DNA from: Eubacteriales bacterium
GTDB lineage: Bacteria; Bacillota; Clostridia; Christensenellales; Aristaeellaceae
DNA: 64,000 nt
Assembly (NCBI GenBank): GCA_028693055.1
Contig: JAQUWD010000014.1
Location: forward strand, 1-64,000
Direction: 5' to 3'
Under the pieces are notes generated by a model. That model worked only from the letters and a program-made list of their open reading frames with translations, ran no database searches and had not been told where the DNA came from. Position numbers and translations under genes: made by a program. Below, one piece after another: positions 1-64,000 of this stretch (positions are counted from its first letter, which is position 1; each line of letters opens with the position of its first letter).

Positions 1-1
1 C

Positions 2-193
2 TACTTCCGTACCACCGACGTAACCGGCAACATCAAGCTGCCCGACGGCGTTGAGATGGTTATGCCTGGCGACAACATCGACATGGAGATCACCTTGATC
101 ACGCCTATCGCTATCGAGCAGGGCTTGCGCTTCGCTATCCGCGAAGGCGGCCGTACCGTAGGCTCCGGCGTTGTAGCCAAGGTTCTCGAATAA
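2..193 (+). CDS. tuf: Elongation factor Tu, C-terminal fragment (5' end outside window)
   Basis: The frame is open from the window edge and ends at TAA 191-193. It gives 63 residues running from [10 protein letters not shown] to [10 protein letters not shown], the highly conserved end of EF-Tu domain III ([28 protein letters not shown]). EF-Tu delivers aminoacyl-tRNA to the ribosome as its GTP complex; the GTPase domain lies outside the window. Position directly before rpmG-secE-nusG matches the usual bacterial order of translation and transcription genes. The 3' side is occupied by hairpins and two copies of a repeat element, so tuf and rpmG are 564 bases apart. Confidence 0.97.
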
Positions 194-240
194 GCAGGGG
201 CTGTGCCCCTGCACCCCGGACTGCCCGCCTTGGCGGGCAG
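194..240 (+). repeat. Paired GC-rich hairpins directly after tuf
   Basis: Two perfect hairpins follow the tuf stop codon: 194-212 (arms GCAGGGGC/GCCCCTGC) and 221-240 (arms CTGCCCGCC/GGCGGGCAG). There is no T-tract, so this is not a classical intrinsic terminator, though it could protect or end the tuf message. The same two-hairpin design with other arm sequences recurs at 30647-30697 and three times at 48849-49084. From 241 to about 441 I recognise nothing further: no gene, no RNA and no convincing promoter. Confidence 0.6.
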
Positions 241-441
241 GGTTGGGGGATAGCTGCTAGGGGGTATCCCACGATACCGCCGCGCGGCGAAGGGCCGCTC
301 GGCTCGCGCTTTGCTGGGTGTGAATACTGACGGATTGTCCAGCAAGTTGCAGTCGGGTAGACTGTAGGATTTTAAAACACTCGGATTGTGCATTGTGGCT
401 AACTGTGCATAGGGATGAGAAATCCAGCATGGTGAAACCTT

Positions 442-599
442 GGGTGGTTTGGAGGGTTCCAAAGAACCATCCAAAGTCAATTCGTATCGACTGGCTTTGC
501 CGGTCGGGCGGGCGGTTTTCGGCTCTGCCGAAAACACAACTCGTGCTTTGGCGAAAATGGATGCAATCCATTTTTAACACTCGTTCATGGCGCAATCCC
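442..599 (+). repeat. Four-hairpin dispersed element, copy 1
   Basis: First of two tandem copies with a 158-base period between tuf and rpmG. Reading 5' to 3' it has hairpin 1 (TTTGGA-GGGTTC with GAAC-TCCAAA), the constant segment ATTCGTATCGAC, hairpin 2 (GACTGGC/GCCGGTC), a GGGCGGGC linker, hairpin 3 (GTTTTCGGC/GCCGAAAAC) and hairpin 4 (AAAATGGAT/ATCCATTTT) followed by ACAC. Order and linkers match the copies near 16.5, 19.3 and 30.5 kb although most arm sequences differ. It does not code for anything I can recognise. Confidence 0.8.
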
Positions 600-742
600 G
601 GGTGGTTTGGAGGGTTCCAAAGAACTCTCCAAAGTCAATTCGTATCGACCGACTTTGTCGGTCGGGCGGGCAGTTTTTGGCTCAGCCGAAAACACAACCC
701 GTTCTCTGGCGAAAATGGACGCAGTCCATTTTTGACACTCAT
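600..742 (+). repeat. Four-hairpin dispersed element, copy 2
   Basis: Second tandem copy. Hairpin 1 has the same upper stem as copy 1; hairpin 2 changes to GACCGAC/GTCGGTC, with both sides altered together. Hairpin 3 is GTTTTTGGC/GCCGAAAAC, and hairpin 4 is AAAATGGAC/GTCCATTTT, again a paired change relative to copy 1. It ends in TTTTTGACAC just before the AGGAGGT ribosome binding site of rpmG, so a folded RNA here would lie immediately upstream of that start. Confidence 0.8.
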
Positions 743-757
743 TAGGAGGTGGCTGAC

Positions 758-919
758 GTGGCAAGCGTTGCCCGTACCAAGGTGATGCTAGCTTGCACCG
801 AGTGCAAGCAGCGAAACTATAATTCCATGAAGAATAAAAAGAACACCCCCGACCGTATCGAACTTAGCAAATACTGCCGCTTTTGCAAGAAGCATACGGT
901 TCACCGCGAAACCAAGTAA
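758..919 (+). CDS. rpmG: 50S ribosomal protein L33
   Basis: A 53-residue protein starting with GTG, preceded by AGGAGGT at 744-750. It carries the L33 pattern of two Cys pairs for zinc (CTEC near residue 13 and CRFC near residue 40) and the basic end HTVHRETK. L33 is a small protein of the large ribosomal subunit near the E site. The C+ (zinc-binding) form is the one seen here; many Firmicutes hold a second copy without cysteines, which is not in this window. It lies 61 bases before secE, probably in one transcription unit with secE and nusG. Confidence 0.93.
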
Positions 920-980
920 GCGTGAAGCCGATCATAGCGGCGACGATTCGCCGCTATGGCGGCGGAAGGATGTGTAAACC

Positions 981-1253
981 ATGACGGAAAAGAAGGCAGT
1001 GGCCAAATCAAAAAAGCCGAATTTCTTCGTCCGCTTCGGACGTGGATTTGTACGGTTCTTTGCAAAGATTGGCAATGCGTTCAAGAACATGTGGCACGAG
1101 CTTAAAAAGGTCACATGGCCTACACGCGACAAGCTGGTGAATTACACGGTGATCGTTGTTGTGTTTATGCTGTTTATGATGGTGGTTATTGGACTGTTGG
1201 ATACTGGCGCGAGCCAGCTTGTCAATCTGATCATGACCAACTTCAGCGCATAA
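981..1253 (+). CDS. secE: Preprotein translocase subunit SecE
   Basis: A 90-residue protein with a basic N-terminal half (residues 1-50) containing the amphipathic helix FKNMWHELKKVTWPTRDKL, followed by one membrane segment near residues 55-80. W-P-T/S-R ahead of a single transmembrane helix is typical of bacterial SecE. SecE clamps the SecY channel in the plasma membrane. It lies between rpmG and nusG, the standard order. SD-like GGAAGGA lies at 963-969. Confidence 0.95.
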   Translation: MTEKKAVAKSKKPNFFVRFGRGFVRFFAKIGNAFKNMWHELKKVTWPTRDKLVNYTVIVVVFMLFMMVVIGLLDTGASQLVNLIMTNFSA

Positions 1254-1263
1254 GGAGAACACC

Positions 1264-1800
1264 ATGGCCGAAAACAGCAAAGAGCCTTGCTGGTATGTAG
1301 TGCATACCTATTCCGGCTACGAAAACAAGGTTAAGGATAATATCGAGAAATCCGTCGAAAACAACGGCATGAAGGATTTGATTTTGGACGTTCGCGTCCC
1401 TGTTGAGGACGTAGTCGAGATCAAAGGCAACCGTCGTGTAAAGTCTCAGCGCAAGGTTTATCCCGGTTATGTGCTGGTGCATATGATCGAGACCAGCGAA
1501 AGCTGGTATCTTGTCAGAAACACCCGCGGCGTTACGGGCTTTGTCGGCCCGGATTCCAAGCCGGTACCCCTCACCCCGGAAGAGGTGGACGTGATGCTTT
1601 CTACGCAGCAAAACAGCGTCGAGTTCGGCATCGCGATTGGCGAAGAGGTTCGCATACTCTCGGGCCCCTTGGAAAACTTCACCGGGACTGTGGAGGATGT
1701 GGATACCGTACGTCAAAAGCTGACGGTAAAGGTCAAGATGTTCCTTGGCCGGGAAATGCCTGTGGAAGTGGACCTACAGGACGTAGAAAAGGTTCAGTAA
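1264..1800 (+). CDS. nusG: Transcription termination/antitermination protein NusG
   Basis: A 178-residue protein of normal length. The NGN domain (about 1-115) shows WYVVHTYSGYENKV at 10-23, KVYPGYVLV at 64-72 and NTRGVTGFVG at 86-95. The KOW domain (about 126-160) shows GEEVRILSGPLENFTG. NusG binds the RNA polymerase clamp and modulates pausing and termination. It starts 10 bases after secE with AAGGAGA as SD and is followed by an 87-base leader before rplK. Confidence 0.97.
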   Translation: MAENSKEPCWYVVHTYSGYENKVKDNIEKSVENNGMKDLILDVRVPVEDVVEIKGNRRVKSQRKVYPGYVLVHMIETSESWYLVRNTRGVTGFVGPDSKPVPLTPEEVDVMLSTQQNSVEFGIAIGEEVRILSGPLENFTGTVEDVDTVRQKLTVKVKMFLGREMPVEVDLQDVEKVQ

Positions 1801-1815
1801 TCACGATGCAGGCAC

Positions 1816-1836
1816 GCGCTTTCTAAAGGAAAGCGC
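1816..1836 (+). promoter_or_regulatory. Hairpin in the rplK leader
   Basis: A perfect 8-bp stem (GCGCTTTC/GAAAGCGC) with a 5-base loop in the nusG-rplK spacer. It lacks a T-tract and lies one base before the putative L1 site, so it may be part of the regulatory leader or an RNA processing signal. Confidence 0.4.
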
Positions 1837-1837
1837 A

Positions 1838-1870
1838 GTGGGAGGAACAGTACTGTTCCGCCAAAACCAC
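1838..1870 (+). promoter_or_regulatory. Putative ribosomal protein L1 binding site (23S mimic) before rplK
   Basis: The segment starts GTGGGAGGAAC and ends GTTCCGCC-AAAACCAC. The outer stem GTGG/CCAC and inner stem GGAAC/GTTCC leave the internal GAG and CGCCAAAA asymmetry. This is the design of the L1 target in 23S rRNA helices 76-77 (GGUGGGAGGCU paired with GGAGCCGACC...ACCACC, recalled from E. coli). L1 is known to repress its own rplKA message through such a mimic. The site ends 17 bases before the rplK start, next to the SD AAGGAGG at 1873-1879. Confidence 0.75.
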
Positions 1871-1887
1871 ATAAGGAGGAGAATCCA

Positions 1888-2313
1888 ATGGCAAAAAAGG
1901 TTAAATCCATGATTAAGCTTCAGGTTACCGCCGCAAAAGCAACTCCCGCACCGCCTATCGGCCCTGCGCTGGGTCAACACGGCGTTAATATTCCCGGTTT
2001 CTGCAAGGAGTTTAACGAGCGCACCGCGAAGGAAGCGGGGATGATCATCCCTGTAGTCATCACTGTGTACACTGATAACACCTTCACCTTCATCACCAAG
2101 ACGCCTCCCGTTCCCGTCTTGATCAAAAAAGAGCTGAACCTGAAATCCGCCAGCGGCCGTCCCAACAAGGACAAGGTCGGTATGCTGACCAAGGAGCAGG
2201 TACAGAAGATCGCTGAGATCAAGAAGCCCGATACCAACGCCACCGACGTTGAGTCTATCATGAGCATGGTAAAGGGAACCGCCCGTTCTATGGGCATCAC
2301 GGTTGAGGAATGA
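1888..2313 (+). CDS. rplK: 50S ribosomal protein L11
   Basis: A 141-residue protein of normal length. The N-terminal domain has the proline-rich [15 protein letters not shown] at 20-34, which contacts elongation factors and thiopeptides. The C-terminal RNA-binding domain (about 75-141) ends [14 protein letters not shown]11 binds the GTPase-associated region of 23S rRNA. It is followed by rplA after 54 bases; both are probably repressed by L1 through the leader sites described here. Confidence 0.97.
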
Positions 2314-2323
2314 TTTGATTGAT

Positions 2324-2354
2324 TGTGGGAGGACATTGCGCCGTTAGCACCACA
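2324..2354 (+). promoter_or_regulatory. Second, weaker L1-like site directly before rplA
   Basis: The segment TGTGGGAGG...CACCACA forms an outer stem TGTGG/CCACA around GAGG and CGCC-like internal bases. It repeats the GTGGGAGG...CCAC signature of the rplK leader within the short rplK-rplA spacer. It ends just before the SD AGGAAGGA of rplA. The inner stem is much weaker than in the first site, so function is less certain. Confidence 0.5.
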
Positions 2355-2367
2355 GGAAGGACGTAAC

Positions 2368-3057
2368 ATGAAACACGGAAAGAAATATGTTGACAGCGTA
2401 AAGCTGATCGATTCCCTGAACGCTTACGATCCCGCCGAGGCTTGCGATTTGGTCTGCAAGACCAGCAAAGCCAAGTTTGACGAGACCATCGAGCTCTCCA
2501 TTCGTTTGGGCGTTGACCCCCGTCATGCCGATCAACAGGTTCGTGGCGCGGTGGTTCTGCCTCATGGCACCGGCCGCACCATTCGGGTGCTGGTTATCAC
2601 CAAGGGCGACAAGGTGAAGGAAGCGGAAGCTGCCGGAGCTGATTTCGTCGGTGGTGAGGAAATGATCCAGAAGATCCAGACCGAAAACTGGTTTGGTTTC
2701 GACGTGATGATCGCCACCCCTGATATGATGGGCGTGGTTGGCCGTATGGGCCGTGTATTGGGCCCCAAGGGCTTGATGCCTAACCCCAAGAGCGGCACCG
2801 TAACCATGGATGTGGCCAAGGCCGTCACCGAAGTGAAGGCTGGTAAGGTCGAGTATCGCGTTGACAAGAGCGCTATCATTCACTGCCCCGTCGGCAAGGC
2901 CTCCTTCGGCGCTGAGAAGCTGGGTGAGAACCTGAAAACGCTGATGGATGCTGTCAACAAGGCTAAGCCTTCTGCCGCAAAGGGCACCTATGTGCGCAGC
3001 CTGTACATCAGCTCCACCATGGGCCCCGCCGTGAAGGTAAACCCCTTGAAGTTCTAA
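2368..3057 (+). CDS. rplA: 50S ribosomal protein L1
   Basis: A 229-residue protein, the normal length. The start [11 protein letters not shown] is chosen because AGGAAGGA lies 8 bases upstream; the reading frame stays open further 5' into the spacer. Conserved family segments include [10 protein letters not shown] (basic RNA-binding face), [19 protein letters not shown] in the second domain, and [10 protein letters not shown] near the end. L1 forms the mobile stalk at the ribosomal E site and is the translational repressor of its operon. Unlike the common rplKAJL order, rplA is followed by a terminator and rplJL is found about 14 kb away on the other strand. Confidence 0.96.
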
Positions 3058-3068
3058 TGAACCGATAC

Positions 3069-3098
3069 AAAAAAGCGCCGCAGCTGCGGCGCTTTTTT
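3069..3098. terminator. Bidirectional intrinsic terminator between rplA and the ccdA-like gene
   Basis: A perfect GCGCCGCAG/CTGCGGCGC stem flanked by an A-run on the left and a T-run on the right, so it can end transcription from both directions. It closes the rplKA unit and the minus-strand thiol redox operon. Confidence 0.9.
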
Positions 3099-3118
3099 GA
3101 TGGAAAAATTGAATAGCC

Positions 3119-3817
3119 TTAGAGACTGGTTATGATCATGTAAAGACCATAGAGAATCATCAGTCCGCCGCCAAGTCGGCGGATCAGCATTTGGTGGGCA
3201 CGCAACCATTGCAGCGCACCCTTGAGCCACTGATACAGCAGCATAACAGCCAGCATGGGCAGGCACAGTCCTAAAGCGAAAACGGCTAACGACGCAATCC
3301 CTGTCCACATGGTAGCGCCATCAGCGGAAGCGGCTAGAATCAACGCATTTGCCAGTACCGGGGTCAGGCAGGAGGTAAAGGAGAGCGCCATGACCAGCCC
3401 AAACAGAAACGAACCCCAGAAGCCATTCATTTGGCAGTTGATCTTCGATAAGAAGGATGAGCCATGGCTTGTACTGATGTGGAAAACATCAAACAGCCAC
3501 AAGCCAAAGAGAATCATCAAGGAACCGCTAAGAATATTCATTGCGGCGCGGTTCATGTTTTTCAGCGCACTGCCCAGCAAACCTGCGCCAGCACCTATGA
3601 TGGTATACAGCAGTACAAAGCCTAGCAGCAAACCTGCGCACCGTAGAAAAACGGCGAAGGGAGAAGCCTTTTTCGTATCCTCTGTACCGCTCATCAGATA
3701 AACGGTATAGACGGGCAGCATGGGAAGCACGCACGGGGATACAAAGGCTAGTAGACCGGCGCCCAGCATGGCCCATAGAGAGACGGCTTGAGGGGCGGCT
3801 GTAAATAACGGCGTCAT
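3119..3817 (-). CDS. ccdA: CcdA/DsbD-type cytochrome c biogenesis transmembrane protein
   Basis: A 232-residue membrane protein with about six hydrophobic segments. It carries the two family signatures: FVSPCVLPMLPVY (about residues 25-37) and SFTSCLTPVLANAL (about 146-159). Their cysteines form the redox pair that moves electrons from cytoplasmic thioredoxin across the membrane. It overlaps the start of the upstream TlpA-like gene by ATGA (3814-3817), so the two are translationally coupled and almost certainly partners. The pair likely keeps extracytoplasmic thiols reduced; a specific cytochrome c role cannot be read from the sequence. Confidence 0.88.
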   Translation of the reverse strand: MTPLFTAAPQAVSLWAMLGAGLLAFVSPCVLPMLPVYTVYLMSGTEDTKKASPFAVFLRCAGLLLGFVLLYTIIGAGAGLLGSALKNMNRAAMNILSGSLMILFGLWLFDVFHISTSHGSSFLSKINCQMNGFWGSFLFGLVMALSFTSCLTPVLANALILAASADGATMWTGIASLAVFALGLCLPMLAVMLLYQWLKGALQWLRAHQMLIRRLGGGLMILYGLYMIITSL

Positions 3818-4344
3818 TTGGCAACGGCTCCATCGGTAGATTTCTTCGATACATCTACGCTCTCAACTGCTTGCGCCATGCTGTCATAGTCCAGCATGCC
3901 GTTCGCGCCGGTGGCGATATTGCCTTCCTTGTCAAAGAAGAGACTGAGCGGGTAGCCTTGTATGCCAGCCATGCTGCTGAGCAATTGATCCTTATCTTCA
4001 AAGAAGGTCATTTCTTCAAGGCCATATTTCTTGCGGATGCTTTCGGTATTGCTGGCGTCCTCACCGTCCCAGACGTGGACGAGGATGATTTGCAGGTCGT
4101 TCTCACTGTAGGCTTCATAAATTTTTTTAATGTCGGGAAGCTCCTGCATGCAGTAGGGGCACCACTCTGTAAAGAAGTTCATAAAGATGGCTTTTCCTGC
4201 GTAGGGGGTTAAATCCAGCGTAGTGTTTTCGGTGATGATTTCAAAGGCGGTTTTTTCAGGCTCCGTTTCCGCTACCGAGAAAGCGGGCGTTAGGAGTAGT
4301 AGCGCGGCGCAGAGCAAGGAGAAGAGCCGGTTTGTCTTTTTCAT
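3814..4344 (-). CDS. TlpA/ResA-like exported thioredoxin-fold thiol reductase
   Basis: A 176-residue protein with a signal peptide (MKKTNRLFSLLCAALLLLTP, cleavage likely near AFSVAE). A thioredoxin/AhpC-type domain follows, with TEWCPYC near residue 60 as the redox active site and YPLSLFFDKEG containing the cis-proline region (about 137-147). It is the likely extracytoplasmic partner of the CcdA-like protein encoded next, taking electrons from it to reduce disulfides or haem-binding sites. No cysteine lipobox is seen, so it may be soluble or stay tethered by the signal segment. Confidence 0.87.
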   Translation of the reverse strand: MKKTNRLFSLLCAALLLLTPAFSVAETEPEKTAFEIITENTTLDLTPYAGKAIFMNFFTEWCPYCMQELPDIKKIYEAYSENDLQIILVHVWDGEDASNTESIRKKYGLEEMTFFEDKDQLLSSMAGIQGYPLSLFFDKEGNIATGANGMLDYDSMAQAVESVDVSKKSTDGAVAK

Positions 4345-4684
4345 AGTATTTCCTCCAAATCTTGATGTGGGACGCGTTTAACTTGCTCCCAGCATTATCT
4401 TACCATAAAAAGAACGGATGCGAAACAGTTTTATTGTAAACAAATTGGTAACAATAAAAATATTGCTATTATAGTGAAAATGCAAAATCATAACATCAAA
4501 AATGCAATTCTGATAAAATGATGGGTTCGAAAGGCAACTTTGCACTTTACGTGGAAACTGTAATATGATATAATATTCCACGTTCTCTTATGAGGAAAAC
4601 GGAAAGGGCGCTTTCCTTAAAAAATGAAGGATTGGAATAAGAAACCTTCAAATTGCATCTTGATCACACAGGGAGGAAACCGTC
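4345..4684. other. AT-rich divergent intergenic region with an aminotransferase promoter
   Basis: No gene is seen in these 340 bases, which are clearly more AT-rich than the flanks. A plus-strand promoter candidate is TTGCAC (4540-4545), an 18-base spacer, and TATGAT (4564-4569), with a TATAAT overlapping it at 4569-4574. Downstream the leader holds a small hairpin at 4601-4616 (GGAAAG/CTTTCC). I recognise no riboswitch class. The promoter of the minus-strand redox pair must also lie here but is not obvious. Confidence 0.55.
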
Positions 4685-5884
4685 ATGTCTTTAACCATTT
4701 CCGCTAAATGCAGTGCAATCGCCCCTTCCGCCACTTTGGCGATGGATACCAAGGCCAAGGAACTGAAAGCCGCAGGAGAAAACGTGATCAGTTTCGCGGC
4801 AGGCGAACCGGATTTTGACACTCCGGTGCATATCCGCAACGCTATGAAGGACTCCATGGACATGGGCATGACGCGCTACACTCCCGTTCCCGGTACGATG
4901 GAGCTTCGGGATGCAATTATCGCGCGGATTCAGGCAGATCGAGGCCTTACCTATACGCGGGGTGAAATCATTGTGTCAAACGGCGCGAAGCATACGCTGT
5001 ATACAGCCTTCCAGACCTTGTTGGATCCGGGCGACGAGGTGCTGATTCCTACCCCTTGCTGGGTAAGCTACCCGGAAATGGTGCGTATGGCGGGCGGTGT
5101 TCCCGTTTATATTGAGGGAAAAGAAGAAAATGGCTTTGTTCCCTCAGCGGAAGAGCTTGCCGCTAAGATCACCTCCAAGACCAAGGTGTTCATGCTCACC
5201 AGCCCTAGCAACCCTAACGGCTGCGTGTGGAGCCGAGAAATGCTGCAAGCGGTTGCTGATCTTGCGGTGAAGCACGATTTTTATATCATTGCAGATGAAA
5301 TCTACTCCAAGCTGGTTTATGGGGATAAGGAGCATATCAGCATCGCCTGTCTGGGCGATCAGGTAAAGGAACGGACAATTTTGGTGGACGGCGTTAGCAA
5401 AGCCTATGCCATGACCGGCTTCCGCATCGGCTATGCGGCGGGCCCACAGAATGTGATTAAGGCGATGAGTAACTATCAAAGCCAGGCGACCTCCGCGCCT
5501 AACAGCGCGGCTCAGCATGCCGCCGCCGTTGCGCTCACCGGAGATCAACACTGCGTAGAAACCATGCGCGTCGCCTTTGAAGAACGTCGCAACCGACTTG
5601 TGGAGCTGATCAATCAAATAGAGGGGCTTAGCTGTGTGAAGCCAGATGGAGCCTTCTACGTCATGATGAACGTGAAGGCGCTGATTGGCAAAAGCTATCA
5701 CGGAACCGTCTTGAAGGACAGCGCCGCCTTTGCGGAAACCTTGCTGATGAACCTGCATACGGTGGTTGTTCCCGGCGCTTCCTTTATGGCGGAAGGATAC
5801 TGCCGCTTGTCCTACGCAACCTCCATGGAAAATATTGTGGAGGGCATGAAACGCATTGCCGCTTTTGTAAAGGAGCTGAAATAG
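4685..5884 (+). CDS. aspB: Pyridoxal-phosphate aminotransferase, class I (aspartate aminotransferase type)
   Basis: A 399-residue fold-type I aminotransferase. Visible features are FAAGEPDFDTP (38-48), SPSNPNGC (173-180), the cofactor Asp in IIADEIY (Asp204), the Schiff-base lysine in DGVSKAYAMTG (Lys239), and RLSYA near the end with the substrate-carboxylate Arg. The subgroup resembles bacterial Ib aspartate aminotransferases, which interconvert aspartate/2-oxoglutarate and oxaloacetate/glutamate. Only one base separates it from the citrate-synthase-like gene, suggesting joint control of oxaloacetate and glutamate supply. Substrate preference cannot be proved from sequence. SD is GGGAGGAAA. 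Confidence 0.88.
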   Translation: MSLTISAKCSAIAPSATLAMDTKAKELKAAGENVISFAAGEPDFDTPVHIRNAMKDSMDMGMTRYTPVPGTMELRDAIIARIQADRGLTYTRGEIIVSNGAKHTLYTAFQTLLDPGDEVLIPTPCWVSYPEMVRMAGGVPVYIEGKEENGFVPSAEELAAKITSKTKVFMLTSPSNPNGCVWSREMLQAVADLAVKHDFYIIADEIYSKLVYGDKEHISIACLGDQVKERTILVDGVSKAYAMTGFRIGYAAGPQNVIKAMSNYQSQATSAPNSAAQHAAAVALTGDQHCVETMRVAFEERRNRLVELINQIEGLSCVKPDGAFYVMMNVKALIGKSYHGTVLKDSAAFAETLLMNLHTVVVPGASFMAEGYCRLSYATSMENIVEGMKRIAAFVKELK

Positions 5885-5885
5885 C

Positions 5886-7280
5886 ATGTTGGAATTTAGT
5901 TCAAAGACCAATCAGCTGATGCAGTCCAAATATCAATATCAATTGCAGGATGTGGAGGAACCCAACCTCTATCGGGAGATTTTCGACTACGAATCCATCC
6001 CGAAGATCGCTTTTAACAACCGTGTGGTTCCTGCAAATATGCCTTCCGAAATCTGGATGACGGATACCACCTTTCGAGACGGTCAGCAGAGCGTCAGCCC
6101 CTTTACGCCGGTGCAAATCGAGCGTTTGTTTCAGCTGGAATCCAGACTGGGCGGGCCTAAGGGATTGATTCGGCAAAGCGAATTCTTCCTTTATACGCCG
6201 AAGGATCGGGAGGCCTTGGAGCGCTGCCAAGCGCTAGGGCTTCGCTTTCCTGAAATTACAACGTGGATTCGGGCAAACGAAAAGGATTTTGAGCTGGTGA
6301 AGGCTGCAGGGGTAAAAGAGACGGGAATTCTCGTTTCCTGTAGCGACTATCATATCTTCAAGAAAATGCATTTGTCCCGCGGGCAGGCTATGGAAAAGTA
6401 TCTGTCCATTGTGAAGGCGGCGCTTGACCGAGGCATTGTTCCCCGCTGCCATTTTGAGGATATTACCCGTGCAGATTTCTACGGCTTTGTGCTTCCCTTT
6501 GCGGAGCAGCTGATGAAGCTGTCTATGGAGAGCGGCATTCCCATCAAGGTTCGGGCCTGTGATACCATGGGCTATGGGGTTAGCTATCCGGGCGCGGCGC
6601 TCCCGCGGAGCGTGCCCGGCATCATCTATGGCTTGAATCACTATGCTCAGATTCCCTCCGAGCAGCTAGAATGGCATGGGCATAACGATTTCTACAAGGT
6701 GGTTAGCAATGCGGGTACGGCGTGGCTCTATGGCTGCTCCAGTATCAATTGCTCCTTGCTGGGGATTGGCGAGCGCACGGGGAACTGCCCGCTGGAAGCC
6801 ATGGCTATCGAATACGAAGCTTTGCGCGGCACTACGGATGGGATGGACTTAACCGCCGTATCTGAGATTGCCGAGTTTATGGAGCGGGAGATCGGCATCG
6901 AAATCAGCCCGCGTCAGCCCTTTGTAGGCCGTCATTTCAATGTGACCCGGGCTGGAATCCATGCGGACGGCATGCTCAAGGACGAGGAAATCTATAATAT
7001 ATTCGATACCAGCGCTATTCTCAACCGTCCCGCCTCGGTAGCGGTTGACAGTCACAGCGGCTTGGCTGGCATCGCGCATTGGATGAACAGCTACTTCCGT
7101 TTGAAGGATAAGCATGTGGTGGATAAGCAGGATCCTATTGTGATATCTGTAAAGAACATGGTGGATGAGCTTTTCGCTCAGGGCCGTAATACGGTGATGG
7201 GCGATGAGGAAATGGAAATCATGGTCCGTGAATCCGATGCAGAGCGCTATGAGCGCTTACTGTTCCACAAGAGTCATTAA
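5886..7280 (+). CDS. Re-citrate synthase-like enzyme (HMGL/homocitrate synthase superfamily)
   Basis: A 464-residue TIM-barrel enzyme of the isopropylmalate/homocitrate synthase superfamily. It shows TDTTFRDGQQS (59-69, metal-binding Asp60 and catalytic Arg), the metal ligands HGHND (264-268), and GIGERTGNCPLEA (293-305). The approximately 45-residue N-terminal extension and the overall length fit the Re-face citrate synthases of anaerobes such as Clostridium kluyveri rather than LeuA, which carries a C-terminal regulatory domain. Such enzymes condense acetyl-CoA with oxaloacetate to citrate, the first step towards 2-oxoglutarate and glutamate. Pairing with an aspartate aminotransferase supports this. 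No aconitase or isocitrate dehydrogenase is in the window; homocitrate synthase remains an alternative. Confidence 0.7.
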   Translation: MLEFSSKTNQLMQSKYQYQLQDVEEPNLYREIFDYESIPKIAFNNRVVPANMPSEIWMTDTTFRDGQQSVSPFTPVQIERLFQLESRLGGPKGLIRQSEFFLYTPKDREALERCQALGLRFPEITTWIRANEKDFELVKAAGVKETGILVSCSDYHIFKKMHLSRGQAMEKYLSIVKAALDRGIVPRCHFEDITRADFYGFVLPFAEQLMKLSMESGIPIKVRACDTMGYGVSYPGAALPRSVPGIIYGLNHYAQIPSEQLEWHGHNDFYKVVSNAGTAWLYGCSSINCSLLGIGERTGNCPLEAMAIEYEALRGTTDGMDLTAVSEIAEFMEREIGIEISPRQPFVGRHFNVTRAGIHADGMLKDEEIYNIFDTSAILNRPASVAVDSHSGLAGIAHWMNSYFRLKDKHVVDKQDPIVISVKNMVDELFAQGRNTVMGDEEMEIMVRESDAERYERLLFHKSH

Positions 7281-7431
7281 GCTTTACAAACATGTCGTTT
7301 GTTTGAAACCCTCATCGATTTTTATGAAAATGCGGACTCCTTCCAAGCAGGATCGAGCCCACTTTTTTCTATTTTTACATTCTTTCCCGCCGCTAAGAAC
7401 GCTGGTTTTACAGGCGGATGATTCCAAATGC

Positions 7432-7460
7432 TTGAAAGCCTATTGTATTTGCGATATACT
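7432..7460 (+). promoter_or_regulatory. Promoter before fhs
   Basis: TTGAAA (7432-7437) and TATACT (7455-7460) with a 17-base spacer, 42 bases before the fhs start; the SD GGGAGG follows. The rest of the 221-base spacer shows no gene. Confidence 0.7.
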
Positions 7461-7501
7461 GTTGCCATTGCAACGGAAAGAAAGAAAGGGAGGAACAGGA
7501 C

Positions 7502-9172
7502 ATGGCGTCGGATTTGGAAATAGCGCGGGCGGCGGAATTGCAGCCCATCGAGGAAGTGGCTGCGGCGGCAGGCTTTGATCCGGCTGGCATAGCGCCCTAT
7601 GGCCGCTATATCGCCAAGGTGGATGCACAGACCTATCTGAACAAGCCCGTAAAGGCGAAGCTGGTACTGGTAACAGCGTTAAACCCCACCCCGGCAGGAG
7701 AGGGTAAAACGACTGTGTCTGTGGCGCTGGCAGACGGCATGCGCTCCATCGGAAAGAACGCCATGCTTGCGCTTCGGGAGCCGTCCTTGGGGCCTGTATT
7801 CGGCATGAAGGGCGGAGCAACCGGCGGCGGTTATGCGCAGGTCATCCCCATGGAGAATATCAACCTCCACTTTACGGGGGATCTCCATGCCATCACCACA
7901 GCCAATAACCTGCTCTGTGCGATGATTGATAATCATATCCAGCAGGGGAACGAACGAAGAATTGATCCTCGCCGGGTGTGCTTCCGGCATTGCATGGATG
8001 TGAATGATCGGCAGCTGCGGCAGATAGTGATGGGCTTGGGCGGGGTGAAGAACGGCACGCCCCGGGAGGACGGCTTTGATATTACCGCTGCCAGCGAGGT
8101 AATGGCGGTGTTCTGCTTAGCCGCTGATTTAAAGGATTTAAAGGCGCGGTTGAGCCGTATTGTGGTCGCCCGTACCTATGAGGGCGAGCCTGTTACCGCC
8201 GGTGATGTGGGCGCGGCCGGTGCGATGACCGCGCTGCTAAGAGACGCGTTCAGCCCGAACCTGATCCAAACCATCGACCATACCCCCTGCCTGATGCACG
8301 GCGGCCCCTTTGCGAATATTGCCCATGGCTGCAATAGTGTGGTGGCTACTAAAATTGCGTTGCGCATGTCCGATTATACCGTGACGGAGGCGGGCTTTGG
8401 CGCGGACTTGGGCGCGGAGAAGTTTTTGGATATCAAATGCCGCATGAACGGACTGTGGCCAAACGTTATCGTATTGGTGGCCACCATTCGTGCGCTTAAG
8501 CATCACGGTGGCGCGCAAAAGGGAACCTATGGCGAACCCAACGCAGAAGCATTGGAAAAGGGAATTTCCAACCTGATGGCCCATGTCCACAACATCCGAG
8601 AGGTGTGGCAGACCCCCGTGGTGGTGGCGCTCAACCGTTTCTCCACCGATACCGCTCAGGAGCTGGAGACGGTAGCGAAGTATATGAGCAAGTATAACGT
8701 CCCCTGCGCACCCTGTAACGGTTGGGCAGAAGGCGGACGAGGAACCCAAGAGCTGGCGGCTTTGGTTTGCGACGCCGCAGATGCAAACCCATGCGCTAAG
8801 CCCAGCTACACCTATCCCGATGAGGTTCCCCTCGGAGAAAAGATCACCGCCATTGCCAAACGGGTCTATCATGCTGCCGAGGTCAGCTTTGCGCCGGACG
8901 CGCTGAAGGAGCTGGCTGCGCTGGAAAAGGAAGGCTATGGCTCCTGCCCGGTATGCATTGCCAAAACTCAGTATTCCATGAGCGATAACCCCGCTTTGCT
9001 AGGTGCGCCGGAGGGCTTTACCTTGACCGTACGCAGCGTTCGGTTAAGCGCGGGGGCGGGATTTGTGGTTGCCTTTGCGGGCAGCATTATCGCAATGCCC
9101 GGCCTGCCCAAGGCCCCGGCCGCTCTTTCCATCGACGTGAACGAACAGGGCGAGATTGTCGGATTGTTTTAA
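7502..9172 (+). CDS. fhs: Formate-tetrahydrofolate ligase
   Basis: A 556-residue protein, the normal length for Fhs. It has the nucleotide-binding loop TPAGEGKTTVSVAL (63-76), followed by REPSLGPVFGMKGGATGGGYAQV and HFTGDLHAITTANN. The enzyme makes 10-formyl-tetrahydrofolate from formate, ATP and tetrahydrofolate, feeding purine synthesis and, in acetogens, the methyl branch of the Wood-Ljungdahl pathway. No other C1 gene is adjacent, so an acetogenic role cannot be claimed. It is followed after 12 bases by an Lrp-type regulator, probably co-transcribed. Confidence 0.97.
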   Translation: MASDLEIARAAELQPIEEVAAAAGFDPAGIAPYGRYIAKVDAQTYLNKPVKAKLVLVTALNPTPAGEGKTTVSVALADGMRSIGKNAMLALREPSLGPVFGMKGGATGGGYAQVIPMENINLHFTGDLHAITTANNLLCAMIDNHIQQGNERRIDPRRVCFRHCMDVNDRQLRQIVMGLGGVKNGTPREDGFDITAASEVMAVFCLAADLKDLKARLSRIVVARTYEGEPVTAGDVGAAGAMTALLRDAFSPNLIQTIDHTPCLMHGGPFANIAHGCNSVVATKIALRMSDYTVTEAGFGADLGAEKFLDIKCRMNGLWPNVIVLVATIRALKHHGGAQKGTYGEPNAEALEKGISNLMAHVHNIREVWQTPVVVALNRFSTDTAQELETVAKYMSKYNVPCAPCNGWAEGGRGTQELAALVCDAADANPCAKPSYTYPDEVPLGEKITAIAKRVYHAAEVSFAPDALKELAALEKEGYGSCPVCIAKTQYSMSDNPALLGAPEGFTLTVRSVRLSAGAGFVVAFAGSIIAMPGLPKAPAALSIDVNEQGEIVGLF

Positions 9173-9184
9173 GGAGGAAAAAAG

Positions 9185-9676
9185 ATGCAGAATTTGCAAA
9201 TGGAATTGTTACAGCTTCTTAAGGAGGATTGCCGTCTGCCCTTGGAAAAGCTGGCTACGATGACGGGCGCGACCATGGAAGAGGTAGCCCAGTCGATTGG
9301 GGATATGGAAAAGAGCGGCGTTATTCTCCGCTATTCGCCCGTTATTAACTGGGACCGCACCGACCGGGAGCGGGTGGAGGCTATGATTGAGGTTCGGGTG
9401 ACCCCCCAGCGAGATCAAGGCTTTGATGCGATCGCTGAACGAATTTATCGTTTCGACGAGGTGAAAACCGTGTATTTAATGAGCGGCGCATATGATTTGC
9501 TGCTGCTGGTGGAGGCGCACACCTTGAAGGAGCTGGCCTTCTTCGTCAGCACCAAGCTGAGCACGCTGGAAACCGTTACCGGCACTGCCACTCATTTTGT
9601 ACTTAAGCGCTACAAGAGCGACGGCGTGGTCTTCGAGGGCGGTAAGGACGATAAAAGGCTGGTGGTGACGGCGTGA
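9185..9676 (+). CDS. Lrp/AsnC family transcriptional regulator
   Basis: A 163-residue protein. The winged helix-turn-helix spans about residues 1-55 (LLKEDCRLPLEKLATMTG, then MEKSGVILRYSPVINWD). A RAM ligand-binding domain spans about 65-150 (VRVTPQRDQGFDAIAERI, VYLMSGAYDLLLLVEA). This family senses amino acids and forms octamers. The stop overlaps the start of the next gene (GTGA at 9673-9676), an aminotransferase. This Lrp-aminotransferase pair is a familiar arrangement in Firmicutes, so it probably tunes amino acid metabolism locally. Confidence 0.9.
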   Translation: MQNLQMELLQLLKEDCRLPLEKLATMTGATMEEVAQSIGDMEKSGVILRYSPVINWDRTDRERVEAMIEVRVTPQRDQGFDAIAERIYRFDEVKTVYLMSGAYDLLLLVEAHTLKELAFFVSTKLSTLETVTGTATHFVLKRYKSDGVVFEGGKDDKRLVVTA

Positions 9677-10857
9677 GCTTGAACCCAATGGATTATATCA
9701 ATCCAACCATTGCGGCGGTTCCGAAGTCCGGAATCCGCAAATTTTTCGATGTGGCGCAGACCATCCCGGACGCGATTTCTTTAGGCGTGGGCGAGCCGGA
9801 TTTTGTAACGCCCTATCACATCCGCAATGCGGCGATCAATAGCCTGATGGATGGGGAAACCGCCTACACCAGCAACTGGGGACTGCCGGAGCTGCGTAAG
9901 GAAATCGCTTACTATGTGGAAAGCCGTTATCATGTAAGTTACGATCCCATGAAGGAAGTCCTCGTAACGGTTGGAGCCAGCGAGGGGATTGACTTGGCGC
10001 TGCGGGTGCTTTTAAACCCCGGCGAAAAGGTGCTGGTGCCGGAGCCTAGCTATGTGAGCTATGCGCCGGGAGTCATCTTTGCGGGCGGAACGCCCATACC
10101 GCTGCCTACCAGCGAATCAAACAGCTTTGTTCTAACCCCTGAGGCGGTGGAGAACGCCGTTACGGCCGATACGAAGGCGATCATTCTGCCGTATCCCAAC
10201 AATCCCACTGGGGCAATCATTGGCCGGGAAGCGTTGGAGGCTTTGGCGAAGGTCATTGTGAAGCATGACCTAATTGTCATTAGCGACGAGATTTACGCCG
10301 AGCTTTGCTATAGCAGGGAGGGGCATGTCAGCATTGCCTCGCTGCCCGGCATGCGGGAACGAACGATCTTTATCAACGGCTTCTCAAAGGCCTTTGCCAT
10401 GACCGGTTGGCGTATGGGCTACCTCTGCGCTCCCGCTGCCTTCACGGACGTGATTTGCAAGATTCATCAGTACACCATCATGTGCGCGCCCAGACAGGGG
10501 CAGGTAGCTGCTGTGGAAGCGCTTCGGCAGGGGCGGGAGGACGGCTATGCCGATGTGGAGCGTATGCGCCTAAGCTATGACCAACGCCGTCGGCTGATGG
10601 TCAGCGCCTTTAGGGAGATGGGTCTAAGCTGCTTTGAGCCTTTGGGCGCATTTTATGTGTTTCCCGGCATTCAAAAGCTGGGAATGACCAGCGAGGATTT
10701 CTGCCAGAGGCTGCTTAAGGAGCAAAAGGTGGTTTGCGTTCCCGGCACTGCATTCGGCCAGTCCGGCGAAGGCCATATCCGTTGCTGCTATGCTACGGCG
10801 CTTAACCTGCTTAATGAGGCGCTGGAGAGGATGAGCCGATTCCTGAACAACCTGTAA
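9673..10857 (+). CDS. Pyridoxal-phosphate aminotransferase, class I
   Basis: A 394-residue fold-type I aminotransferase, starting with GTG inside the stop of the Lrp gene; an in-frame ATG at 9688 is a possible alternative. Motifs are LGVGEPDFVTP (37-47), YPNNPTGAII (174-183), SDEIYAEL (204-211) and the Schiff-base lysine in FSKAFAMTGWR (Lys239). It is similar in plan to the product at 4685-5884 but clearly a different subgroup (PatA/AraT-like, often acting on aromatic or branched-chain amino acids). The exact substrate is not deducible. Confidence 0.86.
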   Translation: MSLNPMDYINPTIAAVPKSGIRKFFDVAQTIPDAISLGVGEPDFVTPYHIRNAAINSLMDGETAYTSNWGLPELRKEIAYYVESRYHVSYDPMKEVLVTVGASEGIDLALRVLLNPGEKVLVPEPSYVSYAPGVIFAGGTPIPLPTSESNSFVLTPEAVENAVTADTKAIILPYPNNPTGAIIGREALEALAKVIVKHDLIVISDEIYAELCYSREGHVSIASLPGMRERTIFINGFSKAFAMTGWRMGYLCAPAAFTDVICKIHQYTIMCAPRQGQVAAVEALRQGREDGYADVERMRLSYDQRRRLMVSAFREMGLSCFEPLGAFYVFPGIQKLGMTSEDFCQRLLKEQKVVCVPGTAFGQSGEGHIRCCYATALNLLNEALERMSRFLNNL

Positions 10858-10874
10858 TCAACGGAGGAGAACGA

Positions 10875-12080
10875 ATGCGTAAACAATGGATCATCAGCCT
10901 AGCTTTGATCATGATGCTGTTTTGTGTGTACGCGGGCGCTTTTGCCCAAGAGGATGAAGAGGTTTCTATCGTCATCTATGACCAGAACGGCAACGCCATA
11001 ACCGGGGAAAACGCCATGGTGGACGAGGATGGGGACGGGCAACCGGATGAAACCCCGGTTCCGGAGCCAACCAAGGATCCGGCGGCTCCTGTGTATCAGG
11101 CGGACGGCTCCATTCTGCTTACCATGTCCTTTACCGGCGATGTGACGATTGGCAGCAATATTCAGTACAGCGGCGCTTCTATCTTCGAAAAGGAACTGAA
11201 AAAGCAAAACGGCAACATTGATTTTCCCTTCCGCAATGTAAAGGAGATCTTTGACGCTGACGACCTGACCATGGTCAATTTTGAAGGCACACTGACCATC
11301 TCCAATGAGAAAAACCCAAAGAAGGCAGACTATTCCTATCTTTTCCGCGCGGATCCAAGCTACGTGAGCATGCTGCCGGATAACGGTATCGATACCGTGT
11401 CCTTCGAAAATAACCATGCGAATGATCTAGGGGAGCAGGGACTGAAGGATACCAAGGAAACGCTGCTGAGCGCGGGCATTACCTACGCCAGCGAGGACGA
11501 GCCCGCCCTCATGACCGTAAAGGGTGTAAAAATTGGAAGCCTTGCCTATCAGACCTTCGACGGCCATTATGACGTGATCTATGAAAAAATGCCGCAGGAT
11601 ATCGCGGCGCTGCGGCAGCAAGGCTGTGAGGTAGTCATTGTCAGCTATCATTGGGGAGACGAAGAGGACTACGCGCCTAACAATAACCAGGTCAAGCTGG
11701 GCCGCGCCACGGTGGACGCGGGCGCGGATTTGGTGGTAGGCCATCACAGCCACCGCATCAATCCCATCGAATACTACAATGGTAAGTATATTTGCTATTC
11801 CTTAGGCAATTTCAGCTTTGCCGGCAATAATAAACCAAAGGATATGAGTACCTATATCTTCCAGATTCAGATGCGGGTAAAGGACGGCGAAGCCTCCAGC
11901 GAGCAGTTCCGCATTATCCCCTGCCGTATTTCCAGCCGTACCGACTACAACGATTTTACGCCTACTCCCTACACGAAGGATACCAATGTGGAGGCAGTTC
12001 TGCGGGTGCTAAAGGAAAACGGAAAAAAACTGGAATATGTGGTGGAGGAGTATCCCCTGAACTGGCTGGGCGAGGAGTAA
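10875..12080 (+). CDS. CapA-like exported metallophosphatase-fold protein
   Basis: A 401-residue protein with a signal peptide (about 1-25, AGAFAQ) and an acidic, proline-rich linker (about 45-75) before the domain. The domain shows MSFTGDVTIGSN (84-95), NFEGTLT (135-141), ENNHANDLGEQG (about 178-189) and VGHHSHRINPIEYYNGKYICYSLGNF. These are the metal-site motifs of the CapA / poly-gamma-glutamate synthesis family. The role of CapA itself is only partly known, and no capB/capC genes are here, so assignment to capsule synthesis is not supported. The gene ends at a strong terminator. Confidence 0.82.
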   Translation: MRKQWIISLALIMMLFCVYAGAFAQEDEEVSIVIYDQNGNAITGENAMVDEDGDGQPDETPVPEPTKDPAAPVYQADGSILLTMSFTGDVTIGSNIQYSGASIFEKELKKQNGNIDFPFRNVKEIFDADDLTMVNFEGTLTISNEKNPKKADYSYLFRADPSYVSMLPDNGIDTVSFENNHANDLGEQGLKDTKETLLSAGITYASEDEPALMTVKGVKIGSLAYQTFDGHYDVIYEKMPQDIAALRQQGCEVVIVSYHWGDEEDYAPNNNQVKLGRATVDAGADLVVGHHSHRINPIEYYNGKYICYSLGNFSFAGNNKPKDMSTYIFQIQMRVKDGEASSEQFRIIPCRISSRTDYNDFTPTPYTKDTNVEAVLRVLKENGKKLEYVVEEYPLNWLGEE

Positions 12081-12094
12081 CCAAGGAGAATAGC

Positions 12095-12133
12095 AGGCTG
12101 CGGAAAGGCTTCGATGTCGCCGCAGCCTTTTTT
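12095..12133 (+). terminator. Intrinsic terminator after the CapA-like gene
   Basis: AGGCTGCGG pairs with the matching CCGCAGCCT, followed by six T residues. Confidence 0.85.
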
Positions 12134-12148
12134 ACGTTAGATTTTTGA

Positions 12149-12177
12149 TTGAAATATTTCCCTTTTCGGGGTATACT
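12149..12177 (+). promoter_or_regulatory. Promoter before glmM
   Basis: TTGAAA (12149-12154), a 17-base spacer and TATACT (12172-12177). The glmM SD AAGGAG and start lie 24-37 bases downstream, so the leader is short. Confidence 0.75.
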
Positions 12178-12213
12178 AAGAAACGACTTAATACAACTTT
12201 AAGGAGCAACGAT

Positions 12214-13563
12214 ATGGCAAGATTATTTGGAACTGACGGTGTGCGCGGCATTGCGAATACGGAACTCACCTGTGATCTCGCTTTTCGGCTGGGGCAGGCG
12301 AGCGCTTATGTATTGGCTAGCGATGTGCATCGGCCTACAATTTTGGTGGGGCGCGATACACGCATCAGTGGAGAAATGCTGGAAAGCGCATTGGTAGCCG
12401 GTATTTGTAGCGTGGGCGCAAGAGCTGTGCTGGTGGAGGTGCTACCTACCCCCGCCATCGCGTATTTAACGCGGTTCTACGAGGCGGACGCGGGGGTTGT
12501 GATCAGCGCCAGTCATAATACGGTGGAATATAACGGCATTAAGTTTTTTGATAAAAACGGCTACAAGCTGCCCGATGCGGTGGAGGACAGAATCGAAGAA
12601 ATCGTGGTTGGCGGCATGCCGGAGGATTTTGAAGCTCCTACGGGGGAAAGGGTTGGCCGTCCCGTACGTCAGCGCAATGCTACCCGGCGCTATGTGGATT
12701 TCGTGAAGGAGACGACGGACATTCGTCTGGACGGTCTGCATGTGGTGCTGGATTGCGCGCAGGGGGCTAGCTTTGAGGTGGCTCCTCAGGTCTTTAAGGA
12801 GCTTGGCGCTCATGTAAGCTGTTACTATCATGAGCCTGACGGCACCAATATCAACGATAATTGCGGCTCCACCCATCCCCGCCGCCTGTGCGAGCTGGTG
12901 CGAGAGCTGGGCGCGGATGTTGGCTTCGCCTTTGACGGCGATGCGGATCGACTGATGGCAGTGGATGAGCGAGGCTCTTTGATTAACGGCGATCAGGTGA
13001 TGGCAATTCTTGCTATATACCTGAAGGGACAGGGGAAGCTTCGGCAGAACACTGTGGTCGCCACTGTGATGAGCAATATGGGCCTTGATATCGCCATGAA
13101 AAAGAATGGCGTGAAGGTGGAAAAAACCAAGGTAGGGGACCGCTACGTCTTGGAGGAAATGCTCAAGGACGGCTTTGTGCTGGGTGGAGAGCAAAGCGGT
13201 CATGTAATTTTGCTGGACCACAACACCACTGGCGACGGCTTGATCACTGCCGTGCAGGTGATCAGCGCTATGGTCAAGGCGCAGCAGCCCTTAAGCCGCT
13301 TGAGCGCCGTCATGCAAATGATGCCCCAGAGCCAGTATGCCGCCAACGTTAACGACAAAAAGAAGTATGATTATGATAAGAACCCTAAAATCATGGAAAT
13401 GGTTGCACAGCTGGAAGAAAAATATAAGGAAAAAGGCCGCCTTGTGGTCAGGGCCAGCGGAACCGAGCCACGGGTGCGCGTGATGATCGAGGGGCCGGAT
13501 CAGCGGGAGATGGACAAGGACGTTTACACGCTGAGCAAGCTGATCGAGCGGGAATTGGCATAA
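12214..13563 (+). CDS. glmM: Phosphoglucosamine mutase
   Basis: A 449-residue protein, the normal length. The start MARLFGTDGVRG is preceded by AAGGAG and lies just after a promoter; longer in-frame starts would overlap that promoter. Motifs: the phosphoserine loop VVISASHNTVEYNG (Ser100), the metal-binding FAFDGDADR (about 240-248), GGEQSGH (about 329) and the phosphate-binding RASGTEPRVRVM near the C-terminus. It converts glucosamine-6-phosphate to glucosamine-1-phosphate for peptidoglycan precursors. Confidence 0.97.
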   Translation: MARLFGTDGVRGIANTELTCDLAFRLGQASAYVLASDVHRPTILVGRDTRISGEMLESALVAGICSVGARAVLVEVLPTPAIAYLTRFYEADAGVVISASHNTVEYNGIKFFDKNGYKLPDAVEDRIEEIVVGGMPEDFEAPTGERVGRPVRQRNATRRYVDFVKETTDIRLDGLHVVLDCAQGASFEVAPQVFKELGAHVSCYYHEPDGTNINDNCGSTHPRRLCELVRELGADVGFAFDGDADRLMAVDERGSLINGDQVMAILAIYLKGQGKLRQNTVVATVMSNMGLDIAMKKNGVKVEKTKVGDRYVLEEMLKDGFVLGGEQSGHVILLDHNTTGDGLITAVQVISAMVKAQQPLSRLSAVMQMMPQSQYAANVNDKKKYDYDKNPKIMEMVAQLEEKYKEKGRLVVRASGTEPRVRVMIEGPDQREMDKDVYTLSKLIERELA

Positions 13564-13646
13564 GAAAAACGCATGATTCAAAAACGCATCGTACTGTTGC
13601 TAGCAGGCCGATGTGTTTTTGAATTGGACGATGGTTCGGCTATGGG

Positions 13647-14411
13647 TTATGCAGGTTTTTTCAGCTTCAAAATCAGAAAGCTGGGGGTTTCGATAAAGCC
13701 GTCGTATCTTTCGGGATTCTTTTCTTTCCATTCTTCCGGCGGGAGCGGCTCCTGCATTTCTACTATTTCGAGTCCAGCGCCGATAATGGCGTTGCCGTAA
13801 TCGCTAAAGGTATGATGGTAGCTGCGGCTTAAAAAGTTATCAATGGAGTCGTTATACTCAATCCAAGGCTGGATATAGGCTCTCTCCCGCCGATCCAAAT
13901 AGCGGATCGTCCATTCATCGTCAGTGGGAAAGACGGAGTCATGCCGGATGGGATACTGGGCGGTATAAACGGGATGCATCACGGATAACACAGCCACTCC
14001 TTCTTGATTCAGCATGCCGTGAATCAGACGGAAAAGCGCGTTTAAATCTTGGATATAGTGGGTTACGGTAGAGGAAAACAGCACGTCGAACTTTTCATCG
14101 GTGAAGGGCGCGGAGATATCCGCCTTCATAAATACTGCGCGGGAGCCTGTCTCCTGCGCCTTTTTTTGGGCTATGGAGAGCATGTTATCGGCAATGTCTG
14201 CACCGACCATTCGTCGAGCGCCTTCTTTTTCTAACCAAAAGGTGAAGCGCCCGGTTCCGCAGCCTAAATCGATAACTGTTTTTCCAGAGAGCGGCGGCAG
14301 CATTTTCTGGATGCAGGGCCATTCAATTTGGCAGCTATAGGAATCCGTGCCGGAGGTAAAGTCTTCATATGCCAAAGCCATTTTATCCCAGTTTTGTTCC
14401 GTTTCGCTCAT
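13647..14411 (-). CDS. Class I SAM-dependent methyltransferase
   Basis: A 254-residue protein. The start MSETEQNWDKMALAYEDF is supported by GGAGG eight bases upstream; a longer frame reaches 14504 without an SD. Rossmann-fold motifs: TVIDLGCGTGRFTFWL (motif I), VGADIADNML (acidic end of strand 2), FDVLFSSTVTHYI (motif IV) and GVAVLSVMHPVY (motif V). The pattern fits Methyltransf_11/25-type small-molecule methylases. The substrate is unknown, and neighbours give no hint. Confidence 0.85.
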   Translation of the reverse strand: MSETEQNWDKMALAYEDFTSGTDSYSCQIEWPCIQKMLPPLSGKTVIDLGCGTGRFTFWLEKEGARRMVGADIADNMLSIAQKKAQETGSRAVFMKADISAPFTDEKFDVLFSSTVTHYIQDLNALFRLIHGMLNQEGVAVLSVMHPVYTAQYPIRHDSVFPTDDEWTIRYLDRRERAYIQPWIEYNDSIDNFLSRSYHHTFSDYGNAIIGAGLEIVEMQEPLPPEEWKEKNPERYDGFIETPSFLILKLKKPA

Positions 14412-14571
14412 ACTGATCCTCCTATGATGGAAGCCGTATCTAATGAGATTAGCGGCAGATTGCAACCTTTTAATCAGTATAGCACGGCAGCGCTTGGCCT
14501 GCAACAGTTTGCTGCGTGCCTTCCGCTTAAGGAGACTTTTCCCTGCCGAAATGGGCTTTTGGTGAAAACCC

Positions 14572-14600
14572 TTGCTTTTTCCCGTGGAGAATGCTAATAT
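14572..14600 (+). promoter_or_regulatory. Promoter before secG
   Basis: TTGCTT (14572-14577), a 17-base spacer and TAATAT (14595-14600), 32 bases ahead of secG. Confidence 0.6.
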
Positions 14601-14632
14601 AGTGTGTACATTCGCTAAGGAGGGACTCCCAC

Positions 14633-14869
14633 ATGACCGCTATTCAATGGATTGTTGGCATTGCGCTTTTGATAGCCGCTTTGATCATGGTTGTGACTGT
14701 TTTGCTGCAGAGCAGCGAACGCACCGGCATTGGCGCTGTCAGCGGTGCTGCCGAAACCTTTTTTGGCAAGAACAAAGCAAAGGGCATGGACGCGAAGCTG
14801 GCGCTGGTTACCAAGATTTGTACCTGCATATTCGTGGCTCTGTCGATTGTAATGATGTTCTTGGGTTGA
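14633..14869 (+). CDS. secG: Preprotein translocase subunit SecG
   Basis: A 78-residue protein with two hydrophobic segments (about 3-25 and 55-77). Between them is the SecG-specific loop VTVLLQSSERTGIGAVSGAAETFFGKNKAKG. SecG assists the SecYE channel in protein export. It is a single-gene unit with its own promoter and terminator; SecE is encoded at the left end of the window. Confidence 0.93.
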   Translation: MTAIQWIVGIALLIAALIMVVTVLLQSSERTGIGAVSGAAETFFGKNKAKGMDAKLALVTKICTCIFVALSIVMMFLG

Positions 14870-14894
14870 GCCAAAAACAAAGTTCGCGTAATGA

Positions 14895-14930
14895 AAGAAA
14901 CCGCCTTCCTTGATCGGAGGGCGGTTTCTT
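14895..14930. terminator. Bidirectional terminator between secG and the exported unknown
   Basis: The AAGAAACCGCC arm pairs with GGCGGTTTCTT, with A and T runs built into the two ends. It serves secG on the plus strand and the convergent gene ending at 14953 on the minus strand. Confidence 0.75.
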
Positions 14931-14952
14931 CATGGAAAGATTTGTTTACCGC

Positions 14953-16230
14953 CTATTCCCAAGAAAGTGAGAAATAGGTTTGCAAAACGTCCGCGATCTC
15001 AGCCTTGGATAAGGTTTCCTGCGGGGGCTGGAATGACGTGCTTTGCTGCGTTAGCGTTAGGGACAAATCAACGCTCTGGCCGTAATATTGTCCACCATTG
15101 AAATGAAACTGAGTACCAATTGGCGTTTCTTCTATAGCAAGGGTAAGCTGTGACAGATATTCGTCGGGCGCGCGCCACTCCATGATGAAGCTATTTTCGG
15201 TTTTGCGAGCAGCAAGCGTGTTACGGCTGCTATAGCGCCTCCACGATACATGGGTTTCACTGTCAAAGGAGAGGATTATCTCGTTTTCCATCATCGCAAG
15301 GTCGGCGGTCCATAAGCCGAGGCGCTGATGGGTATGATCCAGCAGTGAAAATGTTGCACTGGCTCCGTTCTGGTTATCCCAGATAAACAGGCGAAGAGTG
15401 CCGGTACCTTCAGAGGATTGCCCCTTTAGCACAACCTCTCCACTGGCGTCTGCGTAGCCCTCCAATGTAATTGATTGTGCTCCTAAAATCTCACAAAGGC
15501 CGGTAAAGGTTACTTTATTAATTTCGTTTCGGGCTTGAATATCCAGCGTTAGTGCTTCACAGGCGAAGGAGAGCCAAGGTGCTTCGCCTTGAAAATCGCC
15601 CTGCAGCAGGAAGGCGGGAAGGCGGTACAGGCCAAGTAGATAACGTAGATCTGCTGCGGCAGTATTCAATTCTATATCGGAAAGGGAAATGAATCCACCC
15701 TTCCACTGACCTAGTTTTTCCCGCAAAAGTTTTATTTGTGGCTGCTCAAACGCGCTGGCTGGGAAGTGAGCCTCAGTATTGGAGGAAGAGGGGGAAACGA
15801 TTCCACCTGCCGATAGAAATGGCTCCACCAGAGATTGCAGCCCGTCTGCGTTTAGCGGTATCCCATTGTATACCAGCTGGAGCCAGTCGGCATCCTGTTG
15901 CCCACGTAGGCACAGTCCAAGAGACGCACTATAACATAAAGTAAACGGCTTGTTCCACGGGCTTTCAACCGTTACAAATATTATATCGTCCGTGCTTCCC
16001 ACATCTAAACGGGCTGTGACATGCTCAGCTTTTTGAGCGTCAGTGACGTTTCCTTCCGCTACGGCTATTGAAGCTTCAATGTGGCAAGCATTCCCGTTCT
16101 GTTGGTTGGAGGGCAGGACGGTAAGCTCTGACACTTTCGGCGTTGAAGCAGCCGCTACCTGACTGAGCACTGGTACGGCAGGGGAGAAGCAAAGCAGCAG
16201 TACAAGAAAACAGGCGGCAATTCGATTCAT
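14953..16230 (-). CDS. Exported protein of unknown function
   Basis: A 425-residue protein with a signal peptide (MNRIAACFLVLLLCFSPAV, cleavage likely near VAAAS). The rest is beta-rich with no motif I recognise. Recurrent segments such as ITLEGYADASGEVVLKG, IILSFDSETHVSW and VDLSLTLTQQ suggest repeated strands of an extracytoplasmic sandwich or lipoprotein-carrier-like fold. No lipobox Cys is near the cleavage region. It has its own promoter on the minus strand. Function unknown. Confidence 0.75.
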   Translation of the reverse strand: MNRIAACFLVLLLCFSPAVPVLSQVAAASTPKVSELTVLPSNQQNGNACHIEASIAVAEGNVTDAQKAEHVTARLDVGSTDDIIFVTVESPWNKPFTLCYSASLGLCLRGQQDADWLQLVYNGIPLNADGLQSLVEPFLSAGGIVSPSSSNTEAHFPASAFEQPQIKLLREKLGQWKGGFISLSDIELNTAAADLRYLLGLYRLPAFLLQGDFQGEAPWLSFACEALTLDIQARNEINKVTFTGLCEILGAQSITLEGYADASGEVVLKGQSSEGTGTLRLFIWDNQNGASATFSLLDHTHQRLGLWTADLAMMENEIILSFDSETHVSWRRYSSRNTLAARKTENSFIMEWRAPDEYLSQLTLAIEETPIGTQFHFNGGQYYGQSVDLSLTLTQQSTSFQPPQETLSKAEIADVLQTYFSLSWE

Positions 16231-16293
16231 GAACGAACCTCCTTTTCATTTGACCGGCAGTATGAGATTGCTACGCACAAAAACGATAACCAT

Positions 16294-16322
16294 AGCATAG
16301 CAGATATACATGGGGTTTGCAA
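16294..16322 (-). promoter_or_regulatory. Promoter of the exported unknown
   Basis: On the minus strand, TTGCAA (16317-16322), a 17-base spacer and TATGCT (16294-16299). The gap 16231-16621 otherwise contains a terminator, two direct repeats and one dispersed element copy, all listed here. Confidence 0.65.
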
Positions 16323-16368
16323 GCAAAAGAAAATGAGCTGCAACGCCTGTTCCATAGCTTTATTAGAT

Positions 16369-16404
16369 AAAAAAACGGAGCCGTCTAGCAATAGACGGCT
16401 CCGA
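16369..16404 (-). terminator. rplJL terminator, distal copy with T-tract
   Basis: On the minus strand the GGAGCCGTCTA/TAGACGGCTCC hairpin is followed by a run of seven T. An identical hairpin without a T-tract lies closer to rplL at 16575-16604. This distal copy therefore looks like the original terminator, with the repeat element inserted in front of it. Confidence 0.8.
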
Positions 16405-16406
16405 TG
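16376..16406. repeat. 31-bp direct repeat, left of element copy 3
   Basis: An exact 31-base match to 16575-16605. It spans the whole rplJL terminator hairpin plus flanking bases. The two copies bracket a 168-base element, as a duplicated insertion target would. Confidence 0.85.
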
Positions 16407-16574
16407 CAGACTGTCGAAAAACTCCCTTGTGAGGGTGTCGGGGGAGCCCGCAGGCTACCCTGACTATATTCGTATCGACCGGCTTTGCCGGGCGGGCGGG
16501 CAGTTTGCGGCAAAGCCGCAAACATTACCCGTAGCTGGCGAAAAAACGCGTAGCGCTTTTTTGACACGCTGAAT
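16407..16574 (+). repeat. Four-hairpin dispersed element, copy 3, between direct repeats
   Basis: Same order as the copies after tuf: hairpin 1 (GTCGGGGGAGCC/GGCTACCCTGAC), ATTCGTATCGAC, hairpin 2 (CCGGC/GCCGG), GGGCGGGC, hairpin 3 (GTTTGCGGC/GCCGCAAAC), hairpin 4 (AAAAAACGC with GCG and six T) and TTGACAC. The outer ends are imperfect inverted repeats: CAGACTGTCGAAAAA on the left against CAGCGTGTCAAAAAA read from the right. There is no coding capacity. It is antisense to the flanking genes. Confidence 0.85.
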
Positions 16575-16605
16575 CGGAGCCGTCTAGCAATAGACGGCTC
16601 CGATG
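16575..16605. repeat. 31-bp direct repeat, right of element copy 3
   Basis: An exact copy of 16376-16406, 16 bases beyond the rplL stop codon on the minus strand. It contains the hairpin but lacks the T-tract that makes the other copy a terminator. Confidence 0.85.
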
Positions 16606-16621
16606 ATATGGAACGAAAAGC

Positions 16622-16993
16622 TTACTTGATTTCAACGGTAGCGCCGACTTCGGCCAGCTTCTCTTTGATCTTCTCGCACTCTTCCTTAGAAGCGGCTTCC
16701 TTAACGGTCTTAGGAGCGGATTCAACGAACTCCTTGGCTTCCTTCAGGCCCAAACCGGTCAGCTCGCGGATGACCTTGATAACCTTGATCTTCTCGGAGC
16801 CAGCGTCCTTCAGGATCGCGTCGAACTCGGTCTTCTCTTCCTCAGCGGCAGCGGCAGCGCCAGCGGCGCCGGGAACAGCCACAACAGCGGCGGCGGCGGA
16901 AACACCAAATTTCTCTTCCAGAGCCTTCACCAGTTCGTTCAGCTCCAGCACGGACATTTTCTCAATCTCGGCAATAAATTCCTCGTGAGTCAT
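16622..16993 (-). CDS. rplL: 50S ribosomal protein L7/L12
   Basis: A 123-residue protein. The N-terminal dimer/L10-binding domain (1-32) is [21 protein letters not shown] flexible Ala/Gly hinge (about 34-51) follows, then the C-terminal factor-binding domain with [24 protein letters not shown] (about 68-91). Multiple L12 copies sit on L10 and recruit translation GTPases. The 54-base gap to rplJ shows they form one unit. The rplJL pair is inverted and about 14 kb from rplKA here. Confidence 0.97.
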
Positions 16994-17047
16994 GTGGATA
17001 ACCTCCCATTCATAATCTTATTTCAGTAGTACAGGCTGTGAAGCGGA

Positions 17048-17569
17048 TTACGCTTCGGGCGCGGCGGCTTCGCCTTCGCCGTTCTTCTTGGCAATAGCGT
17101 CCAAAACACGCACAAAGCCAGCGATGCTGGACTGCATGCTGCCAAGCAAGCGAGCCAACAAGACTTCGCGGCTCGGCACCTTGGCTAGAGCCTTGATCTT
17201 GTCCGCATCCATGATCTCGCTGCCTAACAGACCGGCTTTGATCTCAATGGCTTCGGTTTTGGTCTTGGTGATGAAGTCATCCAGCACCCGTGCGGGGCTG
17301 ACGGGATCGCTCATGCCAAAGACAAAAGCGGAAGGACCGTTCAATACTTCATCCAGACCCTCGATGTTCAGGTCGTTTAGAGCGCGGCGTACCAACGTGT
17401 TTTTGTAAACGCAGTAGTCTACGTTTTCGGCACGACACTGGGCGCGAAGAGCCGTCACGTTTTCAACGGTTAAACCGCTGTACTTAATGATGACCACGCT
17501 GTGCGCATCCTGAAACTTTTTGGTAATGTCGCCGACAACCTGCTTTTTAATCTCGAGATTGTTGCTCAT
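17048..17569 (-). CDS. rplJ: 50S ribosomal protein L10
   Basis: A 173-residue protein. The start MSNNLEIKKQVVGDI is supported by AAAGGAGGTG ten bases upstream; the frame stays open to 17632, but that would run into the attenuator. Family segments: VVIIKYSGLTVENVTALR, RRALNDLNIEGLDEVLNGPSAFVFG and AGLLGSEIMDADKIKALAKVPSREVLLARLLG. L10 anchors L12 dimers on 23S rRNA, and the L10-L12 complex represses this message through the leader. Confidence 0.96.
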   Translation of the reverse strand: MSNNLEIKKQVVGDITKKFQDAHSVVIIKYSGLTVENVTALRAQCRAENVDYCVYKNTLVRRALNDLNIEGLDEVLNGPSAFVFGMSDPVSPARVLDDFITKTKTEAIEIKAGLLGSEIMDADKIKALAKVPSREVLLARLLGSMQSSIAGFVRVLDAIAKKNGEGEAAAPEA

Positions 17570-17607
17570 GTAAGTTGCACCTCCTTTTTGAAAATCTGGT
17601 CGATTCC

Positions 17608-17745
17608 AAAAAGAAAACCCTTGCTGGCGCAAGGGCGAACATGTCGCATGGGGATTACTCCCGCCTTACACCTCGGCGGGAAAGCTTTCGCTCATTAAAG
17701 GAACCGTAAGGCTCCGACCCGCTGTCTTCGGCATAGGTTTCCAAA
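17608..17745 (-). ncRNA. L10 leader with intrinsic attenuator
   Basis: The minus strand between the promoter and rplJ has the L10-leader hallmarks. CCGAAGACAGCGGG (17719-17731 region) and CCCGCCGAGGTG (17669-17680 region) pair across a hairpin-bearing insert, forming the kink-turn-type L10(L12)4 site. Downstream, the stem CCCTTGC/GCAAGGG (17618-17635) is followed by TTTTCTTTTT, an intrinsic terminator just before rplJ. Excess L10-L12 would favour termination. Class assignment is from memory of the family. Confidence 0.85.
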
Positions 17746-17757
17746 GAATCAGTTATT

Positions 17758-17785
17758 ATTATACGGCAACCTGTTCAATTGTCAA
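17758..17785 (-). promoter_or_regulatory. Strong promoter of rplJL
   Basis: On the minus strand, consensus TTGACA (17780-17785) and TATAAT (17758-17763) with a 16-base spacer. This shows rplJL is transcribed independently of rplKA. Confidence 0.9.
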
Positions 17786-17800
17786 GGCCTTTTTGCAGAG

Positions 17801-19165
17801 CTAAATCAATTTACGGAATTTTTCCAGCTTTCCCTTGTAGGGGGCGTAGCGGATGGAGATATCCGGCTTTAGGAAGCGCTTCAGCACGCTTTTTTGGTGT
17901 GAAAAGCTGGTAAAGCTGTACCTGCCGTGATAGCCGCCCATACCGCTTTCTCCCACGCCGCCAAAGGGCATGTGAGAGGTGGCCAGATGGAGCACCGTAT
18001 CGTTGACGCAGCCCCCGCCGAAGCTGACCTCTTGAAGCACCTTGCGCTCCACAGCTTTATCGGTGGTGAACAGGTATAGGGCCAGCGGCTTCGGACGTTT
18101 GCGAATCCGCTCTAGCGCGTCGTCTAGCTTCTGATAGGTGAGGATGGGCAGAATGGGGCCGAAGATTTCCTCCTGCATGACGGGGCTGTCCCACTCCACA
18201 TCCGTCAACACCGTAGGCGCGATTTTGTTTGCCTCCGGGTCAAGCTGTGCGCCGATGGCGACGGAGCCGCTGCCCAAAAGGCCGACTAAACGATCAAAAT
18301 GATGCTGATTGATGATCTTGGGCAGATCGTCGCTCCTGAGCGGCGCGCTTGAATACATTTTGCGAATCTCCGCGATGAGGGCCTCGATGAGCGCCTGCTC
18401 CTTGCCATGATGAACCAGCACGTAGTCGGGCGCTACGCAGGTCTGCCCCGCGTTGATGAACTTGCCCCAAGCCAGCCGTTTGGCAGTAAGGGCGATATCG
18501 GCAGTTTGGTCCACAATCACCGGGCTTTTGCCGCCCAGCTCCAGGCTAACGGGCGTTAGGTACCGGGAGGCCTTTTCCATCACCAGCCGTCCGACCGCAG
18601 GGCTGCCCGTGAAGAAGATATAGTCAAAGTGTTCTTCCAGCAGCGCCGCATTTTCCTTGCGGCCTCCCTCCACCACCGTCACCAGCTCCGGGCGGAAAAC
18701 CTCCTCCACCATACGACGAATCAGCGCCGAGGTTGCGGCGGAATAAGCCGACGGTTTAATCACGGCGCAGTCTCCCGCCGCCAGCGCGCCAATCAGCGGG
18801 GCGACGGTCAGCTGGAAGGGATAGTTCCAAGGGGACATAATGAGGGTTACCCCGTAAGGCTCGCTGTAGATTTTGCAGCGGCCCGGAATTTGCCCAAGGG
18901 CAGTTCGTGCCCCCTGAGGACGCATCCAGCCCCTTAAGTGACGAAGCGCGTCCTGTAGCTCCTGCTTGATCATGGCAACCTCGGTAAGGTAGCCCTCGAA
19001 TTCGCTTTTGCCCAAATCTGCATGGAGCGCAGCCAAGATATCCTGCTCGTGACTAATGATCCACTGATTTAACGCCTTCAGCTGTTCCAGCCGAAAAGCA
19101 TAGGATTTGGTTGCCTGTGTGTCAAAATAGGCCCGCTGAGTTTCGATCATCGCTGAAAAATCCAT
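17801..19165 (-). CDS. Aldehyde dehydrogenase (NAD(P)-dependent)
   Basis: A 454-residue protein of the class 3-like (ALDH3/YwdH) group. Visible are the substrate/cofactor Asn in SPWNYP (Asn114), VIKPSAYS (136-143), FTGSPAVG (185-192), the general base in LELGGKSP (Glu209), the catalytic cysteine in NAGQTCVAPDY (Cys243), EEIFGPILP, and the MPFGGVGESGMGGYHG region near the end. It oxidises aldehydes to acids; length, lack of an extended N-terminus and the C-terminal LKRFLKPD...YK pattern fit medium/long-chain or aromatic aldehyde enzymes. The start MDFSAM has only a weak SD; MYNRRKE 12 codons upstream is possible. Confidence 0.92.
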   Translation of the reverse strand: MDFSAMIETQRAYFDTQATKSYAFRLEQLKALNQWIISHEQDILAALHADLGKSEFEGYLTEVAMIKQELQDALRHLRGWMRPQGARTALGQIPGRCKIYSEPYGVTLIMSPWNYPFQLTVAPLIGALAAGDCAVIKPSAYSAATSALIRRMVEEVFRPELVTVVEGGRKENAALLEEHFDYIFFTGSPAVGRLVMEKASRYLTPVSLELGGKSPVIVDQTADIALTAKRLAWGKFINAGQTCVAPDYVLVHHGKEQALIEALIAEIRKMYSSAPLRSDDLPKIINQHHFDRLVGLLGSGSVAIGAQLDPEANKIAPTVLTDVEWDSPVMQEEIFGPILPILTYQKLDDALERIRKRPKPLALYLFTTDKAVERKVLQEVSFGGGCVNDTVLHLATSHMPFGGVGESGMGGYHGRYSFTSFSHQKSVLKRFLKPDISIRYAPYKGKLEKFRKLI

Positions 19166-19201
19166 TGCTCTATCCCTCGTTTCTTTGCGCCTATTGTACA
19201 A

Positions 19202-19242
19202 TGAAAAAGGAGCTGTGTCAAAATGGTTTTGACACAGCTCCT
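19202..19242 (-). terminator. Intrinsic terminator downstream of the 77-residue gene
   Basis: On the minus strand the stem AGGAGCTGTGTCAAAA/TTTTGACACAGCTCCT is followed by TTTTTCAT. It lies beyond element copy 4 and just upstream of the aldehyde dehydrogenase gene. Confidence 0.8.
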
Positions 19243-19402
19243 CCGGGCGTCAAAAAAGCGCTATGCGCTCTTTTGACAGTTGCGGGTAATCCTTGCGGCA
19301 GAGCTGCAAACTGCCCGCTCGCCCGGCAAAGCCGGCCGATATGGAATACAGTCAGGGTAGCCTGCGGGCTCCCCCGACGCCCCTTTAAGAGACTCCTGCA
19401 GG
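19243..19402 (-). repeat. Four-hairpin dispersed element, copy 4 (diverged)
   Basis: Read on the minus strand: hairpin 1 as in copies 3 and 5 (GTCGGGGGAGCC/GGCTACCCTGAC), a changed constant segment (ATTCCATATCGG), hairpin 2 (CCGGC/GCCGG), a decayed hairpin 3, and hairpin 4 with AGCGC/GCGCT and T-run, ending TTTTTTGACG. No flanking duplication is visible, suggesting an older insertion. A terminator hairpin abuts its downstream end, again placing the element at a terminator. Confidence 0.8.
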
Positions 19403-19409
19403 CCGCCGT

Positions 19410-19643
19410 TTATAGCACGTTGGAGCTGGTGCACTCCACAAATACGCTGCCGTCCTTGCGGCGGGTTAGCTTGGCTTTGTTGCCAGCGCCGTCGTCAATG
19501 GTCATCTTTTCGATATCGTTGAGGGTCAGAAAATTAACCACGTCGCTTTCCACAAAAGCAACCCAGTTCTTTCTGTCGCGCTCTACCTTCGGCTTGTCGT
19601 TGCCATCCATCATTTCCTCAATGCTGGCTCTTTTTTCACTCAT
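19410..19643 (-). CDS. Small conserved-looking protein of unknown function
   Basis: A 77-residue protein, charged at the N-terminus (MSEKRASIEEMMDGND), with a compact beta-rich remainder (KNWVAFVESDVVNFLTLNDIEKMTIDD, then KLTRRKDGSVFVECTSS). There is no signal peptide or membrane segment. A promoter (TTGCGC, 17 bases, TATGAT) and an SD (AAAGGGGAA) precede it, supporting real expression. I do not recognise the family. Confidence 0.65.
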   Translation of the reverse strand: MSEKRASIEEMMDGNDKPKVERDRKNWVAFVESDVVNFLTLNDIEKMTIDDGAGNKAKLTRRKDGSVFVECTSSNVL

Positions 19644-19681
19644 GATGTGATTCCCCTTTCAAAATGGAAAATGCAGGTGTT

Positions 19682-19710
19682 ATCATAACGCAAAATGCCG
19701 CTTGGCGCAA
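19682..19710 (-). promoter_or_regulatory. Promoter of the 77-residue gene
   Basis: On the minus strand, TTGCGC (19705-19710), a 17-base spacer and TATGAT (19682-19687). The hairpin CGCCTT/AAGCGG that overlaps it may serve as a weak terminator for the his operon. Confidence 0.55.
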
Positions 19711-19730
19711 GGCGAAAAATATAAAATACC

Positions 19731-20597
19731 CTACGCCTTTAGCAAAGTGAGACGTTCCGTTTCCCAAAGGCTGTGATCCCGTCCCAGCCGTTCAACGCTA
19801 TGGTAGCCCGCCTTGGCTAAAAGACGTAGCGCCGCCTCAAAGCCAAAATCCAGCTTGGAAGCGTCATGGCAGTCCGAGGTAAGGGTCGCCCTGCCGCCCA
19901 TCTCCTTCCACGCGCCGAGCAGCTCAAGCGTTGGATAGGGCGAATCCATGGTTCCTCGAGCCATTGCGCCGGTGTTGACCTCAAGCACCGCCCCGCAGGG
20001 AAAAGCCCGCTCTAACGCATCCAGCGCAATCCTCCGATAAGCAAAACCGGACGGGTCGAATAGGCTGTGGGAAAGGGCGTATTTCCGTACCAAATCAAAA
20101 TGCCCGATGATGGCGGGGGGCGTTTCCAGCAACGAAGCTACTTGGATCGCATAATAACGGCGTGCCATTTCCAGCCCGTCCCCATCTATTTCTGTACGGA
20201 CGTAAGCCTTTAACGCTTCGGGGTCGCCGTCCACGGCGATGGGCTGCCCGTGATGATCCTTGACCAGATAATGGGTGGAACCGATCACATAATCCAAGAC
20301 GCGGCGGTTCTCTTTTTTTTGCCGGGCGGGGGTCAGCGCGTCCTCTTCTACACCCACCCAAAGGCGAGGCGCTTCGTTTGCTGTAAGCTCTTCCGCTTGG
20401 AAAGCCCGAAGCTCGGAGACGTACCTCTCCTGTCGGCCGTCCGCCATGGAGTAGGCGGGGTCGAAGCCCTGATCGCCATGGCTGGAAAAGCCAAGGCTCA
20501 CAAAGCACAGCGCTTTCGCGGCGGCAATGGTTTCCCGAATGGTGGATTTGCCGTCGCAATAGGTGGTATGAGTGTGGGCGTTGGACAAAAACCTCAT
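19731..20597 (-). CDS. hisJ: Histidinol-phosphatase, PHP type
   Basis: A 288-residue PHP-domain protein. Metal-site motifs: [11 protein letters not shown] (6-16), [10 protein letters not shown] (about 36-45), [25 protein letters not shown] and [14 protein letters not shown]. It removes phosphate from histidinol phosphate, the penultimate stage of histidine synthesis. It is the last gene of the his operon and overlaps hisIE by ATGA. This supplies the phosphatase activity missing from the single-domain HisB encoded upstream. Confidence 0.9.
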
Positions 20598-21253
20598 TGC
20601 ATGCGCTCCTGCTTTACCTTTTTGTCAATCACATGGCGCTTGGCTAGCTCTCGGGTGACCTCCTCCAAGGAAATGCCCATCTCCACCATCAGCACCATCA
20701 CATGATAGATCAAATCGCCGATTTCGTAGACGGTTTCCTCCTTATCGCCCTTCGCGCCGCCGATGAGCACCTCGGTGCATTCCTCGCCAACCTTTTTGAG
20801 GATTTTGTCCTTCCCTTTGTTAAACAGGTAGGTGGTGTAGCTGCCCTCCTTGGGCTCGGTTTTGCGCCCGGCGATGACGTCCATCAGCCCCGCAAGGGCG
20901 AAGGGCTTTACTTCCTCATTTTCGTACAGCTCGTTAAAAAAGCAGCTTTCCGCGCCTGTGTGGCAGGCGGGCCCAGCCTTTTTTACCTGCACTACTAGCG
21001 CATCCCCGTCGCAGTCGGCGGTCACGCTGACTACCTCCTGAACATTGCCGCTGGTTTCCCCCTTGCGCCACAGGCATTGGCGGCTGCGGCTGAAAAAGCA
21101 GGTGCGCTTTTCCGCAAGGGTGATACCAAGGCTTTCGGCGTTCATATAGGCTAGCGTCAGCACCTCATGAGTGACATAATCCTGCACGATGGCTGGAATC
21201 AATCCCTTTTCGTCAAATTTCAGCTTGGAAACCAACTCTTCATAATGATCCAC
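20594..21253 (-). CDS. hisI: Bifunctional phosphoribosyl-AMP cyclohydrolase / phosphoribosyl-ATP pyrophosphohydrolase
   Basis: A 219-residue fusion. The HisI part (about 1-115) has [26 protein letters not shown], the zinc/metal site DCDGDALV and [12 protein letters not shown]. The HisE part (about 125-215) has [17 protein letters not shown] and [13 protein letters not shown]. It catalyses the second and third steps of histidine synthesis. It starts 9 bases after hisF. The fused HisIE form is common in bacteria. Confidence 0.95.
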
Positions 21254-21262
21254 GCTCTATTC

Positions 21263-22027
21263 CTACCTTTCTACCGTTCGCATTGCGATTCCAAGATTAG
21301 CCAGAAACTGTTTCAGCTCCCGAACGTCGACCTCTCGGGAATGAAAGATGGAAGCCGCCAGCCCCGCGTCCACGCAGGGAAGCTCAAACAGCTTGGCAAA
21401 ATCCTCCCGGCAGCCTGCGCCGCCGGAAGCGATGATGGGCAGCTTCACGGCCTCGCCGACGGCCTTTAGCATTTCCAAATCAAACCCACGACGCACGCCG
21501 TCGGTGTCGATGGAGTTAACCACCACTTCTCCCGCGCCGCTCTGCTCGGCTCGCTTGACCCATTCAATCGCGTCCATGCCGGTATCCTCCCTGCCGCCCA
21601 TGGCAAAGACGTGGAACTGCCCGTTCACGCGCTTCACGTCCATGCTCAACACCACGCATTGGTTGCCATATCGCTTGGCTGCATCGGCGATGAGGTTGGG
21701 ATGGCGAATCGCTCCGCTGTTAACGCTGACCTTGTCCGCGCCGCATTTCAACACCCGGTCAAAATCCTCCAGCCCATTGATGCTGCCGCCTACGGTCAGG
21801 GGGATGAATACCTCAGCCGCCACGGCCTTTAGCGCGTCTGAAAAGAGAGGTCTCCCTTCGGCGCTGGCGGTGATGTCGTAAAAGACCAGCTCGTCCGCGC
21901 CGGAATCGTTGTAGTATTTGGCTAAGGTGACGGGATCGCTCACGTCTCGCAGTCCCTCGAAGTTTACGCCCTTCACTACGCGCCCGTTTCGCACGTCCAA
22001 GCAGGGAATGATTCTTTTGGTCAGCAT
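21263..22027 (-). CDS. hisF: Imidazole glycerol phosphate synthase, cyclase subunit
   Basis: A 254-residue (beta/alpha)8 protein. Signatures: RIIPCLDVRNGRVVKG (5-20, catalytic Asp11), ELVFYDITAS, VGGSINGLEDF, ADKVSVNSGA and EVVVNSIDTDG (second catalytic Asp), then IASGGAG. It works with HisH to make imidazole glycerol phosphate and AICAR. Its ATG overlaps the end of hisA by 7 bases. Confidence 0.97.
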   Translation of the reverse strand: MLTKRIIPCLDVRNGRVVKGVNFEGLRDVSDPVTLAKYYNDSGADELVFYDITASAEGRPLFSDALKAVAAEVFIPLTVGGSINGLEDFDRVLKCGADKVSVNSGAIRHPNLIADAAKRYGNQCVVLSMDVKRVNGQFHVFAMGGREDTGMDAIEWVKRAEQSGAGEVVVNSIDTDGVRRGFDLEMLKAVGEAVKLPIIASGGAGCREDFAKLFELPCVDAGLAASIFHSREVDVRELKQFLANLGIAMRTVER

Positions 22028-22749
22028 GGCAGCGCTTCCCCCTTTGCAAGGGTGAGGGCCCGGGATAGGGATAGCTTTCCGCTGTACAGCGCCTTGCCCA
22101 GAATCACTCCATAGGTGTTCATGGCATATAGGGCGGCTATTTCCCGCTCGTAGCTGACGCCGCCGCTGGCAATGACGTTCAGGCCTTGCAGACGACTGAG
22201 CTCCTCATAGACGGAAAGATTGGTGCCCGAAAGCTGACCGTCCTTGCTCACGTCGGTATAAATCACGGTGGAAACCCCTGTATCCCGTAGCTTTTGGCAG
22301 AAAGCAACGCCCGGTGTATCGCTTAGGTTTTTCCAGCCGTGGGTTGCCACAAGACCGTTCTTTGTATCCACGCCTACGGCGATTTGGTCTCCAAAGCGCT
22401 TGACCAGCCGTTCCACCAGCGGATAGTCCGTGATGGCGACGGTGCCTAAAATCACTCGATGAACGCCCAAGGCCAAGGTTTCCTCCACGTCTTGCTGGCT
22501 GCGCATACCGCCGCCTACCTCCACAAAGAGAGGAAGCGTAGAGAGCCTTCGAATCACTTCCCGATTCATGGGGCTGCCGTCCTTAGCGCCGTCCAAATCC
22601 ACGGCGTGAAGGCAGGTCGCGCCCGCGCTTAAAAAGTCCTCCGCGATCTGCACGGGATCGTCGGAATAGACGGTCATGCGGTCATAATCCCCTTGGGTCA
22701 GCCGTACTACCTTGCCGCCCCGTAAATCAATGGCGGGATAAATTAGCAT
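22021..22749 (-). CDS. hisA: ProFAR isomerase
   Basis: A 242-residue (beta/alpha)8 protein. Signatures: IYPAIDLRGGKVVRLTQGD (3-21), HAVDLDGAKDG, VGGGMRSQQDVE, RVILGTVAI, and VIYTDVSKDGQLSG with the second catalytic Asp, then VIASGGVS. It isomerises ProFAR to PRFAR. The start MLIYPA is preceded by AAAGGGGGA within the end of hisH; the longer frame to 22905 is a shadow inside hisH. It overlaps hisH by 7 bases. Confidence 0.96.
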   Translation of the reverse strand: MLIYPAIDLRGGKVVRLTQGDYDRMTVYSDDPVQIAEDFLSAGATCLHAVDLDGAKDGSPMNREVIRRLSTLPLFVEVGGGMRSQQDVEETLALGVHRVILGTVAITDYPLVERLVKRFGDQIAVGVDTKNGLVATHGWKNLSDTPGVAFCQKLRDTGVSTVIYTDVSKDGQLSGTNLSVYEELSRLQGLNVIASGGVSYEREIAALYAMNTYGVILGKALYSGKLSLSRALTLAKGEALPC

Positions 22750-23369
22750 AACGCGTCCCCCTTTGCAAAGGCGCTTAAAATGGTAAGCCCCACCTCGCCG
22801 CTTTTTTCGGGATGAAATTGGGTACCGCAGACATTGCCGTTTCGCACCGCTCCCGCCACGGTTACGCTGCCGTATACCGAGGTGGCGACCAGAGCCTGCT
22901 GACAATCCGTAGCGTAATAGGAATGCACATAGTACACATAGTCGCCCTCACGAACGCCCCTCAGCAGCCCGTCCTTCGGCTGCTGGAAGGTAAGGCTGTT
23001 CCAGCCCATATGGGGCACCTTCGCCCCCGCTTCCAGCGTCGGCGCCAGCGGGCGCACCACGCCGGGAATCAGCCCAAGCCCTGCGTGCTCTCCGTATTCG
23101 TAGCTTTTTTGAAAAAGGAGCTGCATGCCGAGGCATATGCCCATCAGCGGCTTTCCCATGGCGGCTAGCTCCTTGAGCAATCCATCCAGCTTGAGCAACC
23201 GCAGCTTGTCCGCTGCGTCGCCGAAAGCGCCCACGCCGGGCAGAATGATACGCTCCGCTTCCCGTAGATCCCGTTCCTCCTTGCTGACAACGCACTGGGC
23301 TCCGATATGGCGCAAAGAGCAGGTGAGGGAGTAGAGGTTGCCAACGCCGTAATCGACCACGCAAATCAT
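22743..23369 (-). CDS. hisH: Imidazole glycerol phosphate synthase, glutamine amidotransferase subunit
   Basis: A 208-residue class I glutaminase: VVDYGVGNLYSL (4-15), ILPGVGAFGDA, the nucleophile elbow MGICLGMQLLF (Cys near residue 79), HMGWNSL, YYVHSYYA and the catalytic His-Glu in GTQFHPEKS. It feeds ammonia to HisF. Its stop overlaps the hisA start by 7 bases, and it abuts hisB. Confidence 0.96.
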   Translation of the reverse strand: MICVVDYGVGNLYSLTCSLRHIGAQCVVSKEERDLREAERIILPGVGAFGDAADKLRLLKLDGLLKELAAMGKPLMGICLGMQLLFQKSYEYGEHAGLGLIPGVVRPLAPTLEAGAKVPHMGWNSLTFQQPKDGLLRGVREGDYVYYVHSYYATDCQQALVATSVYGSVTVAGAVRNGNVCGTQFHPEKSGEVGLTILSAFAKGDALC

Positions 23370-23968
23370 CAGCTTTCGCCTCCCAGCGTGCCTTTTGTGG
23401 AGGGAATCTCGTCGGCAAAGCGGGAATCGATGGCCGCCGCCTGCCCCAGCGCCCGTCCGAAGCCTTTAAAAATGGCTTCGATGATGTGATGGGTATTCTC
23501 TCCGGCTAGCACCCGGATATGGAGCGTCGCCCCCGCCTCCCGGACAAAGGCCAGAAAAAATTCCTTTACCAGCTCGGTATCAAAGGTCCCCAGCTTTTGA
23601 CTGGGCAGCTCGGCTTGAAAGCCCAGCGTCGCCCGACCGCTGAGGTCGATGGCGATCATGGCCAGCGCCTCATCCATGGGCAGCAGCCACTGCCCATAGC
23701 GGCAGATTCCCCGCTTATCCCCCAATGCCTTGGCGAAGGCCTGTCCCAGCGCGATTCCCACATCCTCTACGGTGTGGTGATCGTCCACCTCCGTGTCGCC
23801 CGCACAGGTAACCACTAGGTCAAAACGCCCGTGGCGGGTAAATAGCTCTAGCATATGGTTGAGAAAGCCGCAGCCCGTATCGATTTGATACGCGCCCCTA
23901 CCGTCGATGGTTAGAGAAAGCCGAATATCCGTCTCCGCTGTTTTTCGGGTGATCTCCGCCTGCCTCAT
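23369..23968 (-). CDS. hisB: Imidazoleglycerol-phosphate dehydratase
   Basis: A 199-residue single-domain HisB. The manganese-binding repeats are LNHMLELFTRHGRFD and DDHHTVEDVGIALG in the first half, and ENTHHIIEAIFKGFGRAL in the second; DLSGRATLGF lies between. There is no fused HAD phosphatase, consistent with a separate PHP phosphatase at the operon end. It overlaps hisC by ATGA. Confidence 0.97.
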   Translation of the reverse strand: MRQAEITRKTAETDIRLSLTIDGRGAYQIDTGCGFLNHMLELFTRHGRFDLVVTCAGDTEVDDHHTVEDVGIALGQAFAKALGDKRGICRYGQWLLPMDEALAMIAIDLSGRATLGFQAELPSQKLGTFDTELVKEFFLAFVREAGATLHIRVLAGENTHHIIEAIFKGFGRALGQAAAIDSRFADEIPSTKGTLGGES

Positions 23969-25035
23969 GAACGCACCTCCAGAAGAATCTCACGAGTTTT
24001 GAGCAGGAACTGCCGCATTTGCTCCTTGCTGCCGATGGATACCCGCACGTACTCCCGCAGCTTGGGGCTGTCGAAATAGCGCACCAGCACGCCTTTTTCT
24101 TTGAGCCGTTGGTAGTACTCCCCGCCGGAAAGCAACGGCGGCTTCACAAACAGGAAATTGGCGCTGCTCCGCGTCAGCTGGAAGCCCAGCTTTTCAAGCT
24201 CCTCGGCGGTTTCCGTCCGTTGCAGCACAATCTGGCGGCGGCAGCGGGCAAAGTAATCGGAATCCTTCATGGCTTCGATTCCTGCCAGCATGCTCAAGCG
24301 ATTGATGTTGTAGGGGTGGAAGCTGCCCCGTACCCGCTCCAAATCGTTGATTAGCGCTTCGCCGGCTAGCGCGTAGCCCAGCCGAGCTCCAGCCAGATTG
24401 CGAGATTTGGAGAACGTGCGCACGATGAGTAGATTGGGGTACTCCTTAAGCAAAGGCAGAGCAGTCTCGCCGTCAAAATCCACATAGGCTTCATCAATAA
24501 GCACCACATGCTCCCGGTTGGAAGAAACGATTTTTTCCACGTCCTCAAGGGATAAGCCGATGGCTGTAGGCGCGTTGGGGTTTGCCAAAACCACGGTGGT
24601 TCCCACGCCGCAGAACTTTTCCACGGGCACGGTAAAATCATCGTTTAGGGGAATAAAATGAGGCTTAACCTGAAAGAGCTTGGCAAATACCGGGTAAAAC
24701 CCGTAGCTGATTTCCGGCATGGTAGCGGGATGCTCCTCGTCAGCAAAGGCCAGAAAGGAAAAGGCCAGCACCTCGTCGGAGCCGTTGCCCACAAAAACCT
24801 GCTCTCGCTTGAGACCATAGTATTCGGCGATGGCGCGTTTTAAGGGCATATTGGTAGGATCGGAGTATAAATTCAGCTGGCTGACCTGCTCCCGGTCCAG
24901 CGCATCGAGCACCTTGGGCGAGGGCGGGAAGGGACTTTCGTTGGTGTTTAGCTTGATATATCCCTTGGTCTGGGGCTGCTCCCCCGGAATATAGGGCTCA
25001 AGGGCTTGCAGCGCCGGGCGCAGAAAATCACTCAT
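23965..25035 (-). CDS. hisC: Histidinol-phosphate aminotransferase
   Basis: A 356-residue fold-type I aminotransferase: KLNTNESPFPPSPKVL (about 28-43), GNGSDEVLAF, NPNAPTAIGL, LIDEAYVDFDG and the Schiff-base lysine in RTFSKSRNLAGARLGYA. It converts imidazole acetol phosphate to histidinol phosphate. It overlaps hisD by 8 bases. Confidence 0.95.
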   Translation of the reverse strand: MSDFLRPALQALEPYIPGEQPQTKGYIKLNTNESPFPPSPKVLDALDREQVSQLNLYSDPTNMPLKRAIAEYYGLKREQVFVGNGSDEVLAFSFLAFADEEHPATMPEISYGFYPVFAKLFQVKPHFIPLNDDFTVPVEKFCGVGTTVVLANPNAPTAIGLSLEDVEKIVSSNREHVVLIDEAYVDFDGETALPLLKEYPNLLIVRTFSKSRNLAGARLGYALAGEALINDLERVRGSFHPYNINRLSMLAGIEAMKDSDYFARCRRQIVLQRTETAEELEKLGFQLTRSSANFLFVKPPLLSGGEYYQRLKEKGVLVRYFDSPKLREYVRVSIGSKEQMRQFLLKTREILLEVRS

Positions 25036-26323
25036 GATCGTCCTCCTTCATGCGTACCTGCACGGCGTTGGCATGGGCGTGCAGCCCTTCCTTTTCCGCA
25101 AAGCGCATCACGTCGTCCGCGACCGCGTGAAGGGCCTCCTTGGTATAGTAAAGATAGCTGGAGCGCTTGCAAAAATCGTCCACGCCCAGCGGGGAGGAAT
25201 ACCGCGCCGTGCCGCCGGTGGGCAAGGTGTGATTTGGCCCCGCCAGATAATCGCCCAAGGATTCGGGACAGTTACGCCCCATAAAGATGCTGCCTGCGTT
25301 ACGGATGAAAGGCAGAAGTCCAAAGGGGTCGTCCACGCTTAGCTCCAAATGCTCCGGGGCCATTTCGTTGGCTACCTGAGCGGCTTTGCGCAAATCGTCC
25401 ACCACGATGATTCGTCCGTTGTCGTCAATAGACGCTCTCGCGATTTCCTGCCGGGGCAGAAGGGGAATCTGCCGTTCCAGCTCGTCCCGCACCTTGAGGG
25501 CAAAGGCTTCGTCGTCCGTGGCTAACCATGCCGAGGAAAGCTTATCGTGCTCCGCTTGGCTCAATAGGTCGGCGGCGATGTGAACAGGGTTGCTTTTGCC
25601 GTCGGCAATGACCATGATTTCGCTGGGACCGGCGATCATATCGATGGCGCAAAGCCCTAAGCCGAAGCAAAGCTGCTTGGCCGTCGCCACATAAATATTG
25701 CCGGGGCCTACGATTTTGTCTACCTTAGGCACGCTTTCGGTGCCATAGGCTAAGGCTGCCACGGCCTGTGCGCCGCCCAGCTTCACGATGGTTTTGACTC
25801 CGGCTAGCTTGGCGGCTGCCAGAATCACAGGGGGTACGTTGCCGTTTTGATCCGGCGGCGTGGTCATGACGATGTTTTCTACTCCCGCAATCTGGGCGGG
25901 AATCGCGTCCATCAGCACGGAGCTGGGATATCGCGCTGTGCCGCCGGGTACGTATAGGCCTACGCTTTGAAGGGGCAGCACCCGCTGACCTAGCACCGCG
26001 CCGCCGGGCATGGTATCCACAAAGCCGGAGCGCTTCTGCTGGCTGTGAAAGCGCCGAATATTGGCAGCGGCTAGCTCCATGGTTCTAAGCAGCGCTGGCT
26101 CTACGCTTTGGGATGCAGCTTCCACCTCTTCCTGCGTTACCAGCAAGGAGCGGGGACGAGAGCCGTCAAATTTTTCACAGTAGTCCAGCACCGCCGCGTC
26201 GCCTCGGCTTTTTACGTTTGCAAGAATGTCCGTAACAACGGCTGTAACGTCCTTTTTCTGCTCCTCGGCGCGGTTTAAAATATCGTCCGCCTTTTGCCCC
26301 GTATAGCGTATGGTCTGGATCAT
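25028..26323 (-). CDS. hisD: Histidinol dehydrogenase
   Basis: A 431-residue protein: LYVPGGTARYPSSVLM (about 128-143), VDKIVGPGNIYVATAK, IDMIAGPSEIMVIAD, the zinc ligands in LSQAEHDKLSSAWL, MAPEHLELSV, and GPNHTLPTGGTARYSSPLGVDDF. It oxidises histidinol to histidine in two NAD-dependent steps. There is a 3-base gap to hisG. Confidence 0.97.
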   Translation of the reverse strand: MIQTIRYTGQKADDILNRAEEQKKDVTAVVTDILANVKSRGDAAVLDYCEKFDGSRPRSLLVTQEEVEAASQSVEPALLRTMELAAANIRRFHSQQKRSGFVDTMPGGAVLGQRVLPLQSVGLYVPGGTARYPSSVLMDAIPAQIAGVENIVMTTPPDQNGNVPPVILAAAKLAGVKTIVKLGGAQAVAALAYGTESVPKVDKIVGPGNIYVATAKQLCFGLGLCAIDMIAGPSEIMVIADGKSNPVHIAADLLSQAEHDKLSSAWLATDDEAFALKVRDELERQIPLLPRQEIARASIDDNGRIIVVDDLRKAAQVANEMAPEHLELSVDDPFGLLPFIRNAGSIFMGRNCPESLGDYLAGPNHTLPTGGTARYSSPLGVDDFCKRSSYLYYTKEALHAVADDVMRFAEKEGLHAHANAVQVRMKEDDHE

Positions 26324-26326
26324 GGC

Positions 26327-26950
26327 TTATCCCTCCACTTTGCTTTTCAGCTTTTCCACAATATCCCGTATCTGTGCGTCCTTGAATTTCATAGCGGCCT
26401 TATTGGCAATCAAGCGGGCGCTGATGGGCAGAATTTCACGGGTGACCTCCAAATGATTCTGCTTTAAGGTAGTCCCCGTTTCCACAATGTCCACGATCAC
26501 GTCGGAGAGCTTCAGCAGGGGCGCGAGCTCGATGGAGCCGTTGAGCTTGATAATTTCAATCTCCCGGCTAAGCTCGCCGTAAAACCGCTTGGCGATGTTG
26601 GGGTATTTGGTAGCCACCCGCAACGGGCGTTGAGCGTCCTCCCGAAAGCCTACCGGAGCCGCTTCCGCCATACGGCATTTGCCTAGGTTTAAATCCAGCA
26701 GCTCATAGACGTCGTTGCCGCCCTCCAAGAGCACGTCCTTGCCCACTACGCCGATATCCGCCGCGCCGTGCTCCACATAAATTGCCACGTCGGAGGGCTT
26801 CACCAGCAGATAGCTTACCTCCCCGCCGGGATCGCAAAGCACCAGCCGTCGATCGTCGCTCTCCATAGCGGAGCAATCGTAACCAATATCCTTAAACAAC
26901 CGATAGACCTTATCGCCTAGCCGCCCCTTGGGCAGCGCAATATTAAGCAT
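26327..26950 (-). CDS. hisG: ATP phosphoribosyltransferase, short form (HisGS)
   Basis: A 207-residue protein: MLNIALPKGRLGDKVY (1-16), VKPSDVAIYVEHGAADIGVVGKD (about 61-83), VATKYPNIAKRFY, and the PRPP-binding loop VDIVETGTTLKQNHL (about 153-167). The short form lacks the C-terminal regulatory domain and needs HisZ, which is encoded immediately upstream with an 8-base overlap. It commits ATP and PRPP to histidine. Confidence 0.97.
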   Translation of the reverse strand: MLNIALPKGRLGDKVYRLFKDIGYDCSAMESDDRRLVLCDPGGEVSYLLVKPSDVAIYVEHGAADIGVVGKDVLLEGGNDVYELLDLNLGKCRMAEAAPVGFREDAQRPLRVATKYPNIAKRFYGELSREIEIIKLNGSIELAPLLKLSDVIVDIVETGTTLKQNHLEVTREILPISARLIANKAAMKFKDAQIRDIVEKLKSKVEG

Positions 26951-28055
26951 TTTTACTTACCTCCTGAAAGCCGTCGTCGCTAAAGCGCAGGGTTTGTTTC
27001 ACACGCGCGTTGGGGCTTTGGGATGGGGAGGCCAGCACCCGCAAACCGCTTCTTCGAAGGTCTTCCACCCCTTTAAGCACCTTAGCTGGGTCATCCTGAG
27101 CACCGTACAGAGCCAGCACGTCCGCGTCGTATGCTCCGGGCTTGATGATGACGCGGGTCAGCTCGTCCAGATATAGGGCGAAGCCCAAGCCGTCGCCCGC
27201 CTTGCCCAGCTTGCGCATCAAGCGGTCGTACTGACCGCCGCTTAATACCGCCCGGGGCGCGCCCTCCACATAGCCTTTAAAAACCAGCCCGTTGTAGTAA
27301 TCCAGATCGTTGGCGATGGAAAAATCAAGCCGTATATGCTTTTCAAGCCCCAGTGTGCAAAGCGATCCATAGACCCGGGAAAGCTCGCTGACCGCCTTTT
27401 TCATCTCCGGGCCTACAGCCAGCTCCGCGGCTCGTACCAGCGTGGTTTCTACCTCGCCGCATAAGTCGGGCAGCTGGGCGATGCGCTCGCCGTATAGCGG
27501 AGCGATCTGCCATTTTGTCAACGCAGATTTCAGCTCGTGGCTGTTCTTTTGGCGGATGAGGGCGAAGGCCTCCTCCCGCTGAGGAACCGTCATGCCCGCG
27601 TCCTCCATCAAACCGCCTGCCAAGCCCATGTGGCTCATGTCCAGCACATAGGGCAGGCCGATGCGCTCCAAGCTTTCAATGGCTAGCCGCACCACCTCGC
27701 ACGCGCCGTAGGAATCGATTTCCCCCAGCGATTCCACACCGATCTGGGAAATCTCCGTAAATTGATGATCCGTGGGAGATACCCGATAGACGCTCTCGTG
27801 ATAATAGAGCTTTTCCACCCCTTGCCGTTCCGGCTTGGCGTGCTTTACGATGGAAAGGGTTACGTCGGGCTTTAAGGCCATCAGCTTGCCGCTGACGTCG
27901 GTAAAGCTCAACACCCGCTCGCTGGTTAAAAAGCTTTTATTCTCAAGATATAGCTGATATTCCTCAAACCGCCGCATGGGGAAACGGGTATACCCGTACC
28001 CCTCGTATAATTCTCGTAAGGTCAGCACCAATTGTTCTAGTGGGTTTAGTACCAT
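26943..28055 (-). CDS. hisZ: ATP phosphoribosyltransferase regulatory subunit
   Basis: A 370-residue HisRS-like paralogue. It keeps class II synthetase-type segments (GYGYTRFPMRRFEEYQLY, FTDVSGKLMALKPDVTLSIVK, YHESVYRVSP and LDYYNGLVFKGYVEGAPRAVLSGGQYDRL) but has no anticodon-binding domain. It pairs with short HisG and gives it histidine feedback control. It is the first gene of the his operon. Confidence 0.94.
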   Translation of the reverse strand: MVLNPLEQLVLTLRELYEGYGYTRFPMRRFEEYQLYLENKSFLTSERVLSFTDVSGKLMALKPDVTLSIVKHAKPERQGVEKLYYHESVYRVSPTDHQFTEISQIGVESLGEIDSYGACEVVRLAIESLERIGLPYVLDMSHMGLAGGLMEDAGMTVPQREEAFALIRQKNSHELKSALTKWQIAPLYGERIAQLPDLCGEVETTLVRAAELAVGPEMKKAVSELSRVYGSLCTLGLEKHIRLDFSIANDLDYYNGLVFKGYVEGAPRAVLSGGQYDRLMRKLGKAGDGLGFALYLDELTRVIIKPGAYDADVLALYGAQDDPAKVLKGVEDLRRSGLRVLASPSQSPNARVKQTLRFSDDGFQEVSKNA

Positions 28056-28129
28056 GGGTTCTCCTCCTTGCTGTGGATAACGCTGGAATAGTATACCATA
28101 ATCGATTCCGCTGCGCTACCATGGGGGAG

Positions 28130-28158
28130 AGTATAGCACGCTTCACCGATTTAGTCAA
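28130..28158 (-). promoter_or_regulatory. his operon promoter
   Basis: On the minus strand, TTGACT (28153-28158), a 17-base spacer and TATACT (28130-28135). The leader to hisZ is only about 70 bases with an SD AAGGAGGA; I see no T-box and no His-rich leader peptide. It is divergent from the promoter at 28180. Confidence 0.8.
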
Positions 28159-28179
28159 GTAAATTGATGAAGCGAATTC

Positions 28180-28208
28180 TTGACTTTCTATGGCTGCTTT
28201 TCTATAAT
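28180..28208 (+). promoter_or_regulatory. Promoter of the polytopic membrane protein gene
   Basis: TTGACT (28180-28185), a 17-base spacer and TATAAT (28203-28208). Its position excludes translation starts upstream of about 28215 for the next gene. Confidence 0.85.
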
Positions 28209-28245
28209 AAGAAGCGTTTACTGTCTAATACAGGAGGAAGAATTC

Positions 28246-29970
28246 TTGCAAAAGCACGCCGCAAGGGCTGCCCGCCCATGGCTATTGGGCTTTCTGCTGA
28301 CCGCCGCGCTTTGGACTTTTTTGGCGTTGTATGCGGACGTTCATTTTGCCACCAATGACGATCAATTTATCCTGCGCACATTCATGGGCTTTGAACCGGG
28401 GGGCGCGCCTCATTTTCACCTGTATATCCACGGCATGTACGCCTATCCCCTGCAATGGCTGAACAGTCTGGCTCCCGGGATCGCGTGGTTTTCTTTGCTG
28501 GAAATCGCACTGCTGACCCTTGCCGCTGTGACCATTGCCAAAAGCATAATGCAATGCTTTGAACGCGGAGGTCATCCCCTATGGATGGGCGCGTTATTTG
28601 CCTTGTTGTTTCTACTGGTTTTTAGCATGAGCTATATGGCTCGGATTACCTATACTACCACCGCCGCTTTATTGGGCGCGGCGGCGGTAGCGCAAATGCT
28701 GAGCGTGGACTGCGCCCGGCAGAGCAGCGCTTCGGTTTTTCGCTCCATGAGCTACGCGCTCCTGCTGGTGGTGCTGTGCTACGGTCTGCGCCAAATGACC
28801 GCGCTGCCGGTGCTGGCCTATTGCGGCGTGGCGTTCTGCTTGCAGTTTATGGGGCATTACAGGCTGGGCAAAGCAAAGCTCCGCAGCGCTAAGCCTATGG
28901 TTGCGGTTTTGATCTTGGTGGCGGTGGTGATGGGCGGGCTGGCTGTGGGCCGAGAGGTGGAAATCACCCAAGCGGGGCAGCGGGAGTACCTTTCGTGGCA
29001 GCAAGCCCGTATCAGTGTGCTGGATTATATCGATCTGGAAAAGCTGCCGCCGGAGGCGCTGGAGGCAGCAGGCTGGACGGATGCCCAGAACGAGCTGCTT
29101 TTGCAGTGGAATACCATGGACGAGGCTATATCCACCAAAGCCTTTGAAACCCTTCGCAATCATTGGTATCGTTCGGATACGCGTCCTACGCCGGGCTCGG
29201 CGTTAGAGGATTTCCGGTGGCGATCGCCCTTGGTGCTGGGCTCCTTGCTTCTGTTGGCGGGGATGCTGATCCTCTGCTTTTTTCTGCGGCTGAGACAAAA
29301 ACAGCCCCTTTGGCCTTGTCTGGCTTTGAGCTGCGCGGGGGGCTTCTGCTTGTGCTTTTTTATCTATTTGACGCTTCTGGGCCGCTTACCCTACCGGGCT
29401 GTGATGGTGCCCGCGTTGCCCTGCGCCGTCTTTGCTTTTTGCTTGTTAGCGGAGGGGCTGCCCGGAGGAGCGAAGAACGGGGGCAAAAAGCGCTCCGCTT
29501 GGGTGATTTGCGCGCTTTGCTCCTGCCTGAGCCTATGCTATGCCATCCCAGCTGCGCAGGCGGTGGAGCGCGTGCCGCCTCAATGGGAATATAACACCTT
29601 TGAGGATATGGATCAGCAGGCGCTGGCACATCCAGAGCTGCTGCTGATTTACTCCACGGAGCTGGTGAACGACATGCGCATGTTCCCCGATACCTCTGGC
29701 GGCATTCCCACCAATCTGATGTTCTGGGGCGGTTGGCAGCGCGGCTCACCGGAATATCTGGCGCGGGTAAGCGCCTTCGGCCTTGACGCGGATCATTTTA
29801 CCGCTGAGGACTGGCTGAGGCCGGAGCTGCGCTTTATCTCCTTAGAGGACACACCCAACGAAGCGCTGTTGCGCTATTTACGGGAGGAAATCGATCCTGC
29901 TGTTCAGTACCGGCAGGAAAAGGTGTCGGACGGTCTCTATTTCTACCAATTTTATCTACCGTCAATGTGA
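28246..29970 (+). CDS. Polytopic membrane protein, possibly GT-C-like
   Basis: A 574-residue protein with a TTG start at 28246, chosen because AGGAGG precedes it by 8 bases; the longer frame overlaps the promoter. It has about ten hydrophobic segments through roughly residue 440, followed by an extracytoplasmic C-terminal tail of about 130 residues. The first external loop carries an acidic TNDDQ near residue 40, the kind of position used by GT-C glycosyltransferases. Otherwise I recognise no family. It is monocistronic or leads into mscL. Confidence 0.7.
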   Translation: MQKHAARAARPWLLGFLLTAALWTFLALYADVHFATNDDQFILRTFMGFEPGGAPHFHLYIHGMYAYPLQWLNSLAPGIAWFSLLEIALLTLAAVTIAKSIMQCFERGGHPLWMGALFALLFLLVFSMSYMARITYTTTAALLGAAAVAQMLSVDCARQSSASVFRSMSYALLLVVLCYGLRQMTALPVLAYCGVAFCLQFMGHYRLGKAKLRSAKPMVAVLILVAVVMGGLAVGREVEITQAGQREYLSWQQARISVLDYIDLEKLPPEALEAAGWTDAQNELLLQWNTMDEAISTKAFETLRNHWYRSDTRPTPGSALEDFRWRSPLVLGSLLLLAGMLILCFFLRLRQKQPLWPCLALSCAGGFCLCFFIYLTLLGRLPYRAVMVPALPCAVFAFCLLAEGLPGGAKNGGKKRSAWVICALCSCLSLCYAIPAAQAVERVPPQWEYNTFEDMDQQALAHPELLLIYSTELVNDMRMFPDTSGGIPTNLMFWGGWQRGSPEYLARVSAFGLDADHFTAEDWLRPELRFISLEDTPNEALLRYLREEIDPAVQYRQEKVSDGLYFYQFYLPSM

Positions 29971-30008
29971 TGAACGCTACCAGAACAGCAAGGAGGATAT
30001 ATCATACA

Positions 30009-30461
30009 ATGAAGAAATTATTTTCGGAGTTCAAAAAGTTCTGCTCCAAGGGGAACATCCTAGAATTAGCAACCGGCGTAATGATCGGCGGTGCGTTCAG
30101 TACTATTGTCAGCTCGCTGGTGAACGACATGCTCATGCCCGTCATCGGATTGCTGACTGGCGGCATCAATCTAGGCGGGCTATTCTTTGCATTGGATTTT
30201 CAGACTTATCCCTCCATGGAAGCCGCAAAGGCAGCGGGCATAGGCACCATCAATTACGGAACCTTTTTGCAAAACGTTATCAATTTTCTCATCATTGCCT
30301 TTTGCGTGTTCATGCTCGTAAAAGGTATGAATCGGCTAATGGGCTCTAAAGTGGAAGAAGCGCTCAAGGAGCCGGAGCGTCATTGCCCCTACTGCATGGG
30401 CGTGGTGGACAAAGCAGCCTTACGCTGTCCTCATTGCACCAGCGACATCGAGGGAAAATAA
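30009..30461 (+). CDS. mscL: Large-conductance mechanosensitive channel with C-terminal zinc ribbon
   Basis: A 150-residue protein. The MscL core has the N-terminal amphipathic FSEFKKFCSKGNILELATGVMIGGAF, the first membrane helix and VSSLVNDMLMPVIGLLTGG, with the second helix at about 85-105. The tail ends HCPYCMGVVDKAALRCPHCTSDI, two CPxC pairs forming a predicted zinc ribbon. The channel releases solutes on osmotic downshock. The start MKKLFSEF follows AAGGAGGA. Such tails occur in some Clostridia MscL proteins. Confidence 0.95.
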   Translation: MKKLFSEFKKFCSKGNILELATGVMIGGAFSTIVSSLVNDMLMPVIGLLTGGINLGGLFFALDFQTYPSMEAAKAAGIGTINYGTFLQNVINFLIIAFCVFMLVKGMNRLMGSKVEEALKEPERHCPYCMGVVDKAALRCPHCTSDIEGK

Positions 30462-30462
30462 A

Positions 30463-30482
30463 ACAAGGGCTACGCCCTTGAC
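30463..30482. repeat. 20-bp direct repeat, left of element copy 5
   Basis: A hairpin sequence (CAAGGGC-TAC-GCCCTTG plus flanks) identical over 20 bases to 30647-30666, starting two bases after the mscL stop codon. Confidence 0.85.
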
Positions 30483-30646
30483 AGCGTGTCAAAAAAGCGC
30501 TACGCGTTTTTTCGCCAGTTACGGGTACTGTTTGCGGCTTTGCCGCAAACTGCCCGCCCGACCGGCAAAGCCGGTCGATACGAAAATAGTCAGGGTAGCC
30601 TGCAGGCTCCCCCGACACCCACTTAAGGGAGTTTTTCGACAGCCTG
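30483..30646 (-). repeat. Four-hairpin dispersed element, copy 5, between direct repeats
   Basis: Read on the minus strand: ends CAGGCTGTCGAAAAA and (from the other side) CAGCGTGTCAAAAAA; hairpin 1 (GTCGGGGGAGCC/GGCTACCCTGAC), hairpin 2 perfect (GACCGGC/GCCGGTC), GGGCGGGC, hairpin 3 (GTTTGCGGC/GCCGCAAAC), hairpin 4 and TTTTTTGACACG. It is the closest relative of copy 3 and is likewise bracketed by a duplicated hairpin. It has no coding content. Confidence 0.85.
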
Positions 30647-30732
30647 ACAAGGGCTACGCCCTTGACCCAACATTGCCCGCCCCCAAGGGGGCGGGCAAAA
30701 TAGGATTCCTAAGGGCATTAGCCCTTAGGCGG
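30647..30732. repeat. Second direct repeat plus a cluster of terminator-like hairpins
   Basis: 30647-30666 repeats 30463-30482 exactly. It is followed by a hairpin of GCCCGCCCCC/GGGGGCGGGC near 30674-30697 and another of CCTAAGGGC/GCCCTTAGG near 30708-30729. These lie between the convergent mscL and the gene at 30779-31099. No long T-tracts are present. Confidence 0.6.
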
Positions 30733-30778
30733 GGGCTTGGGGGCGGAGCCACCAACGTCCCACGTAATACTGTCTCGT

Positions 30779-31099
30779 TTACTCCTCCGCGTCGTGGTCG
30801 GAGTCGTTTTTGCTGCCGCTAACTACCGAGTCAACGGTGGCTTTTACGTTGGAGGCCGCGTCCTTTACCACTTCCTGAAAGTCGCCGCTGAAGCCCGCCG
30901 CGTCCCGCTCGATAGAGAAGCGATAGCCCATGATCAAAGCGATAATGAGACCGATTACGGCTACCCAAGGCGCGCTGAATACCACCAAAGCGGTAAAGAT
31001 GATGGATAGGTTCATGATGGGGGTTTCCTGCTTGGTAACCTTTACACGGGTGCGATAAAGAAAAGAAAAGATATTGTTGCCTTTGTCCTGAGTAGCCAT
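30779..31099 (-). CDS. Small membrane protein with DUF4342-like core
   Basis: A 106-residue protein. A short polar start is followed by FLYRTRVKVTKQETPIMNLSII, a hydrophobic stretch of about 32 residues (roughly 31-62, one or two membrane passes), then a charged C-terminal tail ending SDHDAEE. The 'charged strand, inner leucines, hydrophobic pair' pattern resembles DUF4342 proteins, recalled only loosely. SD AAGGAGGA lies upstream. Function unknown. Confidence 0.6.
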   Translation of the reverse strand: MATQDKGNNIFSFLYRTRVKVTKQETPIMNLSIIFTALVVFSAPWVAVIGLIIALIMGYRFSIERDAAGFSGDFQEVVKDAASNVKATVDSVVSGSKNDSDHDAEE

Positions 31100-31241
31100 A
31101 CTGTATTTCCTCCTTCAAATTCGAAGCTTGTTTGGTCAGTTCCTTTTGACAGGAATGATGATACCATAAACCATCGCTTCCTGCTTGAGGAATCACTGCA
31201 TATTGAATGAGAAAATCATTAGAACGTTGGTAAGAAATCTC

Positions 31242-32225
31242 TTAATTTCGATCCTCCCGGAAATAGGCAAGCCCCAGAGAGGCAGGCGGCTGATCCTCCC
31301 GACGCTTGCGTAGGCTGGTCATAATCAACACGAAGATGGTCACAAAATAGGGAAGCGCCTTGAAAACCTCCTGCATGTCGCGGGTAAGGCCGGGAATGTA
31401 TAGGTATAGAATGTATAGCCCACCGAAGAGGAAGCTGCCCCAGATGGCTTGCGTGGGCCGCCAACGGGCGAAGATAACCAGCGCGATGGCTAGCCAGCCC
31501 CGGTCGCCAAAGCTGTCGTTCATCCAGGTACCGCTGGAATAGTCCATAACGAAGTATAGCCCGCCCAGCCCACAGATTGCGCCGCCGATGCAGGTAGCTA
31601 AGTATTTGTAGCGGGTTACGTTAATGCCCGCCGCGTCGGCTGTAGCCGCGTTTTCGCCCACAGCCCGCAGATTTAAGCCCAGCCGTGTTTTAAACAAAAA
31701 CCAGCTTAACAATAGGGTGATGATCAAGGCGAAATAGGTGAGGAATCCATAGCTGAAGAAGAGATCGCCCACCACGGGGATATCGCGCAGAAAGGGAATC
31801 GTAGTGCGAAAGCCGCCGGAGGTAGCAGCGGTGGAAATCTGACCTACGCCGCCGGCTAGCTTGCTCAGGGAACCGCCGAAAAAGTTGCCGAAGCCCACGC
31901 CGAAGGTGGTCAGCGCCAAACCGGTCACGTTCTGGTTGGCCCGGAGGGTAATGGTTAAAAAGCTGTAAATCAGCCCGCCAAAGGCGGAGCAGAGTAGCGC
32001 GGCTAAAATGGCAATCAATACGCCCACCCAAGGAATGGGATTTGCGGTGCTGTTTTCATATAGGAACGCCCCGGCTAGACCAGCTACGCCGCCCATGTAC
32101 ATCATGCCGGGTACGCCAAGGTTCAGATTGCCGGATTTTTCGGTGATGATTTCGCCGTTGGCTCCATAGAGAAGCACAATTCCCTGAGTGATGGTTTTTT
32201 GCAGGAAAATAAGCAAGGTGCTCAC
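31242..32225 (-). CDS. Nucleoside-type ABC transporter permease (NupQ/YufQ-like)
   Basis: A 327-residue membrane protein of the branched-chain/ribose-type permease family, about nine hydrophobic segments. Signatures: YGANGEIITEKSGNLNLGVPGMMYMGGVAG near the start (residues about 20-49), LRANQNVTGLALTTFGVGFGNF, GENAATADAAGINVTRYKY, and DYSSGTWMNDSFGDRGWLAIA. It forms the membrane channel with the permease encoded upstream (4-base overlap). BMP-family transporters of this type take up purine nucleosides; PurBoxes upstream of the operon support that. Confidence 0.9.
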   Translation of the reverse strand: MSTLLIFLQKTITQGIVLLYGANGEIITEKSGNLNLGVPGMMYMGGVAGLAGAFLYENSTANPIPWVGVLIAILAALLCSAFGGLIYSFLTITLRANQNVTGLALTTFGVGFGNFFGGSLSKLAGGVGQISTAATSGGFRTTIPFLRDIPVVGDLFFSYGFLTYFALIITLLLSWFLFKTRLGLNLRAVGENAATADAAGINVTRYKYLATCIGGAICGLGGLYFVMDYSSGTWMNDSFGDRGWLAIALVIFARWRPTQAIWGSFLFGGLYILYLYIPGLTRDMQEVFKALPYFVTIFVLIMTSLRKRREDQPPASLGLAYFREDRN

Positions 32226-33325
32226 GCCTTCACCGCCTCCTCTTCATGCCGGAACTCCAGCCGGTAATTGATGAAGAACTCGCAGCCCAGCACGCAGAAA
32301 AGGATAATGCCTGTGAGGATCTCGCTGGCGCTGTCGTTTAAGCCGAATTGGCTGGCAATTTGGATGCTGCCCCGCTGCATGAAAACCAGAAAGAAGGCGA
32401 CCACTAGCATGGCAAAGGGATTCAGCTTGCCCAGCCAAGCCACCACAATGGCGGTGAAGCCCCGGCCGTCGGCTACGCTGGTGGATATGGTGTGCCCTGC
32501 GCCGCTGACTAGTAGAAAACCGGCAACCCCGGCTAATGCGCCGGAGAGGGCCATAGTGCGGATAATCACCCTTTTGACGTTGATACCAGCGTAACGGGCG
32601 GTGTTCTCGCTTTCGCCTACCACACTGATTTCGTAGCCCTGCTTGGTGTATTTCATGTAGCCGTAAAGCAGCACCATAATCACCAGCACCACGAAAATGG
32701 TCAGTAGATATTTGTTATCGGCGATGCTGGGCAGCCATCCCGCCTCGGACTGCATGTTGATGAGTCCAACGGAATTGGAGCCCTTGGGGTTTTCCCAGAA
32801 AATAATCGCGTAGGTGACGGCCTGCATGGCTACGTAATTGAGCATGAGGGTAAATAGCGTTTCATTGGTATTCCACTTCGCTTTAAAGACGGCGGGAATC
32901 AGCCCCCACAAGGCTCCGGCTAGCACGCCCGCGATGGGCATGAGCGTATAAAGCGCCCAGCTGGGCCAATTCGCGCCGTAGATCATCACGGCGGCGGTGG
33001 CCATGGCGCCTACCAGCACCTGTCCCTCAGCGCCAATGTTCCAAAAGCGCATGCGAAAGGCGGGTGTAATGGCAAAGCCGATGCACAGTAGAATGGCGCT
33101 GTCCCGCAGAGTAACCCAGGTGCGGCGGCTGGTTCCTAACGCACCGTCCCATATACCGGCGTAAACGTCGATGGGGTTCAGCCCTGTCAGCATGAAAATG
33201 ACCAGCGCGCAGATGATTAGCGCCAGCACCACGCCAGCTAGATGAATTAGCGCGGATTTGCCAACGGTCATCCGATCCCGCTTGACCACGTGAACCCATG
33301 GCTCTTTTACCGTAGTGGCGCTCAT
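32222..33325 (-). CDS. Nucleoside-type ABC transporter permease (NupP/YufP-like)
   Basis: A 367-residue membrane protein. The start MSATTVKEPWVHVV is coupled to the ATPase stop by ATGA (33322-33325); the longer frame is a shadow. Signatures: FRMRFWNIGAEGQVLVGAMATA, AKWNTNETLFTLMLNYVA, YTKQGYEISVVGESENTARYAGINV, and GRGFTAIVVAWLGKLNP. It is the heterodimer partner of the downstream permease. Confidence 0.9.
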   Translation of the reverse strand: MSATTVKEPWVHVVKRDRMTVGKSALIHLAGVVLALIICALVIFMLTGLNPIDVYAGIWDGALGTSRRTWVTLRDSAILLCIGFAITPAFRMRFWNIGAEGQVLVGAMATAAVMIYGANWPSWALYTLMPIAGVLAGALWGLIPAVFKAKWNTNETLFTLMLNYVAMQAVTYAIIFWENPKGSNSVGLINMQSEAGWLPSIADNKYLLTIFVVLVIMVLLYGYMKYTKQGYEISVVGESENTARYAGINVKRVIIRTMALSGALAGVAGFLLVSGAGHTISTSVADGRGFTAIVVAWLGKLNPFAMLVVAFFLVFMQRGSIQIASQFGLNDSASEILTGIILFCVLGCEFFINYRLEFRHEEEAVKA

Positions 33326-34866
33326 TTTGTTTCCTCCTTCGCATGGGCCCTGTCCCCTTGGGTCATGAGCAGACCGACTTCTTCCTTGGTGGCCGTCCTG
33401 CCGTCCACGATGCCGGTTACACAACCGGCGCTTAATACCAGTATACGGTCGCATAGCGCAAGTAGCACGTCCAAATCCTCGCCTACGCAGAGGACGGAAG
33501 CGCCGCTTTTCTTTTGCTCGTTCAGCAAATGATAAATGGTATAGGAGGAGTTGATGTCCAGCCCGCGCACAGGATAGGCAACCATGAGCACCCGGGGGGA
33601 GGACGCGATTTCCCGCCCTACCAGCACCTTTTGCACATTGCCGCCAGACATCCGTCCCACAGGCGCTTCGACGCTGGGGGTGACAACCTCCAGCTCCTTG
33701 ATGATTTTTTCAGCCATGGAGCGAGGGGTTTTGCGGTCTGTAAACACACTGCTGCCGCTTCGGTAGGTGCGCAGCATCATATTGCCGGTGGAGCCCATAG
33801 CGCCTACCAGTCCCATGCCCAACCGATCCTCCGGGACAAAGGACAGCCGCACACCCATCATGCGTATTTCGGCCGTGCTGCACTTGGTCAGCTCTCTTTG
33901 CTGGTTTTGTTCGTCAAAATAAATGATGCTGCCAGCGGTTACGGGCTGTAAGCCTGCGATGGCCTCCAAAAGCTGCTTCTGGCCGCTGCCCGCAATACCG
34001 GCTATGCCCAAAATTTCACCGCTTTTTGCGGTAAAGCTGACCTGATGGAGTACCTCGCGGCCTTCTCTGTTCACGCAGGAAACGCCCTTGACCTCCATGC
34101 GTACCTCCGACCCTATAGGCTCGGGACGCTCGATATCCAAGGTGACCTTTTTGCCCACCATCATTTCGGTTAAGGACATCTCCGTGGCTTCGGCAGTCTG
34201 CACCGTGCCGATGTACTTGCCCTTGCGCAGCACGGAAACCCGGTCGCTGAGGCTTAAAACCTCGTGGAGCTTGTGGGTGATGATTAAAATGCTCTTGCCG
34301 CTGTCGCGCATGTTGCGTAGTACGGAAAAAAGCTTATCCGTCTCCTGAGGGGTCAGCACGGCGGTAGGCTCGTCAAGAATGAGAATGTTCGCCCCGCGGT
34401 AGAGCATTTTGACAATTTCCACCGTTTGCTTCTGGGAAACGGACATTTCATAGATTTTGCGGTTTAAATCGATATCGAAGCCATAGCGCTTCGTCAGGGC
34501 GAGGATATCCGCCGTCACCTTTTTCATGTCCAGCGTAAGCGCGCCCGGTAGCCCCAGAATGATGTTTTCGGCGGCGGTAAGCACATCCACCAGCTTAAAA
34601 TGCTGATGAATCATTCCGATCCCCAGCACAAAGGCGTCCTTGGGGGAGCGGATGACAACCTCCTTGCCGTTGATAAAAATCCTTCCTTCGTCAGGGAAAT
34701 AGATGCCGGATAGCATGTTCATCAGCGTGGTTTTGCCGCTGCCGTTCTCGCCCAGCACCGAGAGGATTTCACCGGGGTATACGCTCAGATCCACGTTTTC
34801 ATTGGCAACTACCTTGCCAAAGCGTTTGGTAACGCCCCGCATTTCGATCATTGGCTGTTTTTCCAT
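33322..34866 (-). CDS. Nucleoside-type ABC transporter ATP-binding protein (NupO/YufO-like)
   Basis: A 514-residue double-ATPase. The first domain has GENGSGKTTLMNMLSGI (Walker A, about 38-54), the signature-region MSVSQKQTVEIVKML, and LILDEPTAVLTPQE (Walker B). The second has the degenerate GIAGSGQKQLLEAIAGL, RMSGGNVQKVLVGREIA and MVAYPVRGLD in place of a normal Walker B, typical of sugar/nucleoside (RbsA-like) ATPases whose second site is weak. Start MEKQPMIEM follows GGAGGTG; a GTG four codons upstream is less likely. Confidence 0.93.
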   Translation of the reverse strand: MEKQPMIEMRGVTKRFGKVVANENVDLSVYPGEILSVLGENGSGKTTLMNMLSGIYFPDEGRIFINGKEVVIRSPKDAFVLGIGMIHQHFKLVDVLTAAENIILGLPGALTLDMKKVTADILALTKRYGFDIDLNRKIYEMSVSQKQTVEIVKMLYRGANILILDEPTAVLTPQETDKLFSVLRNMRDSGKSILIITHKLHEVLSLSDRVSVLRKGKYIGTVQTAEATEMSLTEMMVGKKVTLDIERPEPIGSEVRMEVKGVSCVNREGREVLHQVSFTAKSGEILGIAGIAGSGQKQLLEAIAGLQPVTAGSIIYFDEQNQQRELTKCSTAEIRMMGVRLSFVPEDRLGMGLVGAMGSTGNMMLRTYRSGSSVFTDRKTPRSMAEKIIKELEVVTPSVEAPVGRMSGGNVQKVLVGREIASSPRVLMVAYPVRGLDINSSYTIYHLLNEQKKSGASVLCVGEDLDVLLALCDRILVLSAGCVTGIVDGRTATKEEVGLLMTQGDRAHAKEETK

Positions 34867-34996
34867 AGAGGGGAACACCTCCGTGAGTGGACGGATTCTA
34901 TCATGAGCTGAACCATCCCTTAAGTCAAAAGTTTACCATAGATAGCAAACGTTTTCAAGGCGCGCATGAAATAATGTACGGGTTTAAAACAGAACG

Positions 34997-35032
34997 AAAA
35001 AGGCCCTGCCGATCTTATTGTCGGCAGGGCCT
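34997..35032 (-). terminator. Intercistronic terminator between the binding protein and the ABC genes
   Basis: On the minus strand the AGGCCCTGCCGA/TCGGCAGGGCCT hairpin is followed by TTTTTCG. It lies directly after the binding-protein stop codon and 131 bases before the ATPase. Partial read-through would give more binding protein than transporter. Confidence 0.8.
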
Positions 35033-35047
35033 GCTAGATTGGTTGAA

Positions 35048-36223
35048 TTACTTCTCGGTGATACCGTCGATCCGCAGCTCGAAGGTGGGGGCGCTGCGCA
35101 GCTCGGACTCGTGGAAGTAGCCGTCGGAGATCATTTCATAGCCTTCGAAGCCGTAGCAGGTGTCAAAGGTGGTCATGGTCTCGCCGCCAACGGTGAAGGT
35201 GGAGGTGTCGAACACATGCAAGGTGCCGTCCGCGATGGCCTTCTCCAGCTCGGCAACCTTTTCCTCGGTACCGGCGGCGATAGCGTCCTTGTTAAGGTCG
35301 GTCAGCGCCACAGCGCCTTCGGAGAAGCCCTTGCACCAGTCGACGTCGATGGCGGTGCCGTCCAGCACGCTCTTCACGGCGTAGGTGACGTAGGGAACCC
35401 AGTTGTTGGTGGAGGAGGTCAACGCCATGGTGGGAGCGGTGGGAATCATGGAGATATTGTAGCCAACGATAGGCACGCCAGCGGGCTCGCAGGCGGTGGA
35501 AGCGCCGGTGGTATCAGCGTGCTGACCGATCAGCTTGCAGCCGTCGGCGATCATGCTCTCGGCAGCTTCTTTTTCCAGAGCGGCGTCAGCCCAAGAGTTG
35601 GTGTAAACCACTTCCATGGTAGCGGAGGGGCACATGGCGCGCACACCCAGGAAGAAGGCGGTATAGCCGCTGACAACCTCGGCGTAAGGATAAGCGCCAA
35701 CGTAGCCAACCTTTGCCTGATCGGCGGTGATGGTGCCGTCGTCGATCATGGATTGAAGCTTCATGCCGCCCACAACACCGCTGATGTAGCGGGCTTCGTA
35801 GATGGCGGTAAAATAGTTATGGGTATTGGTAAGCCCGGAGGAAGCGGCTTTGGTGCCGGTAGCGTGGCAGAACTGGATTTCGGGATATTCTGCGGCGGCC
35901 TTGAACAGATAGTCCTCATGGCCGAAGCTGTTGGCAAAGATGATGTTGCAGCCCTGCTCGGCAAGGTCGACGGCGGCTTCGTAGCAGGCTTCGCTTTCGG
36001 GGATGTTGTAGCGAATGATGATCTGATCGTCGCTGAGACCCAGCGCCTTTTGCATTTCCTGAGCGGCTACCAGATGGGAGTAGGTGTAGCCCTCGTTTTC
36101 GTCTCCGATAAAAATAAATCCAACTTTGATTTTGTCGGCGGCAACGCCCTCTGCGCTGGCGGCAACGACAGTCAGACTGAGAACCATGCACACAACCATG
36201 ATCAGACTAAGAAGCTTTTTCAT
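35048..36223 (-). CDS. BMP family nucleoside-binding protein
   Basis: A 391-residue exported protein. Signal peptide about 1-24 (cleavage near VAASAEG), then the BMP/Med fold: KIKVGFIFIGDENEGYTYSHLVAAQEM, NIIFANSFGHEDY, YFTAIYEARYISGVVGGM, VGYVGAYPYAEVVSGYTAFFLGVR and IGQHADTTG. It captures the substrate for the ABC genes that follow. Most relatives are lipoproteins, but no lipobox Cys stands at the cleavage region here. A PurBox pair upstream points to purine nucleosides. Confidence 0.92.
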   Translation of the reverse strand: MKKLLSLIMVVCMVLSLTVVAASAEGVAADKIKVGFIFIGDENEGYTYSHLVAAQEMQKALGLSDDQIIIRYNIPESEACYEAAVDLAEQGCNIIFANSFGHEDYLFKAAAEYPEIQFCHATGTKAASSGLTNTHNYFTAIYEARYISGVVGGMKLQSMIDDGTITADQAKVGYVGAYPYAEVVSGYTAFFLGVRAMCPSATMEVVYTNSWADAALEKEAAESMIADGCKLIGQHADTTGASTACEPAGVPIVGYNISMIPTAPTMALTSSTNNWVPYVTYAVKSVLDGTAIDVDWCKGFSEGAVALTDLNKDAIAAGTEEKVAELEKAIADGTLHVFDTSTFTVGGETMTTFDTCYGFEGYEMISDGYFHESELRSAPTFELRIDGITEK

Positions 36224-36277
36224 GTGACCGTTTCCTCCTGCATATTTCGTTTACTGGTTGGGAATCCTTACTCCCTC

Positions 36278-36306
36278 ATCATACACGAAACGAGGGCGTT
36301 TGTAAA
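36278..36306 (-). promoter_or_regulatory. Promoter of the nucleoside transporter operon
   Basis: On the minus strand, TTTACA (36301-36306), a 17-base spacer and TATGAT (36278-36283), about 55 bases before the binding-protein start. Confidence 0.75.
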
Positions 36307-36310
36307 GGAA

Positions 36311-36354
36311 AAATACGAACATTTTTTTGATGAAGTTTTTATACGTTCGTTTAT
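36311..36354. promoter_or_regulatory. PurR PurBox pair
   Basis: Two inverted 14-base boxes with exactly 16 bases between them: AAATACGAACATTT (plus, 36311-36324) and ATAAACGAACGTAT (minus, 36341-36354). Both fit the Gram-positive PurBox AWWWCCGAACWWTT except for a few positions, and keep the invariant CGAAC. B. subtilis PurR operators are known to be such inverted boxes 16-17 bases apart. They lie immediately upstream of the -35 box of the transporter promoter. Confidence 0.8.
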
Positions 36355-36364
36355 TGACGCTTTG

Positions 36365-36820
36365 TCATTGAAAAATGCGAATCCGCTCGATTTGGTTCCG
36401 ATAAGGGAACAAAACGTCCATCGCTTCGGGCTCTAGAGCGATGCATCCGGCTGTCCAATCGGTTGCCGTACCGCCTTCGTGAATATAGATTTCCCCGCCT
36501 AGCGCCGTTGACCAAGGCGGGCGGACGCGGCGGAGCAGCGCGGAACGGATGGCTTCATATTGATCCTCCGTAATCATTCCCTCAGCAAGGCCGACTTTGG
36601 CGGCGGCTTCGTCGGGATAGCTGAGCCCAAGGCTTCGGCCGTATTTTCCCGCTTCTTTTATAATACAAAAATAGAACGTTCCCTCTGGCGTTTTTCCATC
36701 GCCGCTTATGCGCTTGGGGCTGTTGGGCTGGAAGCCCAGCGCTACCTTGCAGACGAACACTGCTTTCTCAGCTTGATATAAGGTAAGCGTTCGCTTTTGT
36801 TTTTCGATGACGATTTCCAC
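36365..36820 (-). CDS. L,D-transpeptidase-like (YkuD) protein without signal peptide
   Basis: A 151-residue protein. The start is taken as GTG 36820 (VEIVIEKQKRTLTLYQ) because GGAGGGAAGG lies 7-16 bases upstream; an ATG at 36838 would lack an SD. The catalytic motif is IYIHEGGTATDWTAGCIAL near residues 111-129, with the active-site His and Cys. Earlier FQPNSPKRISGDGKTPEGTFYF matches the entry to YkuD domains. The family cross-links peptidoglycan or attaches proteins to it outside the cell, yet no signal peptide or membrane anchor is visible. Confidence 0.82.
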   Translation of the reverse strand: MEIVIEKQKRTLTLYQAEKAVFVCKVALGFQPNSPKRISGDGKTPEGTFYFCIIKEAGKYGRSLGLSYPDEAAAKVGLAEGMITEDQYEAIRSALLRRVRPPWSTALGGEIYIHEGGTATDWTAGCIALEPEAMDVLFPYRNQIERIRIFQ

Positions 36821-36936
36821 GGCAAGCCTTCCCTCCATGTTTTGACAGGAATAACACTTCTTCGGATACAATTCTCCGTTTTCAGTGAAAAACCTGTGAA
36901 TAGACTGTAACATTCTTCCTCAAACACGCAAAACCC

Positions 36937-36965
36937 TTGCGAAATCTCAAGGGCTGTGCCATAAT
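36937..36965 (+). promoter_or_regulatory. Promoter of the foldase gene
   Basis: TTGCGA (36937-36942), a 17-base spacer and CATAAT (36960-36965), 93 bases before the start. The leader holds a small CCGT/ACGG hairpin but no recognised riboswitch. Confidence 0.6.
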
Positions 36966-37058
36966 GAAGCCGATGCGAGCCTCACGTCCCGTAAAAAAAC
37001 GGAAGCTACCGTGCTCGCCCACTTCGCGAATCCTCAAATTGAAAGGAATGTACTCATC

Positions 37059-38576
37059 ATGAAAAAAGTGATTTCCCTGCTATTATGCCTGAGCCTGCTC
37101 TTTGGCGCGGTCGCTCTGGCTGAAGAAACCGCCGATGCGACGGTCGCTTCTACCGCTACCGTGTTACAGGACGGCGACGTGCTGGTAACGATCAACGATC
37201 AGGCTGTTACTTGGGCGGACGTTCAGCCCGTCTATGATAGCCTTGTCAATAACTATGGCAGCTATTACGATATGGCTGACAACACCAACGTGGAGCTGTT
37301 CCGCGCCGTGGCCATCGAGAATATGATCAGCGAAGTGCTGATGTCCCAAAAGGCCAAGGAGCTGGGGCTGGAGCTAACCGCAGAGGAAGCCGCCGCCGCT
37401 GAGGCTCAGGCTGATTCGGATTGGGATTCCGCTTTGCAAAGCTATGTATCCGCTAACTACGCCGACCTGACCGAGGAAAGCGCGCAGGAGGATAAGGACG
37501 CGGCTAACGCGGCGGCAGTGGAGTACTTCAACGGTTTGGGCTACACCCCCGAAAGCCTCCGCGAGGATTACAAAACCTATGCCGTATACGACAAGGTTCA
37601 GGCTGTGATGACCCAAGACGCCACCGTTACCGACGAAGAGGTGGAGGAGCAATATCAGAGCTTGGTTGCCGCCGATAAGGAGCTGTACCAGAACGATCTG
37701 GCCGCCTATATCGAGTACAACAGCTATGTGGATCAGATGGCCATGTACGCCATGTACTACGGCACGGAAAACAACATGGATCATGCGTGGTATCATCCCG
37801 CCGGCTTCCGTGCCATCAAGCACATCCTCCTGCCGGTGGATGAAGAGCTGATGAGCACCTATCAGGATTTGGTCGCTCGCCTAGAGGAGCAGATGGAAGC
37901 TGAGCAGGCCGCCGAGGAAACCACCACGGAGGAAGCCGCCGCCGAAGCTACCGAGGCTGCCGAAGCCACGGAATCCGTAGAGCCTACCGCCACCCCCGAA
38001 CCCGTAACCCAAGCCGATGTGGATAACGCCAAGGCTGAAATCTTGGCTTCCTTGGCGGATAAGATTGACGAGATCAACCAGAAGATCGCCGACGGCGTGG
38101 ACTTTGACGAGCTGATTGCCACCTATGGCGTGAACGCCGACGGTACCGCCAGCGACCCCGGAATGACCTCCGAGCCTTATAAGACCAGCGGTTATGAGGT
38201 TGCCGAGGCTTCTACCGATTATGTGCCTGAATTTGTTGAGGCCGCCTTCAGCGTAAGCTCCATAGGCGAGGTATCCGCCCCCTACCTGAGCGATTATGGT
38301 GTGCATATCGTGAAGTATATCGGCGACGTAGCCGAGGGCCCCGTTGCCATGACCGACGCCGAGCGGGAAGCCAAGCGCGCCTCTTTGCTGGAAAGCAAGC
38401 AGAACGAGCTGTACTCCGCCAAGATGGATGAGTGGATCAGCGAATCCTCCATCGTATACAGCGGTCTGACCCCCAGCATGAAGGATATCGAGGCCAGAGA
38501 AGCCGCCGCCGAGGCGGAAACGGTCACCGCTACCACTGAGGAGCCGGCTGCTACCGACGCTCCCGCCGCTCAGTAA
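37059..38576 (+). CDS. Exported PrsA/SurA-like peptidyl-prolyl isomerase (foldase)
   Basis: A 505-residue exported protein: signal peptide MKKVISLLLCLSLLFGAVALAE; a SurA-N-like helical chaperone region (about 40-240, with VAIENMISEVLMSQKAKELG); an acidic Glu/Ala/Thr-rich insert (about 285-330); and a parvulin rotamase domain split around it (RAIKHILLPVDEE, then VDFDELIATYGVNADGTASDPGM, ...SDYGVHIVKYIG). The low-complexity insert inside the rotamase domain is unusual. No lipobox is present. It likely helps extracytoplasmic proteins fold. Confidence 0.85.
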   Translation: MKKVISLLLCLSLLFGAVALAEETADATVASTATVLQDGDVLVTINDQAVTWADVQPVYDSLVNNYGSYYDMADNTNVELFRAVAIENMISEVLMSQKAKELGLELTAEEAAAAEAQADSDWDSALQSYVSANYADLTEESAQEDKDAANAAAVEYFNGLGYTPESLREDYKTYAVYDKVQAVMTQDATVTDEEVEEQYQSLVAADKELYQNDLAAYIEYNSYVDQMAMYAMYYGTENNMDHAWYHPAGFRAIKHILLPVDEELMSTYQDLVARLEEQMEAEQAAEETTTEEAAAEATEAAEATESVEPTATPEPVTQADVDNAKAEILASLADKIDEINQKIADGVDFDELIATYGVNADGTASDPGMTSEPYKTSGYEVAEASTDYVPEFVEAAFSVSSIGEVSAPYLSDYGVHIVKYIGDVAEGPVAMTDAEREAKRASLLESKQNELYSAKMDEWISESSIVYSGLTPSMKDIEAREAAAEAETVTATTEEPAATDAPAAQ

Positions 38577-38592
38577 CTGGAAATAGATTCAA

Positions 38593-38641
38593 AGCCCCCG
38601 CCGTGTTGGATCAACGCGGCGGGGGTTTTTTCACACATCAA
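38593..38641 (+). terminator. Intrinsic terminator after the foldase gene
   Basis: CCCCCGCCGTGTT pairs with AACGCGGCGGGGG (one mismatch), followed by six T. A partial second copy of the right arm (ATCAACGCGGCGGGGGCTTTGA) follows at about 38637-38659, in front of the next promoter. Confidence 0.85.
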
Positions 38642-38664
38642 CGCGGCGGGGGCTTTGACAGCTG

Positions 38665-38694
38665 TTGACAACCCCTCTTTTTCCGTGCTAGGAT
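38665..38694 (+). promoter_or_regulatory. Promoter of the GntR regulator gene
   Basis: Consensus TTGACA (38665-38670), an 18-base spacer and TAGGAT (38689-38694). Confidence 0.7.
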
Positions 38695-38732
38695 ACAAAG
38701 TGCAGTAAAAAAATGGGGGAGTGGGGAGCAGA

Positions 38733-39416
38733 ATGACCAGCTTTGCACGGGGGGCTGAAAATAAGCCGATACGGGAAACAGCCTATGAAACACTAAAGCA
38801 CGCGATCATTACGGGGGATATTCCAGCCGGTTCGCGAATTGTGGAAACCGAGTACGCGGAAAAAATGCATATCAGCCGTACTCCCCTCCGTGAGGCGCTG
38901 CGCAAGCTGGAACGAGACGGGCTGGTGGAATATATGATGCGCAAAGGCGTGGTGGTTCGCGCCTTTACGGTTGCGGATGTGGAGGAAATCTATACCATTC
39001 GCAACGCCTTGGAGATGCTCACCTTGCCAGCGATTGTCGAAAACGCCACCCCCGAGGACGTCGAGCGGCTGCGCAAAATGCTGAACGACATGGACCCTTA
39101 TGATGAGAAGAACGATATTCCCGCCCTTTCCCCCCGGGCTAGAGCGTTTCACACGGAATTGACCCGCCTTTCGGGGCTTAAGCGTATCCTGCGGGTGATC
39201 GAAAGCCAAGACGAATATATTACGCGGTTTTCCGCTATCTCCATCGCCAAAGAAACCCGCCGTCACGCCGCCCATAAGGAGCACTATCGGCTGCTGGAAT
39301 ATGTGGAAAAGAAGGATTTGGATAGCTTTGAAAGCCTGATGAAAAAGCATATCGAGCGCAGCAAGGAAACCTGCCTGCTGGCGCTTAACGAAAGCAAGCT
39401 TGCTAAGAAGGAATAA
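38733..39416 (+). CDS. GntR family (FadR/FCD type) transcriptional regulator
   Basis: A 227-residue protein. Winged helix-turn-helix about 15-80 (ETAYETLKHAIITGDIPAGSRI, YAEKMHISRTPLREALRKLERDGLV), followed by an all-helical FCD ligand-binding domain (about 95-220: VEEIYTIRNALEMLTLPAIVEN, HTELTRLSG, HYRLLEYVEKKD). It probably senses a small carboxylate. It lies 41 bases before pepF and may be co-transcribed. An upstream GTG at 38721 is possible. Confidence 0.9.
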   Translation: MTSFARGAENKPIRETAYETLKHAIITGDIPAGSRIVETEYAEKMHISRTPLREALRKLERDGLVEYMMRKGVVVRAFTVADVEEIYTIRNALEMLTLPAIVENATPEDVERLRKMLNDMDPYDEKNDIPALSPRARAFHTELTRLSGLKRILRVIESQDEYITRFSAISIAKETRRHAAHKEHYRLLEYVEKKDLDSFESLMKKHIERSKETCLLALNESKLAKKE

Positions 39417-39457
39417 ACCATTCATCGATAAGATTGATAAAAAGGAAGGAACGAATC

Positions 39458-41218
39458 ATGATTCCATCATCCAACTGGGACTTAAGCTTTTTGTACCGGG
39501 ATTTTGACGACCCGAAGCTGGAAAGCGATATCGAGACCATTGCAAAGCTGGCGGCAGAGGGTGCGGCCCTTTGCGAGGGAGCGAAGGACGACCTTGTTAA
39601 GCTGGAAAGCATCGTAAAAACCGCCGAAGAGCTGACGGATTTGATCATGAACACCCATGGTTACGTTCAGCTTCGGCTGTCTACCGATTGCACCAACGAG
39701 ACGGGGCTTCAATACATGGATCGCTTAAGCAATTTGATGGTGGAGGTACAGCTCTGCCAAAGCGCATGGATCCGCTATATTGGCCAGCTTAAAGGATTGG
39801 AAGACCTCATCGCTGCCAGTGAAACGCTGAAAAGCAACGCCTTTATCGTGCGGGAATACCAGCAGGAGGCGAAGCATATGCTTGCTCCCGATATGGAAAA
39901 ATGGATGCTGCGGATGTCGCTAGACGGCGGCAGCGCCTTTAGCAAGCTTCGGGATCGGCTGATGGGCAGCCATACGGTGGAGCTGAACGGCAAAGATCTG
40001 CCTTTGCCCGCCGTACGCGGCATGGCTTATGATCCCGACCCTAAGGTGCGCAAGGAGGCGTATGAGGCAGAGCTGAAATCCTACCAGAAGGTAGAAAACT
40101 CCATGGCCTTTTGCATTGCCTGCATCAAGGGCGAGGCCCAGACGATGTGCGAGGCCAAGGGCTATTCCGACGTTTTGACCCAACAGCTCAGCGACAGCCG
40201 GATGGATCGGGAAACCTTGGACGCGATGCTTACCGCCATTCGAGAGGCCTTGCCGGATTTTCGCCGGTATTTAAAGGCAAAGGCAAAGCTGTTAGGCCAC
40301 GAAAACGGTCTGCCCTTCTATGATTTATTCGCCCCTGTAGGCAGCGTGTCCAAGCGCTATACTGTGGAGGAAGCCCGGGCCTTGCTGGTGGATACCTTCG
40401 CTAAGGTGCATCCAGCTATCGGCTCCTTTATTGATCAGGCCTTTGAAAACCGTTGGATCGACATGTATCCGGCGGAGGGTAAGGAGGGCGGCGCGTTTTG
40501 CGAGGGCTTCCACGCCCATGGTCAGAGCCGGGTGCTCACCAACTTTGTGGGCAGCTTTTCCGACGTGAGCACGCTGGCTCATGAGCTAGGCCATGCATGG
40601 CACGACCGCTGCTTGAGCACGGTGCCTACGCTGATGGCCGACCCGCCTATGCCGCTGGCAGAAACCGCGTCCATCTTTAATGAAACCATGCTGAACAATA
40701 CCGTGCGCAAGACCGCTGATCCGGCTACCCGTTTTGTGCTGCTGGAAAACAGCCTGATGGAGGCCACTCAGACGGTGGTGGATATCTACAGCCGCTTCTT
40801 GTTTGAAAGCGCCGTCATCGAGGCGCGCAAAACCCATATTCCCAGCGCTGCCGAGCTGAACGCCATGATGCTGGACGCTCAGGAGCAATCCTATGGGGAC
40901 GGTCTTGACCGTGAGGTTCGCCATCCCTCCATGTGGGTCAATAAATGCCATTACTATTTCTCTGGCTTGAACTTCTATAACTTCCCCTATGCCTTTGGCC
41001 TGCTGTTTGGGTTGGGCGTATATGCAAAATTCCAAAAGGAGGGCAGCGCCTTCATTCCTCAGTATGACGCGCTGCTAGCGCGCTGCGGCTCTGATACCAT
41101 CGCCAACGTGGCTGCCTCCGTAGGGATTGACGTGCGCAGCGCTGCGTACTGGCGTAGCGCGCTGGATATTGTTCGTGGCGAAATTGAGGAGTTCCTAACC
41201 TTGTGCGATCAACAATGA
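39458..41218 (+). CDS. pepF: Oligoendopeptidase F (M3 metallopeptidase)
   Basis: A 586-residue M3 family zinc peptidase. The active site is LAHELGHAWHDR (HExxH, about residues 377-388), with the downstream Glu ligand in MPLAETASIFNETML, and YYFSGLNFYNFPYAFG near the C-terminus. PepF cleaves short peptides (about 7-17 residues) in the cytoplasm. The start MIPSSNWDLSFLY follows AAGGAAGGA. Its stop overlaps the next gene by ATGA. Confidence 0.94.
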   Translation: MIPSSNWDLSFLYRDFDDPKLESDIETIAKLAAEGAALCEGAKDDLVKLESIVKTAEELTDLIMNTHGYVQLRLSTDCTNETGLQYMDRLSNLMVEVQLCQSAWIRYIGQLKGLEDLIAASETLKSNAFIVREYQQEAKHMLAPDMEKWMLRMSLDGGSAFSKLRDRLMGSHTVELNGKDLPLPAVRGMAYDPDPKVRKEAYEAELKSYQKVENSMAFCIACIKGEAQTMCEAKGYSDVLTQQLSDSRMDRETLDAMLTAIREALPDFRRYLKAKAKLLGHENGLPFYDLFAPVGSVSKRYTVEEARALLVDTFAKVHPAIGSFIDQAFENRWIDMYPAEGKEGGAFCEGFHAHGQSRVLTNFVGSFSDVSTLAHELGHAWHDRCLSTVPTLMADPPMPLAETASIFNETMLNNTVRKTADPATRFVLLENSLMEATQTVVDIYSRFLFESAVIEARKTHIPSAAELNAMMLDAQEQSYGDGLDREVRHPSMWVNKCHYYFSGLNFYNFPYAFGLLFGLGVYAKFQKEGSAFIPQYDALLARCGSDTIANVAASVGIDVRSAAYWRSALDIVRGEIEEFLTLCDQQ

Positions 41219-42543
41219 AAAATGCTTTGGACGATGCTCCATGGCTCTACGCCCTCGCCCGTGTTTTTAGCAAACCGGGCGAGGCGTTGTATATCGTTGG
41301 GGGAGCGGTGCGCAATCCCTTGATGGGACTAAGCATCAGCGATGTGGACGTATGCGGCCCCTTAAGGCCGGAGGCGGTCTGCGCACTGTGCGAAGGCACG
41401 GAGGTGACGGCTCGTTTGCGAGCCGCCCATTTTGGTACGGTGGAGCTGCATGTAACAGACCCAACGGGCGCGCGCCACATGGCGGAGTACACCACCTTTC
41501 GGGAGGACAGTTATCGCTGCGGCCATAAGCCGGAGGGCGTTCGCTTTACCACTGAGCTTTCCGTGGATGCGCTGCGCCGAGATTTTAGCGTCAACGCCCT
41601 TTATCGTCAGGTAACCCTTGACGGGCTAAAAGAGATCGTCGACCCAACGGGCGGGCTTAGCCATCTGGAGCAAGGAATCCTTCACACGGTCACCGCAAAC
41701 CCGGATCAAGTGTTGAAGGATGACGGGCTGCGGATTCTGCGGGCCGTTCGTTTTCAGGCGGAGCTAAGCCTTACCCCTACCGAAGCGCTGCTGAATAGCT
41801 TGCGAAAATATGCTCCGTTGCTTGGGGAAATTGCCAAGGAGCGCATCCGGGACGAGCTGCAAAAGGTTCTGCTGGCGGATTTGCGCTATCCGACGCTCCA
41901 TAGAAGCAAGCCCGCCGCAGCTAGCGGGCTTCACACTCTGTATCAAATTGGCGCGTGGCCGTGGGTCATGGGAAAAACAACCTATGACGCACAAGCGGTG
42001 GACGCAATGGGAGCGCTGCCGCAAATCGATGGCGTTTCGCCCTTAAGCCTGCGTATGGCGCTGCTCTGCCGCCAAACCGCGCCTGTCAGCGTCGAACAGG
42101 AAATGCTGGGTCTACGCTTTTCCGCCTTGGAGGCACGGCAGACGGCGCAGCTGCTGGAGGCTATTGCTAATTTGCTGGGCGAACAAGATATCGTACGCGC
42201 CGCAAAAGCGGGGCTGTGCGCCATGATCGGCAGTGAAGCGCTGCTCTATGCGCTAGGGCAGAAGCAGGCTGCCGATTGCGGGCTAGCCCTTCGAAAGCGC
42301 TTGATCGACAAGAATTTGCCATTGACCTTGCGGGAGCTTGCCGTGAACGGAAACGATCTGCGGCCTGTGCTGGAAAAGAGAAGTCTGCCGGTTGCGTCCA
42401 CCGGGCAACTGCTCCGTTGGCTGTGGGAAAGCATCCTGAGAGGAGAACTGCCCAACCAGCGTACCGCGCTGCTGGCGGCTGCTTTGCAGGTATCTCCCTC
42501 CTCCATAAGCGGCAGCGCCAAGAAAGGAACGATTAAACCATGA
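41215..42543 (+). CDS. cca: CCA tRNA nucleotidyltransferase / poly(A) polymerase family protein
   Basis: A 442-residue class II nucleotidyltransferase. The head domain shows LYIVGGAVRNPLMGLSISDVDV (about 23-44, GG and the catalytic DxD), RDFSVNALYRQ and DPTGGLSHLEQGILHTV; the neck shows DDGLRILRAVRFQAEL and ERIRDELQKVLL. It probably adds or repairs the tRNA 3' CCA end; a poly(A) polymerase role cannot be excluded. It is translationally coupled to pepF (ATGA) and to the next gene (ATGA at 42540). Confidence 0.88.
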   Translation: MKNALDDAPWLYALARVFSKPGEALYIVGGAVRNPLMGLSISDVDVCGPLRPEAVCALCEGTEVTARLRAAHFGTVELHVTDPTGARHMAEYTTFREDSYRCGHKPEGVRFTTELSVDALRRDFSVNALYRQVTLDGLKEIVDPTGGLSHLEQGILHTVTANPDQVLKDDGLRILRAVRFQAELSLTPTEALLNSLRKYAPLLGEIAKERIRDELQKVLLADLRYPTLHRSKPAAASGLHTLYQIGAWPWVMGKTTYDAQAVDAMGALPQIDGVSPLSLRMALLCRQTAPVSVEQEMLGLRFSALEARQTAQLLEAIANLLGEQDIVRAAKAGLCAMIGSEALLYALGQKQAADCGLALRKRLIDKNLPLTLRELAVNGNDLRPVLEKRSLPVASTGQLLRWLWESILRGELPNQRTALLAAALQVSPSSISGSAKKGTIKP

Positions 42544-43862
42544 CCAAACAGCAACCGCGTCGCCCCTCCATGTTAAAGTCGCTTTTTCGGCTGGCGTGCT
42601 TGTTGGGCGCGGGGGTTCTTCTGGGCTTTGCGCTGCTATGGGCGGTGTTTTTATTGCCGGTGGATTCGATGGAACAGAACGTGCTCTTATCCATTCCCGC
42701 AATGGACGGGTCTTGGGGCACGGGAGAAGAGGCCTATGAGCAGGTGCTCAAGGGCTATCAGACCACCCAGCTGGATAATACCACCGATGCTTCCATGCTG
42801 CTGACTGCCATTCACCGTTCGGATCAGAGCGCGCTACAGCAGGCCATCAATGTATACACCTATCACCATACCGTTCAGTATCGGCAGTATGATACGTTGA
42901 TGCAGCTGGGGGAAACCGGGCTTGTTGGGATGGAGGATACCGCCACAACCCGGTACTGGCTGGGTTATTTGATTTTGCTTAAACCGCTTTTGCTGGTATT
43001 TACCTATATGGACATACGGATGCTGAACGTCATTGGGCAGGGGCTGATGCTGCTGGGCATTTGTATGCTGATGCAGCGTCGCGGCCTTGGCCGATACGTA
43101 CTGCCCTTTGCACTGTCCCTCGTTTGTGTTACCCCGCTAGCGACCGGCTTGTCTCTGCAATTTTCCACTGCCCTGTGGGTGATGGGCGCGGCAATGCTTG
43201 TGCTGCTGTGGAAGCCGGAGTGGGTGAAGAGCCGCCTTGGATACGGTGCTTTTTTCCTGCTGACGGGCATGGCTACCAGCTATTTTGATTTTCTCACCTA
43301 TCCCTTGATTACCTTTGGCATGCCTTTTGTGCTGCTGGTACTGCTCAACGAAAGTAAAAAGCCGGGCAGACTGTGGACTTGCTTTGTTGCCTGCGGCGCA
43401 GCATGGGTCTGCGGCTATTTGGGGATGTGGGCAGGCAAATGGCTTTTGGCGGCGCTGCTGGGGAACAGCGATTTCTGGTCTAGTGTGGTGGGCAGCATTC
43501 AGGTGCGCACCTCCACGGAGGTGCGGGACGCGGATGCGGCGATTTCACGGCTCGATGCGCTGCGGCAGGTTGGAAGGGTCTTTGCCAAAAAGCCCTATCT
43601 GCTGCTGGCAATGGCTACGGCAGTGGGCTATGGAGCGGCGTATGTACGTGGAAGAGCCAATCGGCTCACCACTAGCGCCGCCCCCTACGGGGTGCTGGCA
43701 GCAGTAGCGGCCTTGCCTGTTTTGTGGGTGATGGTCACGGCTAACCACGCGTATATTCATGCATTTTATACCTCACGGGTAGTAGCGGTGACAGCCTTTG
43801 CGCTGCTATGCGCTGTGAGCCGCGGGTGCCGAAGAAAGCAAGACGCTTTAAAAGAAGCCTAA
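42540..43862 (+). CDS. Polytopic membrane protein of unknown function
   Basis: A 440-residue protein with one N-terminal membrane segment (about 15-38), an external region of about 100 residues rich in Gln/Thr/Asp, then about eight membrane segments from residue 140 onward. No catalytic motif is clear. The general plan resembles GT-C-type membrane glycosyltransferases and the product at 28246-29970, but I cannot name a family. Its stop overlaps the stop of the convergent regulator gene by 4 bases. Confidence 0.65.
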   Translation: MTKQQPRRPSMLKSLFRLACLLGAGVLLGFALLWAVFLLPVDSMEQNVLLSIPAMDGSWGTGEEAYEQVLKGYQTTQLDNTTDASMLLTAIHRSDQSALQQAINVYTYHHTVQYRQYDTLMQLGETGLVGMEDTATTRYWLGYLILLKPLLLVFTYMDIRMLNVIGQGLMLLGICMLMQRRGLGRYVLPFALSLVCVTPLATGLSLQFSTALWVMGAAMLVLLWKPEWVKSRLGYGAFFLLTGMATSYFDFLTYPLITFGMPFVLLVLLNESKKPGRLWTCFVACGAAWVCGYLGMWAGKWLLAALLGNSDFWSSVVGSIQVRTSTEVRDADAAISRLDALRQVGRVFAKKPYLLLAMATAVGYGAAYVRGRANRLTTSAAPYGVLAAVAALPVLWVMVTANHAYIHAFYTSRVVAVTAFALLCAVSRGCRRKQDALKEA

Positions 43863-46228
43863 CGCTTAAAATAACGCTCTGCGGCGCGCACCGCTTCCGT
43901 CCGGTTGTGTACATCCAAGGTAGTGTAGATGCCGCGAAGATAGGTTTTGACCGTGTTCGTGCTAAGGCCAACCTCTCGGGCAATTTCATCGTTTTTCAAT
44001 CCCCGGCAGAGCAATTGTAAAATTCTGAATTCAGTAGGCTTAAACTGCTCCTTGTAGCCGCTGCTCTCTTGCAGATAGAGAGGGTAATAGGAGGCTTGGT
44101 GATGGAGCGCGTCCTCTAGCCGTCTGGTAAAGCCGTCCTGCTTTTGGGGCGGGCATTCCTGCCACAGACAAAGCGCCGCTGCACCCTCCCACGCGATGTA
44201 ATGGATCAGGCCGTAATCCTTGGACAGCTTTAGCGCTTCCTTCCAATACACGCTCCATTGGTCGTCCCTTAAACGGTAGAGCGTGATGGCTAGCAGAACG
44301 TCGGTCTCCATTTGCCCCTGAGGCCGCAGGTATGCGATGCTGTATTCCCGAAGCATGGTAAGCAGGGCCAGCGCCGCTTGCAGCCGTCCTAGGGTCAGGT
44401 AGCACCGCGCCTTAGTGAGAAAGGCATAACGATAGGTGATCAGAAAGCTCTCGTTTTCATCGGGAGCTTTTTCCACGCACCAGATTTCCGCAGCGCTTCG
44501 GCTTCCTGTGAGCAGTGATAGCCGGATTAGCTGCGCGTCGTGATTGAGCTGTAAAAAGCGAGAGGTGTTTTCGTCCATGTGCTCGCCCCATTGCTTCAGG
44601 AGCTTGACCGCGTCCTCCCGCCGCCCCTGTACGGCGGCAAGCTGTGCCTGTACGCTGCGGCACACAAAGGCCATTTCCTCGGTGCCGCGGCTTTCAATGG
44701 CAAGCTGGGCTTTGCACAGCAGAGAGATGATCTCTACAGCCTCCTGATCCCAGCTGGTCAGGAAGAGGGCTTCGCCCAGCGCTAGCTCCGGCATGCCGTA
44801 GCCGTCCTTGCCCAGCACCTTGGCAACCTTGTCGCCAAGCATACGGTACAGCGCCCGACCTTTAGGAATCCACGATGCAAAATCCTTGCCGCCGTTGGCG
44901 ATGCTGGGCTGGCTGCCGGTGGTGCTGAATGCCTGTAGGGTAATTTTTCTACCCATCAATGCGTGGTACGCTTCGTTTAGGATCGTTACCAGATTGTTTA
45001 CCCCCAGATGGGGTAAAGAAATGCGTAGGTAAGAAAGCCGGTCCTCAGCTTGGCGACGGCTTTCCGGGGAAACCTCCTTTGAGCGGCTGTATTCCTCCAG
45101 CCGCTTAAGCCAAAGGTTGCTTTCCTCAGGCTTAAAGCGGACGGAGCATAGCATACACACGGCGCTCATCAGCGCCGGAGACTGCAGAATCGTCTCCATG
45201 GGCAGCTTGCGGTAGTATTTGTCCATGGAATCAAAATAGCTGTTGCCCGGATTACAATCCGCGTTTTGAATCAGCAGCCGGACGGCCCCGTCGCTATCGC
45301 CCGCACGGTCGAAGCATTCGATAGCGGAGACGAATTCTCCGCGCTTTGCAAAGTATTCGCCGGCTTTTTCATCAAGGAGACGTTCGCGCGTCTTGCTCCA
45401 TAGCATGCCGCGCTTTTCCATAAGCAAATTTCGGAGGGGCGGAGGATCGATTTGATAGCTTTCCGTAGGCAAGGCGATCAGGTAGGAGCTGTTTTCTTTT
45501 GCTGACTGCAGCAGCGCGGGCACGTCGTCCTCCTGAAAAAGATACCTTGCCAGGTCGAGGGTAAAGGTATCAAAGGGGGCCATGCCCAGTAGTAGGTTTT
45601 GCATTTCCGGCGATAGCGTGCTAAAAACCACCTCGTCCAGCCATTGCAGGGTATCCTCATGGACCTGCTGGAAGGTGACCTCGTTTAGCAGTTCCCCTCG
45701 GGCTATACGTACGAGCAAAAAACGGATGCTTAGCGCGTAGCCGTTGGTTATTTCCAAAATGACAGCGGCATTTTCGGTGCTGAGATGCATGCGGCATAGA
45801 AGGTCGCACAGCTCGGTCATGGTAAACAGCAGGCTGCTTTCCGGCACGAGCGTCATGCGCTCCGTGAGGATCAGCGTTTTCCAAAGGGAGAGGGGTTTGC
45901 GTCGGGAGAGAATGACAAAACGTCGACGGGACGGCGCGTTTGATAGGATTTGACGCAGACGCTCCTGCTGCCAAGGCTCCTGCAGCCGTTGCTCGTCGTC
46001 GATGATGCATACGGTTGCTTTGGAATGCTCCAGATCGTCAAAAAAGGAGACGCTGGACGCGGTGAAATAGCTGTAATCCATCCCAGCTTGTTGAAAAGTA
46101 GCTAGAATGGTGGTGGTTTTACCGTAACCGGCTCGCGCTGTTAGGAAGATCGCCGGATATTTCTTCATCAGGGATTGAAGTTGCGCACCCAAGGCTGAAA
46201 AAGGTACCGCTAGAGCGTTAAGTTCCAT
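43859..46228 (-). CDS. MalT/LuxR-type STAND transcriptional regulator
   Basis: A 789-residue protein. An N-terminal NTPase has ARAGYGKTTT (31-40, Walker A) and TVCIIDDEQRL (Walker B). A long helical-repeat section follows, with TPR-like pairs such as ALGEALFLTSWDQEAVEIISLL and LGRLQAALALLTMLREY. The LuxR helix-turn-helix is at about 725-789 (PTEFRILQLLCRGLKNDEIAREVGLS, TVKTYLRGIYTTLDVHNR). MalT-like proteins activate genes on binding an inducer and ATP. Likely targets, by position, are its own locus or the divergent exported protein. Confidence 0.9.
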   Translation of the reverse strand: MELNALAVPFSALGAQLQSLMKKYPAIFLTARAGYGKTTTILATFQQAGMDYSYFTASSVSFFDDLEHSKATVCIIDDEQRLQEPWQQERLRQILSNAPSRRRFVILSRRKPLSLWKTLILTERMTLVPESSLLFTMTELCDLLCRMHLSTENAAVILEITNGYALSIRFLLVRIARGELLNEVTFQQVHEDTLQWLDEVVFSTLSPEMQNLLLGMAPFDTFTLDLARYLFQEDDVPALLQSAKENSSYLIALPTESYQIDPPPLRNLLMEKRGMLWSKTRERLLDEKAGEYFAKRGEFVSAIECFDRAGDSDGAVRLLIQNADCNPGNSYFDSMDKYYRKLPMETILQSPALMSAVCMLCSVRFKPEESNLWLKRLEEYSRSKEVSPESRRQAEDRLSYLRISLPHLGVNNLVTILNEAYHALMGRKITLQAFSTTGSQPSIANGGKDFASWIPKGRALYRMLGDKVAKVLGKDGYGMPELALGEALFLTSWDQEAVEIISLLCKAQLAIESRGTEEMAFVCRSVQAQLAAVQGRREDAVKLLKQWGEHMDENTSRFLQLNHDAQLIRLSLLTGSRSAAEIWCVEKAPDENESFLITYRYAFLTKARCYLTLGRLQAALALLTMLREYSIAYLRPQGQMETDVLLAITLYRLRDDQWSVYWKEALKLSKDYGLIHYIAWEGAAALCLWQECPPQKQDGFTRRLEDALHHQASYYPLYLQESSGYKEQFKPTEFRILQLLCRGLKNDEIAREVGLSTNTVKTYLRGIYTTLDVHNRTEAVRAAERYFKR

Positions 46229-46255
46229 GGCTTCTCCCCTTTCGTTATTCTATTA

Positions 46256-46284
46256 ATTATACCATGAAAATTTCCAAATGCCAA
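46256..46284 (-). promoter_or_regulatory. Promoter of the MalT/LuxR regulator
   Basis: On the minus strand, TTGGCA (46279-46284), a 17-base spacer and TATAAT (46256-46261). Confidence 0.75.
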
Positions 46285-46328
46285 AGGAAGAACGTAACAA
46301 ATGGACCGCTTTTTCACCCGTTTGGGTG

Positions 46329-46357
46329 TTGACTTCCGCAAATAGAAACTTTATACT
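46329..46357 (+). promoter_or_regulatory. Promoter of the small exported protein
   Basis: TTGACT (46329-46334), a 17-base spacer and TATACT (46352-46357). A short hairpin GCATCA/TGATGC follows in the leader (about 46366-46383). Confidence 0.75.
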
Positions 46358-46410
46358 CATGATTAGCATCAAAAAAATGATGCAATTTATGTTGGAGGAT
46401 GTATAATAAC

Positions 46411-46920
46411 ATGAAAAAAGTACTTGCTATCGTGCTCGCTACCATGATGCTCCTGTGCTCCGCCGTTGCTATGGCTGAGGAAGCCGCTATCGAAGTTGGA
46501 GCTGTCGAGAATGGCGTTGCCGTTCCTTTTACTGATTATGGCTTCGAAATCACTCTGCCCGCCGACTGGAACGTGATGGAAGTCACCCAGGAGCAGGCTG
46601 ATGCCGGCATCATCGCCGCCTTCACCAATCCTGAGATGACCCGCTCCCTGAGCGTTGCCTACAACGAGATGGAAGAAGCCGCCACCATCGAAGACGTCGC
46701 CGCTGAAATGGCTGCCGCCTATACCGAAGTACAGGTGATCACCATCAACGACATGTCTTTTGTAACCTACACCATCGCTGACAAAGACGTGACCGGTTTG
46801 GTTACCTTGGGCGGCTCCGGCATCGGCCTGTATCAGTTCGTGTTCAACCCCGCTTCCGACGCTGACTACGGCCCTCTTGCCATGCAGATTGCTTCTTCTA
46901 TCGCTGCGATCGAAGAGTAA
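46411..46920 (+). CDS. Small exported protein of unknown function
   Basis: A 169-residue protein with a signal peptide (MKKVLAIVLATMMLLCSAVAMAEE) and a mature part of about 145 residues. The mature part contains FTDYGFEITLPADWNVMEVTQEQADAGIIAAFTNPE and ends in an amphipathic SSIAAIEE. The 'GFEITLPADW' pattern is found in many secreted beta-alpha proteins (PsbP/DUF1795-like folds), but I cannot assign a family. It has a strong promoter, an SD TTGGAGGATG and a terminator, so is probably well expressed, and is divergent from the LuxR-type regulator. Confidence 0.75.
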   Translation: MKKVLAIVLATMMLLCSAVAMAEEAAIEVGAVENGVAVPFTDYGFEITLPADWNVMEVTQEQADAGIIAAFTNPEMTRSLSVAYNEMEEAATIEDVAAEMAAAYTEVQVITINDMSFVTYTIADKDVTGLVTLGGSGIGLYQFVFNPASDADYGPLAMQIASSIAAIEE

Positions 46921-46947
46921 TCAAACGCTCCCCAATAAACTTTGGAT

Positions 46948-46987
46948 CCGAGGCTTACCGTTATCGGTGGGCTTCGGGTCTTTTTTG
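46948..46987 (+). terminator. Intrinsic terminator after the small exported protein
   Basis: CCGAGGCTTACCG pairs (with G-U pairs) with CGGTGGGCTTCGG, then six T and further T-rich sequence. Confidence 0.8.
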
Positions 46988-47001
46988 TTTTATTGTTTGA
47001 C

Positions 47002-47030
47002 TTGATGGAGAACGATATTTTTGTTATGAT
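47002..47030 (+). promoter_or_regulatory. Promoter before the DUF5665-like gene and lspA
   Basis: TTGATG (47002-47007), a 17-base spacer and TATGAT (47025-47030), 52 bases ahead of the start. Confidence 0.55.
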
Positions 47031-47081
47031 AGCGATGGTTTTTCATTTCTTCGCGCACACTAACGCGGGGAGGTGAAAGCC

Positions 47082-47471
47082 ATGGCCTATCGGCGGGAGC
47101 GCTGGCGCAGACCGGACGACCGAAAAAGCCCCGTAGACAGCGAGGACGCGGCTTTGGTAGAAGAAGCAAAGCCCGGCGGCAAAGCCGTTGCAATGCCAGA
47201 AAGCATGGCGATTCGCCAGATGGATCGCTGGATTAGCGCCATGGAGCGCCTACGCCTAGCGGATTATGTGCGCTATGTAGACGACCGTAAGCGGCTTTTT
47301 TGGACGAATTTCTGGGGCGGCTTGGCTCGGGGCGTGGGAATGGCTGTGGGGTTTACCATTTTGGGTGCGGTGTTAATTTTGGTGCTGCAGGATTTGGCGA
47401 AGCACAACTTGCCGGTTATCGGAGATTTTTTGGCTCAGATTGTCAGCGTGGTGCAAAAGAGCCAGCAATAG
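47082..47471 (+). CDS. DUF5665-like membrane protein
   Basis: A 129-residue protein. A charged N-terminal half is followed by ADYVRYVDDRKRLFWTNFWGGLARGVGMAVGFTILGAV and KHNLPVIGDFLAQIVSVV. That pattern (DY...NF..GLARG.G..VGFTILGA...LP.IG.F.A) is what I recall for DUF5665, a single-pass family of unknown role in Firmicutes. Start ATG after GGGGAGGTG. It lies 44 bases before lspA. Confidence 0.78.
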   Translation: MAYRRERWRRPDDRKSPVDSEDAALVEEAKPGGKAVAMPESMAIRQMDRWISAMERLRLADYVRYVDDRKRLFWTNFWGGLARGVGMAVGFTILGAVLILVLQDLAKHNLPVIGDFLAQIVSVVQKSQQ

Positions 47472-47515
47472 GCTCGCTGTTTAGGCGCGTCAAGGAAAGA
47501 GAGAGACGTAACGTC

Positions 47516-47995
47516 ATGACGGTTTTAATGATAGCGACGGCTTTACTGGTGCTGGCGCTGGATGTGGGCACGAAGGTGCTGGCGGTGAACGGTCTTGGAG
47601 CCCAAAGCCTTACGGCGATACCCGGACTATTGGAGCTGCGCCTGAGCTACAACGATGGAATAGCGTTGGGAATGATGAGCGGCCAAAGTTTTGCCATACT
47701 GCTACTACCCTTAGCGGTGGTGGCGGGCGGCTGGTTTTTGCTACGCCGTTATGTGTCGACCTACTTTACACGAGCCGCAATTGGATTGGTGCTGGGGGGC
47801 TTTTTGGGGAATTTTTTGGAGCGGCTCTGGCATGGGTACGTGACTGATATGATTTTTTTCCCCTTTATGCCATGGTTTATTTGCAATATTGCAGATATTA
47901 CCATATGCATCGGCGTTTGTCTGCTGATGATCAGCCTTTTGTTCAGACCCGGAGATTGGAGAGAAAAGAATGCAAAGGATGACAGCCCCTGCTAA
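47516..47995 (+). CDS. lspA: Lipoprotein signal peptidase (signal peptidase II)
   Basis: A 159-residue protein with four membrane segments. Conserved motifs: LALDVGTKVLAV (first conserved Asp), LSYNDGIALGM (the NxG region), GGFLGNFLERLWHGYVTDMIFF and WFICNIADITICIGV, the last two bearing Asp residues of the active site. One oddity: the usually invariant GNxxDR reads GNFLER, with Glu for Asp. It removes signal peptides from prolipoproteins. It overlaps rluD by 26 bases. The start is MTVLMIATALL; the open frame extends further 5' but lies inside the previous gene. Confidence 0.88.
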   Translation: MTVLMIATALLVLALDVGTKVLAVNGLGAQSLTAIPGLLELRLSYNDGIALGMMSGQSFAILLLPLAVVAGGWFLLRRYVSTYFTRAAIGLVLGGFLGNFLERLWHGYVTDMIFFPFMPWFICNIADITICIGVCLLMISLLFRPGDWREKNAKDDSPC

Positions 47996-48860
47996 GGGCA
48001 GGCTGGACGTGGTGGTGGCGGGGCTGATGGAGATCAGCCGTTCTCAGGCGGCGAAGTGGATTGAGGAAGGCCTTTGCGCTGTTGACGGCGTAGTTCGGGG
48101 CAAGCCCAGCTTTGGCGTGGACGCAAACCAGGAGATCGCCGTTGACGTGCCGGAGGCGGTGGAGCCGACGGTTGAGAAGGAAGACATTCCTGTAGACATT
48201 CTCTATGAGGATGAGGATTTGGCAGTGGTGAACAAGCCCTGCGGCATGGTGGTGCATCCCGCGCCGGGGAACGAGCACGGCACGTTGGTCAACGCATTGC
48301 TTTTTGCTATGGAGGACTTAAGCGGCATCGGCGGGGTCAAGCGTCCCGGTATCGTCCATCGCTTGGATAAGGATACCAGCGGCCTATTGATGATCGCCAA
48401 AAACGACGCCGCCCATGCAAGCCTGAGCAAGCAGTTAAAGGAACGCTCCATGGAAAAGCATTATCTCGCCATGGTGGAGGGGGAAATGAAGGAAGCAGCC
48501 GGAGTGGTTGAAAAGCCGATCGGTCGTTCTAAAAAGGATCGCAAAAAAATGGCGATTGACCCAGAGGGCCGATATGCTTTGACCCACTGGACCCTTGTGG
48601 AAAACTTAAAGGGCGCTGCCTTGCTCAACGTACATATTTTAACGGGGCGTACCCATCAGATTCGGGTGCATATGCAAAGCCTGCATCATCCCGTGGCGGG
48701 CGACCCCATTTATGGGCAAAAAAATGGCGTGAAGGCAACGAGGTTGATGCTTCATGCGTATACGCTGTCGTTTACCCATCCCCGAACGGGGGAGCGATTA
48801 ACCTTTATCGCCGAGCCGCCTGCGGCTTTTTGGGAGAATGTAGAGCGACTGCGTCACTAA
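47970..48860 (+). CDS. rluD: RluD-family 23S rRNA pseudouridine synthase
   Basis: A 296-residue protein. An S4 RNA-binding domain (about 10-70: GLMEISRSQAAKWIEEGLCAVDGVV) precedes the catalytic domain with VVNKPCGMVVHPA, GIVHRLDKDTSGLLMIAKN (catalytic Asp about residue 133) and LTGRTHQIRVHMQSLHHPVAGDPIYG. It modifies uridines of 23S rRNA. The lspA-rluD order is standard in Firmicutes. The last bases of the gene are the first bases of a 77-base tandem array. Confidence 0.93.
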   Translation: MQRMTAPAKGRLDVVVAGLMEISRSQAAKWIEEGLCAVDGVVRGKPSFGVDANQEIAVDVPEAVEPTVEKEDIPVDILYEDEDLAVVNKPCGMVVHPAPGNEHGTLVNALLFAMEDLSGIGGVKRPGIVHRLDKDTSGLLMIAKNDAAHASLSKQLKERSMEKHYLAMVEGEMKEAAGVVEKPIGRSKKDRKKMAIDPEGRYALTHWTLVENLKGAALLNVHILTGRTHQIRVHMQSLHHPVAGDPIYGQKNGVKATRLMLHAYTLSFTHPRTGERLTFIAEPPAAFWENVERLRH

Positions 48861-49084
48861 ATGATCGATTTGACAACAAGAGGGGTCAAGGGCAAAGCCC
48901 TTGTCAGGTACAGGGGTGACCCCCCCTGCGTCATGAAAAGATCGATACGGCAATAAGAGGGGTCAAGGGCATAGCCCTTGTCCGGGTGCAGGGGTGAAAC
49001 CCCTGCGTCACGAAAAGATCGATACGGCAATAAGAAGGGTCAAGGGCATAGCCCTTGTCCGGGTGCAGGGGTGAAACCCCTGCG
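48849..49084 (+). repeat. 77-bp tandem array of paired hairpins overlapping the rluD 3' end
   Basis: Three units with an exact 77-base period start at 48849, 48926 and 49003, and a fourth begins at 49080 (CTGCG). Each unit is CTGCGTCA, an AGATCGAT box, a hairpin CAAGGGC/GCCCTTG, and a hairpin CAGGGGT/ACCCCTG. Units 2 and 3 are nearly identical; unit 1 is diverged and begins inside the last three codons of rluD. The array fills the space to the glycerate kinase gene. No spacers as in CRISPR. Confidence 0.85.
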
Positions 49085-49111
49085 AACAAACGTTGTACGG
49101 GAGAATGGACA

Positions 49112-50335
49112 ATGACAACACTGAGGCAGGATGCGGATTATATTGTTGGAGAGGCGATCAAAGCCGTGCTGCCGGACGCTGCCGTACGGCGGGCGCTGAA
49201 GGGCAAGACGTTTCCGGGGAGATTGGTGCTGGTGGCTGCGGGGAAAGCGGCTTGGCAGATGGCGAAAGCGGCTAAGGAAGAGCTCGGTGAGAAGATTGAA
49301 ATAGGCGTGGTCATAACCAAATACCATCATGTGATGGGGGCGATTGCCGGGCTTCGATGCTTTGAAGCCGGACACCCGATTCCCGACGAGCATTCTTTCC
49401 AAGGCACGCAGTCGGCCATTGACTTGGTCAGCGGACTAGCCAAGGAGGATACAGTGCTGTTTTTGCTGTCTGGCGGCGGCTCGGCCCTGTTTGAGAAGCC
49501 CCTTGTACCGGGCGCGGAGCTGCAGGACGTTACAGAACAGCTGCTGGCCTGCGGCGCGGAGATTACCGAAATGAACACCCTTCGGAAGCGCCTTTCGGCG
49601 GTGAAGGGCGGGCGGTTCGCCCAGCTTTGCGCTCCGGCCCATGTGTTTTCCATTGTGTTAAGCGATATCTTGGGGGATCCCCTGGATATGATCGCCTCCG
49701 GCCCAGCCTATCCGGATCGTAGCTCCTGCGAACAGGCGTTGTCGATTGTCAAAAAATATGGCTTGAAGCTTACAGAACATGCGTTGCGGCTGATGGAGGA
49801 GGAAACGCCTAAGGAGCTTGCCAATGTAGAGACGCTGGTTACGGGTAGCGTGCGGGAGCTTTGCGCGGCAGCGGCGAACGCTTGCAGAGCGCTGGGGTAT
49901 GAGCCGCGCCTGCTGACGGATCAGCTTTGTTGCCAGGCAAAGGAAGCTGGCAGCTTTTTGGCGTCTGTTGCTAGGAGCCATTCGGGGGAGCGTGCGGCTT
50001 ATATTGCCGGGGGCGAGACCGTTGTGCAGCTGACGGGCTGCGGCATGGGTGGGCGTAATCAGGAGCTTGCCTTGGCAGCGGCGCAAGGAATTGCTGGGCT
50101 GAACACAGCGATTTTTAGCGTGGACAGCGACGGCACTGACGGCCCAACCGACGCGGCGGGGGGATATGTTGACGGAGGCAGCCTTGCCGCCCTTCAAGGG
50201 ATGGGATTGAATCCGGATGCGGTGCTTCGGGAGAACGACGCTTATCATGCGTTGGAAAAAATCGGCGGGCTGATCATGACCGGGCCTACGGGTACGAATG
50301 TGAACGACGTCGCCGTTGCGCTTTTGCGGGAATGA
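49112..50335 (+). CDS. Glycerate kinase (MOFRL / GckA-TtuD type)
   Basis: A 407-residue protein of the two-domain glycerate 2-kinase family. Features: VLVAAGKAAWQMAKAA (about 39-54), YHHVMGAIAGLRCFEAGHPIPDEHSFQGT (about 73-101), LFLLSGGGSALFEKP, VKGGRFAQLC, SDILGDPLDMIASGPAYPD, and the C-terminal MOFRL region with GGRNQELALAAA and DSDGTDGPTDAAGGYVDG. It phosphorylates D-glycerate with ATP to 2-phosphoglycerate. No glyoxylate or tartrate genes are adjacent. Start MTTLRQDADYIV is preceded by GGGAGAAT. Confidence 0.92.
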   Translation: MTTLRQDADYIVGEAIKAVLPDAAVRRALKGKTFPGRLVLVAAGKAAWQMAKAAKEELGEKIEIGVVITKYHHVMGAIAGLRCFEAGHPIPDEHSFQGTQSAIDLVSGLAKEDTVLFLLSGGGSALFEKPLVPGAELQDVTEQLLACGAEITEMNTLRKRLSAVKGGRFAQLCAPAHVFSIVLSDILGDPLDMIASGPAYPDRSSCEQALSIVKKYGLKLTEHALRLMEEETPKELANVETLVTGSVRELCAAAANACRALGYEPRLLTDQLCCQAKEAGSFLASVARSHSGERAAYIAGGETVVQLTGCGMGGRNQELALAAAQGIAGLNTAIFSVDSDGTDGPTDAAGGYVDGGSLAALQGMGLNPDAVLRENDAYHALEKIGGLIMTGPTGTNVNDVAVALLRE

Positions 50336-50352
50336 TGCCATCCATGCTTTTC

Positions 50353-50380
50353 TAACGCCGCCTTTTGATATGGCGGCGTT
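50353..50380 (+). terminator. Weak terminator hairpin after glycerate kinase
   Basis: AACGCCGCC pairs with GGCGGCGTT over an 8-base loop, followed by only three T before the next promoter's -10 (TATGCTATAAT, 50381-50391). The same bases may serve as the ispG promoter region (TTTTGA at 50363-50368, a 17-base spacer, TATAAT at 50386-50391). Confidence 0.55.
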
Positions 50381-50426
50381 TATGCTATAATGGGTGGAAC
50401 AGAATTACGGTAAGGAGGCCCGTCCT

Positions 50427-51536
50427 ATGTCACATACCCGTTCTTTTTTCATTGGAAAGGTACCCATCGGCGGCGGTGCGCCCATCAGCGTGCAGAGTAT
50501 GACCAATACGGATAGCCGGGACGCGGCGGCGACGCTGGCGCAGGTGAAGGCATTGGCGGCGGTCGGCTGCGATCTTGTGCGGCTGAGCGTTTATGACGAC
50601 GCTTGCCTAGAGGCGCTGCCCGTGATTGTGGACGGCTCGCCGGTGCCGCTGGTAGCGGATATCCATTATCGCGCCGACCTTGCGGTAGGCGCAATTGAAC
50701 GGGGTATCGCCAAGGTGCGCATCAATCCGGGCAATATCGGCGGGATGGATAAGGTGCGGAGGGTAGCGGACTGCGCTAAAGCGCACCATGTGCCCATTCG
50801 GATTGGGGTCAATAGCGGCAGTATTGAAAAGGATATTTTGGCTAGAGAGGGCGGCGTAACCCCCAGAGGCATGGTGGATAGCGCCCTTGCCCACGCACGG
50901 CTGCTGGAAAAGGCTGGCTTTGAGGATATCGTGCTGTCCTTGAAGGCTAGCTCCGTCCCTCTAACGGTTGCCGCATATGAGCTGGCGGATCGCGAAACGG
51001 ATTACCCCCTCCATGTGGGCGTTACCGAAGCGGGCCTTCCCGGAGCGGGCAATATCAAAAGCGCCGTGGGAATCGGCGCGCTGCTTTTGCGGGGCATTGG
51101 CGATACCGTTCGCGTATCCCTGACGGGTAGCCCTATCCCGGAGGCGCAGGCGGCAATTGATATTTTACAGGCCGTAGGCTTGCGCAAGGCTTATGTGAAT
51201 GTGGTCAGCTGCCCTACCTGCGGACGTACCGGCATTGACGTGGCGGCGATTGCCCAGCGGGTGCAGGAGGAGCTAAAGGACGTTCGCGTACCCATGACCG
51301 TAGCTGTAATGGGCTGCGTTGTCAACGGTCCCGGCGAGGCCCGGGAGGCCGACGTGGGGCTTGCAGGCGGCGGCTTAAGCGCGGCGGCGGAGGCTGGAGG
51401 TGCAGGCGGCAGCTACGCGGTGGGGGCCTTGTTTGAAAAGGGAAAAGCGCCCATGAAGGTGGAGGGCGATCTGGCGGGGATTCTCATTGCAAGGGCAAGG
51501 GAAATCGCCGCGGAAAAACAAAAGCCGAAAGGATGA
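50427..51536 (+). CDS. ispG: 4-hydroxy-3-methylbut-2-enyl diphosphate synthase (flavodoxin/ferredoxin)
   Basis: A 369-residue protein. The barrel domain shows GGGAPISVQSMTNTDSRD (about 14-31), VPLVADIHYRADLA, KVRINPGNIGG and VGVTEAGLPG. The iron-sulphur domain shows VVSCPTCGRTGID and VAVMGCVVNGPGEAREAD with the cluster cysteines. It makes HMBPP in the MEP isoprenoid pathway. The usual neighbours dxr and rseP are not present. Start MSHTRSFFIGK follows TAAGGAGG. It is followed by a membrane-protein gene and polC, perhaps as one unit. Confidence 0.96.
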   Translation: MSHTRSFFIGKVPIGGGAPISVQSMTNTDSRDAAATLAQVKALAAVGCDLVRLSVYDDACLEALPVIVDGSPVPLVADIHYRADLAVGAIERGIAKVRINPGNIGGMDKVRRVADCAKAHHVPIRIGVNSGSIEKDILAREGGVTPRGMVDSALAHARLLEKAGFEDIVLSLKASSVPLTVAAYELADRETDYPLHVGVTEAGLPGAGNIKSAVGIGALLLRGIGDTVRVSLTGSPIPEAQAAIDILQAVGLRKAYVNVVSCPTCGRTGIDVAAIAQRVQEELKDVRVPMTVAVMGCVVNGPGEAREADVGLAGGGLSAAAEAGGAGGSYAVGALFEKGKAPMKVEGDLAGILIARAREIAAEKQKPKG

Positions 51537-51545
51537 GCCCATAGC

Positions 51546-53309
51546 ATGGAGCTGTTCACCAAACGGGAAAACCGGGTTCCTCTGGGACTGGGCGTAACCG
51601 CCGCCCTGCTGGCGGTAGCGTCGCTGCCCACACTACTGTGCTTTAGCGCGGACGTAACCCATAGCATGCTGATGACAGCGCTTTTCGGGCTGCTGGCGGT
51701 AGCGGGCGCGCGCTTTTTTCTCTGCCGGGACAGACGGTTGAAGACCTTTGCTTTTCTTTTTGGATGGGCGTTCGCTTTGTGCCAGTTGATGGGCTGGCGG
51801 CTGGATGCGGCGGATACGGTGGGCGGCGCTTTTGGCTGGCTGCTTTTGGCTTCCATTGGCTGCGCTCCTGCCGCGGCGTTTTGCTTCGCTGCCTTCGAAC
51901 GCTTTTTGCGGCGTTTCGATGGAGAAGAGCAAAAGCAGCGTTACTCGTCCAAGACGGTGTTTTGGGCGGCTTTGGGCTTGATTGCGCTTTGCTGGCTTCC
52001 TTATTATCTGGCATATTTTCCCGGCATGTTCAACTACGATTCCGCCGGGGAGGCCTCCCAGTTTCTTTCCGGTAGCTATGACGGGGCGTTTCCCCCTTTT
52101 CATACCATGCTGTTGGCTGGGTTCTACTCCTTGGGACAGGCAGCTCATAGCCCAAATGCGGGTATCGCTTTGTATACCGCTGTGCAATGCCTTGCGTTGG
52201 CGGCTTCCATGGCCTATAGCGTAGCCTATCTTCACAGCCTCAAACGGGCTGGCGCGATGGTCGTTAAAGCCGCGCTGCTTTTTGCACTGCTGCCCTTCCA
52301 TCCCCTGCTGGCGATGTCTACCACAAAGGATATTTTTTTCAGCGCGGCGCTTTTGACGCTGATGATACAGCTTCATAAGGGCTGGCAAGAGCCGGAACGC
52401 TGGAAAACGGGGCGGCAGTGGGCTGGTGTGACGCTGCTGTGCGGCGGCGTGTGTCTGCTTCGTCCCAATGGAGCGGCGGCTGTGGCGGTACTGATCATTG
52501 TAGGCTTTTTTCTGCTGGGCAAGGGGGAGAGCCGTCGGCGCTTCCTTGCCATAACCCTTTGCGGATTGGCGCTCTACGGCGGGGTAAACGTGGGGTTAAA
52601 CGCCGTGCTGAAGCCGTCCCGGGTCGGCATTCGGGAGCTGCTTAGCGTACCCCTGAGCCAAGTGGCGCGAGTGTATACAAAGGCGGCCGAAAAGGGGGAG
52701 ACCCTTTCCCAGGAGGATGAAATACTCACCTTTATTCCGGACGCGAACCGCTATCAGCGGCATTTGGCGGATCCCATAAAGCGGCACACCACTGTGGGGG
52801 TATCCAATATGCCCGCGTTTCTAAGCCTGTGGGGGCGCTTGGGGAAGGAAAACCCTGCCGCCTATGTGGATGCTTGGGCTTACCTCACCAAGGGCTATTG
52901 GCATTTAGACGACGCTACCCATTTGGATATTTATGCCGAGCGGGGCGATCACGGCTATATGGAAACCAAGAACCAAGACGGCTATGGCGTGACGCGAGCC
53001 TCCCTGTGGCCCCAAGCCATGGAAACGTTGGATCAATTGTTTGTCGAGAATGAATACTGTCGGATTCCGGTATTCGCCACCTTGATGGAGCCGGCGCTTT
53101 GGTGTTGGCTGCTGGCGGCGGTGGGGTGGATTGCTATTTACCGAAAAAACAAAGGGGTTCTGTTTTGCTCGGTCATGCTTGGGGGCGTTGCCCTGACGCT
53201 GGCCTTCGGGGCCTGCGGCTATATGCGCTATGCTTATCCTATGGCGCTGTGTACGCCCTTTGTTTTAGGGCTCTGTCTGGCTCCTAAGGAAGGAGCTGTC
53301 AACGGTTGA
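51546..53309 (+). CDS. Polytopic membrane protein, DUF6020-like (GT-C-like)
   Basis: A 587-residue protein with about twelve membrane segments. After several N-terminal helices comes YFPGMFNYDSAGEASQFLSGSYDGAFPPFHTMLLAGFYSLG (about 158-198), an acidic external loop ('YDS') followed by 'PPFHT', typical of GT-C membrane glycosyltransferases and of proteins I recall as DUF6020. Then LAMSTTKDIFFSAALL and LLRPNGAAA occur. A C-terminal external loop (about 400-510) precedes the last two helices. It may transfer sugars from lipid carriers to the wall; not proven. Confidence 0.72.
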   Translation: MELFTKRENRVPLGLGVTAALLAVASLPTLLCFSADVTHSMLMTALFGLLAVAGARFFLCRDRRLKTFAFLFGWAFALCQLMGWRLDAADTVGGAFGWLLLASIGCAPAAAFCFAAFERFLRRFDGEEQKQRYSSKTVFWAALGLIALCWLPYYLAYFPGMFNYDSAGEASQFLSGSYDGAFPPFHTMLLAGFYSLGQAAHSPNAGIALYTAVQCLALAASMAYSVAYLHSLKRAGAMVVKAALLFALLPFHPLLAMSTTKDIFFSAALLTLMIQLHKGWQEPERWKTGRQWAGVTLLCGGVCLLRPNGAAAVAVLIIVGFFLLGKGESRRRFLAITLCGLALYGGVNVGLNAVLKPSRVGIRELLSVPLSQVARVYTKAAEKGETLSQEDEILTFIPDANRYQRHLADPIKRHTTVGVSNMPAFLSLWGRLGKENPAAYVDAWAYLTKGYWHLDDATHLDIYAERGDHGYMETKNQDGYGVTRASLWPQAMETLDQLFVENEYCRIPVFATLMEPALWCWLLAAVGWIAIYRKNKGVLFCSVMLGGVALTLAFGACGYMRYAYPMALCTPFVLGLCLAPKEGAVNG

Positions 53310-53354
53310 GCCGTCTGCCCTGGCGGCATTTCTGCGGAAAGGAGAGGATAAAGC

Positions 53355-56300
53355 ATGAACAAAACGGAGCTGCTGACAATGCTGGAGCAAACGGTACCTC
53401 CGCTCAAGGGAAAGCTGCACATCGAACGGGTACTTTACAAAAAGGCTACCAATAAAGCCTATATGAGCTTTTTGAGCGACGAGCTGGTCACTCAGACGGA
53501 TTTTTTGCTTTTGGAACGGAAGCTCAAGGAGATTTTTCCTCAATTGACTGTGGCTTTGCGGATTGCCAGCCCCGGCTTGGGCGAGGATTTTCTTCAAAAT
53601 GTGGATCAGTATAAATTTATTTTAACCGATTTTTTGCACCGTCAAAGCCCTGCGCTGGCAGCGTGGGTGGATGATACGGGCTGGAGCCTTGAGGACGGAA
53701 GGATGTTGCTGACCTGCCCCGATAGCATTGCCATGAGCTATTTTTCCTCCCATCATTTGGATGAGAAGGTGCGGCAGGCCATTTACGATATTTTTCGGGT
53801 AAAGGTACCCGTGGCGCTGACCGTATGCGGCGAACGGGAGGAATGGACGCGTAAAATGCGGGAGGCTCGGGGCTTTACCTTTCCGACAAGGCAGGAGCAG
53901 CCTGACGACGAGCCGCCGCCGTGGGACGACGCGGCGCTTGAGGCGCAGGCAGCTGCCTTAAGCGGCGTTTCCGACGTGCCGGCGGCTGGGGTAAAGGAGC
54001 GCCCGGCTCCTAAGCCGAAGACCGGTGGAGCGGCTGTAAGACCCGCCGCCAAGGTTGAGGAAAAAGGTTCGGTTTTGAAGGGACGGGCCATTGCCGATCA
54101 TCCTGTGGAGATTGCGGAGCTGGCCGAGGACAGCGGCGTGGTGGTCATCGAGGGAACGATTACTGGGGTCAACGAGCCTAAAGAGCTAAAGGGCGGCGAG
54201 ACGGTACTGTCCACCTTCGCGGTTTACGACAACACCGGCACTATTTATTGCAAGGGCTTTTATCAATACCGCATGAAGCGTCGAGCCATGGGGGAGGAGC
54301 CGATCCCTCCTACCGACGAGGAACGTCAGCGGGTAAACGATCAGATTTCTAAAATTAAAAACGGCATGCGGGTACGCCTTCGGGGCGAATGCCGCATGGA
54401 TCCCTTTTTGGGCGAGCTATCCATCGGCGTGCGCGATATGCAGGAAATGCAGAAGATTGAGCGCATGGACAAATGTGAGGAAAAGCGAATCGAGCTGCAC
54501 ATGCATACCCAGATGTCCACCATGGACGCTACCGCCGAGGCTGGTTCCTTGATCGCTCAGGCGGCGAAATGGGGGCATCCCGCCGTGGCGATTACCGATC
54601 ACGGCTCGGCGCAGGCTTTCCCTGCCGCTTTTGGAGCGGCTAAAAAGAATAATATTAAGCTGATCCCCGGCGTAGAGGGTTATTTGGTGGACATGGTGCC
54701 TATTGTAAAGGATGCGGATGAGCGGGGTATTTTTGAGCCTATTGTGGTGTTGGATTTTGAAACCACTGGCCTTTCCCCTGCGGTAGACCGTATTATCGAG
54801 GTAGGCGCAGTGAAACTGGAAAACGGGCAGATCACCGGAGAACTAAGCATTCTCTGCGATCCCGGCATTCCCCTCAAGCCTAAGATCACAGAAATTACCG
54901 GCATTACCGACCTGATGCTCAGGGGCAAGGAAAGCCCGGCGGAGGCAGTGGAAAAGCTGCTTGCGTTTATTGGCGACGCGGCGGTGGCGGCGCATAACGC
55001 CTCCTTTGATATCGGCATGCTAGATGCGGAATGCAACCGCATGGGTATAAGCTTTCACGCCCCGGTGCTGGATACCCTCACCTTTGCCAGACGCATTTAT
55101 CCAACGCTGAAAAGCTACCGTCTGGGAGCCGTTTGCCGCTTCTTGGGGGTGTCGCTGAAAAACGCCCATCGGGCGGTGCACGATGCAGCCGCTACGGCTC
55201 AATGCCTGCAAAAAATGCTGGTAGCCTCCAAGGACAAGGGCGCTGAAAGGCTGAACGATATCGACCGAGCCATCGAAGGGCGCAGCATGGGGGAAAGCCA
55301 TCACATCATTTTGCTTTGCAAAAGCCAAAAGGGCATGCAAAACCTAAACCACCTGATCTCCGACAGCAACGTGGACTATTTTTATCGCCATCCCAATATG
55401 CCTCGCTTTGATATCGAAAAATATCGGGAGGGCTTGATCATCGGCAGCGCCTGCGAAGCGGGCGAGCTGTTCCGCGCCATCGTGAACAAGAAGCCGGAGG
55501 CAGAAATTGAGCGTATCGCCGGATTTTATGACTATCTGGAAATCCAGCCCATCGGTAACAATCAGTTTATGATTCGGGAGGGCGTGGCTAAGGACGAGGA
55601 AGCCCTTCGGGATTATAACCGCTACATCGTAGCCCTTGGTGAAAAGCTGGGCAAGCCGGTAGTGGCTACCGGGGACGTGCATTTCCAAAACCCGGAGGAC
55701 GCGATATACCGTACGATTTTGCAGGCGGGATTGGGCTTTGACGATTGCGACAACCAACCGCCCCTCTATTTCAAAACCACCGACGAAATGCTGGAGGAGT
55801 TCAGCTATCTGGGCAAGCAAAAGGCTCATGAGGTGGTCATCGACAATCCCCGTAAAATTGCGGACATGGTGGAGGAGCTTCGCCTATTCCCCAAGCATCC
55901 CAAGGGAGAGGATACCTTCCAGCCCTTCTGGGAGGATGCGGCGGACGATATCCAAAACCGGGCTTGGGGCCGCGCTAAGGAGCTATACGGCGATCCGCTG
56001 CCGGAAATTGTGCAGAAGCGGCTGGAAAAGGAGCTGGGCAGCATTATCGGCTACGGCTTTGCAACGCTTTATTCCATCGCCCAGAAGCTGGTGAGTAAAT
56101 CCTTAAGCGACGGCTACTTGGTAGGCAGCCGGGGCAGCGTTGGTTCCAGCTTTGTGGCTACCATGTGCGGCATCACCGAGGTGAACCCGCTGCCCGCTCA
56201 TTACCGCTGCGATCATTGCCATAAGATGTTCCTGACCCCGCTGGAAATGGGGGCGGTAGGTGTTGACCTACCGGATAAGAACTGCGAGCTATGCGGCCAG

Positions 56301-57803
56301 CCCCTTAAAAAAGACGGCTATACCATTCCCTTTGAGGTGTTCTTGGGCTTTAAGGGCGACAAGGTACCTGATATCGACTTGAATTTCTCCGGCGAATATC
56401 AGCCCCGGGCCCATGCCTATATCGAGGAGCTTTTTGGCAAGGGCTTCGTCTACCGCGCTGGTACCATCAGCGGTCTAGCGGAGAAAACGGCCTACGGCTT
56501 TGCGGCTAAGTATTTAGAGGAGCGTGGCGTCAAGGCGGGGCGCGCCCACAAGGAGCGTTTGGCTGCGGGCTGCGTCGGCGTGAAGCGCACCACGGGCCAG
56601 CATCCCGGCGGCATTGTGGTTCTGCCCAAGGAATATGATATCTGCCAATTCACCGCCATACAGCATCCTGCGGACGATATCGAAGGCTCCACCTTGACCA
56701 CTCACTTCGACTTTAACAGCATGCACGATATTCTGGTGAAGCTGGACTGCTTGGGTCACGACGATCCTACCATGATGCACCGTTTGGAGGAATTGACCCA
56801 CGTCAATTTCTTGGAGATTCCCTTAGACGATCCCAAGGTGATGAGCCTCTTCTCCTGCCCGGACGCGCTGGGCGTTACCGAGGAACAGATTATGTGCAAA
56901 ACGGGTACCTTAGGCATTCCCGAATTCGGTACCGCCTTTGTTCAGGGCATGCTGATGGACACCAAGCCCCATACCATGGAGGAACTGGTGCGCATCTCCG
57001 GGCTTTCCCACGGCACGGACGTATGGCTGGGTAACGCCAAGGATTTGATCGATTCCGGCACGGCTACCTTACCCCAGTGCTTCTGTACCCGCGACGATAT
57101 CATGAACTTCCTGATCAATCAGGGCTTGGAAAACAAGATGAGCTTCGATATCATGGAAAGCGTCCGCAAGGGCCGCGGCTTAAAGCCCGAGATGGAAGCC
57201 GCCATGAACGAGCACAACGTGCCCGCGTGGGCCATCGACAGCTGCAAGAAGATCAAGTACATGTTTCCCCGGGGCCATGCCGTGGCCTATGTTACCATGG
57301 GCTTACGGGTAGCGTGGTATAAGGTATATCGTCCTCAGGCCTACTATGCGGCTTATTTTACCATTCGGGGCGACGGCTTTGACGCGGCCCGGATGCTTTT
57401 GAGCAATCAGACCCTAAAGGACCGGCTTAAGGAATTTGCCGAGCGGGACGAGAAAATGAACATTAAGGAAAAGCAGGAGGAAAACGCTCTGCATATGGTG
57501 CTGGAAATGCAGGAGCGCGGCATTCGCATGCTGCCCGTGGATTTATACAAAAGCGACCCTACCCGCTTCTTGCCCGAGGGGAGCGATCTACGCTGCCCCT
57601 TTACTGCCATTAACGGCTTGGGCGAGGCAGCCATACAGGGTCTGCTGGATACCCGTGACCCGGACAAGCCCTATATCAGCGTGGAGGATTTGCAAGCCCG
57701 CGCCCATGTGGGCGGCAGCGTAATTGAAATGCTGCGCGCACAGGGCGCGCTGGAGGGGTTACCCGCTACCAGTCAGGTGGATTTTTTCTCCATGATCGGT
57801 TAA
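53355..57803 (+). CDS. polC: DNA polymerase III alpha subunit, PolC type
   Basis: A 1482-residue Gram-positive replicative polymerase. Order: N-terminal domains (1-230, with a Pro/Glu-rich linker about 175-240), an OB-fold (about 250-370), the PHP domain beginning RIELHMHTQMSTMDA (about 378), an inserted DEDD 3'-5' exonuclease with VVLDFETTGLSPAVDRI (about 463) and HNASFDIGML, the second PHP part, a zinc site (CDHCHKMF...CELCGQPL, about 951-985), and the palm with PDIDLNFSGEYQ (about 1005-1016). Then KRTTGQHPGGIVV and AVAYVTMGLRVAWYK follow. It carries its own proofreading activity. SD AAAGGAGAGG. Confidence 0.97.
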   Translation: MNKTELLTMLEQTVPPLKGKLHIERVLYKKATNKAYMSFLSDELVTQTDFLLLERKLKEIFPQLTVALRIASPGLGEDFLQNVDQYKFILTDFLHRQSPALAAWVDDTGWSLEDGRMLLTCPDSIAMSYFSSHHLDEKVRQAIYDIFRVKVPVALTVCGEREEWTRKMREARGFTFPTRQEQPDDEPPPWDDAALEAQAAALSGVSDVPAAGVKERPAPKPKTGGAAVRPAAKVEEKGSVLKGRAIADHPVEIAELAEDSGVVVIEGTITGVNEPKELKGGETVLSTFAVYDNTGTIYCKGFYQYRMKRRAMGEEPIPPTDEERQRVNDQISKIKNGMRVRLRGECRMDPFLGELSIGVRDMQEMQKIERMDKCEEKRIELHMHTQMSTMDATAEAGSLIAQAAKWGHPAVAITDHGSAQAFPAAFGAAKKNNIKLIPGVEGYLVDMVPIVKDADERGIFEPIVVLDFETTGLSPAVDRIIEVGAVKLENGQITGELSILCDPGIPLKPKITEITGITDLMLRGKESPAEAVEKLLAFIGDAAVAAHNASFDIGMLDAECNRMGISFHAPVLDTLTFARRIYPTLKSYRLGAVCRFLGVSLKNAHRAVHDAAATAQCLQKMLVASKDKGAERLNDIDRAIEGRSMGESHHIILLCKSQKGMQNLNHLISDSNVDYFYRHPNMPRFDIEKYREGLIIGSACEAGELFRAIVNKKPEAEIERIAGFYDYLEIQPIGNNQFMIREGVAKDEEALRDYNRYIVALGEKLGKPVVATGDVHFQNPEDAIYRTILQAGLGFDDCDNQPPLYFKTTDEMLEEFSYLGKQKAHEVVIDNPRKIADMVEELRLFPKHPKGEDTFQPFWEDAADDIQNRAWGRAKELYGDPLPEIVQKRLEKELGSIIGYGFATLYSIAQKLVSKSLSDGYLVGSRGSVGSSFVATMCGITEVNPLPAHYRCDHCHKMFLTPLEMGAVGVDLPDKNCELCGQPLKKDGYTIPFEVFLGFKGDKVPDIDLNFSGEYQPRAHAYIEELFGKGFVYRAGTISGLAEKTAYGFAAKYLEERGVKAGRAHKERLAAGCVGVKRTTGQHPGGIVVLPKEYDICQFTAIQHPADDIEGSTLTTHFDFNSMHDILVKLDCLGHDDPTMMHRLEELTHVNFLEIPLDDPKVMSLFSCPDALGVTEEQIMCKTGTLGIPEFGTAFVQGMLMDTKPHTMEELVRISGLSHGTDVWLGNAKDLIDSGTATLPQCFCTRDDIMNFLINQGLENKMSFDIMESVRKGRGLKPEMEAAMNEHNVPAWAIDSCKKIKYMFPRGHAVAYVTMGLRVAWYKVYRPQAYYAAYFTIRGDGFDAARMLLSNQTLKDRLKEFAERDEKMNIKEKQEENALHMVLEMQERGIRMLPVDLYKSDPTRFLPEGSDLRCPFTAINGLGEAAIQGLLDTRDPDKPYISVEDLQARAHVGGSVIEMLRAQGALEGLPATSQVDFFSMIG

Positions 57804-57896
57804 GCATCGCTGGCTGTCAATTACTTCCTTGGAACAAATCAGCGCCGAGCCTCGTTTATTATACTGTACCCCGAAACAATAAAGGAGGAACTCGAA

Positions 57897-58931
57897 ATGA
57901 CGCTACAAAAAATACTCGCCCTTGCGGTGGCGTTGGTCATGACCCTTGCCCTTCCCCTGCTCGCTTTTGCGGAGGATGCGGCGCTGGATACCGAACTGGA
58001 AGGCTATGTAACCGAGCTGGTGGAGGGCGGCTTTTTGATGGAGGACATTGAGCTGGGACAGGTGATGCTCAATGTGGACGATCAAACCGTTTTGGACGGC
58101 GTGGTTGTGGAGGAAGGCATTCAGGTAGGCCAATATGTGATTGTCGCCTACGATGGTCGCCTCACCCGCAGTCTGCCCCCGCAGGCGCACGCAGACAAGG
58201 TGGGCTGCTACGTTCTACGCGGCACGGTAGGCGATTTTCTGGACGACGGCATGCTTCTACTGGACGATGAAATTTTCGGCGACGTTATCGTACATATCGG
58301 CGGCTCTTTCAAGCCGATCTATTCTGGTGTGCCCGTCACCGTTTACTATGACGGCGTCATGGCGATGAGTCTGCCGGGACAGGTGACAGCCCGGGAGATT
58401 GAAGTGCCTGAGCTAAGCGGTACCATTAGCAATCTCAGCGATGAAGGCTTTACGCTGACCGATGAGGACGGCGTGGCCTATGAGGTGCTCATGACCGACG
58501 AAACGCTAGTTGGCCGTCTGGGTCTTGCAGACGGCAGTCTTGCGGACGGCGATCCTGCGGATGGCGGTCTTGCAGACGGCAGTCTTGCGGACGGCGATCC
58601 TGCGGATGGCGGTCTTGCAGACGGCAGTCTTGCGGACGGCAGTCTTGCAGACGGCAGTTCTGAGGACGGCGGATCTGCGGAAGATCAGCCTTCTGACGGC
58701 GCTGAGGCTGGCAAAGGCAGCGAGGAAATGTCTGCGGAGCCTTCCCAAGAGCCTGAGGGAACTGACGAATCTGACGTTGAAACTGACGAAGAAGGCGAAG
58801 AGGACAGCGAGATGATCGTTGAGGAATACCTCCTGCAGGAGGGCGACTCAGTAACCGTGTATTACGACGGGACTATGACCAAGAGCGTTCCCGCTCAGAT
58901 TACGGCGCTGGAAGTGCTAGCGCAGCAATAA
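57897..58931 (+). CDS. Exported three-repeat protein with a DGxLA minisatellite linker
   Basis: A 344-residue protein with a signal peptide (about 1-24, ending LLAFAED). The mature part holds three versions of an approximately 60-residue beta-rich module ending VIVAYDGRLTRSLPPQ, VTVYYDGVMAMSLPGQV and VTVYYDGTMTKSVPAQI. The third module is split by an acidic linker of about 110 residues. The start of that linker is nine five-residue units (LADGS/LADGD/PADGG). No anchoring motif is seen. I do not recognise a named family; a surface or wall-associated role is plausible. Confidence 0.75.
   Translation: MTLQKILALAVALVMTLALPLLAFAEDAALDTELEGYVTELVEGGFLMEDIELGQVMLNVDDQTVLDGVVVEEGIQVGQYVIVAYDGRLTRSLPPQAHADKVGCYVLRGTVGDFLDDGMLLLDDEIFGDVIVHIGGSFKPIYSGVPVTVYYDGVMAMSLPGQVTAREIEVPELSGTISNLSDEGFTLTDEDGVAYEVLMTDETLVGRLGLADGSLADGDPADGGLADGSLADGDPADGGLADGSLADGSLADGSSEDGGSAEDQPSDGAEAGKGSEEMSAEPSQEPEGTDESDVETDEEGEEDSEMIVEEYLLQEGDSVTVYYDGTMTKSVPAQITALEVLAQQ
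58524..58673 (+). repeat. 15-bp in-frame minisatellite
   Basis: Ten consecutive 15-base units (the last degenerate) of the form CTTGCAGACGGCAGT, also arranged as a 45-base higher-order repeat (LADGS-LADGD-PADGG). The period keeps the reading frame, so unit number can vary without breaking the protein. Confidence 0.9.
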
Positions 58932-58964
58932 ACGGCGCTGTCACAGCCTAAAGTCCATAAAAAC

Positions 58965-59005
58965 AAGCGCGAAGGAAGCTCTGCATGCCTTCGCGCTTAT
59001 TTTTT
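58965..59005 (+). terminator. Intrinsic terminator after the exported repeat protein
   Basis: AAGCGCGAAGG pairs with CCTTCGCGCTT across an 11-base loop, followed by TATTTTTT. The group IIC intron remnant begins 4 bases later. Confidence 0.85.
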
Positions 59006-59008
59006 ATA

Positions 59009-59560
59009 GTGCGCCCGGCATGGGCGATAACTAGGGGGTGAAAGACCCCTGAGGACTTGGCACTAGGAGCCTCTAGCTAAGGGCAAGGGTGTCCACCGCG
59101 GGGTGGAATCTGAAGGAAGCCAGAGGCAAAGTCCTGAGCGGACGAGCAGAAACCTCATACAAAGGCTGAACAGGGCTTACAAGCGTGGCAATAAGGGAGC
59201 GGCGGGCGTAGAGGGTATGACCTCCAGCAAGCCCTGCCTTGGCTCAAGGAACACAGAAGAAAATTGTTACAAAGCTTAGGGGAAGGGAAATACAATCCTA
59301 AGCCCGTAAGACGCAAGGAAACCCCGAAGCCGGATGGCGGTGTAAGAAAGCTTGGAATCCCTACGGTAATCGACCGGATGATTCAACGAGCGATTGCGCT
59401 GGTCATTAGTCCCTGCTTTGAAACGCAGTTCAGCGAAACAAGCTATACTTACCGCCCATATCGTAGAGCACAATGGGCAATACCGAACGGTACATACAGT
59501 GGTGTGAGGGCTCGGCTAGGGCACTGGCTAGGGCGCGCAAATGCGGCGACCGTACAGCGC
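59009..59560 (+). mobile_element. Group IIC intron remnant (internally deleted)
   Basis: The 5' end GTGCGCCCGGCATGGGCG, then GGGTGAAAGACCCC, AAGGGTGTCC and GGAATCTGAAGGAAGC, match the domain I start of group IIC introns as I recall it from Oceanobacillus (GUGUGCCCGGCAUGGG...). After about 160 bases the sequence jumps into the reverse transcriptase reading frame. It then jumps again to a domain V-like end (59478-59510, ACCGAACGGTACATACAGTG, then GTGTGAGGG). Both junctions look like internal deletions. It sits just after a terminator hairpin, the preferred target of this class. Confidence 0.8.
59175..59470 (+). pseudogene. ltrA: Truncated, frameshifted group II intron reverse transcriptase
   Basis: One frame gives AYKRGNKGAAGVEGM (from about 59175). 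A second frame then gives LPWLKEHRRKLLQSLGEGKYNPKPVRRKE... to FETQFSETSYTYRPYRRA, the RT0-RT2 blocks of intron-encoded proteins. A one-base frameshift lies between them near 59220-59240. Everything after RT2 is gone, including the catalytic YADD, the maturase and endonuclease parts. The protein cannot be active. Confidence 0.85.
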
Positions 59561-59585
59561 AAATGCGGCGGCCGTGAATTGCCGA

Positions 59586-59614
59586 TTGACTTTACGCTCT
59601 TTCGATGCTATAAT
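59586..59614 (+). promoter_or_regulatory. Promoter of tRNA-Leu
   Basis: TTGACT (59586-59591), a 17-base spacer and TATAAT (59609-59614), 11 bases before the tRNA. Just upstream is a 22-base direct duplication (GCGCAAATGCGGCG at 59535 and 59557). Confidence 0.85.
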
Positions 59615-59625
59615 GCGTTCAGCTT

Positions 59626-59711
59626 GCTGGTGTGTTGGAATTGGCATACAAAGCAGACTTAAAATTTGCCGCTCATTGAGCATGCGGGTTCAAGTCCCGC
59701 CACCAGCACCA
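59626..59711 (+). tRNA. tRNA-Leu (anticodon TAA)
   Basis: 86 bases including the encoded CCA. Acceptor stem GCTGGTG/CACCAGC, then A and CCA. Anticodon stem GCAGA/TTTGC (loop CTTAAAA, anticodon TAA); a long variable arm GCTC-ATT-GAGC as in class II tRNAs; T arm GCGGG-TTCAAGT-CCCGC. It reads the UUA (and wobble UUG) leucine codons. Confidence 0.95.
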
Positions 59712-59716
59712 TGCCG

Positions 59717-59764
59717 AGTGACCTTATAGGATTTAAAAATTCTATAAGGTCACTCTATTTTTAT
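59717..59764 (+). terminator. Terminator after tRNA-Leu
   Basis: AGTGACCTTATAG pairs with CTATAAGGTCACT, followed by CTATTTTTATGCTTTTTT. Confidence 0.9.
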
Positions 59765-60052
59765 GCTTTTTTCAAGCTTCAAAGGGCTCGAATCAAAATC
59801 ACCCCAAGTGTTCGTTGTTTTCACTGGGATTCGTATGAAAGGCGTCCAAAACGTTCAACAGCTGAGCGCTTCGCTTATCGACAATCCACGGTACGTACGG
59901 TGGCATGAAAGGGTCAGATAGGACAGTAAGCCCTAGCTGATTTTTTTGAAGCGAACCACCGTGGACTGTCAATCGGTTGCAGCATAAACAGGCTTGTGAC
60001 GCTGGAAAAACTGTGCTATGCTACGACGGTAATAAGCCCGGAGGTACAGACA
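59765..60052. other. Gene-free spacer with a long inverted repeat and possible second intron end
   Basis: No convincing gene. At 59886-59912 the bases CCACGGTACGTACGGTGG, then CATGAAAGG, resemble the 3' half of group II domain V. GACAATCCACGGT (about 59879-59891) and ACCGTGGACTGTC (about 59958-59970) form an inverted repeat with one mismatch around it. The stretch also carries the promoter of the next gene: TTGTGA (59994-59999), a 17-base spacer and TATGCT (60017-60022). Confidence 0.45.
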
Positions 60053-61489
60053 ATGAGACGAACCTATACAACAACCATGCCGGATCGTGTCGGTGCGTTT
60101 TTGGGAGCTAGCCGTTATATTGCCGAGGAAGGCGCGAATATCACACGGGTGAGCTACAACAAAGCCATCGATATGCATTTGTTGTTTTTGGAGGTGGATG
60201 GAACCATTCAGCAGCTGATACGTATTGAGGAGCGGCTCAAGGAGCATGGCTATCTGCCGGAAAGCTTGCAGCAGGGCAAGGTTATGATGATGGAATTCAA
60301 GCTGCGTGACGTACCGGGCACAGTATTGCCAGTGCTTGAGCTGATCGACAGCTTTCACTTTAATATTTCGTACATCAGCTCCCAGGAAAATGGGGGAGCA
60401 TATCAGTATTTCAAAATGGGCCTTTTCGTGGAGGATAGCGACAGCGTCAGCCGCTTTATGCGGGAGGTTTCTTTGCTCTGTCAGGTGAAGATTATCCATT
60501 ATGATCGCAGTGAGAAAAACCTCGACAATACCGTCTTTTACCTTAATTTTGCGAATACGATCGCCAAAAAGGCAAGCTTATCCGAGGAGGATAGCCGTCA
60601 GCTAATGGTTTGCGCTAACCAGATTATGCAGCTGCTTGACGAGCGGGATCGGCCGCCTTACAAAACCTTTGACTATATTTCCCGCTTCGCGGAGCAGATT
60701 TACGCCCACAAGGGCGAACAGTTTGAGCCTCGCATCAGCAGCTTTACCGGTCGCAAGGGTGCAAAGGTGACAGTGATTGAGCCGCCGACGGGCTGTAACC
60801 TGACAGCTGTGGAAAAAGACGGGCAGTTTTTGTTTGTAGACAGCGGCTTTGCTTGTTACCGGGAGGAACTGCTTCAAACCCTTCGCAAATTGATTCCCGG
60901 CTATGATCGGATGGAAAAAACGGCCATTATCAGCCATGGGGATGTGGATCATTGCGGCTTGCTGGACTTTTATGACCGCGTCTACATGAGTGAAAAATGC
61001 TTGCAGAACTTCCGCTGGGAGGCTCAGGGCGCACCGAATTATCGGGAACGGAATCCACTTCATCAGCCCTATGTAAGGATCAGCAAGCTGTTGTCCGACT
61101 ATCATGGGCCGGAGCTTTACCGCCTGCGCAGTGTGGGAGGCTCGCTGGAGGAACCGACTAAACCCTTAGTCAGGATTGGAGACTTTTCCTTTGCCAGCCT
61201 TCGCTTTGAAGCTTATGAAGGCTTTGGCGGGCATGTGGCGGGGGAGATCGTCTGGATTGAGCGCAACGAGGGTTTGGTATTCACCGGCGACGTGTTGGTT
61301 AATTTGAAGGGCTTTATCCGTCCTCAGGCAGAGTTCAACCGCCTTGCGCCCTTTTTAATGACCTCCGTGGATACGGACGCCGCCCGGGCGGCGGAGGAAC
61401 GGCTTGTGCTGGATGGCTTGCTGGAAAAAGACGGCGCTTGGCTCATTTTTGGAGGTCACGGCGCACCGATTGAGCGCCCTATAGGATAA
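60053..61489 (+). CDS. ACT-ACT-metallo-beta-lactamase fusion protein
   Basis: A 478-residue protein. Two ACT-type domains occupy about 1-75 (TYTTTMPDRVGAFLGASRYIAEEGANITRVSYN) and about 80-165 (FKLRDVPGTVLPVLELIDSFHFNISYISSQ). A linker follows, then a metallo-beta-lactamase domain (about 235-478) with SHGDVDHCGLLDF (about 294-306), GGHVAGEIVWI, FTGDVLVN and FGGHGAPIERP. The metal motif is HxDxDH rather than HxHxDH, as in ComEC-like members. ACT domains usually bind amino acids, so the hydrolase may be amino-acid-controlled. Start MRRTYTTTMPD follows GGAGG. The family name is not known to me. Confidence 0.82.
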   Translation: MRRTYTTTMPDRVGAFLGASRYIAEEGANITRVSYNKAIDMHLLFLEVDGTIQQLIRIEERLKEHGYLPESLQQGKVMMMEFKLRDVPGTVLPVLELIDSFHFNISYISSQENGGAYQYFKMGLFVEDSDSVSRFMREVSLLCQVKIIHYDRSEKNLDNTVFYLNFANTIAKKASLSEEDSRQLMVCANQIMQLLDERDRPPYKTFDYISRFAEQIYAHKGEQFEPRISSFTGRKGAKVTVIEPPTGCNLTAVEKDGQFLFVDSGFACYREELLQTLRKLIPGYDRMEKTAIISHGDVDHCGLLDFYDRVYMSEKCLQNFRWEAQGAPNYRERNPLHQPYVRISKLLSDYHGPELYRLRSVGGSLEEPTKPLVRIGDFSFASLRFEAYEGFGGHVAGEIVWIERNEGLVFTGDVLVNLKGFIRPQAEFNRLAPFLMTSVDTDAARAAEERLVLDGLLEKDGAWLIFGGHGAPIERPIG

Positions 61490-61497
61490 CGGCTTCA

Positions 61498-61523
61498 CAT
61501 ATGCGCCCCCTTTATCGCATATG
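61498..61523. promoter_or_regulatory. Perfect inverted repeat before the 149-residue gene
   Basis: CATATGCG and CGCATATG separated by 10 bases, nine bases after the stop of the ACT-MBL gene and 24 bases before the next start. There is no T-tract, so it is either an operator or an mRNA hairpin. Confidence 0.45.
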
Positions 61524-61546
61524 CTTTGGCAAAACGATAGGGGGGT

Positions 61547-61996
61547 ATGATGATGAGCGAAGCCCAAACCAACGGACGTATCCAAATACCAGACGCTAAC
61601 CCGGAATCGCCGGTCACCAATATGCAGCAGCTGTTGGCTGCGAATATTGGCAAGGAAATCGTCGGCGAATTTCTCATTGGCGCAGATAGCATAGAAGAAA
61701 AGTCCGGGATTCTATATGCGGTACGCCCGGACTACTTTGTACTTTTTGACGACCGTAATTTGGTCTATGTGGTGTGCGATATATACGCCCTTAGATTTGC
61801 GACCTTCTACTTGCCCGGAACCCGCCCCGGCGCTAAAAATGGAGCTACCGAAACAACCAGCCTACGGGAACCCGCCCCAGCGGACGGCGGAAACGGACGT
61901 GCTGTAACGGCGGCGGCTATGGCCCCGCTCAGAACAACGCCAAACGGCCAGGCGGCATTTCAGTATGCCAAGCGTAAGGCCAATCGGCTCGAATAG
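61547..61996 (+). CDS. Small cytoplasmic protein of unknown function
   Basis: A 149-residue protein. A compact domain (about 22-92: NMQQLLAANIGKEIVGEFLIGADSIEEKSG, then YFVLFDDRNLVYVVCDIYALRFATFYLPG) is followed by a low-complexity Pro/Ala/Thr tail. The short beta-barrel-like pattern and 'NIGKEIVGEFLIG' recall GerQ/CotQ-like or LSm-like spore-coat domains, but this is only a resemblance. Several ATG codons are possible (61547, 61550, 61553) after GGGGGGT. It converges on ligA with a 2-base gap. Confidence 0.65.
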   Translation: MMMSEAQTNGRIQIPDANPESPVTNMQQLLAANIGKEIVGEFLIGADSIEEKSGILYAVRPDYFVLFDDRNLVYVVCDIYALRFATFYLPGTRPGAKNGATETTSLREPAPADGGNGRAVTAAAMAPLRTTPNGQAAFQYAKRKANRLE

Positions 61997-61998
61997 CT

Positions 61999-63990
61999 TT
62001 ATTGGTTTTCACCGATCATCCGGCGAAATTCCTTTTCGTCCACCACGGGAACCCCAAGGCTCATGGCTTTGGTAAGCTTACTGCCCGCCTTTTCGCCTGC
62101 AAGGACGAAGGCGGTTTTTTTGCTGACGCTACCGGAGGCTTTGCCCCCATGGGCGGCGACAAGCGCTTCCGCCTCGTCGCGGCTTAAGGTGGGCAGCGTG
62201 CCGGTTACCACGACGGTTTTGCCCTCAAGGGCGTTGGAAACAACGCTGCTTTCATGAACGGGAGAAACCCCCGCATCCAGTAGACGCTTGATCATGTCCA
62301 TATTTTCGTGAAAGCTGAAAAACTCCACAATACTGGCGGCAACCACGCCGCCCACATCCGGGATGGCGGTTAAAACCTCTAGGTCGGCGGCCTTTAACGC
62401 GTCTAAAGAGCCGAAACGGTCCGCCAAGTCCTTGGCGGTTTTACGGCCCACATTGGGGATGCCCAAGGCGAAGAGAAACGCATCCAGTCCGCAGTGGCGG
62501 CTTTTATCAAGGGCGGCGATCAGGTTTTCCGCACGCTTGATTTGAAAGCCGTCCAAGCCAATCAAATCGTTGGCTGTCAGGGTGTACAAATCCGCGCAGT
62601 CCCGCAGCCCAAGCTGGTCATAAAGAAGCTCCGCTGTTTTATCCGAAAAGGTGTCGATATCCATGGCGTTGCGTCCCGCAAAGTGGGCAAGCCGCGCTAC
62701 CGCTTGGGGCTTGCAGGTTTTGCGGTTCATGCAGAACAGATGGGCTCCCCGGTTTTCCAGCGGCTCGCCGCAGGCGGGACAATGAGTGGGCGGTTCAATG
62801 GGCTGATCGTTTTCACCAGCCTCACCCACCCGGCCCATGATTTCGGGAATGACGTCGTTGCTGCGACGAATCCAAACCTCACAGCCAATGGAGACGTTCT
62901 TGCGCCGAATGTCGCCCAGATTGTTAAGCGTCGCCTTTTGCACGGTAACGCCGCCAATATCGGTGGGGGTCAGGTGCGCTAGTGGGGTCAGCTTGCCCGT
63001 GCGGCCCAGCTCCCAAGTGACGTCCAGCAAGGTGGCAGTGTTTTCCTCGGCGGCAAATTTATAGGCCACGGCCCAGCGGGGAAACTTTTCCGTAAAGCCC
63101 ATGGCTTGCCGGGTTTCCAAATCCCGTACCTTAACCACCGCACCGTCGATGAGAAAGTCAAGGCTTTCGCGTTGGGCCTCAATTTCATCAATGAAGGCGC
63201 TGACGCTTTCATAATCGTCAGCATGGGCCTCGAACCCAGCAACGGGAAAGCTGTTTTGCTTGATAAAGTCCATCATGCCGTCCATGTCCTGATAGGGCGG
63301 GGCTTCGATGGTGCCGATTTGATAAAAAAACGCATCCAGTTTGCGCTTTGCAGTCACGGAAGGGTCAAGGTTGCGCAGCGCGCCTGCGGCGGCGTTGCGG
63401 GCGTTTTTGAGAGGCTCGTCGGCGGTTTGATTATAACGCTCCAAGGCGCTCAGACGCATGATACATTCGCCCTGTATTTCCAAAAGCCCCTGATAAGGAA
63501 TGCTCAAGGGAACGGTGCGTATGGTGCGAGCTTGGGGCAAAATGCCCTCGCCTACCTCGCCGTTGCCGCGGGTGGCTGCCTGCTCAAGCTTGCCTTCCCG
63601 ATAGGTTAGGTTAATGGTCAGGCCGTCCAGCTTGTATTCCACGGAGTAGCGCAGGGGCGGTAGGGGCGGTACTCTGCCGTCGCTTAACTGGGCGTGGAGC
63701 CTTTCGCAGCGCTGCATCCATGCTTGCAGCTCTTCCTTGCTCTGCACCTTGTCCATGCTCCATAGCCTGTTTAAATGGCGATGCTGCTCAAAGCCCTTCA
63801 AGGGCTCCGCGCCTACCCGGGTAGTAGGGGAGTCGGGCAAAACGATGCCCGACTCCTTTTCCAGCTTTAGCAGCTGATTATATTTTTGATCCCAATCCGC
63901 GTCGCTCATGGGGCTGGTGCCGTTGGTATAATAGAGCGCCGAGGCTTTGTTCAGCTCGTCCGTAAGCGAACGCATGAGGCTCGTATCCAT
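61999..63990 (-). CDS. ligA: NAD-dependent DNA ligase, divergent LigA
   Basis: About 663 residues from ATG 63990; a TTG at 63999 or a start beyond the window is possible. Order: Ia-like region (1-80), adenylation domain with the nucleotidyl lysine in SVEYKLDGLTINL (Lys120), NARNAAAGALRNLDP, LIDGAVVKV and PRWAVAYKFAAEE; OB-fold (GRTGKLTPLAHLTP, LNNLGDIRRKNVSIG); four-Cys zinc finger (CPACGEP...CMNRKTC); helix-hairpin-helix repeats; BRCT domain (KTVVVTGTLPTLSRDEAEALV). It differs from typical LigA at ATRGNGEVGEG (normally RGDG.TGED) and in domain Ia. It could be a second, paralogous ligase. Confidence 0.88.
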   Translation of the reverse strand: MDTSLMRSLTDELNKASALYYTNGTSPMSDADWDQKYNQLLKLEKESGIVLPDSPTTRVGAEPLKGFEQHRHLNRLWSMDKVQSKEELQAWMQRCERLHAQLSDGRVPPLPPLRYSVEYKLDGLTINLTYREGKLEQAATRGNGEVGEGILPQARTIRTVPLSIPYQGLLEIQGECIMRLSALERYNQTADEPLKNARNAAAGALRNLDPSVTAKRKLDAFFYQIGTIEAPPYQDMDGMMDFIKQNSFPVAGFEAHADDYESVSAFIDEIEAQRESLDFLIDGAVVKVRDLETRQAMGFTEKFPRWAVAYKFAAEENTATLLDVTWELGRTGKLTPLAHLTPTDIGGVTVQKATLNNLGDIRRKNVSIGCEVWIRRSNDVIPEIMGRVGEAGENDQPIEPPTHCPACGEPLENRGAHLFCMNRKTCKPQAVARLAHFAGRNAMDIDTFSDKTAELLYDQLGLRDCADLYTLTANDLIGLDGFQIKRAENLIAALDKSRHCGLDAFLFALGIPNVGRKTAKDLADRFGSLDALKAADLEVLTAIPDVGGVVAASIVEFFSFHENMDMIKRLLDAGVSPVHESSVVSNALEGKTVVVTGTLPTLSRDEAEALVAAHGGKASGSVSKKTAFVLAGEKAGSKLTKAMSLGVPVVDEKEFRRMIGENQ

Positions 63991-64000
63991 GTTAATCAAT

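Follow-up and report, generated by a model that had tools for sequence, protein, structure and literature searches.

Copies of the element in the window and the genome

The 64,000-nucleotide window analyzed here (positions 1 to 64,000 of contig JAQUWD010000014.1 in assembly GCA_028693055.1, Eubacteriales bacterium, family Aristaeellaceae) contains five copies of a repeated hairpin element: two in tandem in the spacer between tuf and rpmG, one downstream of rplL, and two on the minus strand (Table 1). All five lie where the first-pass annotation of this DNA had placed them or a few bases away, but the limits it gave for the two intact copies are corrected in Table 1. A match to a group II intron is present at 59092-59221, with some 28 kb between it and the closest copy. 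The 3.83-Mb draft genome carries about 60 dispersed copies in all, and the 57 analyzed exclude eight BLAST pieces that were short, ran into a contig end, or belonged to a copy already counted. The intact unit in this genome is 165 bp long, and its hairpin array is enclosed by imperfect terminal inverted repeats with the consensus CAGnnTGTCRAAAA...; these repeats, and the duplicated hairpins that lie outside the element, had both been overlooked previously. When all six frames of the 57 copies are read, only one frame is open across the element and 150 bp on each side.

Table 1. Coordinates of the element copies and associated hairpins in the window
Feature	Position	Strand	Remarks
Tandem unit 1, tuf-rpmG spacer	428..585	+	left end decayed
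Tandem unit 2, tuf-rpmG spacer	586..743	+	87% identical to unit 1
Target hairpin, left copy (terminator downstream of rplL)	16373..16406	+	34-bp direct repeat
Intact 165-bp element	16407..16571	+	flanked by duplicated hairpin
Left terminal inverted repeat, CAGACTGTCGAAAAA	16407..16421	+	
Hairpin 1	16437..16464	+	DNA and RNA folds; covariation helix 1
Hairpin 2	16475..16495	+	flanked by linkers ATTCGTATC and GGGCGGGC; RNA fold; covariation
Hairpin 3	16503..16523	+	DNA and RNA folds; covariation helix 3
Hairpin 4 (A-tract/T-tract, terminator-like, overlaps right end)	16539..16563	+	DNA fold
Right terminal inverted repeat, reverse complement CAGCGTGTCAAAAAA	16557..16571	+	
Target hairpin, right copy	16572..16605	+	33/34 identical to 16373..16406
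Decayed copy	19243..19402	-	without target duplication; hairpin beyond one end
Duplicated hairpin at right end of 30482..30646 element	30463..30481	-	identical to 30647..30665
Intact 165-bp element	30482..30646	-	
Duplicated hairpin at left end of 30482..30646 element, TCAAGGGCGTAGCCCTTGT	30647..30665	-	

Both tuf-rpmG copies lack a target duplication and have at most one good end, and the element core is absent from this spacer in all 11 relatives read. Likewise, in all 13 relatives read at the rplL site, the stretch covered beyond the gene contains no element, and most of these relatives appear by eye to have a single hairpin just downstream of rplL. Of 150 genomes in the GTDB family Aristaeellaceae, 41 have the core; a further 290 genomes, sampled from elsewhere in the class Clostridia, gave none. 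Plasmid and phage collections gave no match at E 1e-3, and a search of viral contigs gave two candidate stretches.

The hairpin array

The internal order is as first described, namely hairpin 1, ATTCGTATCG, hairpin 2, GGGCGGGC, hairpin 3, hairpin 4, and GACAC; in the copy at 19243 the linkers read ATTCCATATCG and GGGCGAGC. The region 16407-16571 folds with z-scores of -6.0 as DNA and -5.1 as RNA, and 600-743 with a z-score of -7.4 as RNA; in the RNA fold of 16407-16571, part of hairpin 4 pairs instead with the left end of the element. The paired changes in the arms that drew attention to these copies are real; in hairpin 4, for instance, the first tuf copy has ATGGAT/ATCCAT where the second has ATGGAC/GTCCAT. 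Hairpin 1 of the tuf copies, which had seemed to stand alone, does have relatives, since by eye it is like the TTTGGAGG...CCTCCAAA hairpin 1 of Candidatus Limiplasma pullicola copies.

The arms covary strongly in an alignment of 46 non-redundant copies, selected from 61 cluster representatives and biased toward alignability because 15 were removed by eye (a false match, L067, and others with hairpins that are truncated, gapped, or very different in length); the structure was defined after inspection of this same alignment, and none of 500 shuffles reached the observed level. RNAalifold recovers hairpins 2 and 3 from this alignment and does not recover hairpin 1. The linkers are alike across many assemblies while the hairpins between them change (the pattern with which relatives were found fixed most of hairpin 2 and part of the linkers), and the order and positions of the hairpins persist although their arms are replaced. 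Among the 39 full copies in the genome itself the arms are nearly uniform, so the arm changes are mostly changes between lineages.

Rfam gave no match at the five window copies; at 16360-16620 the only matches have E 0.4 and are located in the flanking hairpin, and among six diverse loci there is one sub-threshold match to the core (L203, E 0.35, 26.6 of 80 bits). The first-pass annotation had proposed selection on a folded strand and had left this to depend on significant covariation and on the lack of a match to a described family. The strong covariation supports its proposal, with template-switch correction of palindromes as the rival process (see below), and no Rfam family exceeds its curated threshold. 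Since the arm covariation is strong and Rfam holds no credible match, the hairpin array seems to be under structural constraint, as RNA or as DNA, and we infer that the folded core either aids transposition or has a function of its own.

Duplicated hairpins at the ends of the element

In 31 of the 57 copies, both ends directly abut copies of the same complete hairpin, which often resembles a terminator and whose sequence differs from site to site with no consensus. A flank-duplication score of at least 12 is reached by 34 copies, and in the 31 the duplication is flush with both ends; no mismatched flank pair reaches this score (0/1118, largest score 10). The duplicated unit is 12-42 bp long and folds as a single hairpin in 30 of 31 cases (z below -2 in 28, median z -5.8), with a median of 1 unpaired base at one end and 0 at the other. 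A T-run follows the right copy at 11 sites and an A-run precedes the left copy at 16, so that 20 of the 31 have one or both, compared with 3.5% (T-run) and 4.4% (A-run) of control positions. The pattern extends to other genomes, where 13 of the 40 copies examined in eight genomes score at least 14 (0/194 controls). It was not found in copies of genomes G102 (0/7), G143 (0/3), and G101 (0/1), and is rare in those of G166 (1/6) and G126 (1/4). The remaining 26 of the 57 copies have no flush duplication, including some with good ends (for example, L020, L027, L032, and L036), for which recombination or decay would need to be invoked.

Insertion sequences with the same ends

The element shares its ends with IS1182-family insertion sequences found in related genomes. 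One of these, L108, has an open transposase frame of 449 aa, which scores 409.9 bits for NF033551 (cut-off, 270), and is itself bracketed by a duplicated hairpin of 20 bp. A second with both ends seen, L104, has a broken frame and two different hairpins as flanks, and L120, a deletion derivative, lies between two unlike hairpins; neither shows a duplication. All 12 of the IS-type ends examined adjoin a predicted hairpin, a count that excludes one internal match in each of L104 and L120, one in L126, and the second in L133. Candidates for the helper transposase that the first-pass annotation suggested looking for are present, with matching ends, in related genomes (L108 and others). The element's own genome yielded no intact one; it has a decayed remnant of an IS1182 element (L071) and, at the edge of a contig, a fragment of 28 residues with 75% identity to the transposase of L108. 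The sole long open IS1182 transposase there, L070, was rejected as the helper because its ends differ. The helper may differ between lineages, since copies in genome G064 have other ends by eye and yet show the same hairpin duplication.

Relationship to known elements

The element has the inverted ends and the target duplication of a DDE-type transposon. Because of these features, two of the earlier suggestions were dropped: a retro-type element finds no support, and neither does a REP/RAYT-like origin, since the element has inverted repeats at its ends and long duplications of its target, unlike REP and REPIN sequences, which are also hairpins dispersed between genes. REP and REPIN sequences are not known to make a target duplication. 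The third suggestion, a MITE-like element, is supported and can be narrowed to one with IS1182-family ends and a target duplication.

Direct repeats in the IS1182 family range from 0 to 60 bp according to ISfinder. The closest parallels are IS1272 and TnSha1, which have an IS1182-family transposase and which, in the portions of PMC4923244 and PMC5678879 consulted, use hairpin targets, many of them terminators, without sequence consensus. IS1272, however, deletes or replaces its target hairpin without duplicating it, and duplication is drawn as alternative pathway b of the model (PMC5678879, in part), whereas in the present element the complete hairpin is duplicated and the deletion that marks IS1272-type insertion was not observed. 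More broadly, IS1182-related transposases may or may not duplicate or delete the target, which can be defined by sequence or structure (PMC12056078, excerpts), and one member, ISPse1, has 4-bp repeats (PMC3281130, excerpts); whole-hairpin duplication is not described in those excerpts.

Like bacterial MITEs, as described in the consulted part of PMC10969869, the element is short, non-coding, dispersed, and intergenic (165 bp, in roughly 60 places), with inverted repeats and a transcript that would fold; it also has a target duplication and, in related genomes, an autonomous element with matching ends. It differs in its several covarying hairpins in a row and in the length of its direct repeats, which comprise one hairpin rather than the 7-9 bp of QMITE2. 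The SPRITE and BOX sequences of Streptococcus pneumoniae, compared by description only, are likewise small repeats, and SPRITE is terminator-like, but the same part of PMC10969869 mentions no hairpin duplication. The literature search yielded nothing relevant beyond the excerpts of PMC4923244, PMC5678879, PMC12056078, PMC3281130, and PMC10969869 cited here.

Origin of the flanking hairpins and of the covariation

It is very probable, judging from the sequences, that these are non-autonomous miniature elements of about 165 bp, mobilized in trans by an IS1182-family DDE transposase that recognizes hairpins and duplicates the whole hairpin; such a transposase is most likely the mover because the ends are shared with IS1182-family insertion sequences and duplicated hairpins flank both the element and L108. 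The inverted repeats, flush hairpin duplications, shared ends, and covarying hairpins are properties of the DNA itself. A quite different source of the flanks would be stem-loop replacement of the kind attributed to IS1272 and TnSha1, in which a transposase of the same family removes the target hairpin (PMC4923244 and PMC5678879, in the portions consulted), both flanking hairpins having existed beforehand. The unlike hairpins around L104 and L120 could be read in this way, but the two flanks match each other in 31 of 57 copies while differing from site to site, and most relatives appear to have one hairpin at the rplL site; replacement as the main mode is already contradicted by these data and is very improbable.

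The covariation could have other sources. The core from hairpin 1 to hairpin 3 might be a functional structured RNA that became mobile (a 3'-UTR element or a small RNA, for example), with the paired changes reflecting a host RNA function. The strong covariation, the similarity of the linkers, and the core in G064, which by eye is the same between different ends, favor this, as do a recurrent G-U at one pair of hairpin 1 (18/46 copies) and a U-G pair that may form around hairpin 2 (41/46). Against it, neither G-T nor A-C mismatches consistently predominate in the stems (G-T:A-C is 39:23, 3:6, and 10:8 for hairpins 1, 2, and 3), the relatives read do not share the element at the rplL and tuf-rpmG sites, and Rfam offers no credible match. 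A host RNA function is doubtful on balance, though compatible with transposition by an IS1182-family enzyme. Alternatively, the compensatory changes could be unselected. Intrastrand template switching is a known mutational process, and by perfecting imperfect palindromes it would alter both arms together. The arms are indeed short and near each other, and their near-uniformity within the genome and divergence between lineages also agree with it; however, the linkers are also alike across lineages, though the search pattern fixed part of them, and hairpin order and positions outlast arm replacement, so unselected change is unlikely.

A model for insertion and its implications

The IS1182-family transposase postulated here would act in trans on the element and would read no target sequence, recognizing instead a hairpin or cruciform, which is often an intrinsic terminator. 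If the element's ends are joined at the two feet of that hairpin, gap repair would therefore leave the element with an entire copy of the hairpin at either end. The terminator would be kept and doubled, and the element would add its own terminator-like hairpin 4, so the landing place would be a harmless one. A fuller version, advanced tentatively, is that an IS1182-family transposase follows a structure-directed mode of DDE transposition, attacking both feet of a cruciform and so copying the complete terminator, and that the mobile multi-hairpin core is itself selected, possibly as RNA, and has persisted from lineage to lineage as the transposon ends changed.

The element provides many natural cases of whole stem-loop duplication, which in the consulted part of PMC5678879 was one drawn branch of the IS1272 model. 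The points of joining at the hairpin feet are recorded at each site, and structure-guided target choice by a DDE transposase is therefore directly testable. Its strongly covarying hairpin array is absent from Rfam 15, and the element also suggests a route by which a mobile element may enter terminators without destroying them.

Copies and shape of the element

The intact element is 165 bp long, starting with CAGACTGTCGAAAAAC or CAGGCTGTCGAAAAAC and ending with TTTTTTGACACGCTG, an imperfect inverted repeat of the start. All five window copies claimed in the first-pass annotation are present. The source genome is a 3.83 Mb draft in 116 contigs (the window falls in contig 10), where BLAST with positions 16400–16580 as query gave at least 43 matches (40 of 85 candidates scored). 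A pattern for the core (the core being hairpins 1–3 and their linkers), with up to three mismatches, occurs there at 62 places, some doubled or false (e.g., in locus L067), versus 2 for a reversed control pattern. The genome thus has roughly 60 copies. Contigs C10 and C93 of genome G000 and several contigs of genome G006 start or stop inside or beside the element, as expected of a collapsed repeat.

Coordinates of the element copies and other features of the window
Feature	Position	Strand	Remarks
Element, intact	16407–16571		
Element, intact	30482–30646		
Element	19243–19402		decayed at one or both ends
Element, both tuf-rpmG copies			decayed at one or both ends
77-bp unit, three in tandem	48846–49076		hairpin CAAGGGC...GCCCTTG in each
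15-bp repeats	58476–58730		eleven overlapping registers; encode repeated LADGx-type peptide (by eye)
Open frame containing the 15-bp repeats	57897–58931		
Group II intron D1-D4-3 (Rfam)	59092–59221		52.7 bits; upstream of tRNA-Leu
tRNA-Leu	59626–59711		
L10 leader	17602–17749	minus	45.3 bits, narrowly above Rfam threshold of 44

Duplication of the target hairpin

Among the flanks read, many copies are bracketed by the same complete hairpin on both sides, and the sequence of that hairpin is site-specific. In a set of 57 copies from the source genome (8 BLAST pieces having been dropped), left and right flanks matched with a score of at least 12 in 34, and 1118 left/right pairs drawn from different copies never scored above 10. 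The duplication is flush with both element ends in 31 of the 57, over a matched length of 12–42 bp, and the duplicated unit is a single predicted hairpin in 30 of these 31 (z below −2 in 28, median z −5.8). Unpaired bases at the unit's two ends have medians of 1 and 0. The weak folds are those of L041, L053, and L064, the last two being among the shortest matches. Terminator signs (a T-run past the right copy, an A-run ahead of the left copy, or both) accompany 20 of the 31 and neither is seen in 11; the rates at control positions are 3.5% for T-runs and 4.4% for A-runs. By a crude ORF test, 46 of 51 copies have at least one gene 3′ end pointing at them, where independent orientations predict three quarters. 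Thus the element targets hairpins, often intrinsic terminators, and what is duplicated is the hairpin itself. Flush duplication is absent in 26 of the 57; many of the 26 have decayed ends, but the ends are good in L020, L027, L032, L036, and others. Loci L028 and L029 share a large part of their left flank, and each is close to the start of a contig; the two may be parts of a larger repeat.

Sites in related genomes serve only as approximate empty sites, since the relatives are different species. A search with rplL found 14 same-genus relatives besides the source genome, and 13 of them were read; the element is absent 3′ of rplL in all 13 (230 bases after the gene; 150 in L220). By eye, most have a single hairpin with a T-run there, and the source genome has hairpin, element, hairpin, T-run. 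The core is likewise absent from the tuf-rpmG spacer in 11 of 11 relatives with an rpmG match. Farther downstream of rplL in genome G010 (L225), a different small repeat (CAGCTCGTCAAAAAAC...) starts right at the foot of another hairpin and is probably a further hairpin-targeting MITE. In two assemblies (L166 and L179, the latter by eye) the tmRNA gene has an element copy just upstream of it.

Spread of the element

A search beyond the window, as the first-pass annotation had proposed, extended the family past the source genome. BLAST found the element in 9 of 60 relatives' genomes. Within the GTDB family of the source genome, a covariance model of the core had matches in 41 of 150 genomes, spread over 23 of 50 genera (the counts of 9 and 41 include the source genome); across the class it matched 1 of 291 genomes drawn, namely the source genome. 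These model searches used stricter filters and E ≤ 1e-4, with at most 26 (family) or 13 (class) candidates scored per genome. A scan with CGTATCNNCCGGCTTTGCCGGNNGGGCGGG of a collection holding one genome per species (84,980 species) gave 78 stretches in 26 assemblies, counted by record prefix, including Candidatus Limiplasma pullicola, Christensenellaceae bacterium Chersky_266, and other Clostridia MAGs. The core pattern is also present in two IMG/VR viral contigs (L277, L278).

Hairpin duplication recurs elsewhere: 13 of 40 copies from eight other genomes, picked among the best matches listed, score at least 14 (G064 4/5; G072 4/7; G179 3/7; G166 1/6; G126 1/4; G102 0/7; G143 0/3; G101 0/1), versus 0 of 194 controls. 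The pattern-scan set, which has no control alongside and partly overlaps the 40 (L141 and L235 are one site), gives 15 of 77 at that score, 7 of the 77 copies having flanks too short for scoring. The G064 copies appear by eye to have different end sequences and the same hairpin duplication, so the core may be kept while the ends change.

Folding and covariation

The compensatory arm changes noted in the first-pass annotation give a strong signal in an alignment of 46 of 61 non-redundant representative cores, hand-chosen for alignability. Over 25 named pairs in hairpins 1–3, pairing holds in 89.3% of cells (against a shuffled mean of 77.3), both sides are changed in 127 cells (37.6), double changes occur in 16 pairs (10.3), and covariation scores 0.335 (0.122); not one of 500 shuffles reached any of these four values, a control inflated by relatedness. 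Shifting the structure by 1–3 columns gave scores of at most 0.110 and at most 38 cells, with a tie at 16 double-change pairs for the +1 shift, though a structure drawn from the same sequences beats slid versions on that account. RNAalifold recovered hairpins 2 and 3 and did not return hairpin 1. Hairpin 2 has two flanking pairs that the search pattern leaves free; with related copies each counted separately, they are standard in 75 of 77 (GC/GC 39; GA/TC 29; CG/CG 3; GG/TC 2, each with one wobble; TC/GA 1; GT/AC 1), and non-standard in GT/TC 1 and GA/GC 1. G-T versus A-C mismatches in the stems, at 39:23, 3:6, and 10:8 in hairpins 1, 2, and 3, show no consistent asymmetry by which RNA could be told from DNA.

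Arms and linkers are near-identical in 39 full copies of the source genome, so the paired changes lie mostly between lineages. This pattern is consistent with selection on active elements for folding, and template-switch correction of palindromes could leave it as well.

A probable IS1182-family partner and a possible mechanism

The element is a MITE, in keeping with the MITE-like reading of the first-pass annotation, and judged by its ends it is probably an IS1182-family derivative. Insertion sequences with the element's ends occur at L104, L105, L108, L109, L111, L121, L125, and L133. L108 (1503 bp) has an open frame of 449 aa that scores 409.9 bits with the IS1182 model (cut-off 270) and carries domains PF13751 and PF05598; by position, the lone TAG counted within the match is its stop codon. 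A 20-bp duplication, AAACTGCCCAAGGGCAGTAA, flanks L108 on both sides and is itself a hairpin. L104 (1493 bp, ends CAGACTGTCAAAGAAGCC and CAGTCTGTCAAAAAAGG) has a broken reading frame. All 12 picked IS-type ends adjoin a predicted hairpin. Duplication is not universal, since the hairpins on the two sides differ at L104 and at L120, a deletion derivative. Within the genus, 6 of 17 genomes have PF13751 transposases; within the family, 25 of 150 have relatives of the L104 protein piece. A candidate helper transposase with matching ends, as the first-pass annotation had envisaged, exists in related genomes (L108), but an intact one was not found in the draft source genome, where the L108 type is represented only by a 28-residue contig-edge fragment. 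Other IS1182 sequences there are remnants and a second kind with different ends (end GAGTGTCTCAAAATG; L070, L073, and L074, two of these copies being cut by contig edges).

ISfinder lists direct repeats of 0–60 bp for IS1182, and some of the long ones may be the same phenomenon as hairpin duplication. In the open-access literature, outside which most subscription journals lie, we found neither natural cases of whole-hairpin duplication described nor any account of the element's covarying hairpin array.

Transposases related to IS1182 may or may not duplicate their target (PMC12056078), and IS1272 of this family is reported to target hairpins, several of them confirmed terminators, removing them in whole or part without target duplication (PMC4923244, PMC5678879). 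Whereas IS1272 deletes its target, the element family duplicates the whole hairpin, and looks like the outcome of pathway b reasoned in the discussion of PMC5678879, in which a cruciform joined at its 5′ feet would yield a duplicate of the whole stem-loop. In such a scheme, a transposase would bind the CAGnnTGTCRAAAA ends and attack both feet of an extruded hairpin, and gap repair would then leave one hairpin on each side of the element. Where copies stand in tandem, as at L052 (hairpin, element, hairpin, element), it looks as if a second element had inserted at an already duplicated hairpin. The A- and T-tracts of hairpin 4 give it the look of a two-way terminator, and for this reason termination may be kept at occupied sites.
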